Assembly (NCBI RefSeq): GCF_932294415.1
Contig: NC_065542.1
Location: forward strand, 44,543,942 to 44,607,941
Origin: Quercus robur
Taxonomy: Eukaryota > Streptophyta > Magnoliopsida > Fagales > Fagaceae
Direction of reading: 5' to 3'
DNA: 64,000 bases
The position numbers were made by a program, and so were the translations under genes. Positions 1 to 64,000 of the stretch are shown one piece after another (position 1 is the first letter of the stretch; every line of letters begins with the position of its first letter). The notes beneath the pieces were generated by a model. The model was not told the DNA's origin. It ran no database searches and saw nothing but the letters and a program-made list of their open reading frames with translations.

Positions 1-136
1 TAGTTTTGAGGAATATAAACCACCTAAAAAATGGATAAATATCAATCAAATACACCCAAAATAATAGAATGATATTTTTGTATTTTTAGAGATATTGAGA
101 TGGAAAATAATTTTAGAAAGTATTTAATTTTTTAGA

Positions 137-308
137 AGTGTTACGTCTACAACGCTTTCACAACAAGTCATAGTTGGTAAGTTGTTATTAGTCTTAATTT
201 AAACCTATCACTAAAATTATTTTTTTGTCAACTAATAACAACCAGTAATAACTTGCTACGTATGATTTGTTGTGAAAGTGTTGTGAAATTATTGTCGACA
301 TAACATTT
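137..308. mobile_element. Small foldback MITE-like element
   Basis: The left arm (about 139-205, containing TACAACGCTTTCACAACAAG) is repeated in inverted, imperfect form on the right (about 240-307). The arms are roughly 60 bases with small indels and the loop is AT-rich. There is no coding capacity. I could not define the target duplication, so the superfamily is open. Confidence 0.6.
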
Positions 309-1308
309 TTCTTAATTTTTTGGTGGAGCAAATTATTTTCAACAAATACCTTACAGGCTTATATGCTTTAAGACCTCAAAAATAGGCCCTAAAACTCTTT
401 GCCCATTCAAACTCAATCCTCATAATTCATAAGCATTTCATCCAAGTAAATTAGAGAAAGAACACTCTTTTTCAAAACAAATGGCTATTTCTCTATAAGT
501 GTCTCAAAAACAAGAAAAGTTCAAATCATACGCAAGATTTCTTAAACGATGTCGGATGTGGAAATGTCAAGAAGCAAAACACGTCTACTTCTAAAAAAAA
601 AAAAACACGTGTACTTTTGAAAATAACCTCGAATCCACGAGCGTTCTTTGAATCCACACGGAAATAGGGTTCTAGAATCCGCCAGAGAAATAATTGACAA
701 AAATCTGAATTTTTATTAATATCAATAATACTAAAAAAAAAGTTTACAGACTTAAGGGTCTATTTAAGGATTCTGTAAAACTTAATAGACAAAAAAATAT
801 ATTCTAAAATAAATCCTAATTAATACCTAACCATAACAGAAACTAAATTTAACCTAAAAAGCATTAAAAATACCTAAAAACAAGGAAATAATAACCCTAA
901 ACCTAAAATAGCGTTTGTTACATAAAAATACCAAAATTAAATAATTACAAAAACTAAATTGTAGATTCTGTCTTACATCATTAAAACAAGAAGTGCTCCA
1001 CTTTGGACCAAATCCATTTGCAATTTAATAAAGAATTAGGAGATTTACAATCAAAATCATTAAATTTAATTAATGGTATATAAATCGATTTAAACCGAAA
1101 CAACTTATGTAAAAAAGTCAAAGATATAGCATGCATAAACTAATTGACAATTTAACATTGAACCATTTTAACCAAACTTTTTTTTTTTTTTTAATTTTAC
1201 TTAGGATTCGCATATCTAGACTTTCAATACCTTACCAAAATTTTATGCTGTCAACAAGGAAACCCAGTTTAAACAGTATTTGATTTCGATGTCTACTATT
1301 GTTTGTTG
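309..1308. other. AT-rich spacer, no gene seen
   Basis: AT-rich sequence with short A and T runs. I see no coding exon, RNA gene or transposon end that I can support. Confidence 0.5.
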
Positions 1309-1538
1309 TCAAGATTCTAAAGCCTCGCAATCGTGCTTTAATTTTCTCGAAGGACACTTTCTTGAAAAATCTAGACAGACAAAATTGCTATTAAGTGTAT
1401 TCATTGTTAGTGTGGAAAATTATGTCAAGATTCTAAAGCCTCACAATCGAGTTTTAATTTTCTTGAAAGACACTTTCTTGAAAAATCTAGACAGACAAAA
1501 ATGCTATTAAGTGTATTCATTGTTAGTGTGGAAAATTA
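1309..1538. repeat. Two-copy tandem repeat, 116-bp period
   Basis: The segment beginning TCAAGATTCTAAAGCCTC occurs at 1309 and again at 1425, back to back, with only a few differences. Both copies end in GTGGAAAATTA. The small open frame across it is a by-product of the duplication. Confidence 0.85.
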
Positions 1539-2094
1539 GGTACTAAAGAAACAATTTTATAAATTAAAAGGTTCTGCCCAGCGTATGGATTACTCCAAAT
1601 CCAAAGACTCTAGACAATAAAAACGAAATCTCCAAAACTATCTTTTCAAGACTTTAGAGGTTCAAAGTCTTTGAATCATAAATTTATAATCTCCTAAAAG
1701 AATAAAAGTATTAAAATAAATTTATTATTATTCAAATAATCACGAATTCAGAATTATCATTTTGTATTTTGATCTTGGTCACAATGGTGACAACGCAGTA
1801 GCCCCATTATATATGGTTAGGACTTAGGAGCCATTCTAATTTGGGATTTCAAATGGAGAGTCATAGTTTGGGATATTTTGTTTAATCCCTCTTTTATCTT
1901 TTCTTTTGCAAATAAAAAATAGTCATAATTTTGTAATTACTATAAGACCAATTTTCTCTATTACGTTATGCAAGTTGGAGGACTCTTTCATATCGTTTGG
2001 ATTTTAAATGATTTTAAATATGTATGAGTCCTAAACCATCAAGCTCAACTCTTTGTCCAATTCTTTATGAAGAACATTTCTCACGTATACTATT
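1539..2094. other. AT-rich spacer, nothing recognised
   Basis: No gene, repeat boundary or RNA feature can be supported here. Confidence 0.4.
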
Positions 2095-2690
2095 CAACCA
2101 ATTCATAGCCCCACTTGGAGATAAAATTTTGGTAGTCCTTATAAGCTCGGCTGGATTTAGACGTCTCTAATAAGAAACAATGGCAAAGGCGGCAAGCATA
2201 GCAACAACAAAGACGCCTTCATTTGGAAAATTTTTGCATATAAACAAATGGTCAATTTTGTGATGCTTACAGATATGTCCTTTCTTCTATTTCTTTTTAT
2301 AATTTTATATCTTGTCACACTCACACAACTCTGCTGCGGAACCCATGCATTGATTGGTTGGGTGTTCTCCAAATTACCTAGTATAAGTAATATCTTTTTC
2401 CATATTTGATAATTAAAATATTAAAAAAAATTGTTCATCCTTCAAAAATTCAACCAATATATTGGTTCACCTGGAGACTAAACTTTTGGTACTGAGCTCG
2501 GCCGGACTTAAGAGGTTAAGAAACAATGGGAAAGGCGGAAAGCATAGCAACAAAGAGTCAATCAAAGACTCCTTCATTTGGAAATTTTTGCATATAAAAA
2601 ATGGTCAACTTTGTGATGCTTACAGATTTAGGCTCCGTGTGAATGCAGTTGTATATATGGCTATACTGTAAAGATGGCTTTAGAAGATCT
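2095..2690. repeat. Diverged direct duplication, related copy at 8149
   Basis: Two copies of one ~230-bp segment, about 2095-2350 and 2451-2690. Both have the motifs CAACCAAT, a GCTCGGC box, AAGAAACAATGG, GGCGG.AAGCATAGCAAC and CTTCATTTGGAAA in the same order. A third, truncated copy lies at 8149-8255. The family is not recognised. It may derive from a gene's upstream region, but nothing proves this. Confidence 0.7.
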
Positions 2691-2710
2691 AATTGGTTAC
2701 TACTCACTAA

Positions 2711-2713
<3 letters not shown>

Positions 2714-2745
<32 letters not shown>

Positions 2746-2802
2746 AAATATAAAATATATAAGTACAAAATTTGATTTCAAACATATTTAGAGCCCCTCA
2801 AA

Positions 2803-2842
<40 letters not shown>
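2714..2842. repeat. (CT)n microsatellite followed by A39
   Basis: A (CT)n tract at about 2714-2744 and an uninterrupted A run at 2804-2842. The A run is followed by sequence similar to that before it, as in retroposon tails, but I cannot name a SINE or LINE. Confidence 0.85.
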
Positions 2843-2843
<1 letters not shown>

Positions 2844-2855
2844 ATATTCAGGGCC

Positions 2856-3888
2856 TTAGGGCCCGTTTGAATGGAGGGGGGGAAAGAGGGGGAGTCGAGG
2901 GGAATTGGCTAAAAATAGGCTAATTTTGAAACAAATTTACTCTACTCTACTCTTCCTCCCTCCCTCTCAATCCAAACTAATGGCGGCTCCAGAAATTTTT
3001 TTGAGGGTGGTTATTAAAAAACTAAGTTATACAAAATCTAATAAAAAGAGAATAATTTCATACATTAACCAAAAATAAAATAAAATAATAATAATAACAC
3101 ACACACACATGCAAATACATAAAATCTTACAATTTCCTTCTACAATTTTTTATTTTTTAATTTTGAAATCATTACATGATAGTCATATTATCAATGTTGC
3201 AAGCTACATCTCTTCAAAAGTTTAGTTAAATAAAAATTTTCTTGGGCTTTTTTTTTATTTGTAAGGACCTAATATATTGTTAAGTGGACCAAAATTTAAG
3301 AACAAAATGTGACTACAAACTTTGTTATGGTCACTCTCACTAAATGAATTAACATTGTTACATATTCTGAAAATCTAATCAATGAATTGCAAGTTCTCTA
3401 TATTCTTAAAACACGTTAAAATTTCATGCCAATCGGATGTTGTTTTCTATTCAATCCATAATTTTTTTTTTTTTTTTTTTGTATAATTTTAGACTACAAA
3501 AACTCAAAATTTAAATATTTGATGACGACATAACTATTGATTTTTTATCTTCTCTAAATGTTGCAAGTATGAAGGATTTAATAAGAAAATGTAATTAAAT
3601 GGTGGATTTGTTAAAATTCACATTCAATAGAAAAAAATATTGAATAGAGTTGTAGCCTTAATCTACAACCATGCTTGTTGCCAAATTTTGTCCAAAATTT
3701 AATTATGTTGGGCCTAAAAAAAATTTAGGGTGGTCACAAAGTTTTTTTAAAGATAAAAAAATCACAAATTTTTAAAATTTATACATAATAATTGTATTTT
3801 TTTTGTTTTCCAGGTCAGGGTGGTCCTATGATAGTATGATCACCCTGAACTCTATGTAGAGCCACCTCTTATTCAAACAGACCATTAG
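2856..3888. mobile_element. TIR element nested in a MITE-like repeat
   Basis: The outer ends are TTAGGGCCCGTTTGAATGGAG and the inverted equivalent ending in TTCAAACAGACCATTAG, a MITE-like pair. Inside it, 2981-3866 starts TGGCGGCTCC and ends in the inverted counterpart GAGCCACC. Both inner ends are followed by a GAGGGTGGT or CAGGGTGGT box. No transposase is visible, so both are non-autonomous. TSDs are unclear, so the families stay open. Confidence 0.5.
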
Positions 3889-5775
3889 ACTCCAACCATC
3901 AATAAAAAAATTACATTAGTTCTTGTAATGTACAATGCATGTGACTTACTTAACCCAACCAACTACATGTGCATTGCATATAACAAGACTAATGTTATCT
4001 TCTTATTAGTAGTTGGAACTCAAGGTTCTAAACCTATTCTAAGCCAAACTTTTTTCTAATATAAATAATGACTCTTTTTTTGTCATTTATGATAAAAATA
4101 AATATATATATATATATATAAAAAAAAAAATTTTATGAGAAAAATAAATAATTCTTGTTTTGTAGTAAATGATTTATATTTTATTTATGTACATATAGCG
4201 CATTTAAATGTTGCACAATCGACTCTTTCACATAATATTTCTATTTTTCTATTAAAACTTTAACATTGATTTTTTTTTTTTTTTTTTTTTGAGGAAAACA
4301 TCGAGATATATATGTTCTTTATTACTATAATTTAACTTGTTTGTAATCCCTGTTTTGGCCGTGTGAACTATTGTAAGGTATTATTGATACCCACTTTGCC
4401 TTTTTTCTAAATGCACAAACAATTTTACCTAATGAATCCCTAATGCAAGTTTACTGTTTATAGCCCCTATTCTTAAAAACACTAACCCAATGTTTGGATG
4501 GACCTTCCCCTTCCTCCATTCCAAATAGAACATAAGTAACTAAAAAAGGGAATTCCATAAAGTTACTTTAAGGTATAGGCTAAGAAATTTGAGTTGAGGT
4601 CCTTGAAGACCTCATAGATTATATGAGACTTGGAAGCTACTATACCAAACCCATCGGTGATTCTGGTTGGTGACTATTATCCCACTTGTGATTCTCATTG
4701 TTTGATTGGGGAAGTGAAGATTATAATATAGAAAGTGAAGAATTGGACAAAATCTGTACTTGTAGAACTTAGAATTCTCTTGAATTAATTTATATATAAT
4801 ATTTTCTTCTAAGAACCCGAGGTTTCTTTTGAATGGACCAACACCTTGGTACCAACACGTAAATGTTTATAATGATGATTCTCCCAAAAAAAAAATAAAA
4901 AAGATGTTTGTAATGATAATATTTTCAAAAAATTTTAATAAAGAGGGTTGAGTCTATTATTAACGGTACAATCCCAAACTGCAGCATTTCTGTCGAAACA
5001 AAACAACAGCAACCAAAGGGCATCGTTTCTATTAAAACAAAGCAACAGCAAGGAATACAAAACGATGTCGCTCTATTAAGTGGTAAATCAAACGGTGCCA
5101 TATCAGAAATAATGTGAAAATGTGATGAGGCTGAGTCTGAGGGGTAAGAATCACCTCCAGTTTCAAAACCTCCAGTTTCTTCCCATTTTAAAATAGATGA
5201 GTGACATGTATAAAAATAATGATCAAACTGTGATGGCGCGTGGGTCGACGGCCACAGTGCGTGTCTCCGAAAATGGAGATCAAACTCTTGGGTTTTGCAA
5301 ATCGGAGGCCAAAGAAGAGATTTGCAACGTCGATTTCACGAAAGGATGGAGAAAAACTAGTAGATCTAAAGGGAGGCTCGAACTGATGGTGTGACGGCTG
5401 TGGCTTCTTCTTTGTTTTTACAGTTGCTTGGTAAACTTAGGTGAAAGAGACAGGGGGGAAAAGAAGAGAGAAAGAAGGAAAAATAATGCTATGAAAATTG
5501 TATTTAAAGTTGTTATGTTTTGACCCTTAGGTGCTTTGTTTTGTGCCTTTGGATTTTTTTTTTTGACACTTGTCTTGCATCCGGATAAAAACTGGAGAAA
5601 ACAGGAGAAATTTGAACTGGAGGGGATCCTATCCCCTCACACAGTGTCGTTTAGTTGAGTGAAGATATTTAGAATTAGTGAACCATGTGTTCACCAGTTA
5701 CTGGTTAAAGTGATCGGCGGGTTTGGTTAGAGTTTTGTGACGGATCCTCCAACGTGTTCAAATAATAACTACATT
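3889..5775. other. Intergenic spacer, no supported gene
   Basis: AT-rich spacer with T runs at 4270-4290 and an (AT)n tract near 4102. A 65-codon open frame at 5197-5394 has no recognisable domain, codon bias or splice context, so I do not call it a gene. Confidence 0.45.
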
Positions 5776-5950
5776 GAGTTTAGGTGAAGAAAATTGGCAA
5801 ATGTCCCTTTCACACAAACTTTCTAGAATTTTACTTCATTTTTCAAATTAATTAGGAGAATGTTCCTGTTTTGAAACTCGATTTTCTAAAAATCGAGTTT
5901 CAATATAAAACTTGATTTTTGGACAATTGAGTTATAGCGAACCGAAGAAT

Positions 5951-6011
<61 letters not shown>

Positions 6012-6226
6012 CTAAGACTACTCGAGTTCATGGAACTCGAGTTTTTTTTTTTTTTTTTTTAATTTCTCTAAGCCCACGTTCAATATAGCTCGAATTTTCT
6101 AAAAATCGAGTTCCAAAAAATTCGAGTTTCAAAATAGGAGCATTTCCCTAATTAGTTTGGGAAAATGGGCAAAATTCTAGAAAGTTTCTGTGAAAGGGGC
6201 ATTTGCCAATTTTGGCCGAGTTTAAG
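5776..6226. mobile_element. Foldback MULE-like element with 9-bp TSD
   Basis: The element proper is 5785-6217 (433 bp). Flanking 9-mers are GAGTTTAGG (5776-5784) and GAGTTTAAG (6218-6226), an 8/9 match typical of Mutator-like insertion. The arms are about 115 bp, sharing AAAATTGGCAAATG and CTTTCTAGAATTTT, and each contains AACTCGA/TCGAGTT palindromic modules. The loop holds an A run of about 60 bases and a T run. There is no coding capacity. Confidence 0.75.
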
Positions 6227-8148
6227 ACTTAATTCATGTGGATATACACTGTAATTGTGTAATTACTCATTAATCCAACTTAGTTAATTTCTCTCAAAAA
6301 TCGCTCTCAAATCTCTCTGATATCTTATTTCTCCCTGGTTTCCTTCATTTTCCCTCTCTTTCTTTCTCTACTTTCTGTTTTCAATACCGCTATTAGAGGA
6401 CTATGACTACTCACAGGCTCACCACATTATGTAGGCCCACCATTAATAATCCAGCGTTTTTTTTTTTTTAAGAAGCACTTTTTAGCAACTTTTGAGAGAT
6501 TTCAATAGGTCTCATGTACTGTTTACGGGACCTACAAACATCTTTTTTCAACAAAACATTCATTAAAAATAGGTCTCACAACACTATTCACTTATTTAAA
6601 AATTATTTTATTACAGTATTTTCAGTTTTCAATTTTTAGCAAAATAAACGGTATCCAAACACACCCTAAAATTATTCCTATGACCCATTCACTGAAAACT
6701 GGAAAGTATCTGGTGAATTGAGTGTATATGTTTTTAATTTGTGAGACTCATATGTAAGCCCCATCCACATACCCAAAAAAAAAAAAAAAACTTATTCCTA
6801 TAAAAGATAGCACGACATATAATCCTTATTTATATTCTCAATTCACTTTTAAATATTCAATTGACATGTTTAAATTTCTTATATATGTTAGTGATTTAAA
6901 TTTTTTATGGAAATATGAATAATGATTACGTATTAATTATTTTTGTTTATATCTTTTAATTGTATGCGCATGTAGTTGTTTGAGTTATAACTTATATGAG
7001 TATAACTAGATTATATTATGGTTTTTTCAAATCTTCTTTCAAATCCTTTTTTTAAGAATTTTATTTAATTCCCATCTCAATTACATTTCTTATTTGTATT
7101 TATCTATTGTATGATCATTAATTTTTTATTTAACTATATACTCATTTTTGTTGATTAAATTTCCCAAATATTTTTTAAATAAACTTTCTTTCAATGTTAT
7201 CTTTTAGTCCTTCCCCTAGATTAAGCTCATGAATCCACTGTTACCTTTAAGTCACTTTAATCTAAATTGCACGAAATTGACATTTAGTGTACATATGGTC
7301 ATCTCATAGTTTTTAATAGTTTATTTGTATAGTATATATATACATAAATTTTTTATATTAAAAGGGTAGTTTGTAAAAGAAGAAAAGTTAAACGTGGAAT
7401 GTTGTGTCATCTAGAGGAAGAACAGTGAATTTGAATTTTGAAACTTAGAGTTAGTGAACATATTCAAAATTAATTTTAAGGAATAAAATCAAAATTACTT
7501 CAAGCTTTCAATTTAGTCTATATATATATATATATATATATATTGATAAGATTTAGTCTATATTTTAATTTATAATGGTTGAGGTGATAATAATTTATGT
7601 ATTACAATCATGATGTGATTCGTGATTTTAATAAAAAATATTCTTACATTGACCAAAACATACAACCTTCACATGTTATGAAAATTGAGAAGCACTACAT
7701 ATATGCTATAAGTTTTATTGTATTAAATTTAAAAATTGATGTGTCACCAATCATAAAAATATATTTTAAATATTTATTTATAAGTAAATTGAAATCCATC
7801 AATGATATTCATCGCCATGTTAATTTTTAAACTTATAATAACTTTAACATTTTATTGTGAAATTTGTTATATGATTTTTTTAAAAATAAATACATGTGAT
7901 CGCAACGCATACCGGCCACAATGACTTTAACCTGGACTTGACGTTTCCATTTGCTTATTGATGAGGGAATTGGGGGAGAAAATCTCTCATTCACTAGGCG
8001 CAGGAGACCTCTCTCTCATGGGCTCCACACGTCTCATGCGCCTGGCAAAGGGACAGCCTTAATATTGACTCCACAGTCCGCAAGGACCACAACAGTGGAC
8101 AAACCAGCGCGGCTAATTTACATCCAACCTTGAAAATTCGCACGTACT
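6227..8148. other. AT-rich spacer with microsatellites
   Basis: No gene is recognised. An (AT)n tract lies at 7521-7543. The stretch 6440-6670 ends in a motif (GGTATCCAAACACACCCT) often seen at the ends of small plant DNA transposons, but I could not pair it with a left end. Confidence 0.4.
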
Positions 8149-8255
8149 ATTCAACCAATTCATAGCCCCACTTGGAGATAAAATTTTTGTAGTCCTTATA
8201 AGCTCGGCTGGACTTTGACGTCTCTGTCAAGAAACAATGATAAAGGCCGAAAAGC
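8149..8255. repeat. Third copy of the 2095/2451 repeat, truncated
   Basis: It matches 2095-2200 closely from CAACCAATTCATAGCCCCAC through AAGAAACAATG. It ends abruptly where the foldback element at 8256 begins. Confidence 0.75.
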
Positions 8256-8587
8256 ATGGTAAAAATGGCTCACACCTACTATTTAGCAAAAAAAATTTAG
8301 TAATTTATTACTGTTTTAAAAATATGTAAGGTTAAAAATATGTAAAAATTTATTACTTTTTTTTTAACTTGTGTTAGTTATGAAATTCGAGTTCTAAAAA
8401 CTCGAGTTCTTTGAAAAAATATACTCTAAAAAAATTTTAAAATTTTTTCATGGTACTCGAATATCATGAAAAACTCGATTTTGACAAACTCAACTATCAA
8501 AAAAATGATAAATCCTTACATATTTTTGAAACAATAGTAAATTGCAATATAGTTTGTGAAAATTTTCGCAAACCCATTTTTGGCATC
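8256..8587. mobile_element. Foldback element with CTCGAG-type modules
   Basis: The left end GGTAAAAATGGC and inner motif TTTAAAAATATGTAAGG are mirrored at the right end (TGCCAAAAATGGG and TTTCAAAAATATGTAAGG on the minus strand). The inner arms contain TTCGAGTTCTAAAAACTCGAG-like palindromes. It is about 330 bp and non-coding. The TSD is not clear. It looks related in design to 5785-6217. Confidence 0.6.
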
Positions 8588-8839
8588 TAGGTCTGCTGCT
8601 ATTCCTGATTGAGTTCTGGTTGAGTTCATTATTAGCTTTATCTAAAATTGAAATTGAAATTATTGTTTATTTAATTTTTTATTAGTTTATGCAAATTCAA
8701 TAGGCAACTTTGATGGAAATAAGATTTTTTTTTTTTTGGTAAGAAGATGGAAAGAAGATATACTTTGACAGATGTTACTTATCTAAAAAAAGGGAAAAAA
8801 AATAAAAAAGAGATATCCTTGAGCATGCCCGGATAGAAA

Positions 8840-8886
8840 AAATGATGAGAATTTACACCAAGCAACAACTTTTTTATATAGGGAAA

Positions 8887-8947
<61 letters not shown>

Positions 8948-9129
8948 GAATAAATGCAGTAAAAAGCTGTAAAAGATTGTTGTTAACGAGTATCTTATTG
9001 TGCCCGTTAACACAACCCTTTTATATATATATATATATGGATCAGGTTAATGTGTGTCCTAAAGGCACATATTGATTTACTATAGTGTAACCTTAAGCAC
9101 ATATTAATAAAATCCTCTATATATATAAA
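8840..9129. repeat. End of a tandem unit, A56 run and relic repeats
   Basis: 8842-8876 matches the terminal part of the ~620-bp unit (AATTTACACCAAGCAACAACTT). An A run of about 56 bases at 8889-8944 then interrupts it. 8980-9129 holds eroded pieces resembling MITE ends (CCCGTTAACACAACCC). No gene. Confidence 0.55.
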
Positions 9130-9308
9130 GGGTTATGCTAACGAGTGCCCTAAGGGCACTGGTTAAGAATCAATTTTAGGAAAGTTTTGACATCACTTTT
9201 ATTAAAAATGAAAAAAACTGTTAAAACATTAATTTTTTTTTTCCCCATAAAAACTTTTTTTAATTAGATTCTTAACGAGTGCCTTTAGGGCACTCGTTAG
9301 CATTTCTC
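9130..9308. mobile_element. Palindromic MITE, copy 1
   Basis: 179 bp with terminal inverted repeats of about 40 bp, beginning GGGTTATGCTAACGAGTGCC. The TIR itself contains the self-complementary core ACGAGTGCCC/GGGCACTCGT. It is inserted in an AT-dinucleotide run. The TSD is not separable from that run, so the superfamily is not assigned. Confidence 0.8.
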
Positions 9309-9312
9309 ATAT

Positions 9313-9594
9313 ATAAATATGTGTTAAACATCAAACACTCCCCCCCCCCCCCTCTCTCTCTCTCTAGAAATATCTAGAGTTTCCCGTTAACAACAACCCT
9401 TATATATATATGGGAAATGCTAACGAGTGCCCTAAGGGTACTCGTTAAGAATCCAGTTAAAGAAAGTTTTGACATCACTTTTATGAGAAATGAAAAAAGC
9501 TGTCAAAACATTAATTACTTTTTTTTTTCTTTTCCCATAAAAACTTCCTTTAACTAGATTCTTAACTAGTGCCCTAAAAGCACTCGTTAGTATA

Positions 9595-9637
<43 letters not shown>

Positions 9638-10343
9638 TAAACATCAAGCACTGCCCCTCTCTCTCTCTCTTTTTTAAAAATATCTAGAGTTTATCTCAAT
9701 TTCTCTCTCTCTGGAATTCTTTAGAGCTCAGTTTAAGTTCAGCCGCACATTTTCAAATTGTCTAGAAGGTTTGAGAAAGTCATTATTTTATTGTCAATAA
9801 AAGAAAGAAGCTAGAAGCTAGTATAAATAGATGTAGTGATGGTTGAACTTCAGCCGTTAAAAGTGAAGAAAAGGTAATGTAGCAGGTGTGAGAGACTTGT
9901 GAAGTGAGTGTGTGTCATAAAAACACCAAGTGAGACGTTTGAAGCAGCGTGTGACGTGAAGTGCAGCAGGTGAAGTGAAGAAAATAAAGTCAAGACTTAG
10001 GTGAAGTAAATTAGAGAGAAGTGAAGCAAAGACAACAAAGAAGAGCTATAGTGTCAGTAGGTTTGAATGCCAATTTGGGGAGTGGAGTGTTTGTATAGTG
10101 CCATGTGTGTATTGATGCAATAATAGTTCTTGTAAAGTCTTAGGCTTGTTTTGTAGAATTGTTAAATAATTTATTTTTTATTTTTAGATAATATTATACA
10201 AAAATAATAAAAATTTACATCAAGCAACAACTTATATATATATATATATATATATATATGTTAAACATCAAGCATTAACCCTCTCTCTTTCTTTAGAAAT
10301 ATCTAGAGTTTATCTTAATTTCTCTCTCTCTGTGGAATTCTCT
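9313..10343. repeat. Tandem array of a ~620-bp unit: fragment, copy 1, start of copy 2
   Basis: The unit begins with (TA)n-GTTAAACATCAAGCA and continues through a CT-rich tract, ATCTAGAGTTT, GAATTCTCTAGAGCTCAG, a TATA-like GTATAAATAGATGTAG, purine-rich GTGAAG sequence, CTTGTAAAGTCTTA and TTAAATAATTTATTTTTTA. It ends near ACATCAAGCAACAACTT. A fragment is at 9313-9383, copy 1 at about 9635-10254, and copy 2 starts about 10255 and is split by later insertions. Head-to-tail arrangement, TATA box and TG...CA-like ends suggest tandem LTRs of a short retroelement, unproven. Confidence 0.7.
9412..9600. mobile_element. Palindromic MITE, copy 2
   Basis: 189 bp with the same TIRs and interior (AAAGTTTTGACATCACTTTTAT) as the copy at 9130. 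It again sits inside an (AT)n tract. The two copies lie 104 bp apart in the same orientation. Confidence 0.8.
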
Positions 10344-12169
10344 CACTACAAGAAATCTGGATTTAGGCGGCGCTTTTTTTAGAGACGTTTTTAAATTCGC
10401 CATTATAAGTAGTATATTATGACGTTTTTAGAAAACGCCGCTAAAGGTGATCCTTTCGCGACGTTTTTCTCAAAACATCGTTGTAACCCAAAACAATAAC
10501 AGCGTTTCTTAAAACGTCGCAAAAAGTACAGTTTTAGTGGCGTATTTTTTTTATAGCGACGTTTTTATAAAAACGTCGCTATAGTTTTTAAAGAACTCCC
10601 ACCATTTAATCCAAAAAATTTTGGGGAAACAAATAGCGACGTTTTGGATAAACATATAGCGACGTTTTTAGAAAAACGTCGCTATATGTTTATCCAAAAC
10701 GTCGCTATTTGTTTCCCCAAAATTTTTTGGATTAAATGGTGACGTTTTTCCCCAAAATTTTTGTCCTTTTCCCGTTCAAAATTTCGTTGAGTGGGAAAGT
10801 TCCCACCGTTTTTTCTTTTTGTTTTGTATAAACATATAGCGACGTTTTGAAAACGTCGCTATATGTAACCCATTCAAAATTTCACTGAGTAGGAAAGTTC
10901 CCACCATTTTGTCCTTTTTTTTTTTTTGGTCTCCTTTCCTTACACGTTTTTTCAGTCCTTTTTCTTTTTTATCATTCTTTTTTTTTCTCAAACAAACTTC
11001 CCTTCCCACTTATCACTTCTTCATACTTAGCCACTGCCAGCCACTGACGCCGCCACCATTGCCACCGCCAACCCATTGATGTATGAGTTCTTCCCTCTCT
11101 AACCACCACCCACTGCCACCACCATTCTTTTTTCCCACTTTTTTGGTGTTCAAGTTTCTTTAAAGTGTAAGTCTTTGTGTTTTGATTTATGGGTTTGCTT
11201 TGATTTGGTTTTTCTTTAATGGGTCATGGAGTCTTTGTATTTTCGCTTATAAATTTGCTTTGATTTAGTTTTTCTTTAATAGGTCATGGAACTTTTGTGC
11301 TAATTTTTTTTTGTTTGCTTGTTTTGGTTGGAGTTTGGTACAGAAAACTTTTATTCAAATTTGGATTTTTGAGCAAAAAGACCTGAGCATCAAAGGCTAA
11401 ATCATTATAAGTTTATGTACAAGTTTGTAAATATTTTTTTTTTCCTACAATTTTTATGTAGTGTGTAGATTTTGAATTTTTTTGTTATTAGTTTTGTGTT
11501 TTAGCTAGCTTGAAATCAATTTTTTTTAAAAGCTCACTACCCACTAATGTGTAAATAATCTCAACTAAATGCTCTTTATATGTGTGTGTGTGTATATATA
11601 TATATCGTTACTAAATTTTCAAGCACCATGACTCATTAACATTGGACATTTGATATTGTGGAATAATGATGATAGGTCTATTTGATTTATTACAAGCTTA
11701 TTGCAAGCATATGTTAGTTATTGTTGAAATTTCAGTAGGTTTATATAGCATTTTTAATATTTTTTTTAAAAAATAATGATAGGTTTTGCAACGTTTTAAA
11801 AACGTCACTAAAAAGCAAAAGGATAAATGCTTTTGTGACGTTTTTGAAACGTCGCTATTGGTGTGATTATTTGCGGCATTTTATAAACGTCATTAAATGT
11901 ATTTTTCCTACATCATGTGCGAAAATGTTATATTATTTAGTGACGTTTTATAAAACGTCACTAAAAGTTTCTGGACGCCACTAAAGAATACCATATAGTG
12001 ACGTTTTTCGAAACGTCGCAATAAACCTATGCGACCACTCTATTGCGAAGTTTTCGAACGTCACAAAAAAAAAAGTCGCTATAGACCATTTTAGTCTATA
12101 GCGACGTTTTTTGGGTTTTTTAGTGACGTTTTACAAACGTCGCCTAAACCCAAATTTCTTGTAGTGTCT
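10341..12169. mobile_element. Non-autonomous CACTA transposon with TSD
   Basis: The element proper is 10344-12166 (1823 bp). It starts CACTACAAGAAATCTGGATT and ends AAATCCAAGAAA-like sequence terminating in TTTCTTGTAGTG, the canonical CACTA termini. The 3-bp target duplication TCT lies at 10341-10343 and 12167-12169. Subterminal regions carry many direct and inverted copies of GCGACGTTTT, as expected for transposase-binding sites of En/Spm-type elements. No transposase ORF is present. The uninterrupted target (GAATTCTCTAGAGCTCAG) is visible near 58765 and, with one change, near 9714, which confirms the boundaries. Confidence 0.95.
10601..10740. repeat. 140-bp near-perfect palindrome inside the CACTA element
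   Basis: The left arm 10601-10669 and right arm 10672-10740 are exact reverse complements by direct reading. Only the central two bases (10670-10671) fail to pair. Each arm contains two GCGACGTTTT motifs and the segment CAAAAAATTTTGGGG. Confidence 0.95.
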
Positions 12170-12564
12170 AGAGCTAAGTTTAAGTTCAGAAACACATTTT
12201 CAAATTGTCTAGAAGGTTTGAGAAAGCCATTATTTTATAAAAGAAAGAAGTTAGAATCTAGTATAAATAGATGTAGTGATGGTTGAAGTGAAGAAAGGTA
12301 ATGCAGCATGTGTGAGAGACTTGTGAAGTGAGTGTGTGTCATAAAAACATCAAGAGAGACGTTTGAAGTAGTGTGTGACGTGAAGTGCAGCAGGTGAAGT
12401 GAAGAAAATAAAGTCAAGTGTTAGGTGAAGTAAATTAGGGAGAAGTGAAGCAAAGTCAACAAAGAAGAGCTCTAGTGTCAGTAGGTGTGAATGTGAATTT
12501 GGTGAGTGGAGTGTGTAGTAGTGCTACGTGTGTATCGGTGCAATAATAGTACTTGTAAAGTCTT
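12167..12564. repeat. Remainder of tandem unit copy 2, up to the LINE insertion
   Basis: Matches 9720-10145 of copy 1 (AGAGCTAAGTTTAAGTTCAG through AATAGTACTTGTAAAGTC). It contains the TATA-like GTATAAATAGATGTAGTG at about 12260. It stops at 12564, where the poly-T tail of the LINE starts. The unit resumes after the LINE at 56793. Confidence 0.85.
12552..12564. repeat. LINE target-site duplication, left copy
   Basis: CTTGTAAAGTCTT here and again at 56793-56805. The two copies flank the poly-T tail on this side and the truncated 5' end of the LINE on the other. The undisturbed site is present at about 10131 in copy 1. Confidence 0.85.
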
Positions 12565-12857
12565 TTTTTTTTTTTCTTTTTTTGAAGTGGAAATATATTC
12601 ATTAAACCAACCAAGAAAAACATACAAAGAGCCTGCAAAGCAGGACAGAGTAACATTAACTACATAGATCAGATTGCATATCAGATCACAGAAAAGACAA
12701 AACAAAGGGAGGGGCAATGCCCTTCCAAATTTGGCAATTTCCAGTTCTTCTAGCATGCTGTGCAAGCTCGTGGGCCACTGAATTGTAACTTCTACTTAAG
12801 TACTTGAAATGGTAAGATTCAAAAGACTCACAAACTTGATGAATTCCCTGAATAAGG
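12563..12857 (-). pseudogene. LINE 3' end: RNase H C-terminus and poly(A) tail
   Basis: On the minus strand this encodes the end of the RNase H domain of a plant L1-type LINE (SLIQGIHQVCESFESYHF, then YNSVAHELAQHA). That segment includes the conserved AHxLA helix near the end of such domains. A T run at 12563-12583 is the poly(A) tail read from the other strand. The reading frame stops matching a LINE beyond about 12857, exactly where the 41-kb insertion begins. The upstream part of the same RNase H domain is at 54115 onward. Joining the two restores ATGSILA followed by LIQGIHQ, with a one-base frame slip. Host: tandem unit copy 2. Confidence 0.85.
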
Positions 12858-12935
12858 GAGGGAATGTGCAAAATAGATGTGAATAGTGATTGAAAATAGT
12901 AAGTTAGGAATCGTTTGAAAGATTTAAGAAAAGTA

Positions 12936-13165
12936 ACATCTCGAGTTTTAAAAACTCGAGATTTAAGTTAAAAAGTGAGTGTTATAAAGTCGTTTTGCAG
13001 TTGTTGTGAACTGCTAAGGTGGCAAAAATTGCCACGTAGATCTCGAGTCTTAAAGACTTGATTTTACATAGTAAAAACCGAGTCTTTAAGACTCAAGATT
13101 TAATTAAACAAACGCCTGCTTTTTAATTAAATTTTGAACAAAACTCAAGTCTTATAGACTTGAGT
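12936..13165. repeat. Left-end cluster of CTCGAG palindromes
   Basis: At 12940-12964 lies an ATCTCGAGTTTT...AAAACTCGAGAT palindrome. Shorter related modules (CTCGAGTCTTAAAGACTTG and ACTCAAGTCTTATAGACTTG) follow at about 13042, 13070 and 13140. The right end of the same 41-kb element has the same set at 53850-54036. They may be transposase-binding or hairpin sites. Confidence 0.7.
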
Positions 13166-13215
13166 TTCTCTAGGACTAAGTATTCAACACGCATTCTACA
13201 GAAATTTATTTAGTC

Positions 13216-14317
13216 CACACGGAAAGTTCAAATAGTATAAAAACACCCTTGAACGTTTAGACCTCCGATTTACAAATTAACCAATTCAAGCTTTATGTCA
13301 AACAACTAGTGTGCGGAAAATGAACAAAAGCAATAAAACAGAATTGGAAAACAATCTAAGCCAAATTAAAATCACAACCCACAACAGATAATAAAAGGCA
13401 AAGATAAAAGGGAAGGAAGATGCAAACACAAGGACAACACGCGATGTGTTATCGAAGAGGAAACCGAAGCCCTCGGCGTAAAACCTCTCCGCCGCCCTCT
13501 AAGCGGTAAGTAATCCATTAGAAAATGTAGTTGGGATACATGGACAGCAATAGATCCTCCAAGCCTAATCTACCCAGTGCACCTAAGCCCTCCAAGCTTC
13601 TTGCTCCAACGAGATTGCGCCGAACCTATTTCTTTTCTAGCTTCCCGGATTCTGCTACTTGACCATAGCATCAACCAATGTAAATTAGTTCCTTCCTAAC
13701 TGCTTCCCAGAACACCAAACAGCCCTCTCACAGTAATGGATATGGTGAGAAAAAGTTTTGGTAAAATGCCTCTCAAGGGTTTAACGATAGAGAGGAAGAG
13801 AGTTGAGGAATTTGAAGAGACTCTTATGTAAAGATTGTAGATGAATCAATCTTGTTTTACTCTAGGGTTTCTCTCTCAAAATTCTCTCTGGAAGCTCTAC
13901 TTCTTTTGTGGGTATAAGGGGTATTTATACTGGGGTGAGAAAAGAATGTGAAACGTCAGGTTTTTCAAAACAGGGGTGGCTCGCGGCTTGACTAAGTCAC
14001 GAGATCCAACCGCGTGATAACAAAACGGCCAGTTGTCCTATTTTGTCCTGTAGTGCTCCAGCTAGCATGACGCTTCAACTTCTGGCATGCTTGGCACATG
14101 TGCTGCTTCTGGCGGCTTGCAGCCATGAGTCACCCGCAAGATCAAGCTGCGAGACTCTGTTTTCTTGCACACTCTTGAGCATTCAACCACTCTATCTCAC
14201 TCACTACCCTTACAACAAACCTACCTAAATATAGGGTTACTAATTGCTGAAATACAAGCAAATTTGGCACGGAATAAAGCCAACAAGATGGTTGAATAAA
14301 CTCAACCTTACACACAC
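13216..14317 (-). mobile_element. Solo LTR (minus orientation), TSD CACAC
   Basis: The LTR is 13221-14312 (1092 bp). Read on the minus strand it starts TGTAAGGTTGAG and ends CTTTCC, a non-canonical end where CA is expected. The 5-bp repeats CACAC flank it at 13216-13220 and 14313-14317. It is homologous over its whole length to the inverted copy at 21942-23046. It contains a TATA-like TATAAATACCCC on the minus strand. It sits just upstream of the transposase leader exon. No internal domain is attached. Confidence 0.85.
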
Positions 14318-14462
14318 TTAGCCTCACTAACCTCTCACCCAAAAACAGAGCATCCTCAACTCTCACCCATACACTTAGCCTCACTAACTCTCACACCTCT
14401 CACTCTCACTCACCACATTGCCTCTCTCACTGCTCTTCCCTCTCAACAATTTCATATTTCAG
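14318..14462 (+). other. Probable 5' leader exon of the transposase gene
   Basis: CT/CA-rich sequence (CTCACACCTCTCACTC and similar) ends in a good donor, CAG|GTAAAG at 14463. It precedes a 1.5-kb intron that ends in TTTAACAG just before the transposase ATG. The leader is inferred from splice signals only. Confidence 0.45.
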
Positions 14463-16009
14463 GTAAAGGTTTTTTGATTTGATTGTTATTGTAGTTGGGT
14501 ATTAGTTGTCTATGGGTTTTGTCACTAAGAGAACTTTCCAATGGTTCTTAGTGTCTTTAAATCTTTTTATTGACTTCTTATCACAATTCATGTTCCCATT
14601 CTGTGCTGCCAAACGCTGCGTTAGTTTATTTGTTTTGAGTTTTGTTATCTAATTTATTATGAGTAGTAACAAAATTTATTTATTCTAAGGATTTTGGGCT
14701 TTTGACTTACCAACATATGTAAGATATAAGCACATATTACACTTGGTGTAACTTTTTTCAATGTTGCACTATTAAATTAATAACTTTCATTGGATTTCCA
14801 TGCTTGCAAAATTCGCAGATGATTAGATATATATGTAAATTTCAAGGGTTTTTTTTTTTTTGGTGCTTTAAAAATGTTCGCAAAAATATGAGTTTATGGA
14901 TTAGAATTAAATAATGTTTGAGTAAAGTGTTTGATTAAATTGAGAAAACTTTCCAATGGTTCTTAGTGTCTTTCGGTCCATGGGTATTAGTTGTAGTTTT
15001 CTACCAGATGGTTCTTTGTATTTGATTAATGGGTTAAACATGCTGCCAGCCTTAGCATATTGGAAATTCCTCTTAAGATCAACTTTAACCTACTTTCAAG
15101 CATGTAAGAAGTAAATATTTGTCCAATAGCAAGGTTAGAAATTTAAGGTAATCAAGGTTCTAGTATATTCCGTTTTGTTCAATAATAAGCTCTCTACTTC
15201 TTTTTGATAAAAGGTTAGAAAATACGCTATCTACTTCTAGTACAGGTTAATATAGATGTGTACGTGTGAAAAAAATATTATGGACTTTAATCTTGTAATG
15301 ACTTTTCACGGAATCATTACCAAAGTGCTCTGTACAGAATAGCAGAGGTTCTCTTATTCTTTTTCGAAGGGGCTTTTGTTGAGAACAGTCACAATTTTGA
15401 AGCAGATTTAATTTGTAATGAGTGTGTATTATGTGTTTATTAGGCTAAAAGGTCCACTCTGATGTGGTTATTAAAGGTAGTCTTGGAATCTAATAAAATG
15501 GTTGACTGAGATTTCAGTTGATACTAATGTCTTAAGCATGAAATATGTTGGAAATACTAAAAAGGTCTCAATTCTTTTTTTTTGGGGGGGGGGGGGGGTT
15601 GTATGTATTACAAAAAAATTTGGCTGTGTTTGTGTTACAAAATTATATGATATATCTTTTACAATTATTTAGTCCCCCATTATCTTTTGCAATTTTGTAT
15701 GTGTTACAAAAAATTGCGTTTGCAATTATCTTTTGCTTTACATGTGTTTGCCTCTCATACCATCCTGCTGTAATTAGCCTCTTGTATATAGGAAGGACAG
15801 ATGGATTTGTATATGTCCAATTGTTAAATATAGTCATACTACAGCCAAAATTTTAGGAAAAAATGTTCAGTTTGTATCATGAAAAGCAAATTAAAAAAAT
15901 TTCTCGGCCGCTTCTTTTTATTAGAAAGTTAAAGACCTGCTTCAAGTTTCTTTTAGATCAGGGAACTTGAAAATGTTTGTTAACTAGCATAGTAACTTGA
16001 CTTTAACAG
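14463..16009 (+). other. Probable leader intron of the transposase gene
   Basis: It begins GTAAAG, ends TTTAACAG, is T-rich and has no open frames of interest. A G run of 14 is at 15585-15598. The next exon starts seven bases before the ATG at 16017. Confidence 0.45.
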
Positions 16010-18818
16010 GTTCACAATGCCTGAAATTGATATAATCATATACCACGGTGGTCCGTTGAAGAATGCCAATGCGAACAAGGGATTGCCATTTGAAGGGCCG
16101 GGTATAAAGACCTATTATACCCAAATTGATCGTAGGTTAAAGACCCTTGACGAATTGAAGATGATGGTTATGGAAGAGTTGTGTGAGAATCCTGCTGTGC
16201 ATAACATACAAATTACTTATCGTATGCCAAGTGAAATCCTGAAGCACCGGATTAATTACAAGTATATGGTGATAGAAGCAGACAAACATGTGAAGATCAT
16301 GTTTGACAAGTTGGAGAGAATACTTGAAGTAATTAACATTGAGTTGTACATACAGTTGGAGCCACGTGCAGAAGTTGGTATCGAGGAAATCCAACAAACA
16401 CAAACAAGTTTACAAGTTACAGTTCCGAATGCTCAATATGAGTATTTTCCACATGTAGAGCATGATGATGTTCATGCTGATGATGATGAGGATGAGAATG
16501 AGGATGAGGATGATGATGATTATGACGATGAGGATGAGGATGAGGATGATGATGATTATGATGATGAGGATGAGGATGAGGATGATGATGATGACGACGA
16601 CTATGTTGATGAGAGTATTGCCATTGACGGTGAAGATTTTGGTGATAGAGATGAGATTGAAGACAAGATTGAACAAGGGGACTTTAGGGACTTTGAGAGG
16701 GACATTGATGACAATGAGACATTGGTCGGTAGTGAACCTAATGCAGACAATGTTCTTAGTGTCCAAAACATTACAAACACAATCCCTGCCTACTCACCAC
16801 CTGCCTTGTCATTTTCTGAAAATACTTGGGAAAATATGGTTGATTCTTCACATATTGAGACACCATTTGTGTCTACTTGGAGAGAGGGGATGAATTTGTG
16901 CAAAGGCTTGACTTTTGCCAATAAAGTGGAGGTGCAGCGCGTATTAACAAAGTGTGCCCTTAAGGAAAACAAACACTTTATGATCAGTAGGTCGATCACG
17001 ACAAAACATTGTGCGAAATGCGTGGATGAGTCATGTAAGTGGTATGTCTGCGCAGTCATGAAACCCAAGTTCCACAGACTATGGATGGTCATCGTGTACA
17101 AGGGTCCTCACACGTGTATACGGATTGGGGTGCGAAATGATGGTAGAATGATGAGTTGTAATTTTATTGCAGATGTCATCCTTAAGAAGTTATGTGAGGA
17201 TCACACTACCCCAATTAAGCATCTCAAATCTGTGATAGAGTTGAAATATGAGGGACAGAAGCCTTCTTACTACAAGGTATGGGATGCGAAACAAAAGGCA
17301 ATTGGGAAGATGTTTGGGAATTGGGAAGAGTCTTACCAAAGGTTGCAAAAGTTGCTAATGACATATATTGATCAGGATCCGACTATCCAGGTGTTCAATC
17401 GTACCACATCCACCGGTGAAGATGACACAGTATTTTTGAATTAAGTGTTTTGGTCTTTCGGTCCAAGCATTGATGGATTCAAATATTGTAAGCCGATTAT
17501 CAGTATAGATGGGACCCATCTGTATGGTAAATATTAGGGAAAGTTGTTGGTTGCAATGGCAACCGACGCTAACAACAAGGTATTCCCTTTTGCCTTTGCT
17601 ATTGTGGATTCTGAGTCAAGGTCCAGTTGGAGGTGGTTTTTACAATGCCTCAGAGATGCGATTGGCCACGTGATACCTAACGAAGGCATTTGCATAATTT
17701 CTAACCGACATCTCGGTATCAAAAACACCATTGCAAACTAGCCTAGAAGGGATGATGGAAGACCACTGGTATTTCATAGATATTGCCTTCGACATGTTGC
17801 TAGCAACTTCAACACACATTTTCAAAACTCAACTCTAAAGTCAGCGGCATTGAAAGTGGGATATGCTAGTCAGGTAGTGAAATTTTATACCATAATGGAG
17901 ACCATTAAGCAGGTGGAAATTGAGACCATTAGAAATAAGAAGAAGGTGACGGGGAAGGATGGCAAGGAAAAGAATCAAGATTATCTTCCATACACATACC
18001 TAATGGGCGAGTCTGTGGATATGTGGACCCAGTCACATGATGGTGGGAGACGTTTTGGAGCAATGACAACCAATATATCAGAGTACTTCAATGGTGTACT
18101 GAAAGGTGCACGGGGCCTTTCTATTGCCGCGTTGGTTGAGTTCACTTGGAACAAACTTGTTCAATATTTCCACGACCGTCACAAAGAATACCATTTTGAG
18201 TTCTCAGAGGGTAAGAAATGGAGTGAATATGCCTTCTCCATGTGGGATGGAAATAAGTGTAAATCTGAGAAACACTATCTTAAGCCATTTAGCAATGAAG
18301 AGCTGATATTTCAAGTAGTTACCCAACTCAACACGTGTAGCGCAGGAGGGGGAAACCACAGTTATGAAGTTCTGTTACAGGAAAGAACATGTAGTTGTGG
18401 GAAATGGCAAAACATAGGGATCCCATGTTCACATGCAATTAGAGTATGTGACTATTTACATATTGATTCGATCACATATATTCACCCATGTTATGGTTTG
18501 AACAATGCCATTAACACTTATGAGCATGCATTTGTGGTTCCTAAGTCGCAGTCATTGTGGAGGGATCCCATAGGGCCAAAGTGGTTGTCTAATCCAGAAT
18601 TGTTGCGGGCTAAAGGCCGACCAGTGAAGTCAAGAATAAGGAATGAGATGGATGGAGTAAGGAATAAGGACCGAGGACCGGGATGGCAGAGGGAGGACGC
18701 AGATTTGATAGAGAGTCAACCCAAGTAGACATGTGCACTGTGTCATGCTTCCGGGCATAATCGCAAAAAATGTCCGTAGTCCCGTGGTGCTTCCACAAGC
18801 GGTCATGTTCCACACTAG
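16010..18818 (+). pseudogene. MuDR-type MULE transposase, broken by in-frame stops
   Basis: One frame runs from ATG 16017 to about 18816. Domains in order: a PB1-like N-terminal domain (residues 1 to about 115), an Asp/Glu-rich tract (about 150-200), a MuDR DNA-binding zinc module (about 290-370, CAKCVDESC), the DDE MULE domain (about 490-700), a SWIM zinc finger (CSCGKWQNIGIPCSHAI) and a CX2CX4HX4C knuckle (CALCHASGHNRKKC). In-frame stops occur at 17442 (TAA), 17535, 17739, 18726 and 18777 (TAG), with no frameshift. First catalytic Asp is at 17508. The second, in the family motif SDRH, reads SNRH (AAC at 17703). The Glu of SEYFN is at 18081. It would catalyse excision and insertion of the element, but this copy cannot. 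Confidence 0.93.
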
Positions 18819-19766
18819 GTAGGTAGGCAGATGGCAAATACTTATGCATCGGTTAAATATTTGTTGTTCATTCCATGTTTACCTAATGTTTACTATCTTC
18901 TCTCCTAACGTGATTACTCTACGTTTTTCAGGCATGCTTCCATGGACGATGTTTTTATCGTGCGGACCACCGATCTTAGGAAAAGTGACTATGTTGTATT
19001 GGCTCTATGTGAACTTTTTGGATTTTGTTGAAAGTACTTGTAATTCTCTATTCAATGTACCTCTATGAAGATTGTGATTTGAGTAGTATGGTTAGAACTG
19101 CAAATTAAGCGTGGTTGGGCATGTTTAGAATGTTGATATTGAGAATGCCTTTTGCTGCGATGTAAGTGCAATTGTATTGTAAAACCATGTTTATGCAGAG
19201 AGCGTAAAAGTTTCTATAGTTTCGTGCGTACTGAGAACGCGTTTTGATGTAATTTAAGTGCATTTACATTCTCAGCTTCTCTGCCTCTCAATGAGTGTTT
19301 ATGGATTACATTCTCAGTTTCTTTATCTCTGTTTCTCAACAAGTGCATGCACACGTTTCAGTTTCTGGTTTGTCTGCGTGACCAGGAAAAAAATAAATAA
19401 AGAAATTCCTAGTGAATGATTTCAGGAATGAGCAGAGGAAAACAAAAATAAAAACAAAAAAATTCCCAGTGGAACTCAAGTTTCAGGAATGAACAGAGGA
19501 AACAGAGCAACCTCTCAGACTAAACAGAGCATTGATGCTCTTTTGTTCTCGAGAATTAAATACTCGAGTTCCACTGGGAATCTCGAGTTTTAAACACTCG
19601 AGTTATTTTATTTTATTTTTTTTTTTTAAAGCTCACAGTTTTTGTTCTTTTCTACAAATGAGCTTTTTAGAACTTTTTAAGGGAAAAAGTTGTGTTTATG
19701 TTTTTGTAATTTTTTTTTTTTTTTAACTACTTGGCCTCCTTTTATGTGGGGTAGATGTGAACATTG

Positions 19767-19802
<36 letters not shown>

Positions 19803-20683
19803 TTTAATTGATTGAGCTCTTGTGTTACCCCAATGCCAATACTAAAACCTATACTATTAGCTCTAAATTATAATAAATACATGTTCATAAATGGTCCTCC
19901 TCATGGAAGTAGCTTTTGCCGCATTCAGTCTTAAATTAATTGGAATCACCAGCTCCTATATTGTTATGCCTTCTAGCTAGCATTATTGCTAAGTTATATA
20001 AATGACATGCATATGAATGATCATTTTAAATTCACATATACACTATTTTCGAATATGAAATTTTAAAATTTTTATGCTCATTGTAATTCATAGAAATTGA
20101 CTCTCGCCTCACATTTACCCTTGTTTTTTCTTTGTTGGCAATAATAGGGAGAGGGATTGGATTACCTCAAGATTTTCACCTGTGACTATTTTTAGGAAAA
20201 CTATAAGCAACATAAACATGTTAAGCAAAAAGAAAAAAAAAAAAAAAATCACAACAATAACTCAAGAAGAAAGCAAAGCATCAGTTAATGCGATTACTCA
20301 CATCTATCCCAAGGATTTTATTGACACCATACATGTGATGCTACATCCATTTCAAAATTCCTATAAACTTTACATTCAGAACAGCAACGTAACCTATAGA
20401 TGCATTGCATTCAATAAATTATTCCTCTCCATAACACCAAATGAGTGCTTTTGACAATATAGTGAAATGATCTTAACTCCAAATAATATGAGACACATAA
20501 GCTTTTGATATAAAAAAATATGTCAAGTACCATTCTTTTCTGGGAGTCACCTAACAAAACATAAAATTTCTGCCAATCAAGGCTTAAATATCCACAGCTC
20601 AATACATAGTTCTCTCTATTAAAAATTTGCAATCACACTAAGAAATGGCACGGAAAAGAAAGTTATCCACCCTTTTAAGACGG
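18819..20683. other. Transposase downstream region with palindromes
   Basis: AT-rich, no gene recognised. At 19548-19606 there are two CTCGAG palindromic modules separated by GTTCCACTGGGAAT, similar to those at both ends of the 41-kb element. Just upstream, a CCCAGTGGAACTCAAGTTTCAGGAATGA motif occurs in two related forms (19417 and 19466). T runs lie at 19714 and 19767-19799. Confidence 0.6.
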
Positions 20684-21088
20684 TAACCAAAGCAAGATAT
20701 GTGGCAATGACAGTGTTGGTCTCAAATATTTCATTCAACTTCCAACTGTCAGGCATTGGAGATGGCTTTACCCGGTCCTTTGAAATCGTCATGATGGTCC
20801 CTAATACAAATCACAAACAGAATTTGATCACATTTCCCATATAATGCAAAAAACAAAAATCTATCATTCAAATCTTTATCAAACTAATTTATTATATATT
20901 TTTTACAAACTCTTTAGTTTCTTTAGAAAGAAAGCGAGGCCAAGAATACCAGCTAAGTAATAGAAAAAAGAAAGAAATATTTGCAAGAGGCTCTTTGAAA
21001 TAATACCATCATTCAGTATTACGATTATCAGAAGCATGAAAGGTGGGAAGTTATATTCCCATATCAAAGCTAGAAGCACGAAACCAAG
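20684..21088 (-). pseudogene. Plasma-membrane H+-ATPase fragment, two exons
   Basis: Exon 21007-21088 encodes LGFVLLALIWEYNFPPFM and on to ILNDG, ending in a GATG|GTATTA donor. The next exon starts at 20800 after TAG and encodes [20 protein letters not shown] then LNEIF. Together they match the M6 region and the cytosolic [11 protein letters not shown] stretch of plant P3A H+-ATPases (AHA family). These pumps export protons at the plasma membrane. The N-terminal pump domains, phosphorylation site and C-terminal regulatory domain are absent. It is a captured or stranded fragment within the 41-kb element. Confidence 0.85.
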
Positions 21089-21449
21089 CTGCAAAAAGGT
21101 TGCATTAACGAATTATACGAAAGTTGAAACAAAAAAGCAAGAATTAAACCTTTAGCACTTAAGCTAGTGAAAATGAACTAAACAAAAAGTACTTAAATGC
21201 AAAATACTCCTAGCTTACCAATGTCCTTATGGTTATGGAGACAGCATATATCTGTATATTCATGCAAGCTAATTAGTTTTACCATTAAAACAAAAATATA
21301 TAGAAACAAAACTAAGAAGAAAACACATGACAAGTTATGTGTAACAATCATGTTTGGTACTACAAAAGTTTCTGATATATTTTGCATGCTTATTGCGTAG
21401 ACATAAAAATGACAAGTAGCAACTTCAAGTCTAGGATTCAACCTTCCAG

Positions 21450-21890
21450 GGTGATGTTAAGAAGCAAGTTCTTGTTAGAGATTATGAAATGGGAAAAGCA
21501 GTTGCTTTTCAGCAAAGGATCCTGAATTTGAAGGAGGTTCACACTTTAGATGGATATCAAATGTAAGTCCAACTTACATTATTTATCTCTTTATCAATTT
21601 TTCCCTGGTCGATGCATCTTCTGGCTCTCATGCATATGGTGTTGAAGCAAATGCATCTTCTGCATCGAATGTTGACGAGCTTCATCAAGAAATCTCAGTT
21701 TGCTTACTAATAGTCATAATTCCATTGATTATTGTGTGGACACACACACATATTCCTTGGAGTATTTTCTAGAAAATCCATAGAGGAGGTACAAGAGAAG
21801 AAGATGTTGTTGGAAAAGCTACAAGTCAGAATGAATGAAGCAGAAGCAAAGGCCAACAAGCTTAAAGTGTCATTCGAGAATCTATGTGGT
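21450..21890 (+). pseudogene. Unrecognised membrane/coiled-coil gene fragment, copy 1
   Basis: An exon-like stretch at about 21452-21558 (DVKKQVLVRDYEMGKAVAFQ) follows TTCCAG and ends at AAT|GTAAGT. A second exon, about 21610-21885, encodes a hydrophobic segment (ISVCLLIVIIPLIIVW) then a charged heptad-like region (EEVQEKKMLLEKLQVRMNEA), consistent with one membrane span followed by a coiled coil. The frame changes between the two parts of the second exon. The same second exon occurs in inverted orientation at 28729-29060. I do not recognise the family. Confidence 0.55.
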
Positions 21891-21936
21891 ATACTAACAA
21901 GGTTTTTACATTTCATATTTTGTTTTTATTATAAAT

Positions 21937-23051
21937 AATTCTGTAAGGTTGAATTTAATCAACCATCTTATTGGCTTTATTCCGTGCCAAATTTGCTTGT
22001 ATTTCAGCATTTAGTAACCTTGTATTTAGGTGGGTTTGTTGTAAGGGTAGTGAGTGAGATAAAGTGTTGAATGCTCAAGAGTGTGCAAGAAAACAGAGAC
22101 TCGCGGCTTGATCTCACGGGTGACTCGCGGCTGCAAGCCGCCAGATGTAGCACACGTGCCAAGCATGCCAGAAGGTGAACAGTCATGCTAGCTGGAGCAC
22201 TACAGGACAAAATAGGACAACTGGCCATACAGTTATCTCGTGACTGGATCTCGCGACTTACTCAAGTCGCGAGGCCAAGCCGCGAGCCACCCCTGTTTTG
22301 TAAAACCTGACGTTTCACATTCTCTTCTCACCCCAGTATAAATACCCCTCATACCCACAAATGAAAGAGAGGTTCCAGAGAGAATTTTGAGAGAGAAACC
22401 TTAGAGTAAAACAAGATTGATTCATCTACAATCTTTACATAAGAGTCTCTTCAAATTCCTCAACTCTCTTCCTCTCCATTGTCAAACCCTTGAGAGGCAT
22501 TTTACCAAAACCTTGTTCTCACCATATTCATTACTGTGAGAGGGCTGTTTGGTGTTCTGGGAAGCAGTTAGGAAGGAATCAATTTACATTGGTTGATGCT
22601 ATGGTCAAGTAGCGAAATCCGGGAAGCTAGAAAAGAAAAAGGTTCGGCGTAACCTCGTTGGAGCAAGAAGCTTGGAGGGCTTAGGTGCACTGGGTAGATT
22701 AGGCTTAGAGGGTCTATTGATGTCCATGTATCCCAACTACATTTTCTAGTGGATTGTTTACCGCTTGGAGGGCGGCGGAGAGGTTTTACACCAAGGGCTT
22801 CGATTTCCTCTTCAGTAACACATCGCGTGTTATCTTTGTGTTTGCATCTTCCTTCCCTCTTATCTTCGTCTTTTATTATCTGCTGTGGGTTGTGATTTTA
22901 ATTTGGCTTAGATTGTTTTCCAATTCTGTTTTATAGCTTTTGTTCATTTTCCGCACACTAGTTGTTTGACATAAAGCTTGAATTGGTTAATTTGTAAATT
23001 GGGGGTCTAATCGTTCAAGGGTATTTTTACACTATTTGAACTATCAAATTC
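21937..23051 (+). mobile_element. Solo LTR (plus orientation), TSD AATTC
   Basis: The LTR is 21942-23046 (1105 bp), TGTAAGG...CTATCA. Perfect 5-bp repeats AATTC lie at 21937-21941 and 23047-23051. It has a TATA-like AGTATAAATACCCC near 22337. It is the same family as the inverted copy at 13221-14312. The two LTRs face each other across the transposase gene but have different TSDs, so they are separate insertions. Confidence 0.9.
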
Positions 23052-23639
23052 CAATTATACATTATTTTTTCTTCCATAATAATATGTTAGAGCTCAATCA
23101 CACAATGGGAAATTGAAAGTAGGAAAAAGCAGAAAATGAGCTGATAAAGCTTGAACAAGCCCTGCATGATGAAGAAGCGGTCTACCTTCTTTTCCTGGAA
23201 TCTTCACCTTCCAATGCTTCAAGAGGTTTGATATAACAATGATATCTATGTGTCTACAAATAGAGCAATAATTATAATCAAAACCCAATGCAATTGAAAA
23301 TTTGAAAATGTATCTGATAATAACTTTTTTTTTTCAAAACATTGAATCTAATACTTGCCTAAAACGAGTATGTTTCTCAATGAAGGAATACAACTGGCTG
23401 CAAGGTCGTAGTACTAAGTGCACAAAACTTTCACTATTTGTGGGGTTTCGGAGTGGTTAAGGTTGAACCCACAACAACTTTTGGTGAAAGGCACTTGTCA
23501 TTGCAACAAGGCTTGACCACTAGTGCAACTGCTAATTCTGACCACTAGTGCAAGGCTTGATTGAAGGCACAATTTATATGTGCAACTGCTAATTCTCACT
23601 CTTAACATTTTCAAAACTCATTATTAAAATAAATTAATT
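23052..23639. other. Spacer, nothing firmly recognised
   Basis: An open frame at 23094-23288 (minus) has an exon-like part (LLKHWKVKIPGKEGRPLLHH) that I cannot assign. The rest holds a short local duplication (GACCACTAGTGCAA twice near 23515-23550). Confidence 0.35.
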
Positions 23640-25211
23640 TTAAAAGTCAATCGACCATACCATAACCCTTTTCAAAAGATCTTTTGCATTATTGTCATTC
23701 TTGAAGTGTTCTCTTACACGCTACAAACAGATAGAACAAAGAAGTTAGACCACAGAATTAACGAATTTGATGTTTTATAGGCTCCCTTGAGCATACTTTG
23801 CAATAGCCCCACCCTTCCAAAAAATTCACCCTATGTTTGGATGGGGCAGTTCCAAACATACCCTAAAGGATGTGGGCCAATCAAATTAAGGTCCTAGCAA
23901 TTTAATCATAGCTTCAACATGGTAATGGGTTGCAAAAGTCCAACATCATTTATCCAAAATGTGTAAAGTAGTGGCATCACTCCCCAAAGTGATGGGGAAT
24001 CAATCTACCTAAGAAGCATTAATTAGAGCTAAATGGATAAATGGAAACAACATACCTCTAGTATCTTATTGAAAGCCTTTGCCAAGGCTGGTTTAAGATC
24101 AGCTCGATGTAGCTTTCCACTTTCATAGTAAGCAACCAATTCTTCAAAGCTTTCGAAGCTCTTGGATTGTAGAGAAAACTTACATTGGAAGAAAACAATT
24201 TGAGTTACTATTCCCAATGAAAAATGATTTTGGAAAAATAGCTCAAGCAACTATAGAAATTACTTAAGGAGCACGCACTTTGAACAAGATGCAAGGGTTG
24301 ACCATCATGTGAAAAGGTAGATGTCGTAGCATTAACTAAATAAAATAAGTAAAGCTTTCATAATAAAATCCTTATGATTTACTTATCACCACCATTCTCT
24401 GCACTGCGCTCTATTACAAACTTTTTAAACCAAGATAAAATGAGGTACTTCACATACTCCAAGCATGGATTCCCTTCCACAATATCTGGAGGACAGTATG
24501 CTCTCTTTATCTTCAAATTTACTTTGGCCTACAACATGGAGGCAGACTAAATCTAAGGTTAACCTCGTTTTATAATCCACTATCCTTATGCTATGCGCAA
24601 CTAATAAAGAAAACACAATGTAACCCCTAAATGGCAATTTGATACCCCTATACATGCACCCTACCTCGTCATCTTCCATAAAAATTGAAGATAGTGGATC
24701 ACTTTTTGACATCTTCTCCTGACCTTGTTGTAAACTGGGTAAAATGTTTGTAAATTACCAGTAAGTAAAACAAATAAAGACCACACAACTATACACAAAA
24801 TGTTACAGGATACAAAAATAATTAGACAAATAGTCAGTATAAAGAATTAGGAACATATGGTGTGACAAAATAATAGGCTTGTTTTTCCTCTTCATGTCAG
24901 CAGAGTACTCTCTTGCAAGTACATTCACCTTTCGATGATCCATTCCCAGTTGGCAAATGTCGGCCTATTTATTTTATAAAAAATTCAGACAGTTGAAAAA
25001 AAAATTGTTTTTCCACAAAATCAAATGGTTCATTCACAAACTAGAAGTGAAGAAGGAAGCACCTTCAAGAAAAAAACACATAAGCACATTGCATGCATGG
25101 GTAGAAAATTTGTGCTGCAGTGAACTCTTCCTCATCACTTCGACCCATAATGTGACCACACCTACAGCAAAATATAATAGAAGTAAAAATAACGACCACA
25201 TCACCAACATA

Positions 25212-25579
25212 TCAATATATTACTAAAAGTTGAAACGTAGTATTTAATGTTGCTACGCTTCCATTGAGCCACGTCAGCAGTTATGTCATTATCAATTTTT
25301 TTTCAATTTTTTTATTATTAAATTTTCAATTCCATTTTAACTTTTTATATCCCCACTACTCTTTACCTTAACTTTCTTCAACCTTTCTCATTCCATTTCC
25401 ACTTTTCATATCCCCACTACTCTCAATATTAATATTATTCTATCTTTTTATCTTCCTTTATTTTTTACTCTTCTTATTCTTATCCTCATGCTATAAAATT
25501 GTCATTCTCCCTCTTATTCCATGCATAATTTCTATTTTTCCACACACAAAAGCCCCCCCCCCCTCTCTCTCTCTCTCTC

Positions 25580-25616
<37 letters not shown>

Positions 25617-27802
25617 CTTCAATTTTTGGTATATATATATATATATATATATTTTTTTAATTTTAGTGTAACAGGTTGACCATCAAAACATACTGATGTA
25701 GTATTGAAAGCTCCACCAAATGCATCGCAGAAATCAGTTTTAGACTACTAGAAGTCAGTTAGTTTGCTAAAATTGGAATTGACAGGTAATCCAGCTTGAT
25801 ACGATTTAGTTTTATATTTTATGTTGTTATCTTTTTTATTCACATTGATTGTTAAATGTTATATTATTGCATTATAAAGATAGTATATAAAAATATAATA
25901 TTATTTTATTACATAGCATAACTAAAATAATATGGTGTTTATTGCTATACATTTCATTTTTATTATTTTTTTTCTCATCTTATTTTACTCAACATTTAAA
26001 TTTAGCAACATCCTCCATATCATAATTATTTATATTTTCTCTCATTTTTTTAAAAATTAAACGTATAATATTTTATTCAATAAATAAAAATTGGTCTTAT
26101 AAAGTCTTCCCATGAAATGTTACAATGCATCAATGGAAAAATGAAATACAAAACAAATATCAATTTAGAAACACTCAATTTTATAATATAAATAAAAAAA
26201 TAAATAAACAATTTTCTTATAAAGTATTCCCATAAAAAGTTACAATGCATTAATAGAAAAAGAGAATACAAAAAACATGCTATTTTAGAAACACTAAATT
26301 TATAATAATAATAATATCAAACCAAACATATCATAAAATAATAAACTAATAGTTATGGATGTACTAACTTAATGGTAGCAAAAGGGAGTAAAATAAAAAT
26401 AAAAATAAACGTTACAATATGCATATTCAGTACATTAGAATTATCATCAAATTTGGGAAAACGATAGGATGTTAACAAAGAGGGAGAGAAAGAGATTAGT
26501 AAAAGAAATCAAATGTCAATTAAATAAATTAATTAGTAACCGTTAATTGGAAAACAAAGAGACCGACGGCTAAAGGAGTAAAAATTAATTAAAGATGACC
26601 CTATGAATGTTATTATAAACTTTACAATGCAAATAAATAAATCATTAAATTCACTTAATTAAATCATATAATCAACAATTAAATAAAATCATACAAAATT
26701 TAAACTTAAAACTAATCAAACTCTAATCTAGAAAATCATATTTATTATCAAAACTAAAAGGAAAACGTTCTTCAGTAATAATAGAAATATATAAGAAATA
26801 AAGATGAAAATTTTCAAAATCTTTTTTTTGACATTTTATTTAACATTATTTATAAATAATAAAATATATAAAAAAGTCCTTAAATGCTTATATTCTTCAC
26901 ACACCATGACTTTTAAAATCTAATGAAAGGTTTGAAGAATTTAACTCTCATTTAATGCCTCTATTATGAAAATCAACAGCCAGTAAAATATGATAATAGT
27001 AAGAAACATTATAAATGAGAACATGAAAAAACTAATTAGCCACTATTATTATGGAATAGATGTCTTTTTTTTATGCATCTAAGAAAATGAACTATATAGG
27101 GTTTACTTATTAAGGTATATATAAAGATTCACGTTAAAAAAATATGTAAAGGTTTTTTGAAAAAAAAAAAGTAGATGTAAGGTTTTTATTAACTTAAAAG
27201 ACAATGAAAAACCAATTTTTAATTACTACCACCGTCGCTACTCTAGATCTATAAATCACACACAACACTATATTAAATATCCTAAATAATATAATTAGGC
27301 CCTTTTGGATATACACCACCATATTCAACTTATAAATTACAACCCAAATCAATCATACAATTACACAATCAAAGCATGAACATGTAACATGTATTACCTT
27401 CTGAATTATTGCTTGGAATTTTCACAATTATTTAAAGAGAATCTCCAAATTTAATTTTTAGAAAACATCAAGACAAGGTGAATTTTATTCTTTTTAACTT
27501 CCATAGAAAAAATATATATTACGCACATTATTTCAACCCTTATGGAAAAGAAGGTTTACATGTAGTATGCAAAACGTGTTTAATTGACTTAGAGATGTAA
27601 AAATTAGTCAACCAACTATGGTAGAATTAAGGTTTCAAATTTTAAATAAAACAATTCTAAAATAATAAAAAATTATTTTGTGATAAATATGATTATGAAA
27701 TGCATTACTTTTCATTAAATTAGTTCAAATTACAAAATAATAATAATAATAATGAGATCACCATAAAAAATAATCACGCGCAACGTGCGGGTCTGTGACT
27801 AG
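25212..27802 (+). mobile_element. Non-autonomous Helitron
   Basis: It starts TCAATATATTACTAAAAGTT directly after an A (25211). It ends with a GC-rich hairpin (CGCGCAACGTGCG), then GTCTGTGACTAG, directly before a T (27803). This is the Helitron pattern: 5' TC, 3' hairpin plus CTAG, insertion between A and T without target duplication. Length 2591 bp, no Rep/helicase. It contains C and CT runs at 25553-25580, (TA)n at 25585-25652 and a ~123-bp direct duplication. It lies in an intron of the TyrRS fragment. Confidence 0.88.
26090..26310. repeat. Two-copy ~123-bp direct repeat in the Helitron
   Basis: The segment CTTATAAAGT.TTCCCAT.AAA.GTTACAATGCAT occurs near 26096 and 26215, followed in each case by TTTAGAAACACT.AATTT. 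The copies are diverged. Confidence 0.75.
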
Positions 27803-28139
27803 TTAAAGTAATAATAATAATCATCATACAATAATTCACCTTTTTATCCTTGAAACCGTATTCCTTTGTGCTATATCCACCACAAGAGGCTAGTACTCAT
27901 GAGCTTGATTCAGTTTATCTCCTTCGAGGACCATAGAAACTCCACCTTCCCTCCATCAATATCCATCCCAACGGCCTTCCAAATCTCAATGAGGTAGCGG
28001 CCAACAACATCAATTTTCTTCAACTCACCTCCCATCTTATTGGTTAGCTGGGCAAACCAATCTACAATCCATATTTTCACTCTACACCCAGCAGATGTCA
28101 TCTTGTTCACATTTATTGCCTTCATAACTCCCTGCAGAA

Positions 28140-28140
<1 letters not shown>

Positions 28141-28180
<40 letters not shown>
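28141..28180. repeat. A40 homopolymer
   Basis: An A run immediately upstream (minus-strand sense) of the acceptor of the first TyrRS exon, so it reads as an extreme T tract before the splice site. Confidence 0.9.
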
Positions 28181-28181
<1 letters not shown>

Positions 28182-28728
28182 GTCTCCAACCTCAGAACAT
28201 AAATCATACCAAAACCCAATAAAGCAACACAATTCTAAAGCCAGTATGACAGTATCAACAAATACACAAATATAACGTCTACGGACTCTAATCGAGTGTT
28301 ATCCCAAATACACAAACGTGTCCCATTATTATGGATTGCAAGTTCTTTGAGTTAACTTTACGATAAACGCCGCTTGCTATAATGTCCAGCATAATCAGAT
28401 TTAATAGTTTTATCCATGAGAAATTATCATAGTATTTTGAGTTCAAATCATGCAGCCACTATCACGGGTAATGATTAAATTGAACATTAAACCTTTAATA
28501 CAAGTGCTGATTTTATGACTAAACCATTAGAGCATACTTATCAAGACTGCTCAATATTTGAGCATTTACAATTTCAGTTCAATTCCTGCTTTATCAATTT
28601 TAACATACCAATTTACAATCCACCAAATATCAAAACTTCTATTATTTTACCATTTCATTTAAATATTCTTTTTTTATTCGTTCTTTATGTTTTCTTTATT
28701 CTTTCTTTTTATGTTTTCAAATAACTAC

Positions 28729-29075
28729 CATTAAACAGATATTAAGTTTTTTCAAATAATAAACCTCGGGTTTCTTTTTGAGAAGATTCTCGAATGACAT
28801 TATAAGCTTCTTGGCCTTTGCTTCTGATTCATTCATTCTGACTTGTAGCTTTTCCAGCAACATCTTCTTCTCTTGTACCTCCTCTTTGGATTTTCTTGAA
28901 AATACTCCAACGAATATGTGTGTGTGTCCACACAATAATCAATGGAATTATGACTATTAGTGAACGAACTGAGATTTCTTGATGAAGCTTGTCAACATTT
29001 GATGTAGAAGATGCATTTGCTTCAGCACCGTATGCATGAGAGCCAGAAGATGCATCGACCAGGAAAAAATTGATA
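28729..29075 (-). pseudogene. Unrecognised membrane/coiled-coil gene fragment, copy 2
   Basis: Inverted counterpart of 21600-21890. On the minus strand it encodes SNVDKLHQEISVRSLIVIIP then, in another frame, KEEVQEKKMLLEKLQVRMNE. It is closely similar at the DNA level to the plus-strand copy, including TTCCATTGATTATTGTGTGG. The two copies flank the solo LTR and the TyrRS fragment as an inverted pair. Function unknown. Confidence 0.6.
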
Positions 29076-29908
29076 AAATTTAAAGGACCTGCATATTCCA
29101 GCCCATAAAAGACCTGCATATTCTAGCCCATAAAAGACCTGCATTTGGGAAGTTAAACAAATAAATTTTAAAACAAATTTATGCAATAGGTCTTCCATAA
29201 AATAAGAAAAATCAAAATAATTTAGTTATTACATAATAATGCAATAAGTATGGGATAAAAATTATGTTACCAAGAAAGTAATAAGCAATAGCCACTCTAG
29301 CACATACACAAATTATGTTAGTGATCTTGTACAAATATCAAGATTACAAAATTAAAAACATCCTCTAATCTAATCAATTGACAAGTCGCTCATCTAGGAA
29401 GTTGTACTGCACATAAGCCCCATAGAGAGGAATATCCATTTACAATATTCTCTACGCAGAGATGAAAGGGGATAAAAAGATTCTAACTTAAATAAGAGTA
29501 CAGCATAAATTTTAAAACTTCAATAATTTATTTTAGAAATTTTTTTTAAATTCAGTAAGAAGAAGATAAATTTTATTTTTCTCATAAAAGATTACATTAT
29601 AGATGTTGCATGCTATCAGTGATTTTACATTCTTAACAAAATGAAATTAATCACCACTAATGAACTGTGATATAATTAAAACTAGCCTCTGAGCACGCGC
29701 GTGAGCTCTTCTATTTTTTTGGGTAAAAGTTAATAATATGCATAAACTATAATTTGTCTTTAATATATTTTCCAATCAAGAAAAAAAACCTAAGGGTGTG
29801 ATGAAAAAATTATTTTACCACAAACACTTAACACTCATCACACCCCTAGGTTTTTTTTGTGATTCAGAAATACATTAATCCCAAATTATAATTTATGCAT
29901 ATTATTAA

Positions 29909-30654
29909 TGTAAGGACTCAATTTGTAACGACCACAAAATGATATTGGGTTCGCACGTAAAAGAGGCCCAAACAATATAATTTGTAGAGCATGGGTTTGA
30001 AAGGCTAGGCCTTGGTCACCGAATGGTGGTTAGACATGGTGTTCATACAAACTTAAACCGTGTTCGCTCGAGGAGTCTTTCTTCTCGATACGGTCTGGGA
30101 GGCTCTGGTTCTTGGCCTTTTTTCCCAGCCCCTGATCTCTGGGATCTCTACTCTTATTTATACTACATATTTTCTTTCATCTCTACCCTACACGTGGATA
30201 ATTGATGGTTTATGCTGATACTTGTCCCATCAACCCCCTTTAGAAGTCTTCTGGGGTGGTTGTAGGGCTGCATTAATACTGTGCAGAGGTCACTTCCTCA
30301 TTAATGCGGCGAGGGAGTTAGCTGGGGTGCATTCAATGCGGTGACAGTAGCTTTTCCCAAGATATTTTGGGATTCTTCTCTGTCTCTTATTCTTGCAAGG
30401 CTTATCCATATTTCCAGAACTTCATGGATCGCACCCCTAGATGGCAGGCATCCTTTACGGACCTCAGCCTTGGCTAGCCGAGGACAAATTCATCCTCGAC
30501 ACAAACTCCTAGGCCATTATGTTCAATATTGTCTTCCTTATCCACTAGTATGGGTTTCCTTGGCTATACTTACCCATCCTCGGACAACCCCTTATCCTTG
30601 GCTTAGGCCTTAAGCCCAAAACCCAATTGTATGATCTGGGCCCATGACCCCACA
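29909..30654 (-). repeat. LTR A of the array
   Basis: 746 bp. It is nearly identical to the other two LTRs, with scattered substitutions (for example TCTTCTCGATACGG here, TCTCCTTGATACGG in the others). Confidence 0.9.
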
Positions 30655-30949
30655 ATAGCCCCTCAAAACTCCGGTTTTTCCTCTCATCTGAGGAAAAAGG
30701 TGGGGTTTTGAATTCTTAAGAGTTAATTCTGCTTTGATCCTTTGATTTACACCCGGGGGAGTGCCGTTTCACGCGCCCCATATTTGTACTGTAAATTGCT
30801 CCTTTCAAAGCTACCAATCTGAGGAGTTGGTTATAATTTTGGGTCTGTCTTGAAACTTATACAAAGATGTTATGTGTGTTAATTTTCCCAAAGCCTGTGG
30901 TCCGAGGACTCATGCATGGCTAAGGTTCTGTTTAGCGTAGGTTTTGTTT

Positions 30950-31705
30950 AGCGTAGGTTTGAATCCGAGGACCATATAATATCTTGATTCTGTCCAAAAC
31001 TTAGATATTTTCATTAAGTAGTTGGTTTCCCCATAAGTTTGAGTCCGAGGACCATACAATACCTTGGTTCTGTCCAAAACTTATATATTTCTTTAAGTAG
31101 TTCGTTTCCCCATAGGTTTGAGTCCGAGGACCATGCAATACCTTGGTTCTGTCCAAAACTTAGATATTTCTTTAAGTAGTTGGTTTCCCCATAGATTTGA
31201 GTCCGAGAACCATGCAATACCTTGGTTCTGTCCAAAACTTGGATATTTCTTTAAGTAGTTGGTTTCCCCATATGTTTGAGTCCGAAGACCATGCAATACC
31301 TTGGTTCTGTCCAAAACTTAGCTTTTAAGTAGTTGGTTTCCCCATAGGTTTGAGTCCGAGGACCATGCAATATCTTAGTTCTGTCCAAAACTTAGCTTTT
31401 AAGCAGTTGGTTTCCCCATAGGTTTGAGTCCGAGGACCATGCAATACCTTGGTTCTGTCCAAAACTTAGCTTTTAAGTAGTTGGTTTCCCCATAGGCTTG
31501 AGTCCGAGGACCATACAATACCTTGATTCTGTCCAAAACTTAGTTTTTAAGTAGTTGGTTTCCCCATAGGTTTGAGTCCGAGGACCATGTAATACCTTGG
31601 TTCTGTCCAAAACTTAGCTTTTAAGTAGTTGGTTTCCCCATAGGCTTGAGTCCGAGGACTATACAATACCTTGGTTCTGTCCAAAACTTAGATATTTTCA
31701 TTAAG
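30950..31705 (-). repeat. ~79/74-bp tandem repeats, internal domain 1
   Basis: About ten head-to-tail copies of a unit containing GGTTTCCCCATAGGTTTGAG, TCCGAGGACCATGCAATACC and TTGGTTCTGTCCAAAACTTA. The left copies have a 79-bp period (ending GATATTTCTTTAA) and the right ones 74 bp (ending GCTTTTAA). The open frames seen across it are products of the periodicity. Confidence 0.92.
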
Positions 31706-31960
31706 TGGGGGAAGGGGGGGGGGGGGAATTAGCCCCTCGGCCAAGCCATGGGACATTGGTTTGGAAAGATTAACCCCTCGGCCAAGCCCCTAGAACCATC
31801 CGCGTTACTGACGCTTCGAAGTATAGCCCCTAATGAAAAAGCGTAGCCCCTAATGGGACTTTACTTTAGAGCACTACAACGAGCTGTTGGAGGTGATAGG
31901 GGGACTTTCTCGACCCACCGCCTGTGCCAACACACAAGCCTTCCCACAGACAGCGCCAAT

Positions 31961-32706
31961 TGTAAGGACTCAATTTGTAACGACCACAAAATGATATTGG
32001 GTTCGCACGTAAAAGAGGCCCAAACAATATAATTTGTAGAGCGTGGATTTGAAAGGCTAGGCCTTGGTCACCGAACGGTGGTTAGACATGGTGTTCATAC
32101 AAACTTAAACCGTGTTCGCTCGAGGAGTCTTTCTCCTTGATACGGTCTGGGAGGCTCTGGTTCTTGGCATTTTTTCCCAGCCCCTGATCTCTGAGGTCTC
32201 TACTCTTATTTATACTACATATTTTCTTTCATCTCTACCCTACACGTGGATAATTGATGGTTTATGCTGATACTTGTCCCATCAACCCCCTCTAGAAGTC
32301 TTCTGGGGTGGTTGTAGGGTTGCATTAATACAGTGCAGAGGTCACTTCCTCATTAATGCGGCCAGGGAGTTAGCTGAGGTGCATTCAATGCGGTGACAGT
32401 AGCTTTTCCCAAGATATTTTGGGATTCTTCTCTGTCTTTTGTTCTTGCAAGGCTTATCCATATTTCCAGAACTTCATGGATCGCACCCTTAGATGGCAGG
32501 CATCCTTTACGGACCTCAGCCTTGGCTAGCAGAGGACAAATTCATCCTCGACACAAACTCCTAGGCCATTATGTTCAATATTGTCTTCCTTATCCACTAG
32601 TATGGGTTTCCTTGGCTATACTTACCCATCCTCGGACAACCCCTTATCCTCAGCTTAGGCCTTAAGCCCAAAACCCAATTGTATGATCTGGGCCCATGAC
32701 CCCACA
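31961..32706 (-). repeat. LTR B (middle) of the array
   Basis: 746 bp, shared by both internal domains. It is preceded and followed by internal sequence, not by a target duplication. Confidence 0.9.
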
Positions 32707-32999
32707 ATAGCCCCTCAAAACTCCGGTTTTTTCCTCTCTTCCGAGGAAAAAGGTGGGGTTTCGAATTCTTAAGAGTTAATTCTGCTTTGATCCTTTGATT
32801 TACACCGGGGGGAGTGCCGTTTCACGCGCCCCATATTTGTACTGTAAATTGCTCCTTTCAAAGCTACCAATCTGAGGAGTTGGTTATAATTTTGGGTCTG
32901 TCTTGAAACTTATACAAAGATGTTATGTGTGTTAATTTTCCCAAAGCCTGTGGTCCGAGGACTCATGCATGGCTAAGGTTCTGTTTAGCGTAGGTTTTG

Positions 33000-33755
33000 T
33001 TTAGCGTAGGTTTGAATCCGAGGACCATATAATATCTTGATTCTGTCCAAAACTTAGATATTTTCATTAAGTAGTTGGTTTCCCCATAAGTTTGAATCCG
33101 AGGACCATACAATACCTTGGTTCTGTCCAAAACTTATATATTTCTTTAAGTAGTTCGTTTCCCCATAGGTTTGAGTCCGAGGACCATGCAATACCTTGGT
33201 TCTGTCCAAAACTTAGATATTTCTTTAAGTAGTTGGTTTCCCCATAAGTTTGAGTCCGAGGACCATGCAATACCTTGGTTCTGTCCAAAACTTAGATATT
33301 TCTTTAAGTAGTTGGTTTCCCCATATGTTTGAGTCCGAAGACCATGCAATACCTTGGTTCTGTCCAAAACTTAGCTTTTAAGTAGTTGGTTTCCCTATAG
33401 GTTTGAGTCCGAGGACCATGCAATACCTTAGTTCTGTCTAAAACTTAGCTTTTAAGCAGGTGGTTTCCCCATAGGTTTGAGTCCGAGGACCATGCAATAC
33501 CTTGGTTCTGTCCAAAACTTAGCTTTTAAGTAGTTGGTTTCCCCATAGGCTTGAGTCCGAGGACCATACAGTACCTTGGTTCTGTCCAAAACTTAGTTTT
33601 TAAGTAGTTGGTTTCCCCATAGGTTTGAGTCCGAGGACCATGTAATACCTTGGTTCTGTCCAAAACTTAGCTTTTAAGTAGTTGGTTTCCCCATAGGCTT
33701 GAGTCCGAGGACTATACAATACCTTGGTTCTGTCCAAAACTTAGATATTTTCATT
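33000..33755 (-). repeat. ~79/74-bp tandem repeats, internal domain 2
   Basis: The same array as at 30950, with the same order of 79- and 74-bp units and few differences. The second internal domain is therefore a copy of the first rather than an independent expansion. Confidence 0.92.
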
Positions 33756-34007
33756 AAGTGGAGGGGGGGGGGGAATTAGCCCCTCGGCCAAGCCGTGGGA
33801 CATTGGTTTAGGAAGATTAACCCCTTGGCCAAGCCCCTAGAACCATCCGCGTTACTGACGCTTCGAAGTATAGCCCCTAATGAAAAAGCGTAGCCCCTAA
33901 TGGAACTTTACTTTAGAGCACTACAACGGGCTGTTGGAGGTGATAGGGGGACTTTCTCGACCCACTGCCTGTGCCAACACACAAGCCTTCCCACAGACAG
34001 CGCCAAT

Positions 34008-34753
34008 TGTAAGGACTCAATTTGTAACGACCACAAAATGATATTGGGTTCGCACGTAAAAGAGGCCCAAACAATATAATTTGTAGAGCATGGATCTGAA
34101 AGGCTAGGCCTTGGTCACCGAACGGTGGTTAGACATGGTGTTCATACAAACTTAAACCGTGTTCGCTCGAGGAGTCTTTCTCCTTGATACGGTCTGGGAG
34201 GCTCTGGTTCTTGGCATTTTTTCCCAGCCCCTGATCTCTGGGGTCTCTACTCTTATTTATACTACATATTTTCTTTCATCTCTACCCTACACGTGGATAA
34301 TTGATGGTTTATGCTGATACTTGTCCCATCAACCCACTCTAGAAGTCTTCTGGGGTGGTTGTAGGGTTGCATTAATACTGTGCAGAGGTCATTTCCTCAT
34401 TAATGCGGCCAGGGAGTTGGCTAGGGTGCATTCAATGCGGTGACAGTAGCTTTTCCCAAGATATTTTGGGATTCTTCTCTATCTTTTGTTCTTGCAAGGC
34501 TTATCCATATTTTCAGAACTTCATGGATCGCACCCCTAGATGGCAGGCATCCTTTACGGACCTCGGTCTTGGCTAGCCGAGGACAAATTCATCCTCGGCA
34601 CAAACTCCTAGGCCATTATGTTCAATATTGTCTTCCTTATCCACTAGTATGGGTTTCCTTGGCTATACTTACCCATCCTTGGACAACCCCTTATCCTTGG
34701 CTTGGTCCTTAAGCCCAAAACCCAATTGTATGATCTGGGCCCATGACCCCACA
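34008..34753 (-). repeat. LTR C of the array
   Basis: 746 bp, ending CCCCACA directly before the outer TSD ATTAA. Confidence 0.9.
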
Positions 34754-34809
34754 ATTAACTTTTACCGAAAAAAATAGAAGAGCCTCTGACGCGCATGCTC
34801 AGAGGCTAG

Positions 34810-36412
34810 TATTTTTTATTTAAGTAACCACATGACTAAATTTTAAGAAAATAACTTAAGGAATAACACCTAAGGTACTATACTTAAGACTAAAATTTTG
34901 TAGTATTTTTTTTTTTTTTTTTTACAATTCAAGTCCAAAAAAAAAAAAAAAAATCCTAAATTTTAGGATTTCAGATTCTCTACTAATGGCCTACTAACCA
35001 GCACAGTTTCCCATTATAAAAAATTTTTAAAAAAAATCATGTTTTAGGATTTTAGAATCCTAAATTATCTTTTTGTTTTACATTTTATTTTTTTTACTTT
35101 CCTTATTATGTTTGACGGTTGAGATTCAGGATTTTGGATTGTGCAATATTGTTAAGGATAAATTGCTATGTTTAAGGATAACAATATCCAATAGAGTTTT
35201 GGTGAAAAATAAATCCATTACTTTTATTGTTTCAGTTAATAAATTGTGATCCTTGAACGTTGCTTTGATAATTTTTTTTACAATTTCAAGCAAAAAAATA
35301 AAATTTTAAAAACCCATGTTTAGGTATTTTTATTCCTAAAAGTTTGCCTATTATTTAGAAGCCATTTTTTCTATGATTTTATAATTATATCTTTAAAGAA
35401 AAGAGGAAAAAAAAAAACGTTTTTAGGTTTTTACCCGGTATTTTTATTCCTAAAATTTTGCCTGTTATTTAGAAGCAATTTTCTCCATGATTTTACAATT
35501 TTATCTTTAAAGAAAAAATAAATAAATAAATAAAACCGCCACATTTTAGGTTTTTACCCGTAAAAGTTAGTCTATTATTTAGTAATAATTGTTCCATTTT
35601 TCTCAGTCTATGGCATTTTATTTTTATTTATTTATTTTTTTTACAAATATATTAGTAATATGTATATAATGGTCAATCACTCTCCTTTGCCTATATATTT
35701 TATGCTTCGAAATAGAGGTAAGTGCAATATAATTAATTAATACGTGATACTTATCCAAATTGCACAATTTGTATTTCTTTTATACAATTTGATACTTATC
35801 CAAATTGCACAATTTGTATTTCTTTTATACAATTTGATACTCATCCAAATTCCACAGTTGTTGTATTATAATATTGTAATCAAAGAAATTCACAGTAATA
35901 TTGCAATAAAAAAGAAGAAGAAAAGCAATGACTAAGCTTTAACCTACAAATGCATAGAAAAAAGAAAAATAGAAAAGAAGAAAGAGGATAATCATAAGGA
36001 AATAAGAAATTAAAGAAAGAGCCAGAGTAAAAATAATTAGACTGCCATTAATTTCTTTATAAAAACAAAATAGAAAAGTGCAATGTACATTGACATACCT
36101 ACAGAATCGAAACAATTAGAATTGAACTTTTGTTTTTGTAAGTAAATTTTTTATTTCTTTTTTGGATTTTGAATTTAGGAAAAATGATTATTAACAATAC
36201 CACAATCAAACAAACCATTAACCAACATAAGTAACCATTTACAGTAATTATTTATTCAATATATATTGCCTGAGATAGTGAACGTCGAAGTTGATGAATT
36301 TGATTTTCTAATTATCATTGCAAAACACAAATAGAATCACGAAGGATCAAATAAGTTCAGATCTAAGATGTAATGCTTAACATATATAGAAGATCAGAAT
36401 AAGAACGAGAAA
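34810..36412. other. AT-rich spacer with a 45-bp tandem repeat
   Basis: No gene. A 45-bp unit (GATACTTATCCAAATTGCAC...) is repeated at 35746, 35791 and 35836. The phrases TTTTTATTCCTAAAA and TTTAGGTTTTTACCCG recur at 35320-35580, suggesting older local duplication. Confidence 0.6.
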
Positions 36413-36526
36413 TTACAAAATACGAACAGAGACAGTAAAATCGGAATCAAACAAATAGTTTGAATTTATAGCGAAAATAAAGAGGAAGTACTTGATTTGG
36501 AGGGAACAATACAGCCTTACACCTTG

Positions 36527-36716
36527 GCCCAGGCTCTTCCTCACAAAATTCTTCACGAAATTCCCTAAACAACTTGTCTTGAATTCTTTCCAGCTTTCAC
36601 ACTTGGAACCATCACCCATCATGCGGTAGTCGATGAATTTTGACTGCGCAACTGGTAAATACGTGGTAGAATTCGTCCAGATTGGGTTTCTCCATTCTCG
36701 TGTTCTGTGCAAGAGA
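36527..36716 (-). pseudogene. Exon-like fragment, family not recognised
   Basis: On the minus strand a CTTGCACAG acceptor is followed by an open stretch (REWRNPIWTNSTTYLPVAQS in one frame, LFREFREEFCEEEPGPR in another). It ends near a possible donor AAG|GTGTAAG. The two frames compete and neither suggests a domain to me. It is possibly another captured exon of the 41-kb element, and could be non-coding. Confidence 0.25.
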
Positions 36717-37232
36717 AAACCATTAGCCAAGAAAAGTTAACTACCTTAAAATGTCAAATGCTTATAAACATAACTAACACAAACTTATTAGCACATTCTA
36801 CAAAATTGCATGATACGGCTAATTAGATGTCTAAAACACATAAGGTAAGAAAAGTTAACAATTGTTTTTTCTTTCCCAAATCATAACTGCTTTCAATTTT
36901 TGTTTGCCGGAAAAGCACAAGTATATTCATCTGAGTCAAACTGTTAGTTCTGAGCTTAAAGAAAAACCAAAAAAAGAAAAAATAAATAAATAAATAATAA
37001 ATAAATAAAAAATAAAAAACCCAAATTTGTAAATATAAATTTACTCACTTTTTTTACACAACAAAATACATACAATCAGTCGATCACGGTGTTACTCTTA
37101 TCCCTAGACCACTAATCCCTTTCGCGAAGCAAAATCAAACATATACAAACAATGTTCAAAAAAAAGATAGAAAAAGATCCATAGATACCTAGAATGAAAA
37201 AACAAGTTCTTGCACAAAAATTAAACAATCAT

Positions 37233-38591
37233 ACTGCAACCAAGGTTTTGAAACCCGGACCGTTCAATGAAACCTAAAAGAGAGAGGTTCAAGGTTTTGA
37301 AGGTTGAACCGAGGTCGAACCGGGATCGAACCGTGATGACGTCATAATTAATTTAATAATTATTTAAATATAAATAATTATATTAAATTAGTATAAATAT
37401 AAAAATTAACTAAAATAATTTAATTAAATATAAAAATCTATCTTTCAAATATATTTTTTATATCATAACTTTCCCAAAACAAATAAGAAATACTAAATAC
37501 TAAGTAAAGGTAGATATGGTATTCTTTATTTATTTATATGTTGATTAGTTAAACTTGTGATAGCAATAATAATATACTAATTAGAAGGACACTTATATTA
37601 TATTAAATAAAATAAAATTTTTAAATTATTTAATAGTCTTAAATTAAAATAATTTTAGAATCACACAATTTTATATTTTTTTGGGCACAATTGTAAATTT
37701 GAATACCTATCAAATATATATAAACCCATTATTTTTCCTCTACTACCTACTCTCTATCCCATCAGAATTACAACCAAAAAAAATAGCTAACAACCAAAAA
37801 AAGCTAAGACAAATTTCGGTATTAGATTTTTTCTTTAAAAAAAAAATTGTAAATATTAATTAAAAGTACTTAACAATTAAGAGAGTTGTCACATCATGTT
37901 GGGAAGGTGAAAAAAATGGATGGCTGAAACTCTTCTTACCTTTCCAATGTAATCACGTGGAGGGCTTTGGAAAAACACAAATAAAAAAAATAATACAAAA
38001 ACTAATGAGTGGAGTTAAAAGAGAGAAAGTGCAGACGGACAAAAGAAAGAGAAGGAGAAAAAGAAGAAAGAAGAAGAAGAAGAAGAAGAAGGAGGAGAAA
38101 CAGCACCAGAGGATGAAGCGTTCACTAGCACTACCTCGTCTGCCACTCCACCGCCGTTCGTCCTCCTCCCCACCACCAGATTGGGTCAGATTGGCATGTT
38201 CTTTTTTTTTTTTTTTTCTTGTTCTAATTCAACTTCATTGTAAGAATTGGATTTTGTTTTGTGTTTTGTGTTTTGTGTTTGGATTATTTGAGATGTTTTT
38301 TGAGATTGAAGCAAAGTTAGATAGGCTTGTTCTTCCTAGCAATTGTGTTTCTTTTTCTTTTGTTTTTTTGTGTTTTTTTTTTTTTTTTTAAGGTTCAGAT
38401 TCAAAGAGAACCGTGAGAAGCGGTCTGATCACGATTCTTAGAACTGTGCGGTTGAACCGCGGATCGAACGGTTCCCTGCTTTTTTGACATAGACAGGTTT
38501 TTAAGCTTAAAGAACCGTGATGGTGGGAGGTTCACGGTTTTTCCGGTCGGACCGTATGGTCCGGTCCGGATTTCAAAACCATGACTGCAAC
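37233..38591. mobile_element. Non-autonomous hAT element, perfect 8-bp TSD
   Basis: The element proper is 37241-38583 (1343 bp). The TSD ACTGCAAC is at 37233-37240 and 38584-38591. Terminal inverted repeats are CAAGGTTTTGAAACCCGGAC and CATGGTTTTGAAATCCGGAC. Subterminal sequence is full of GAACCG/CGGTTC motifs. No transposase is present. The interior (38050-38390) has an open frame beginning in a GAAGAA repeat and rich in Ser/Pro/Arg, then T-rich sequence with a 5'-gene-like look, perhaps a captured promoter and first exon. The 8-bp TSD fixes the superfamily. Confidence 0.88.
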
Positions 38592-39227
38592 TAGCAAAAG
38601 TGCTATTTAATGCTTGCAATCCTGATAAAATATACCTAATTGAAACACAAATTAAGAACTGCTATTACCTCAATAAATAAATAAAAAAGAAAAATGTAAT
38701 GACTGACTATCTCAAAAAAAATCTAAGGCCACAACAACTATTAAAACCAATACAACCATGATATATGATATCTTTTATATATATAAGACATTTTATGGTG
38801 ACCCAATTAATCATTGACATTATTTATAAATGTGAAATACAACCATGTACAAGAAGAGAGAATGGTCATGAACTAATGAACTAACAACTGACAAATCCTT
38901 AGAAAATATTATCATTTGTTAGGGGGACTTTTTAAATAAAACTTGTATTAGGCTTGCACCATTTGCACTTTTTCAATGAAATTATCAGTTTAAAAAAAAA
39001 AATGAAAGAGATAGACCATATGCGCAATGAAACATGTGCATCAAAAACTGTTCTTGTTCGTTAAATAATCTTAGATTTGGCGAATACAAAGATGCAATCC
39101 ATCACAATACAAATATTTTTCATATTCTTAGAAAATGAGATTAGGAATAAATAATAGATAATTATAAAGTACAAGTAGAATAAAAAATGGCTTTGGATTG
39201 GATTGGATTGGATGGAAAGGGAAGCTG

Positions 39228-39361
39228 ACCTGAACGATCCAAAGAGCAGTGGTGGTGGCGGCGACACCCCACAAGGCAGCAGACTGAACATCGATAGGCT
39301 GAAGTCTAGGCCAAAGAAATTTCATGAGTCCTCCCGATCTAGATGCGATCCCAGCAGACAT
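39228..39361 (-). pseudogene. QCR10-like first exon (cytochrome bc1 small subunit)
   Basis: Minus-strand exon from ATG 39361 encoding about 44 residues, including MKFLWPRLQPIDVQSAALWG then VAATTTALWIVQ. It ends in CAG|GTCAGC. This resembles the N-terminal half of the plant ~6.7-kDa subunit (QCR10) of mitochondrial complex III, which has a short IQxxDIQ stretch and one membrane helix. I did not find the second exon. It may be a fragment carried by the 41-kb element. A live gene with its last exon elsewhere is possible but less likely in this setting. Confidence 0.55.
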
Positions 39362-39534
39362 TTTCAGATATATTCGTCTCAAATCCGAATATGTTAAGAG
39401 TAAAAGCAAATATAATGAACAAACAGGTACATATGACCCTGCAACCAATACACATCCAAGGAAATTAGACCAAAAAAAATACAGAAAGTTAAGCATTAAA
39501 GCCTACAATGAAGAAGTTAAAATGGATGCGTAAA

Positions 39535-40411
39535 AAAAGAATTGGTAGCAGATAACCAATGTGCCACTACTACTACAACAACAACAACAAAGCCTTAGTC
39601 CCAAAAGACTACAGAAACAAATCTTGACAATTTGTTCCCTTGCATTAATAGACATTCCTGTGTCATTTGGTGTTTTTTTAATTTATATTTCTTTGAAATG
39701 ATAACATTTCAGAATTTATGTGAAAAAAATACAACCAGTTACAAAAGTAGCTATGCCCTGTAGTAGGGGATTCTACACAAGCAAGGAACAAAACGCTAAT
39801 AGAGTAAACACAACCAAAATGAGGATGCCAGTGAATAAGATAGGGGGAAAAGAAAAATATGAATTGAAGAAAAATTCATGTCGGCCAATGGCCTTTGGGC
39901 TTGATGGCACTTCCATGTTGGGTGGTGGGTAAGATCATAGGTTGATGTCCTATTGGGTGCATTAATAAAAAATAAATAAAAAATAAAAAAATATGGGAGA
40001 GACTAGAGCAGCAATGCCTTCTAAAGAGGAGGAGGTGAGAGTGCAGAGAATAAAAGCAATGGAGCTTATCTATAGGTTGTAGAATTTTTTTTGCAGCAAG
40101 CAAAACTTCACAAAACAATCAAACCTGTAAAGAAATTTATAGGACTCAATTTTCCTAATATAGAAAGAGTCCAAATAACTAATTGAATTCAAAGAAGGAA
40201 GCAAGAAAAAAATATGAACCAATAATGATAGGAAGTCCAACATAATAGAAACATCTTAACAGGAAGAAAAACAGCACCGTTTATAGGCATGTTAGAAAAG
40301 AAATAGAATCTTCTTACCATAGAAACTCTCAAGTAATACTTCATAAATGTGTGAATCCACTAATTTCCTAGAATACACCTAGGCTAATATAATAATAATA
40401 ATAATAATAAT
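39535..40411. other. Spacer with a dispersed-repeat motif
   Basis: 39558-39610 (CTACTACTACAACAACAACA then AAGCCTTAGTCCCAAAAG) resembles a widespread plant retroposon tail. Nothing else is recognised. Confidence 0.35.
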
Positions 40412-41595
40412 AACTATTCGCTAACCCGTGCGATGCACGGGATAGTTGGTTAAATAACAATTACAAATAATCACACAAAGGGCGCAAAATATGTTCTTTG
40501 ATTATAAATTTAGGGTGTTTCACATAACACATAAAGATCACACCTTGGTTTCTCTATGTCGATGAAAAAATTATAGCCAACATTCCAATAGCTCATACAC
40601 AAATTTGGGCATAATATGAATTCACATAATGCTCAATTGCAAATCAATTTATAGTCTACCACCAATATAAATCATATAAAAAAATTTATTGATAAAATGA
40701 ATATTTAAATGTATAAATAATCTCATGACAACATTAGCAAGACCATGCATTTGTTGCCAGGGAATAATATGCCACATAAACACATGGGGCCCTATCCCAC
40801 TATCTCTTATAAGAAGCAACTCATAAACACAATATTCAAAACTTTGAAAAGAAACAGCTAACAAATAGTCTAAGTATCTTTGCTTATCTACTCTTTATGA
40901 CCCCCAATTTTGATTATGCTGGCTTCTTGGAAACTGTTGAGGAGATCATTTGCAGCAACATATATTTGTGTCAGATGCATCTAATTTCCTTTAGATACAT
41001 CTTAAGTACATGCAAATGCCTATATATTTGAAAGAGTGTCTATTTGAAAGGAATCAAACGAAATGCCTATATATTTCAGTTTCAACTCTCTATAAACAAT
41101 TAAAACCAAATTTCATAAACTCTTTGGATACATCTTAAGTAAGACATACAATCAATTTCAAAAACACCAAATGTTGGGTTGAAAGTAATACACAATTATT
41201 TGAAGTAGTGCTATTAGGCTCAACCAAGCCACTCTCTATGGAAAAAATTCAAAATATTGCATTTAAATAGAGACAATGCAATAATGTATTAATAGCTATT
41301 TCTATGAGCAAGAAAATAAAAAATATTTGAAGCAATTGCTTGAAATCATTTAAGTACATGCCATCAATGAAGTTGCTTGAAATCATTTTAAGTACATACC
41401 ATCAATGAAGCTACAACATTAACATTGTTCATAACATTATTTTATTATTTGTAGCACACAATGTGGGCATGTAAGATATACATTGGTGCATGGAAATCTA
41501 CAAAATCACCCACACAAAAACAAAAAAGGAGAGAGTTAAATCAATGATTGTGTAATAATCATAGTGCAGTTTAGGTAATAATCAAAGATACTTAC

Positions 41596-41885
41596 CCAAG
41601 AGAATGAACTTTTGATACCTCCTACTGTGTGAAGGAATTCTCCACTATGGTTGAAGATAAGTTTCCCATCTTGAACCACAACTTCATAAGCCTTCCTTTT
41701 TGCCTACAATGCATGATGATTGAACTTCAAATTAAGTATGGTGTTTGTTCCATGATGCATGATTGCTTTTTATCAAAATACAAATTCTACTTCCTAGTTA
41801 GGGAGCATAAAGCAGGGACATGAGACTCACTGGACCAAGATATCTGATGCATTGCAGCTGAAGCTTCGATCTAGAACATCTCTCA
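41596..41885 (-). pseudogene. IQM (calmodulin-binding) gene fragment, two exons
   Basis: The exon about 41831-41885 encodes [18 protein letters not shown] and ends at CCA|GTGAGT. The exon 41596-41703 follows TTGTAG, encodes AKRKAYEVVVQDGKLIFNHS then GEFLHT and ends TTGG|GTAAGT. These match adjacent segments of plant IQM proteins (…SKLQQQCIKYLGP…AYEVVVEDGK…GELLHT), which bind calmodulin through an IQ motif that is not present here. The splice junctions are retained, as expected for genomic capture by the surrounding Helitron and not for a processed copy. Confidence 0.8.
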
Positions 41886-43410
41886 TGATTGACCTTTTTT
41901 CCTTCTCCTACATCAATCCTGTTATTTTTCGAAGTTCAGATGTTAAGCAAATTAAAAGTCAAAATTGTTGTAATTCTGTCAAATTTATCATTGCTCCCCA
42001 TATGCAGAATCCCATTGAGACCTAGCATCAAACACCTCACAGGCACTATTATAGAGACTCTTTTTATCATTTTGTCGAATAAAAGCAACCACCATTCAAA
42101 ATTTGAGAGATAAGTAGGATAATTAATCGATATAGATAATTAAACTGTCTATTTACTAATATATCTTGTAGGCATTCTATCAAACACCTGTTAGGAATCT
42201 CAAACAGCTATAGTAACCAACCCCAACCTCCAAAACAAAAATAACGACTTCTATAGAATAGAAAGTGAAACAGAGATGACATTCAAGTTGATCAAATAAA
42301 TGTCAAGAGGTATTTGGATGTGCAGAGTGATAAGAGAACTAATTCTCACATTTATGGCTTTTGCAAGGTTTTTTATTTTTGGTGGTAATGTAGGAAGGGG
42401 ATAAGTGGAGTGGCTTGAAGATTTGGAATTGCTACTGTGAAGTAACATAAAAAAAAGTCATGCTATGCTTTTCAATAGCTAAGATTTAGTGTTTTTGCCT
42501 TAACCCACCCAGCTGTCAGTGAAACAAAAAGAGTGTCTATTCAACACAATGTTTATTTGCAAGTAAAACCATTTCTAATTTTTGTTTCATAGAGCGTAAA
42601 CATAGGAGATGGTAACAATTTCAACTGTAGCCACATGCTGCCACTATATATTTGTTGTCTCCCTTAAAAGAATAATTTCCCCCTCAATTCTCAACACAGC
42701 TTAAAAATAACTTCATCTATAATATATTTGTTCTTCATAATTAAACAATCACTCTATAGGGACATATACACAAAAAACCTCTGCTAGAAGATATGACTCG
42801 AGAGTTTAATACCACATTGCACATGGAGAAATACTGTCATTCATAGACAGAATAAGATTTGTTATTTACTCTAAAAGGAAAAACCTAAAGGGATACAGTG
42901 TGGACATTTCCAACTAAGTTTATATGTCGAAAATAGGCTGGTTCTGAAAGGTAAAAGTACAAAGCAAAAAACAGTCACCATTAAAACATTAGCCATACAA
43001 GCCAAGTAATTTGTATACAGCATGAATAAAAGAAGCCTCTTTAATGACCAATAAATTATGCATTACATATAAGTGAGTTAATTCAATCCATTTAGTAACA
43101 AAACAGAAAAACCAAATTTTCATGAGATATTTTTATTTATTAAATTAAATAACAATGATATATGTGCACCAAACGAAAATAGAAATAAAAAATAAAGACA
43201 AACCCAAAACAAATATTTCAGTCATATAGCAATATTCAACAATACCCACAAAAAGAAATTTTGATTTTTTGGGTTATACCATCCTCCTTTCCTCTCATCC
43301 TAATAATTCCAATTCTCCAACACTACCAATCATGAACGGTTAAATAAATTTTAAAAAAAATAATAATCTCAAGAAAATTCCAAAACCTGCTTCAGAGGCT
43401 GCGTTAGATT

Positions 43411-43572
43411 GCTCATAGCTTCCTCGATGACATCGGCGACATCTGAGTTTTGGGTTTTTGGGTTTTGATTTTGGGGAAGGAGAGGGTTTTTGCTCATAGC
43501 TTCCTTGATGACACCGGCGGCATCTGAGTTTTGGGTTTTTGGGTTTTGATTTTGGGGAAGGAGAGGGTTTTG
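43411..43572. repeat. Two-copy 81-bp tandem repeat in the Helitron
   Basis: GCTCATAGCTTCCTCGATGA...GGAGAGGGTTTTT occurs at 43411 and 43492, nearly identical. The second is followed by a partial third copy (GATTTTCGGGGAAGGAGAGG). Confidence 0.85.
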
Positions 43573-43953
43573 ATTTTCGGGGAAGGAGAGGCTTGCATGA
43601 CAGAATCTGGGCAGTCGGGTGTTTTCATTTTTTTTTTTTTTTTGTTTTATTATTGGTTATGGTTTTCTTTTTTTTTTGAGGCAGAGAATCGGGCTAAGGA
43701 AAAGGCAGAGAAGAGGAAGGTCTGGTGGGAGGAAGGTCCGGTATTCGTGAGAGGGAAAGGTATTCGTGAAAGGGAAAGAGAAGGCAGTCGGGTAGTGAAA
43801 GAGAAGGCAGGGTGTTTTCGTTTTTTTCTTTTGTTTTATCATTGGTTATGGTTTTCATTTTTTCTTTTGTTTTATTATTTGTTATTATTATTATTTTTTT
43901 TTTTTTTTAATGATGTGCTGACGTGGAAAATTGTGGAAGTTTCAAAAGTTTCG

Positions 43954-44019
<66 letters not shown>

Positions 44020-44029
44020 TTAATGATGT

Positions 44030-44094
44030 GCTGACGTGGAAAATTGTGAAAGCTTCAAAATTTTCGGTTTTATATATATATATATATATATATA
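44030..44094 (-). mobile_element. Second Helitron 5' terminus
   Basis: Read on the minus strand: (TA)n-AAAACCGAAAATTTTGAAGC then TTTCACAATTTTCCACGTCAGCACATC, the same as the terminus at 43905-43987 except for a few bases. It suggests a duplicated end or a nested Helitron remnant. Confidence 0.55.
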
Positions 44095-44242
44095 ATCAAA
44101 TCAAATCAAATCAAATAAAAAAACAGCTCTAACAAGTAACAACTACAATAAAGGGAAAATTACGAAATTCCCAAACAAAGTTTCTAAGATGCAACCCCAC
44201 ATCAGAATTTTCACATCAAACATCATAAACTACGGACACCTT

Positions 44243-44819
44243 AGCATCCACAACCGGTTTTGCTATCCCATCTTATTTTACCATTCCAAAAAGCTACTTT
44301 ATTAATTATGCCATACCATTTTACAATACTCCCAACATCCCAAAACTCTATTTTCCTCTTCTACTCATTAAAATAATATATCTTTGTAATAAAATATATT
44401 TTTTCCTTTTTTGTTTTTTCTCAATTTTCTCCCCCGCGTCCCTTCCAGAATCCTCCATTACTTTACTTTTCACCTTCTTCCAGCCTCCTCCTCCAATCCA
44501 TCATCCATATCAACCCAACTCCTTCACACAACTCCTCCATCATCCATATCAACCCAGATCGACGAAACAGAAAAGGAAAAAAAAAAAAAAACCATCACGC
44601 CTATAACAACGCCACAGCCACCACAACGCTGATCACATATACCAGCAAACCCAGAAAAAAAAAAAAAAAAACAAAACAAAAAACCATTAACACCCACGCC
44701 GATCACAACGCCACAGCCACCACAACGCCATAGCCACCACAGCTCCACCGATCTCGCCACCCACCAATCTCTGCCACGCCACAGCCACCACAATGCCGAT
44801 CACATACCAGCAAACCCAG

Positions 44820-44871
<52 letters not shown>

Positions 44872-45010
44872 CCCATTAACACCCACGCCGATCACGCCAC
44901 AGCCACCACAACGCCATAGCCACCACAGCTCCACCGATCTCGCCACCCACCAATCTCCGCCATGCCACAACCACCACAACGTCGATCACATATACTAGCA
45001 AACCCAGAAG

Positions 45011-45056
<46 letters not shown>

Positions 45057-45546
45057 ATTAACACCCACGCCCACTGAACCACCGTCATCAAAACCCACGA
45101 TCTCCACCGTTGTCAAAACCCACACCTCCAAAGAAACCCACCAGCCTAGCCTCGTCGAAATCACTATCGGAGCCATAGGAGCTCCAATTCAAACCCATCG
45201 GAGCCACGCCGACCCATCCGATTTCACCATTGAGGAAGCCACGGGGTCTTGGGTCTGAAGAGAGCAGAGAGTAGATGAGAAAGAGAGAAGGAAGAGAGAG
45301 AAAAGAATAGAAATAATGAGAGAGGAGAGAGAAATTCCCGGTTAAAAATAAGGAGAGAGGATTAAAAAATTAATTTTTTTTATACCATTCAGCTACAGTA
45401 CCATCTTACATTTAAGATGGTACTGTAGCTGTATGCCAAAAAAAATTTAACATTTCCCATATGGCTTTCCAATTGCTGAGCACATTTTGGGTTTAAATGC
45501 CAAATGTACCTTACATTTGGCATTTGGCCCTCCAGCTGCGGATGCT
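44243..45546. mobile_element. TIR element containing polyA-linked tandem repeats
   Basis: The left end (GCATCCACAACCGG at 44244) and the right end (GCGGATGC at 45538, read inverted GCATCCGCAGCTGG) form short TIRs with T/A-rich flanks. A second internal palindrome, CAGCTACAGTACCATCTTAC and its inverse, lies at 45393-45432. A PIF/Harbinger-like origin is possible, but the TSD is ambiguous. No transposase. Confidence 0.45.
44590..45075. repeat. Tandem ~190-bp units with A runs up to ~50
   Basis: Three successive units contain CCATTAACACCCACGCCGAT, ACGCCACAGCCACCACAACG, GCTCCACCGATCTCGCCACC and ACCAGCAAACCCAGAA. Each is closed by an A run (about 17, 50 and 44 bases). Pro/His-rich open frames here follow from the repeat. 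Confidence 0.85.
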
Positions 45547-45589
45547 CTACAAGCTAAAGAGAATATCACCTACAAAACACTGAAAGAGT

Positions 45590-45627
<38 letters not shown>

Positions 45628-45676
45628 CAAGAATCTAAACTCCAAATAGATATTACAAAACCCTTAAGTCACTCAC

Positions 45677-45736
45677 TTCATCTGGTGGAAGCGGAAACAA
45701 CTGATGATACTCTTCACTCTTCAATGACGTTGGAGA
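45677..45736 (-). pseudogene. GRAM/VASt-like (VAD1-type) exon
   Basis: A 60-bp stretch bounded by ATTACAG and GAA|GTGAGT encodes SPTSLKSEEYHQLFPLPPDE. The SEEY.QLF.LPP.E signature is characteristic of the start of the GRAM domain in plant VAD1-like proteins, which bind membrane lipids. Only this exon is recognised, so it is probably a stranded gene fragment. Confidence 0.5.
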
Positions 45737-45753
45737 CTGTAATAGAAAAGTAG

Positions 45754-47049
45754 AAGAGCTAAATAATGTTAGAAAATAACATTCAAAACATATCTCCTTA
45801 TCAACAAAACTGAACTGTGTCCCTCATTTGTTACATATTTCATATTCCCATCTATGAGCTATGTTCTGTATCTGTGACATGTTAAGCATTGCAAAGTGTG
45901 TTTGGGTTAATCAATTTACCCTAACACATGCTTCGCATTTATACTAACAACTTTAGTACATTATTACACATTTACCTCTTAACCTAAGAAGCATGGACAC
46001 AAACACAGCACAAGACATAGTGACATAACAATTCTGAAAAAAATAGCACAAGACACAACAGTAACATAGCAATTAATTAATTAATATTTTGTGTATTTTA
46101 CATTTTTAAACAAGTTTAATGTTAGGCTTTTGTTAATGAGTGTTGTAAGAGCAAAACCTTTTTTTTTAGGAAGGGCTTGAAACTTCGACGTTGTGGTTAA
46201 TAGCCACATACTCTAAGCTCTAAGAGCAAAAGTTAAGGTGCATTCAGCTTGTTTTACTACAAAAAGCCTTATTCCCAAATTTTGGGATTGGCTAAAAATC
46301 CTCAACAGATTAGTTAGCATCAGCCACATGTATTTTTTTTGTTCACAGCTTGTTTGACAGAGAGAAAATTTGATAAGCCCGGTCTTCAAAAAGAAAATAA
46401 TTCAAAGCCTCTTCCGGAAGCCACTGACTCTCAAACCATCCAAAGCAACCAAAAAGAAAATGAAAGAAGAAGAAGAAGGCAGAACATATGAAGGCAACTA
46501 ATGGCAAGAATGCTGATGCGATGAGAGCAGCAGTGAAGGTCTAAGACCACTGCCAATGGGCTGAGACCAGTGCTGGCCACGTCAAAAATCCCACTCTCTT
46601 TTCCTTTTTCTTTTTCTTTTTTAAAAAATTGATTTCATCTCTGTGTTGCAATTATGTCTGAAACATGTCTTGATTGTGTCCAAAAAGAATCTTTGGACAC
46701 CACATCAACACATAAGCAACCGTCTCTAAGGCATGTCTATATCAAACATGGACACGCTAAGCTTTTTAAATTGTTCGTGCTTCCTTACTCTTAACATGTA
46801 AATACTACTCATAACACAATCACTCAAACTAGGACATACATATCATATAATCCCAGCTGGCCATATAGTAAATCCAATCAAATCTTGCATAAGGGTTTAG
46901 TAAACGTATCTGCATATTGAGCTCCTATAGAAACATATGGCATGACAATCACTCTATTTTCCACTTTTTCCTAACAACATGGATTGTTTTGTAATTTACA
47001 AATATAAAGCAACACCAAAACAGCAGTATAACAAGTTATAAAAAGTCAC
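45754..47049. other. Spacer, no supported gene
   Basis: AT-rich. 46255-46330 includes AAAAAGCCTTATTCCCAAATTT, a diverged copy of the dispersed motif at 39590. Nothing else is supported. Confidence 0.35.
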
Positions 47050-47151
47050 CTTTTTATCGTTGAAGAAGTTGGCATCAAATAACTCAAATGTACATCTAAG
47101 GGATGCAACGTCATTACTTTTTTCCGGACACTCACCATTCTTCTTACTGTC
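47050..47151 (-). pseudogene. Exon-like fragment, family not recognised
   Basis: 102 bp bounded by TTTGATCAG and AAAAAG|GTGACT encode 34 residues, including KSNDVASLRCTFELFDANFF. The stretch is in frame and compact with clean splice sites. It might belong with the GRAM-like exon downstream, but I cannot show this. Confidence 0.35.
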
Positions 47152-47477
47152 CTGATCAAACAACACAAGATTAATCTATAACAGAATGTGGTAGACAAGC
47201 AGCTTACCTGTACTTTGCCTTATAGTTTAATAGGCGTTTCTTGAATGTGAAACTATCCAAATGTACCTCAACTTTCTGATGGAACATTTTCCAGATTTTT
47301 TTTATAGGTTCTCACCTCTTTTATTTAAGTTAGGGTGCAAAAACAAATGGAGTTTAGCACCACAGTAAGTACTTAAAGCATTGGTGATTTCCAGTTTAGC
47401 ATAGACTGACATAGAGTGACTACAAAGCATTGACATAGAGTGACACCACTAAACAAGATAGTTAACAAACCTCTTTT

Positions 47478-50400
47478 TCAAGGTTCACGAATTTTGCGAT
47501 TTTTAACCCTCGTGTAATGTTTGGGCGGGGGAGGAGGCTGCGGTGCACCATCCTTAGGCTCATCATCGTGTTGCAAAAAGGATGAATTTATAAAAGAGCC
47601 ACTACTAAAGGATGAATTTATAAAAGAGCCATTACTGAAGCATAAAGATTGATTAATCTCTAATCTTACAAAGGGCAGCTCCATCCATCAATTAAAAGAA
47701 TGCAGTAATGCATATTGAGAAGTCGATATTATGGTCCAATTCCATGACTTTAGCACTTACTCAAGGTTCACCAATTTTGTGTTTTTTAGCCCTCGTGTAA
47801 TGTTTGCGCGAGGGAGGAGGCTGCGGGGCATTATCCTTGGGCTCATCATCGTGCTGCTAATTCCATTAGATACATGCAATCAATATTCGGTATAATGATA
47901 AGAATAAAGTGAACTAGAAAATATATTATTACGTTCTAATTAATGTTATCATACCATAGAGCTGCCTCGGTGTCTTATTTTGTGTCCACCTGTCCCACAA
48001 GTGGGTGCTCTTCTAGTGCGTTGCGGTCTACCTCGTGGGGGTGAGGGCTGATGGGGGGATGCTCGTCCGGTACATCAATATGTGGCTGTAGAGTGTCAAT
48101 CCCAACCGGAGGTCCTAGAGGGTCAGATAAGGATGCAGTAGGTGGGTAATGATGCTCTATGTAGAGGCCAGGAGTGGGTGCAGTAGAGCTGGTGGGTGGG
48201 TATGAGGGTGTCTTGGGGAGTATAGGAGGGGTCAAATTTTGATCAATACTGACATCAAAATTGGGCTGCAAAGGTGGGCTGGGTGAAGGGACCTCGGGTT
48301 AAGGAGATGCATCTGGGATGGGTGGAGGGACCTCAGGCTGAGGAGATGCGTGTGGGATGGGTGGAGGCATCTCAGGACTAGTTATAACCCAAGGGGTTGT
48401 TGCACGCCGACCACGGCCCCTGACTACACTTGTGCTTGGGCTTGCTGTAGCAGGCCGACCACGACCCCTAGCTGCGCTTCTGCTTGGGCTTGCAGTAGCA
48501 CGCTGACTACGGGTCGGTGTACTTACGGGTGCTGCGCTTGTGCTTGGGGTTGCAGTAGCTGCTAGTTCAATCTCATGCCTATTGTTTGCCTGCCCATTTG
48601 CTGCAGGACCACCACCAAGGCCAGCCACAATATTTAGGACACGTCAGACATGGTTGTGAGCTTGGCTGCCTTTAGGAAGCATCTCCAACAGCACTAAATG
48701 GCTTTGAATCTGAAACGGAGAAAGAACCAGTACAATCAGATTTGAGACATTTATGTATCAATTAATGAATGGATAATATAATACTTATTAATCTACTCAA
48801 ATACTCAACTCAAAACTAACAGTTCTATTAGAATACTATATGTATCAGAAACTCTTAAATTAGATGTCAGTCAAATCAAACCAGATTTGCTGAAAAATTC
48901 ATAGAAATTGATTCTACGTTCATACATGTACTCAAGTAAAATGAAGTAGGCAATAAAATGTAATTAGAACACATTACCATTATATCTAATTTAGCGCTTT
49001 TGCGGTCGACATACTTTCGAGTGACCGGACGGTACCATAGGTAATAAGCATGATTACGGGGCATCTCACCAATCTGAGGAGGTGCATGACAAACTTGTTG
49101 TCGTCTCATTTCCCATGAAATGATATACGGTCCATGCTCCTCCCTCCAATTCTTTTCCACCTTCCCATGTAAGTCTATTTTATGCAATCTATCATCGTAG
49201 ACAACATCGTCAGGCCGCTCTTGCGCCCAGCCAAACTGTCGAAGGACACGGTCCGGGTGGTGTCTCTCTACTATGCAAAAACACACAAGTGGCACCCTTG
49301 CTGTCCACGTATCCCTCCCTGCAACGCAGAACTCAGGAAGGTGGCCGAAGTCTGCCTCGTATGGCTGCCACACAATCTACAATAGAAACAAAAAACAATT
49401 ATCATAACATCTTAAAATGTGAAACAAGGGAGAATACATAGATAAAGGGAAAAACAAAAATTATAACAAAAGATATGTTAAAGGATGAAGCAATCATATT
49501 CTTAAGGAAAATTATCATAACCAAACAAAAATTTTGAATATTATTACTTGGTCTGGTTGCATTGTAACTAATTGCTCACGATAATGGATCAAGGCCGTGT
49601 TGGATGGCCTACTCTTCGAGCTTGGCACCCGCACCCATCTACAATTACGAGCGAATAACATAAGAACGATTATACAATTTAGTTACTAAGAAGAGTACAT
49701 TGCATAACACACTAAATATTAGGAAAAGACTTACTTAAATGCAAGTGGAGCATATGGCCATGGGCCATAATCACATCCAGGTGGGGGCTCTATCCTCAGG
49801 CACAAGAATGGCAACCTTGCCCTTGCCCAATATTGGACCAAGGTGCACGCCCCACCAATCTGTGATGCCCCTTTCTCGCTTGCCCGACACAACTCTCTGT
49901 ACAACCAGGCCAGGCAACCACTACCCCAACTATACTGTGGCGTATCACAAAGGTTGCGCATGAAGTCCAAGAACATTAGATGCACCCGATCTCCTGACTT
50001 GTCCATGAAAAGTTTATCCCCTACTAGCGCAAAATATAGCACCGGGCATACTGGTGTATCTACATCTCCATTGCGTCATGAGGCAGTGGTGCTGCAATGG
50101 CCTCAACAAGTCAGCTGATGAGAATTCTTTGCCCCACCAAAGTTTTATTGTCATTCGGCGGAGTAAAACCAAGCAAGTCCCTACACAGTTGACTCCAATC
50201 CCCATCCACCACAACAGTCGGCCCAACCAAAACCTCACCGTCTATAGGAAGTCCGAAAATTACCACCACATCTTGTAGGGTGATTGACATCTCACCATGT
50301 GGAAGATGAAACGTATGAGTCTCCGGCCGCCATCGCTCAACTAGGGCCGATATTAGGCAATGATCTATCTCTCTAGAAGGGGCTCTAAACAATCCTTCCA

Positions 50401-50731
50401 TCCTTAGCAATTTGATAATGTCAATCACTCGATCATCTTGCATCTGAACGTTTGCCATCTCCTTAGTGTGACCACGACACGTAAGTGGGCCCGAGTCCTA
50501 CAAAATTGATAAAAATTATAGCGGTTGTTAGAACTAGAAATACAACTTTGAAAGAACTTGCTAACTAAAAGTCAAAGACAACGTAAAAATTAAAGCGGTT
50601 GTTAGAACTAGAAATTTCACCTCGCCATTCCAAATGGCCTCTGATCGATGATATGGTTGTCGCATCAACAATGACCTCTGAAGCGGACCGAGGTGTAAGA
50701 TCTCTAGCTCCTCATCGATCCGAGGCTCCAT
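47478..50731 (-). pseudogene. Plant mobile domain (PMD, MAIN-like) gene of the giant element
   Basis: Exons on the minus strand: 50621-50731 (ATG; MEPRIDEELEILHLGPLQRS), 49735-50497 (ALVERWRPETHTFHLPHGEM, SITLQDVVVIFGLPIDGE, YSWGSGCLAWLYRELCRA), 49548-49638 (KWVRVPSSKSRPSNTALIHY), 48978-49376 (VWQPYEADFGHLP, YYLWYRPVTRKY) and about 47975-48713 (Pro/Ser/Arg-rich tail), plus a short last exon. This is the PMD of MAIN/MAIL1-like proteins, often annotated as PP7 long-form homologs and shared between host genes and transposons. Exon 2 has stops near 50117 and 50065 and a one-base shift near 50040. Exon 5 has stops near 48648 and 48299. The last exon is duplicated (about 47765-47860 and 47478-47580). 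The cellular PMD function is nuclear; its role in transposons is unknown. Confidence 0.9.
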
Positions 50732-53541
50732 ACTACAAAGAGTGCTACTGTGAGATATTAATAGTGTAGGGGCAAAGGAGTGCTATTCTACATGCAAGGA
50801 AAATCTATACTGAAGAGTAGCTTATTGGCATTATTTAAAAAAGGATGCTAAAACAATGATGAGTTAATAAGACAACTTTGTTTACAGAAAACTCAAAAAC
50901 AATGATGAGTAATTATGTAAAAATGCTTGAGAAGCATTAATAAACACAATGTGCTTCTTCATATAGTAGTTCATTTTGTTGTTCTAAAAACACATGGAAA
51001 GATTGTCAAATTAAGTAGAATGTAATAGAAGGTTTAACTTCTTCACTATAAAGATCACTACTAGAAACACCTGTCCATAGAATCTTCAGCCATAATGTTG
51101 AGTGGGATTAGCTACAGTAGAGATGTTTTCTAGTAATGGCGGAAGAATTGAGCACATTTGACAAATCAAACTGCTTCAGACTAGTAAAAACTGTTAAAGG
51201 ATCCTTTAATTTTTCTAGTTTCATAGGATGGCAGAGGATAGCACCAAAATGCAGTACCAAATTGATAGAAAGAATGAGTTTACGACTTGGAAAGATGGGC
51301 AAGGCTAAGTCTCTTAGAGCAGGCTGGGGTTGTTTCAACTCTTCAAGAGACAAAATCTTGGAAAATGCCTCTTAGTTATGCTTTCTTGTTGATTATAAAA
51401 GATGACTATACTATTTTATTGATAAGTAATTATAACAGATGACTACAATATGCACTACCTTGTCTATTTATAGTTACACAAGGATGCATGCCATTGGCTA
51501 ACTGCAATGCTTTAAATAAATATATATATATATATATATAAGTAATAAAGATTTATGTACTGTATGTGGGACCTACACAATGTGAGTGTGATAGTGAATG
51601 GTCTTACTAGAGTACCAATGTAGAACAAGGCAATTGATTCTTCAATTTTTCATTTTATTTAATTAAACACAAGCTTGACCAAGTTGAGATTTAATTGGTT
51701 TGGTCAAAGTAAACCTGGAGTGGGAATATGGATTATATTTTAGTAGTAGGAGGCTACTGGTTAATAAGGGCTAAGGAATGGCATCATTAATATTGCAGTG
51801 ATATCGTACTGATAATTGCTATTTGATAAAACCTATATCACTACGTTTTAATACTAATTAGTTGCTAACAAATACTATTAGATTTTCTTTTGAGTAATCT
51901 CATTAATTCATTGGATATTTTATATTTCACATATCAAATGATTCATCCAGTCAAACAAATGTGGTTTCAGTCAATGTGCCCATTAATTTAAAATAAAAAG
52001 CAAGTCCACCTTTTAAGGATTCAATTCATACATAAATGACCTGCTACTGTAAAATAGAATTTTCTTCAAAAAATGTAAGCTTGCAACCTACCCCAATTAA
52101 GCAAACTACTATAGCTTCTATTTCTAGAAGTTATCACGGTATGTTTTATTCCTAATCATTGTTAGTACTATTAAAAGAAAATTACTATTTGAGAGAGGTT
52201 TGTGTTCTTATATTGAATTATTTTTAGTAATAAATTATAAATTAGGACAATATTTATCTAATCACCCATGTAAAACCCTTTTTTTTTTTTTTCATATTTG
52301 CTTCCCATGTTGGGAAGATTAAAAGTATGAACCCAGATGGAAAATAATAATTTGACCACTTTTTTTTTTTTCTTAATTTCAACTACTCCATTCTACCAAA
52401 CATGGGGAAAAAATCAATCTTTCATTTTTTGTTTACTGAGCTTGAGCCATCTCATTGGAGACCATTTGTCAACATTTGAGACTTCATAGCAGAACTATCA
52501 TCATATGATTCCAGAATTACTATTTTATTAGCACCAAGTAGGGTTAAGTGGTTAACCAGATTTAGTTTGTTGCAAGTCTTTTTGTTCTTGGTTCTTAGCC
52601 CCCATAAAAAAGAGTGGGGTTATAAGTGCTTAACCAGCATAGCTATAGTGAGTTGAAAATCTCTTTGTGTGAATTATGATAAGAAAGACATAATTGTTAA
52701 TCTATGCCAAACTATAAGAAACTCAAAGCGTAAAAGCTAAAGCGAGACACAAGAACAAAGTCATCCCCACAAAATCAAAAGGTTAGTGGAAGATTCATAG
52801 TCCACCCCCAAAAGCTTTAGTATTCTTCAATCTTTAATCTTCACACCATTCACTACCTAGTTTATTTATTAAATAAACTATAGTGAGATAATTGTAATAA
52901 AATAATTATATATATATATTTGGATGGATGATTGGATCAGATGGTTTCAAAAAACTATTAACCTCAAACTCAACGCAACCCAAAATTTTTTTTTTTTTTT
53001 TTTTCAAACCCAATCTATCAATCTATGGAAACCAAACAATGACTCATTCCTTATTCCCATGGCTGAACCAAATGTGGCACAACCCCAAAACCATGTCCAC
53101 ACTCAAATACAGATGTTCTGGTGTAAGTTTTCATTTTTTTCAAATGAATATTCTCTCAATTATTACTTCACAACTCATACACTGTTCATAGAAGCATTTC
53201 ATCAAACCCATAATTTGAATTACAAACCCACAAACGAAAATACATACAGAAAATTAAAACAAACCCAAAACAAATCAGTGAAAATACCATGAAACAAGAT
53301 ACACAAACAAATCAAACAAAACCCACAAACAAATCAAATGAAACCCAAACAAACTAGATTAAATATCAATGTAATCCAGATATTAACAATTTTTACACTA
53401 TCCAACAATTCGAATGCTCAATTAGTTAAAAAAAATTAATTTTCCAAACAACCAAACAGAATAATATACATGCATTCACTGAAATGACATGAACCACCAA
53501 AACCCAGAAAGATCCGAAATTGAAAAACGAAATAGGTAACA
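50732..53541. other. Right flank of the giant element, no gene recognised
   Basis: AT-rich. An 80-codon plus-strand open frame at 51136-51375 has no domain that I know. An (AT)n tract lies at 51521-51540 and T runs at 52280 and 52987. Probably the upstream region of the PMD gene. Confidence 0.4.
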
Positions 53542-53599
53542 TCATGAAATTCCAAAACCTAAGATTGGAGTTGGAGAAAGAGAGAGTACCTTCGGCGGA

Positions 53600-53800
53600 T
53601 GGTGGGTCAATGGGAGCAGTACTGAGTTTGAGTGGCTGACTGTCAATGGGAGCAGCACTGAGTTTGAGTGGCTAAGTGTCAATGGGAGCAACACCTTCGG
53701 CACGGTGAGTTTGAGAGAGCGAAGTGTCTGAGAGTGAGTTGATTTTGAAATTTTCACAGTAAGGGGATGAGTTTGAGAGAGCGGAGTGTCTGAGATTGAG
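53600..53800. repeat. ~45-bp tandem repeats near the right end
   Basis: The unit GTCAATGGGAGCAG.ACTGAG then TTTGAGTGGCT is repeated about 2.5 times (53605, 53641, 53687). GAGTTTGAGAGAGCG.AGTGTC then CTGAGA occurs twice after it. Confidence 0.75.
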
Positions 53801-53847
53801 AGATGTTGAAAGGGTCTGAGAATATAGATTGTTTTAAGTGGTAACTG

Positions 53848-54036
53848 AAACTCGGTTTTAGAAGAAAAAAACGTTAAACAGAAACCGAGTTTATAAAACT
53901 CGATTTTGGAAAGCGAGTTTTATAAACTCGCTATCCAAGTGGAAAACTTTGGCCACGTCATCATATGAAAAACCACAAAAACGAGTCTTAAAAGCTCGAT
54001 TTTTAATTGGATCTCGAGTTTTAGAAACTCGAGATG
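53848..54036. repeat. Right-end cluster of CTCGAG palindromes
   Basis: Modules AAACCGAGTTTATAAAACTC, GCGAGTTTTATAAACTCGC, ACGAGTCTTAAAAGCTCG and, at 54011-54035, an ATCTCGAG...CTCGAGAT palindrome. The last has the same arms as the palindrome at 12940-12964, and AATTAAAAA/TTAAAAA follows in both when read inward. This is the best evidence of terminal symmetry of the 41-kb element. Confidence 0.7.
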
Positions 54037-54114
54037 CTAGTATTATATATTCTTTCGTAACCGGGCAACTAACGAAATTCTTAGCATATTACAGTTATTT
54101 AGAAAGGGTGTTCT

Positions 54115-56792
54115 TGAATAAGGTGGCCAATATGCTCCCCGTAGCTTTATCATTAACTGTTTGAATAACTACCAGAGCATCAGATTCAACAATAATCCGA
54201 GGCAGCTGAAGCTCTTGAGCAAAAAGGACACCTTGCTCCAAAGCAAAAACTTCTGAAAGCTCTACAGAAAAATAAGACTGAAGCAGCAAGCACAGAGCAG
54301 CCACTACTTGACCATTGAAGTCTCTAATAACAACACCCACACAAGAAGAACCTTCTTGTTCTGAAAAAGCACCATCAACATTTACTTTAAAAACTCCAGG
54401 AGGGGGTGGGCTCCATCTAGAAGAGGTAGGCCTTACTAAGCCAAAATCCCAACTAGTAGAGCATGTAAATTCTTCCACAGCATTTCTTGCTCTATGCCAA
54501 ACTTGGAGAGGAGAAAGACCACCCTCCTTATGCACTATACTATTTCTGTTAGACCATATGGCCCAAGCCGTGGCAAAGAAGAGCTCCAAATCTTGAAGAG
54601 TTAAGTGAGAGAGGATAGATAGAGTCGAGTCTAGGAAGGAATTTTTAAATCCTTGGGTGTGAAGAGGATTTTCAAGCCAAAAGTCCCAAACCAAGGATGA
54701 GAAATCACATGTAAAAAGAGCATGATCAACAAATTCAGCATCATTTCCACAAACAGGGCAGGCCATATTTTGAGAAATCCCTCTTCTAAAAATGGCTTCC
54801 ATCGTAGGGAGACCATTGACACAAGCTCTCCAAGCAAACACCATTTTTGTTGGCAAGTGGAGATGCCAAAGCCGCTTCCACAAGGGCTTACAAGGATCCC
54901 CATTAGAACTTTCACCATGATCATTTGCCCTTACCATGATCATTTGCCCCCATTAGACCGTGAGCTACATGATAGGCATTTTTTACTGAGAATTCTCCAT
55001 GCTTATTTCCAATCTAGATTATTTTGTCTTCTGGAAGGGTGCAGCTTAGAGGAATCTTCAAGATTGTTTTTGCTTCGAATGGGAGAAAGGTTGCCCTAAC
55101 CAAATCCACATTCTACCATTTTGTCATTGGGTTTATGAGAGATGAGACCATTGGGAATTGGGGAATAACATTTGGGGGGGAGGGGGGGGGGGGAAATGAC
55201 CTTGTAGGTGGACGGGGTTGGCAGCCATTTGTCATCCCATATGTGAATTAGTTTCCCGTTGCCCACTCTCCAACGAGTTCTCTCTCTAATAATGTCAAGG
55301 CTGCTATGTATGCTTCTCTAGGAGTATGATGGGGAGTTACCAAGCTTAGCATTTAAAATATCTCCAGAAGGGAAATATCTTGATTTAAGAATCCTAGCCA
55401 CAAGAGAGCTTGGGTTTTGCAGAATTCGCCATAACTACTTAGCAAGCATTGCTTTGTTAAAAGCTTGTAGATTCTTGAACCCCATTCCACCGCTTACTTT
55501 CTGTTTACACATTGTTTTCCAGCTCACCCAACACATCTTTGCTTCTTGTTGCCTTTGGCCCCGTCAGAAACTTCTCATCATACTCTCAATTTCTTCACAT
55601 AGGCTTTGGGGAAGAAGGAAGCACCCCATAGTGTATGTGGGAATTGCTTGAGCAACTGCTTTTATAAGGATTTCTTTACCCCCCATAGAGAGAAGTTTAT
55701 CCTTCCACCTGGCTAACTTTTGTCCAATCCTCTCTTTGAGAATAGAGAAGATTTGTTTCTTCGATCTACCAATGAAGGATGGGAGGCCTAAGTATCTCGT
55801 GTGTCTAGAATCCTGCATAGGGCCAAGAGTAGCAAAATTCTCATCCTTGACTTCTTGAGATGTATTGGGGCTAAAGAAAATGGAGGATTTCTCGATATTA
55901 ATTTTCTGACCCGAGGCTTCCTCATAGTTCTGGAGGATTTGCTTCAATACTCGACATTCCTCAGCACTAGCTTTGCAGAAGAGAATGCTATCATCCGCAA
56001 ATAACGAGTGACTCTTGGGCAGCCCCTACATATAGAAATGCCTGTCCAACTATGGTTTCGGGCTGCCTCGTGATAAGAGCAGAAAGCCCTTTAGTACAAA
56101 TAAGGAAGAGAGTTGGGGAGAGAGGATCCCCTTGCCTAAGCCCACGGGAAGGAGTAATGTTCCCACAAGTAGCACCATTTATTAAAACAGAAAAAGATAC
56201 CGAGGTGATACACCTCATAACAAGATCCACCCACTTGGAACTGAAGCCTAATTTCTCCATAACTGCCTTAATAAAGCACCACTCAACTCTGTCAAACGCC
56301 TTACTCATATCAAGTTTGGCGGCCATGTAGCCTTCCTTGCCTGCATTTTTGTGGTTTAGAAAGTGCATTAACTCAAACGCCACAAGCACATTGTCAGTAA
56401 TAAGCCTGTCAGAGGTGAAAGCATTTTGATTTTCAAAAATAATATGAGGAAGTAGGGCCTTAAATCTATTTGCAATGGTTTTTGATATGAGCTTGTAAAC
56501 AACATTGCACAAGCTTATGGGCCGAAAATCAGCCATCTTTTTGGGATTATTAATCTTTGGGATGAGAGCAATATTGGTTCTATTAAGGCTAGCCATAGAC
56601 ATATTACCATTAAGAACATTCAAAACCATATTAGTAATGCTACAACCCACTATATTCCAGTATTTTTGATAAAAGATGGCAGACATACCGTCCAGGCCAG
56701 GTGCTTTTGTGGGATGCATCTGTTTGAGGACAGTGGCAACCTCTTCCCTGGTGAAGTTCTTGTTTAGACTTTCATTCATCTCTTCAGTCACC
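54115..56792 (-). pseudogene. LINE 5'-truncated part: RT, zf-RVT, RNase H
   Basis: On the minus strand: a reverse transcriptase core (56791 to about 55560) with TKAPGLDGMSAIFYQKYW, FRPISLCNVVYKLISK, KLDMSKAFDRVEW and GLRQGDPLSP. The catalytic FADD follows near 56000 after a frame change. A zinc-binding RT-associated domain (PVCGNDAEFVDHALFTC, about 54740) and RNase H (KVNVDGAFSEQEGSSCVG, about 54370; ESDALVVIQTVNDKATGS, about 54160) come next. Endonuclease and 5' ORF are absent (truncated at 56792). Frameshifts and stops make it inactive. Its 3' end is at 12563-12857, displaced by the giant element. Confidence 0.93.
55154..55193. repeat. G-rich tract in the LINE
   Basis: Runs of G (8 and 12) broken by A at about 55171-55193. 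They lie within LINE coding sequence and probably reflect later slippage. Confidence 0.7.
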
Positions 56793-56805
56793 CTTGTAAA
56801 GTCTT
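56793..56805. repeat. LINE target-site duplication, right copy
   Basis: CTTGTAAAGTCTT, identical to 12552-12564. Tandem-unit sequence resumes immediately (AACTCCGTTTGATAGAATTG; compare 10145 in copy 1). Confidence 0.85.
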
Positions 56806-56828
56806 AACTCCGTTTGATAGAATTGTTA

Positions 56829-58598
56829 AATAATTTAGGCGTAAATGTTCTTTTCATCTCTATATTTTGGGGTCATTTTTATTTTGGTCCTTACATTTTT
56901 ATTTTATCACTTTTAGTTCCTAAATCAATTAGCGCATGTCATATCAGTTCTTGCCATCAGCCAACTAACAGAAAAAGCTGACGTAGCTGACGGCACTATT
57001 AAAATAATAATGAAAAAAATTATTTTGGCATTAAAAAATGCCACATCAGCATTTAAGTTAAAAATTAATTTTAACTAAATTAAAAAAAATTAAAAACAGA
57101 ATTAAAAACAAAAAATAACATGAATTGAGATTTAAGAGTGCCTTGAACAAGAACAATAAGAACACAAATCCAGATTTAAGAACAATAAGAAAATTTTCCT
57201 TTATTTGACTTTTTTTTTTCCTTAGAAAACAAACACAAGATTAAGAAAGAACAAATTTAGATCTAAGAACACAAACCCATAAATTAAAATCCAAAAATTA
57301 AAAAATCTCAAAATTACCATTTTCTCAAACCTAGCAAAATCATCAAATCCCAAAGCACCAAAGTACCAAATCAATCCAAAAAATACAACACAACCAAACA
57401 AAAAAATCTCAAACTCAGGAAAACCCATCTCTGAACCCAACAAACCCACCTCACTCTCAAAAACCCAAACTAAAAACAACAAAAACAAAACATAAAAATC
57501 AAAATCAAAACGCTGACTCTAAAACACTATGAAGATTTTTCTGATTCTCTCATTAGCTTCAATCTTCTACTTTTCTCTAAGCAATTCCATTGAAGACGAT
57601 GTGATGTGCTTGCAAGGCGTGAAGAACTCTCTCTCTGACCCGGCCAACAAATTGAGTTCATGGACCTTCACGAACTCGTCTGTCGCTTCAATCTACAAGC
57701 TCCAAGGAGTTATGTGCTGGAACGAGAAGAACCAGCTCATCAGCCTTCAGCTTCCAACGATGCAACTTTCCGGCGAGGTTCCGAAGAGTCTGAAGTATTG
57801 CCGAAGCCTTCAAACCCTATATCTGTCCAACAACTCCATCTCTGGTCCAATCCCTTCTCAAATCTGTAACTGGTTGCCATAGTCCAATCCCTTCGTGATC
57901 CCCTAGATCTAGGATTTGTTGACCCATTTTTGCTCTTTGATTTTCTGTAGTTCAGTTTCATAGATCTGGGGTTTGTGGACTCATTTTTGCTATTTGATTT
58001 TCTATAGGTTTGGATTGTGGTTTCTGTACTTTGGGTTTTTGATTTTCTCTAAGTTGACTTCTCGTTTTTGCTATGTTCTTCTCGGGTTTGTGTCAATCTT
58101 CATTTTCCTATGTTTGCTTTTGTTCATGCTCTTTGATTTGGTGATGTTCATGTTTTTTTTTTTTTCTCCTGTAGGTTTGATGTTCATGTTCTTTGATGTT
58201 CATGTTCTTTTATTCTGAGTTTGTTCTTTGATTCTGGATTTGATGTCATTGCTGGGTTTATTTCTTGATTTAAGAAGAACATTGAAGAACAAGTTCTTAT
58301 GTTCTCATGTTCTTAGATCTCACTTCATGTAATTTTTTGTTTTTAATTTTTTTATTTAATTAAAATTAATTTAAATGTTGATGTGGTATTTTTTTATGCC
58401 AAAATAATTTTTCTTATTATTATTTTAATAGTGCCATCAGCTACGTCAGTTTTTTCTGTTAGTTAGCTGACGGCAAGGACTGATATGACACGTGTTAATT
58501 GGTTTAGGGACTAAAAGTGGTAAAATGAAAATGTAGGGACCAAAATAGAAATGACCCCAAAATGTAGGGACGAAAAGAGCATTTACGCCAATAATTTA
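56829..58598. mobile_element. Pack-MULE, 9-bp TSD, long TIRs
   Basis: The element proper is 56838-58589 (1752 bp). The perfect TSD AATAATTTA is at 56829-56837 and 58590-58598. TIRs of about 230 bp start GGCGTAAATG.TCTTTTC and contain GGGGTCATTT.TATTTTGGTC, CTGACGTAGCTGA.GGCAC.. and related sequence, typical of MULE ends. There is no transposase. The interior holds the 5' end of a host receptor-kinase gene, which defines a Pack-MULE. The target is the tandem unit, whose empty site is seen near 10165 in copy 1. Confidence 0.94.
57529..57882 (+). pseudogene. BIR1-like LRR receptor kinase 5' fragment (in Pack-MULE)
   Basis: 117 codons from ATG 57529. A signal peptide (MKIFLILSLASIFYFSLS) is followed by an LRR N-terminal cap (CLQGVKNSLSDPANKLSSW, then VMCWNEKNQ) and the first LRRs (SLQTLYLSNNSISGPIPSQI), ending at CNWLP and a stop. 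This matches the start of plant BIR1-type (At5g48380-like) receptor kinases, which restrain immune signalling with BAK1 at the plasma membrane. The remaining LRRs, transmembrane helix and kinase domain are missing. The frame is intact and an upstream region of ~430 bp is included, so a short secreted peptide could be expressed. Confidence 0.85.
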
Positions 58599-58989
58599 TT
58601 TTTAATTTTTAAATAATATTACATAAAAATGATAAAAATTTACACCAAATAACAACTTTATATATATATATATATATAGGTGTGTGTGTTAAACAAGAAG
58701 CATGGCCTCTTTCTCTTTCTCTAGAAATATCTAAAGTATATCTCAATTTCTCTCTCTCTCTCGAATTCTCTAGAGCTCAGTTTAAGTTCAGCCACACTTT
58801 TTCAAATTGTCTGGAAGATTTGAGAAAGTCATTATTTTATTGTCAATAAAAGAAAGAAGCTAAAAGCTAGTATAAATAGATGTAGTGATGGTTGAAGTGA
58901 AAAAAAAAAAAGTAATGTAGCAGGTGTGAGAGACTTGTGAAGTGAGTGTGTGTCATAGAAACATCAAGTGAGACGTTTGAAGTAGCGTG
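58599..58989. repeat. Tandem unit, end of copy 2 and copy 3
   Basis: It resumes after the Pack-MULE (ATTTTTAATTTTTAAATAAT...ACCAAATAACAACTT). A new copy starts at (TA)n-GGTGTGTGTGTTAAACAAGA and runs to GAAGTAGCGTG. It keeps the empty CACTA target GAATTCTCTAGAGCTCAG at about 58765. Cut short by the next element. Confidence 0.85.
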
Positions 58990-59345
58990 GGCAAAAATTG
59001 CCAAATAGTCTATTTCTGAGAAAAAATTAGGCGCGTGGCATGCGTTCAAAGTTATTTAGTAAGTTGGACTCTTTTTGAAAGTCGAGTTTGGCAAACTCGA
59101 CTTTGAGCTGGAAAACGAACACTATAGTGGCATTTTTTTAGTGCCTATAGCAGCGTTTATATAAAATGCCACTATAGGGAACCTCTAGCGGCGTTTTTGA
59201 CAAACGCCACTAAAAAAAATGTCACTATAGTGTTTGTTTTCTAGTCCAAAGTCAAGTTTGTCAAACTCGACTTTCAAAAAGAGTCCAACTTACTAAATAA
59301 CTTTGAACGCATGTCACGCGCCTAATTTTTTCCCAAAAATAGCCA
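58990..59345. mobile_element. Long foldback element (~145-bp arms)
   Basis: The left arm from about 59010 (CTATTTCTGAGAAAAAATTAGG to AGTGGCATTTTTTTAGTG) is mirrored by the right arm ending near 59340 (CCTAATTTTTTCCCAAAAATAG). Both arms contain GTCGAGTTTGGCAAACTCGAC-like palindromes. The centre has GGCGTTTTTGACAAACGCC. A GGCAAAAATTGCC motif at the left edge also occurs at 13021 in the giant element. The TSD was not found. Confidence 0.75.
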
Positions 59346-61781
59346 TCAACCCCTTACTTTCTTTGCTTGCATTACTTCGGGCTTGTTGTGACCCATTCTC
59401 ACTTTTCTACCTCACATACTGCTCATGGGTTTGCTACTTCTCTCTCTCTCTGGGCTCATTTAGGCCCGTTTGCTTCCTCAAGACCCATTTGTTTATTTTA
59501 TGGGCCTATGATCCATTACTTATTCCTGCCACTTGGGCTTAATAGTTTTTTCTATCCACTTACTAACTCTTTTCTACCCATGTTGCTGGGCTTCTTCCTT
59601 CTACTAGGCTTCCCGAAATGAGCATCAACAATTCTTGACTATTCTTTTAAGATCTTAGCCAAAAAAAAAAAAAAAAAAGAGACTATTCTTTAAGAAATTA
59701 TATCCAATCATAAAATTTTGGAATTAAAATTATGTTTGATTTGACTGAAATTAATTTCTGAAAAATATTTTTAGCGTTTACGAGTGTTTGGGGGCAATTG
59801 AAATTGTATAATTTCTAGTTGATTGTAAAACAAAGCCATTTCTAGTAGAAAATGATTCACACTTTCATTTATCGTAAAACATTTTTCGTCTCATCAAAAA
59901 TTCAAAAATTCATCAACCAAACCTCCTTCCTCCACTAATGTCCCGTCTCTATTCGCAAACCACCTCAGCTGGCAGCCAATCATGCTTTTTTTTCTTTTTT
60001 TCTTTTTTTTTTTAAATCTAAAATTCTCCTTTTATATATATATATATATATAGGAGATGAGAAAATGCTGGAAAATAGTAGAAAAAATGTTTTCCATAGC
60101 TTTTTTAGAAACACAACTAAACACTTAAAAATATTTTTTGGCAGTATTTTTTGGAATGAAACTAAACACAAACCAAGTTTAATTGTTGTTATATTATATA
60201 TACATGAGTTGTCGACTGCCGATTGTGCTGATACCAGTAGCGACGGTGGTTTGTGTTCAGAAAATTACCGACAACTTTCACATATTAAGCCAACATGAAA
60301 GTGAATGTATATCAATTAAAATTTGGATTAGAGAAAGAAACGTGTTTATTTTTTCCTGTCTCTCTCTCTCTCTTAAACGTCATGAGTTTGAAGAAGACAA
60401 TGACTTTTCGGTCATGAAATATTTGGAGGGTAGGTTGGATATGTGTGTGCCAATCGTTGCTATCCATATTTCTTGTTAGTAAGAAGAGTAGGCTCCGCTC
60501 TACAAATGGCATAGTCTTGTCCATCCCAACCCAAAACATTCGTCTCCCATTCCCCATATTTTGAATTTTAAACCAAGTACGGTTTGAATGAAAGGTAAAA
60601 CAACCAAGTTATTAATCAGATATGCATGCATCTCCATCCAAACAAGCTTCCTTATCAGCCACTATTTTTTTTTTTTTTCCAATTTCATATCCAAAGAAAA
60701 GTAGACGTTGAAAATTGAAATTCTAGTACCAGGCCCTTATAAGATGGTAGTGGTAGATACAACTAGAACCTCTCCCTCTCTCTCAATGTGAATGTAAAAA
60801 AAGATTTGCTAGTGTGGTCATTGTTCTCGCACCACTTATAATTGTGTTATGACATAGGCTGTGGGGTACCTGGGCATGCTTGTCACTGCTCAAATCTACA
60901 ACTCGCTGATTTTTACAACTAGAACCTCAAGTTCTTCTATGCATTTATAGTAATTGTCCCCAAAAAACATCAAGCTGGAAAATATTCGCTTCATAGCTCA
61001 CACATATGTACCCATAAACTGGGCCTTTTGGGTGTGTGTGCGCGTGTGAGTTGGAAAATATACATATTCCAAATGCAAATTTAAAATTTTTACATACTTT
61101 CCATATTATGAGAAAAGAAAAAGATAAGAAAGAAACCAGGAAAATATAAATAAGATTAAACAAAAAAAAAAAAAAAAATTTGAAAAAAGAGGGGCATCCG
61201 GAGGTACAATCCTTTATTAAAAGGAAGCTGCAAACGCTTTTGGGAATCAGTTCAGCAATGAGATTCAAAGATAGCACGTAAACATTGTTCAAAGCTGTTC
61301 CTTGTGGGATGGGATTGGAAGTTAGAAGGAACATCCAAGAAAAATAGTCAACCTATTGCAGATGCATATTTAAAAATATTCTCTATTTTTCCATACATTT
61401 GAGAAAATATAAAGAGAATACAAGAAGTAATGGGGAAGAGTTAGAGTATGCTCCACCACAAGAACAATAAAGGGATCACTCTATTTAACGTAAACACAAT
61501 GAATATCATCCCTCTCGTACTATGAAGGCAATTCGTAGTTGGATTAAGGGGGATTCAGTGTAACCAAGTTATTACATTTTCTTTTTTTCTTTTCTGCGAA
61601 AAAAAAAAAAAAAAAAAAAAAAAGGCTTCTACATTTACTGGACTTGGAAATGAAAACAAGAGACAATGAACATGATAGAAAAAATGAATTGAATTCTGAG
61701 TCTAACATCTTGATCTAAATTGCATTTTCACTAGAAATTGTGGGATTGACATTGACTAGTTCAGCTCTACAAATTCCGTAA
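59346..61781. other. Spacer, no gene recognised
   Basis: 59346-59630 is GC-richer and reads like an LTR or dispersed-repeat piece (TGGGCTCATTTAGGCCCGTT and similar). The rest is AT-rich with (TA)n at 60034-60052, A runs at 59661 and 61602-61623 and T runs. Probably the 3' flank of the ABCC gene. Confidence 0.4.
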
Positions 61782-62165
61782 CTAAATAACAACCTCCTGC
61801 TTCAGTCTAAACACTACATTATTGAACACTAATTTCTTGCCCATTTTCTCTTCCGTGTAATTATTATTACCTCTACCAACCCCACTTATTTTTTGTGTTA
61901 CAAAGCATGCCAACCATGCATGAATTCCCCAGTTATGCTTAAGGGGATGAATTAACTCAAAATCACTTTGAACTAATAACTTATTTTTTTCCTTTGGGGT
62001 CCTGGTGGTTTGATAACACACAACACGCACCTTCGTTCCACATGTTTGTGTATCAATGTGCTGGATGGAGCAGCAATAAGTGGAGCAGACTCAGCTGGTT
62101 CAGTTTTGGGTAGTCCTCTGTCCTTGCTGCTTTGACTTGGTTCTCAGGTATGCATGGCATCCATT

Positions 62166-64000
<1,835 letters not shown>

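Follow-up and report, generated by a model that had tools for sequence, protein, structure and literature searches.

The window analyzed is a 64,000-nucleotide stretch of Quercus robur contig NC_065542.1, and all positions given are numbered within it. Exactly two copies of the 9-mer TGAATAAGG are present in the window, on the plus strand at 12849..12857 and 54115..54123, with all nine positions matching and no occurrence of the reverse complement, and they enclose 41,257 bp (12858-54114). To the right lies the portion of a LINE upstream of the insertion (54124..56803, minus strand, Pfam RVT_1, zf-RVT and RVT_3) and to the left its 3' remainder (about 12574-12848, a partial RVT_3 match). The LINE halves match RVT_3 (PF13456) separately over positions 1-82 and 90-123 and, once linked through a single X, match over 1-123 with E=8.6e-27, so that a single RNase-H domain is split by the insertion. 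This confirms the sequence-only reading of the locus, which had described a 9-bp direct repeat around 41,257 bp within a LINE RNase-H domain. The same reading had the joined LINE restoring ATGSILA plus LIQGIHQ; both motifs are present, but because the halves differ by 1 nt in frame they do not lie in one unbroken frame.

Two genes are found between the duplications, a MuDR-type transposase (15996..18815, plus strand, Pfam DBD_Tnp_Mut and SWIM) and a PMD gene of several exons (48038..50497, minus strand, defined by Pfam PMD and an exon map), and both are broken. The transposase has in-frame stops and an asparagine at the position where the related copy E19 has the second catalytic aspartate, and exon 1 of PMD contains stops and a shift. 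The E19 transposase matches MULE (E=5.3e-17), DBD_Tnp_Mut and SWIM, each above the Pfam cut-off, and the window and E19 genes together display the MULE (DDE), MuDR DNA-binding and SWIM domains that characterize Mutator-like elements (MULEs). The PMD gene is located within the element and antisense to the transposase, the arrangement of PMD-carrying plant MULEs. Since both genes are broken the window copy is not autonomous, and the earlier suggestion of an autonomous element is corrected accordingly.

The left (12858..13220, plus) and right (53016..54114, plus) termini, each examined through its 40 best genome matches, are degenerate inverted ends, and most of the left-end matches begin at query position 1. 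Each end contains a palindrome of 21 bp (12940-12960 and 54013-54033) with CTCGAG at 12940/12955 and 54013/54028, which places it 82-83 bp inside each terminus, as the observation of a CTCGAG palindrome at similar inward distances had anticipated; its position is constant. An alignment of the two ends extends across 170 bp (z=9.8), with weak mutual resemblance in the outermost 80 bp (z=2.8). They do not form the long, highly similar terminal inverted repeats of TIR-type MULEs and correspond to the non-TIR type, defined by short or dissimilar terminal repeats (PMC3903597). A remnant of a CTCGAG array, which has 12-13 sites in E21/E19, is placed behind the transposase (19548..19602). Inverted repeats of 1.1 kb were considered as the element's own TIRs and rejected, since loci L002-L016 lack them beside the left end; they are two solo-LTR-like inserts, at 13221..14312 (minus strand, CACAC 5-bp duplication by eye) and 21942..23046 (plus strand, AATTC duplication by eye).

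Further inserts separate the window copy from its relatives. Nested at 29909..34755 (plus strand, ATTAA duplication by eye) is an LTR-type insert that has three terminal repeats, each about 0.75 kb long. An insert at 25212..27802 (plus strand), absent from the copies E17, E19 and E21, has ends like those of Helitrons (TC...CTAG, placed between A and T). Also absent from these three is an insert at 50786..52033, and 36933..47477 is nearly without a match in them (58 bases matched). Four parts of the window-only sequence look like nested insertions, and the window copy is an old, dead element swollen by them. At 24050..24754 (minus strand) are captured host exons of a tyrosyl-tRNA synthetase, identified via their E21 counterparts with Pfam matches below the cut-off; they are a feature of the family and not only of the window copy, and bear out the suggestion that host gene pieces had been collected. 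A host piece and a transposase are thus both present, which differs from Pack-MULEs, defined by host pieces with no transposase.

End pairing was carried out with the best 40 left-end and best 40 right-end matches in the same genome. These yield 24 correctly oriented pairs, including the window copy, 4.8-41 kb apart, and no wrongly oriented pairs, with about 0.05 expected by chance. The sequence-only reading had staked itself on a second locus having both ends, and among these matches 23 further loci do so in the right orientation. Thirteen of the 24 paired elements are at least 20 kb and 11 are below 20 kb; the 13 have the length of giant transposons, taken as elements over 20 kb (PMC6431247), and the coding content found in this family consists only of transposase, PMD and gene pieces. 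In addition to the window copy there are a dozen family members of 23-32 kb. Inspection by eye identified target-site duplications in eight of 10 testable elements, perfect (9/9) in the window copy, E17, E19 and L014/L033 and imperfect (8/9 or 9/10) in four others, with no clear duplication in L019/L034 and L010/L041; the lengths fall in the 8-11-bp range of MULEs. The window copy is collinear with E17, E19 and E21, three copies read from end to end, and 15,676 of its 41,257 bases have a match in at least one of them. With nested inserts evident and so small a part matched, the 41 kb might be thought a chance assemblage of smaller elements that have nothing to do with one another, with outer 9-mers identical by accident. 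The matched 15.7 kb nevertheless keeps the same order from left to right end in all three copies, and both ends are similarly arranged at the 23 other loci; on this collinearity and the oriented end pairs the chance nest was rejected as extremely improbable. The original proposal of a giant two-gene MULE therefore stands as to the transposase, the antisense PMD and the paired ends, but much of the 41 kb is absent from other copies.

Elsewhere in the genome, copies of 24 to 40 kb look intact and seem to have moved recently. Within the subfamily of the window copy, the intact examples that were read are 24 kb long, and two of these, E17 and E19, share about 98.8% identity across the 18.9 kb that was counted, with a 936-codon transposase frame and the PMD exons open in both. 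A 253-amino acid frame in E17, located in a stretch without a match in E19, might resemble VPS8, but this was not confirmed: it has no match in Pfam and gave nothing convincing in the PDB. The sister subfamily carries additional, internal right-end copies; its member C5 spans 39,768 bp (its middle was not read) and has a perfect 10-bp duplication. Near-identical copies exist at 24 kb and at about 39 kb. An alternative is that the large copies are segmental duplications or products of passive growth, a MULE having moved only when small and been enlarged by later insertions. The inflation of the window copy, the 11 paired elements under 20 kb, the common flank of L007/L008, which marks a local duplication, and the one unmatched stretch separating E17 from E19 (about 2.8 and 2.5 kb) are all in keeping with it. 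However, E17 and E19 otherwise have the same 24-kb structure with flanks that do not match and a separate perfect 9-bp duplication each, and the left flank of C5 differs from that of its sister copy C40 (the middles of both not read), leaving duplication or growth a very unlikely account.

MAIN and MAIL1, silencing factors of the host, belong to the PMD domain family. Among the 23 other paired elements an antisense PMD is present in 13 and a scored PMD match is missing in 10. Of 105 transposases scored, 31 lack a PMD match within 45 kb, among them that of a 30-kb paired element. The PMD gene may be a passenger, a further capture from the host that plays no part in the element's life, as MULEs are known to capture host genes and Abermu MULEs moved even without their antisense ORF (PMC9168764). 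The missing matches and a dN/dS of 1.0 in the last PMD exon are consistent with this. The dN/dS ratios do not set the element's genes (0.22-1.0) apart from the captured fragments (0.37-0.45 on 5-7 changes), which counts against the two-gene reading as a whole. Against a passenger, PMD lies downstream of and convergent with the transposase in 71 of the 74 cases where one scores inside that distance, across two subfamilies with transposases only about 64% identical to each other, and 11 of 13 paired elements have an open exon 1. A passenger PMD is thus rather unlikely, though the least improbable of the alternatives.

The segment 12858-54114 very probably entered in one event, as a giant two-gene Mutator-like DNA transposon belonging to a family that is abundant in the genome, as indicated by the paired ends, the 9-10-bp duplications, the MuDR-type transposase with its convergent PMD, the captured exons and the collinearity with three copies. 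The transposase of intact copies would recognize the degenerate ends, probably via the palindrome that lies about 82 bp in from each terminus, and integrate the element by a staggered cut. The PMD protein would most likely help the element to escape silencing, a putative counter-silencing role for which the CTCGAG arrays are candidate binding sites. The window copy entered an older LINE, later received two solo-LTR-like, one tandem LTR-type and one Helitron-like insert, and is now inactive. A more doubtful extension, offered tentatively, is that these elements are a clade of autonomous giant MULEs still transposing at 24-40 kb, in which PMD may be a dedicated counter-silencing factor whose targets are arrays of the CTCGAG palindrome, both those behind the transposase and those at the ends. 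The CpG of each palindrome might then couple end recognition to DNA methylation, and with internal right-end copies, as in the 39.8-kb subfamily, an end farther away could be used, so that kilobases of neighboring DNA would be gained.

PMD-carrying MULEs are already known, and what is new is a family moving at 24-40 kb. Maize MuDR is far smaller than this family and has long inverted repeats, and mudrB is not known to be a PMD gene. Both have two convergent genes including the transposase (mudrA/mudrB; PMC6446971, PMC9168764). Plant MULE groups 42 and 45-50 carry PMD, often antisense (Dupeyron et al. 2019, PMC6446971, Table 1), and resemble the present family in the MuDR-type transposase with SWIM and 9-bp duplications, group 42 (MULE-Solanaceae_1) likewise being without inverted repeats. 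In contrast, the portions of that article available describe no element near 24-40 kb for these groups, and neither a palindrome held at about 82 bp from each end nor arrays behind the transposase. Abermu MULEs share the oppositely oriented ORF and 9-bp duplications but are 8.2 kb in barley, where they have inverted repeats of 138-145 bp, the longest row of Table 1 being about 19 kb (PMC9168764). Pack-MULEs also carry host gene pieces but are mostly 1-2 kb, the study cited there having none above 7 kb, and lack a transposase (PMC6431247). Single large MULE copies may well have been seen previously, as elements up to 30 kb, nested insertions included, have been admitted (PMC3903597), and searches of one open-access library found no larger MULEs in print. 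The efficacy of cut-and-paste DNA transposons falls over 6 kb of cargo (PMC6431247), and a family with a dozen 23-32-kb members and near-identical 24- and about 39-kb copies makes the size limit testable. Transposons have been speculated to turn PMD proteins against silencing (PMC5418596), and the steady pairing with a MAIN/MAIL1-domain gene provides a natural system in which to test this. The VANDAL21 element Hiun of Arabidopsis is a MULE that has, as here, poorly conserved ends, extra genes and noncoding short-motif arrays; its motif is YAGTATTAY and its factor VANC, whereas the present family, known from sequence, has CTCGAG palindromes and PMD (PMC5735166).

Exactly two copies of TGAATAAGG are present in the window (12849 and 54115), and the 41,257 bp between them (12858-54114) make up the element that the sequence-only reading had taken for a giant two-gene Mutator-like element (MULE). 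One LINE forms both flanks, with RVT_3 positions 1-82 and 90-123 matched separately and the whole domain matched when the halves are joined with X, their reading frames being 1 nucleotide apart. Outside the element, a near-perfect 70-bp palindrome at 10600-10741 is probably an unrelated small inverted-repeat element.

The left (12858-13210) and right (53760-54114) ends were searched against the same genome (786 Mb, 42 contigs), with the best 40 of 570 and the best 40 of 745 candidate places scored, respectively, so the end copy numbers are lower bounds. Among these places 24 left-right pairs lie at most 45 kb apart on the same contig, oriented as the two ends of one element, compared with ~0.05 expected by chance, and no pair within this distance shows any other orientation. 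The ends are separated by 4.8-41.3 kb, with a median of 23.6 kb, and 13 of the 24 elements reach at least 20 kb; these sizes are approximate because many matches begin some bases inside the terminus. Flanks beyond the right end gave no match among 27 loci (L021-L047) except two short pieces. Among the 20 left-end loci, 501 bp of flank common to L007 and L008 is a local duplication, and pieces of 82-116 bp are common to five pairs. Judged by eye, target-site duplications of at least 8/9 or 9/10 are present in six of the eight pairs fetched at both ends, with no clear duplication for L019/L034 and L010/L041, and the large copies E17 and E19 each have 9/9, giving eight of 10 testable elements. 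Loci L017 (681 bp) and L018 (591 bp) are short, non-autonomous derivatives that retain both ends, with duplications of 9/10 and 7/9. Their interiors contain repeats resembling CCTATAGTGRCGTTTT.

The two ends of the window element form degenerate inverted repeats, with z = 9.8 over 170 bp and 2.8 over the outer 80 bp relative to shuffles, and the corresponding values for L017 are 9.0 and 3.7. CTCGAG, CTCAAG, or CTTGAG is placed 83-87 bp inside the left end in 18/20 loci and at 98-102 bp in 20/20, and 81-83 bp inside the right end in 28/30; the 21-bp palindrome CTCGAG-N9-CTCGAG is perfect at that place in 25/30 right ends and 11/20 left ends. CTCGAG occurs 10.5 times per kb within the outer 300 bp, compared with 0.31 times per kb in the flanks. 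The sites fall into three clusters, located at the left end, in an array behind the transposase, and at the right end, which hold all sites of E19 (25/25) and of a third large copy, E21 (23/23), with ~1.6 and 1.3 expected, and 9/13 sites of the window element, an old copy.

E19 (C2:94.0 Mb, 24.8 kb), E17 (C2:93.0 Mb, 24.1 kb), and E21 (C37:8.7 Mb, 23.3 kb), all read end to end, are collinear with the window element. The transposase is directed inward from the left end and forms a single open frame of 936 codons in E17 and E19, the latter encoding 929 amino acids from the first Met with DBD_Tnp_Mut, MULE, and SWIM domains; that of E21 is broken. An aspartate/glutamate-rich repeat in the N-terminal part (window 16462-16612) differs in length among E19, E21, and the window. 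The plant-mobile-domain (PMD) gene has several exons near the right end on the opposite strand. A scored transposase match is found in 16 of the 24 paired elements, directed inward from the left end in all 16 and retaining the stop-free 936-codon frame in four. PMD exon 1 occurs in 13 of the 23 paired elements other than the window element, antisense in 13/13 and open in 11/13, and 12 of the 23 carry both genes; a scored PMD match is absent from 10 of the 23, including one of 30 kb.

The pairing of the two genes is not confined to the subfamily of the window element. With the best 105 of 989 transposase candidates and the best 148 of 1499 PMD candidates scored, a PMD lies no more than 45 kb from 74 of the 105 transposases, and for 71 of these the nearest is downstream and convergent; ~1.8 neighbors in total are expected by chance. 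At one of the three exceptions (C37:19092395) a convergent PMD is also present farther away. The distance to the PMD has the same median, 16 kb, in two identity classes: 34 pairs whose transposase shares at least 73% identity with the query, and 37 pairs in which it shares 63-71%. The remaining 31 of the 105 have none of the 148 scored PMD places within 45 kb, and the window is counted among them despite having a (broken) PMD. PMD exons are very numerous in the genome, and many of the 148 scored ones have equal scores and ~62% identity to the query, which suggests recent bursts.

Between E17 and E19, identity is 98.8% across the 18.9 kb of matches counted without overlap, and 97% in one further piece outside that count. 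Their transposase frames show 13 differences in 2808 positions, and no match was found between their flanks. The single unmatched stretch is E17 13682-16482 versus E19 14594-17141. Within it, a 253-amino acid minus-strand open frame (L058, E17 14188-14946) has no Pfam match and may resemble VPS8. In a sister subfamily (transposase ~64% identical to the query), copies on C40 and C5 were compared at their two sides, where identity is 99.3% on the transposase side (7.1 kb) and 99.8% on the PMD side (16 kb); the left flanks differ. On C40 the transposase frame is open over 937 codons, with MULE and SWIM above cut-off and the DNA-binding domain below, and a PMD exon is open as well. The C5 copy (C5:68095543-68135310) measures 39,768 bp by the coordinates of its two ends and is flanked by the perfect 10-bp duplication CTCCTACTTC. 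A frame beside its right end (L062, L063, L065) matches Gal_mutarotas_2 below the Pfam cut-off (E = 2.3e-5), and this 39.8-kb copy seems to be located in a glycosyl-hydrolase-31-like gene. In this subfamily the right end is also repeated internally, immediately upstream of PMD exon 1 (~position 7221 of joined L061 and L064), with ~9-12 kb more before the real right end is reached; use of the farther end may be one route by which elements of this type enlarge.

E17, E19, or E21 match 15,676 of the 41,257 bp of the window element. Absent from all three are two solo-LTR-like inserts with 5-bp duplications by eye (13221-14312 and 21942-23046), an insert with Helitron-like ends (25212-27802), an LTR-type insert with the duplication ATTAA (29909-34755), and an insert of unknown type (50786-52033), and a 10.5-kb stretch (36933-47477) has almost no match in them. 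The LTR-type insert comprises three terminal repeats plus two internal parts that each contain a 74-bp tandem array, and it looks like a tandem LTR-internal-LTR-internal-LTR product. The window copy is inactive because both genes are broken: the transposase is interrupted by several in-frame stops (three within 17391-17760) and carries Asn in place of the Asp of IISDRH in E19, which we take from the motif to be the second catalytic residue, and stops plus a frame shift disrupt PMD exon 1. Minus-strand pieces of E21 with counterparts at window ~24050-24754 are captured host DNA, namely exons of tyrosyl-tRNA synthetase (E = 4.5e-7 and 3e-9 in PDB; Pfam below cut-off).

Transposase pieces have dN/dS ratios of 0.27-0.55 (E21 versus E19) and 0.32-0.70 (window versus E19); the corresponding values are 0.40 and 0.36 in PMD exon 1 and 0.59 and 0.22 in PMD exon 3, and the last PMD exon has 1.0. 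These values fit function of the transposase and the PMD core; two captured synthetase pieces used as controls give similar ratios (0.45 and 0.37, on 5-7 changes only), and the ratios are therefore not proof of function.

Plant MULEs with PMD genes, often antisense, are already known (PMC6446971, Table 1), and genic PMDs captured by MULEs have a possible anti-silencing use (PMC5418596), silencing involving MAIN and MAIL1 (PMC7156037, PMC8616336). Abermu of barley is 8.2 kb and the longest row of the Abermu table ~19 kb (PMC9168764), no Pack-MULE exceeds 7 kb as cited in a giant-transposon review (PMC6431247), and a maize and rice survey accepted coding MULEs as long as 30 kb, nested insertions included (PMC3903597). 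No published MULE family of 24-40 kb was found in one open-access literature collection. The CTCGAG clusters, which are candidate binding sites, resemble the arrays of VANC-bound motifs of VANDAL21 (PMC5735166). By comparison with these published MULEs, the gene content of the family is therefore of a known kind, and its novelty lies in its size and in the constant arrangement of its palindromes.
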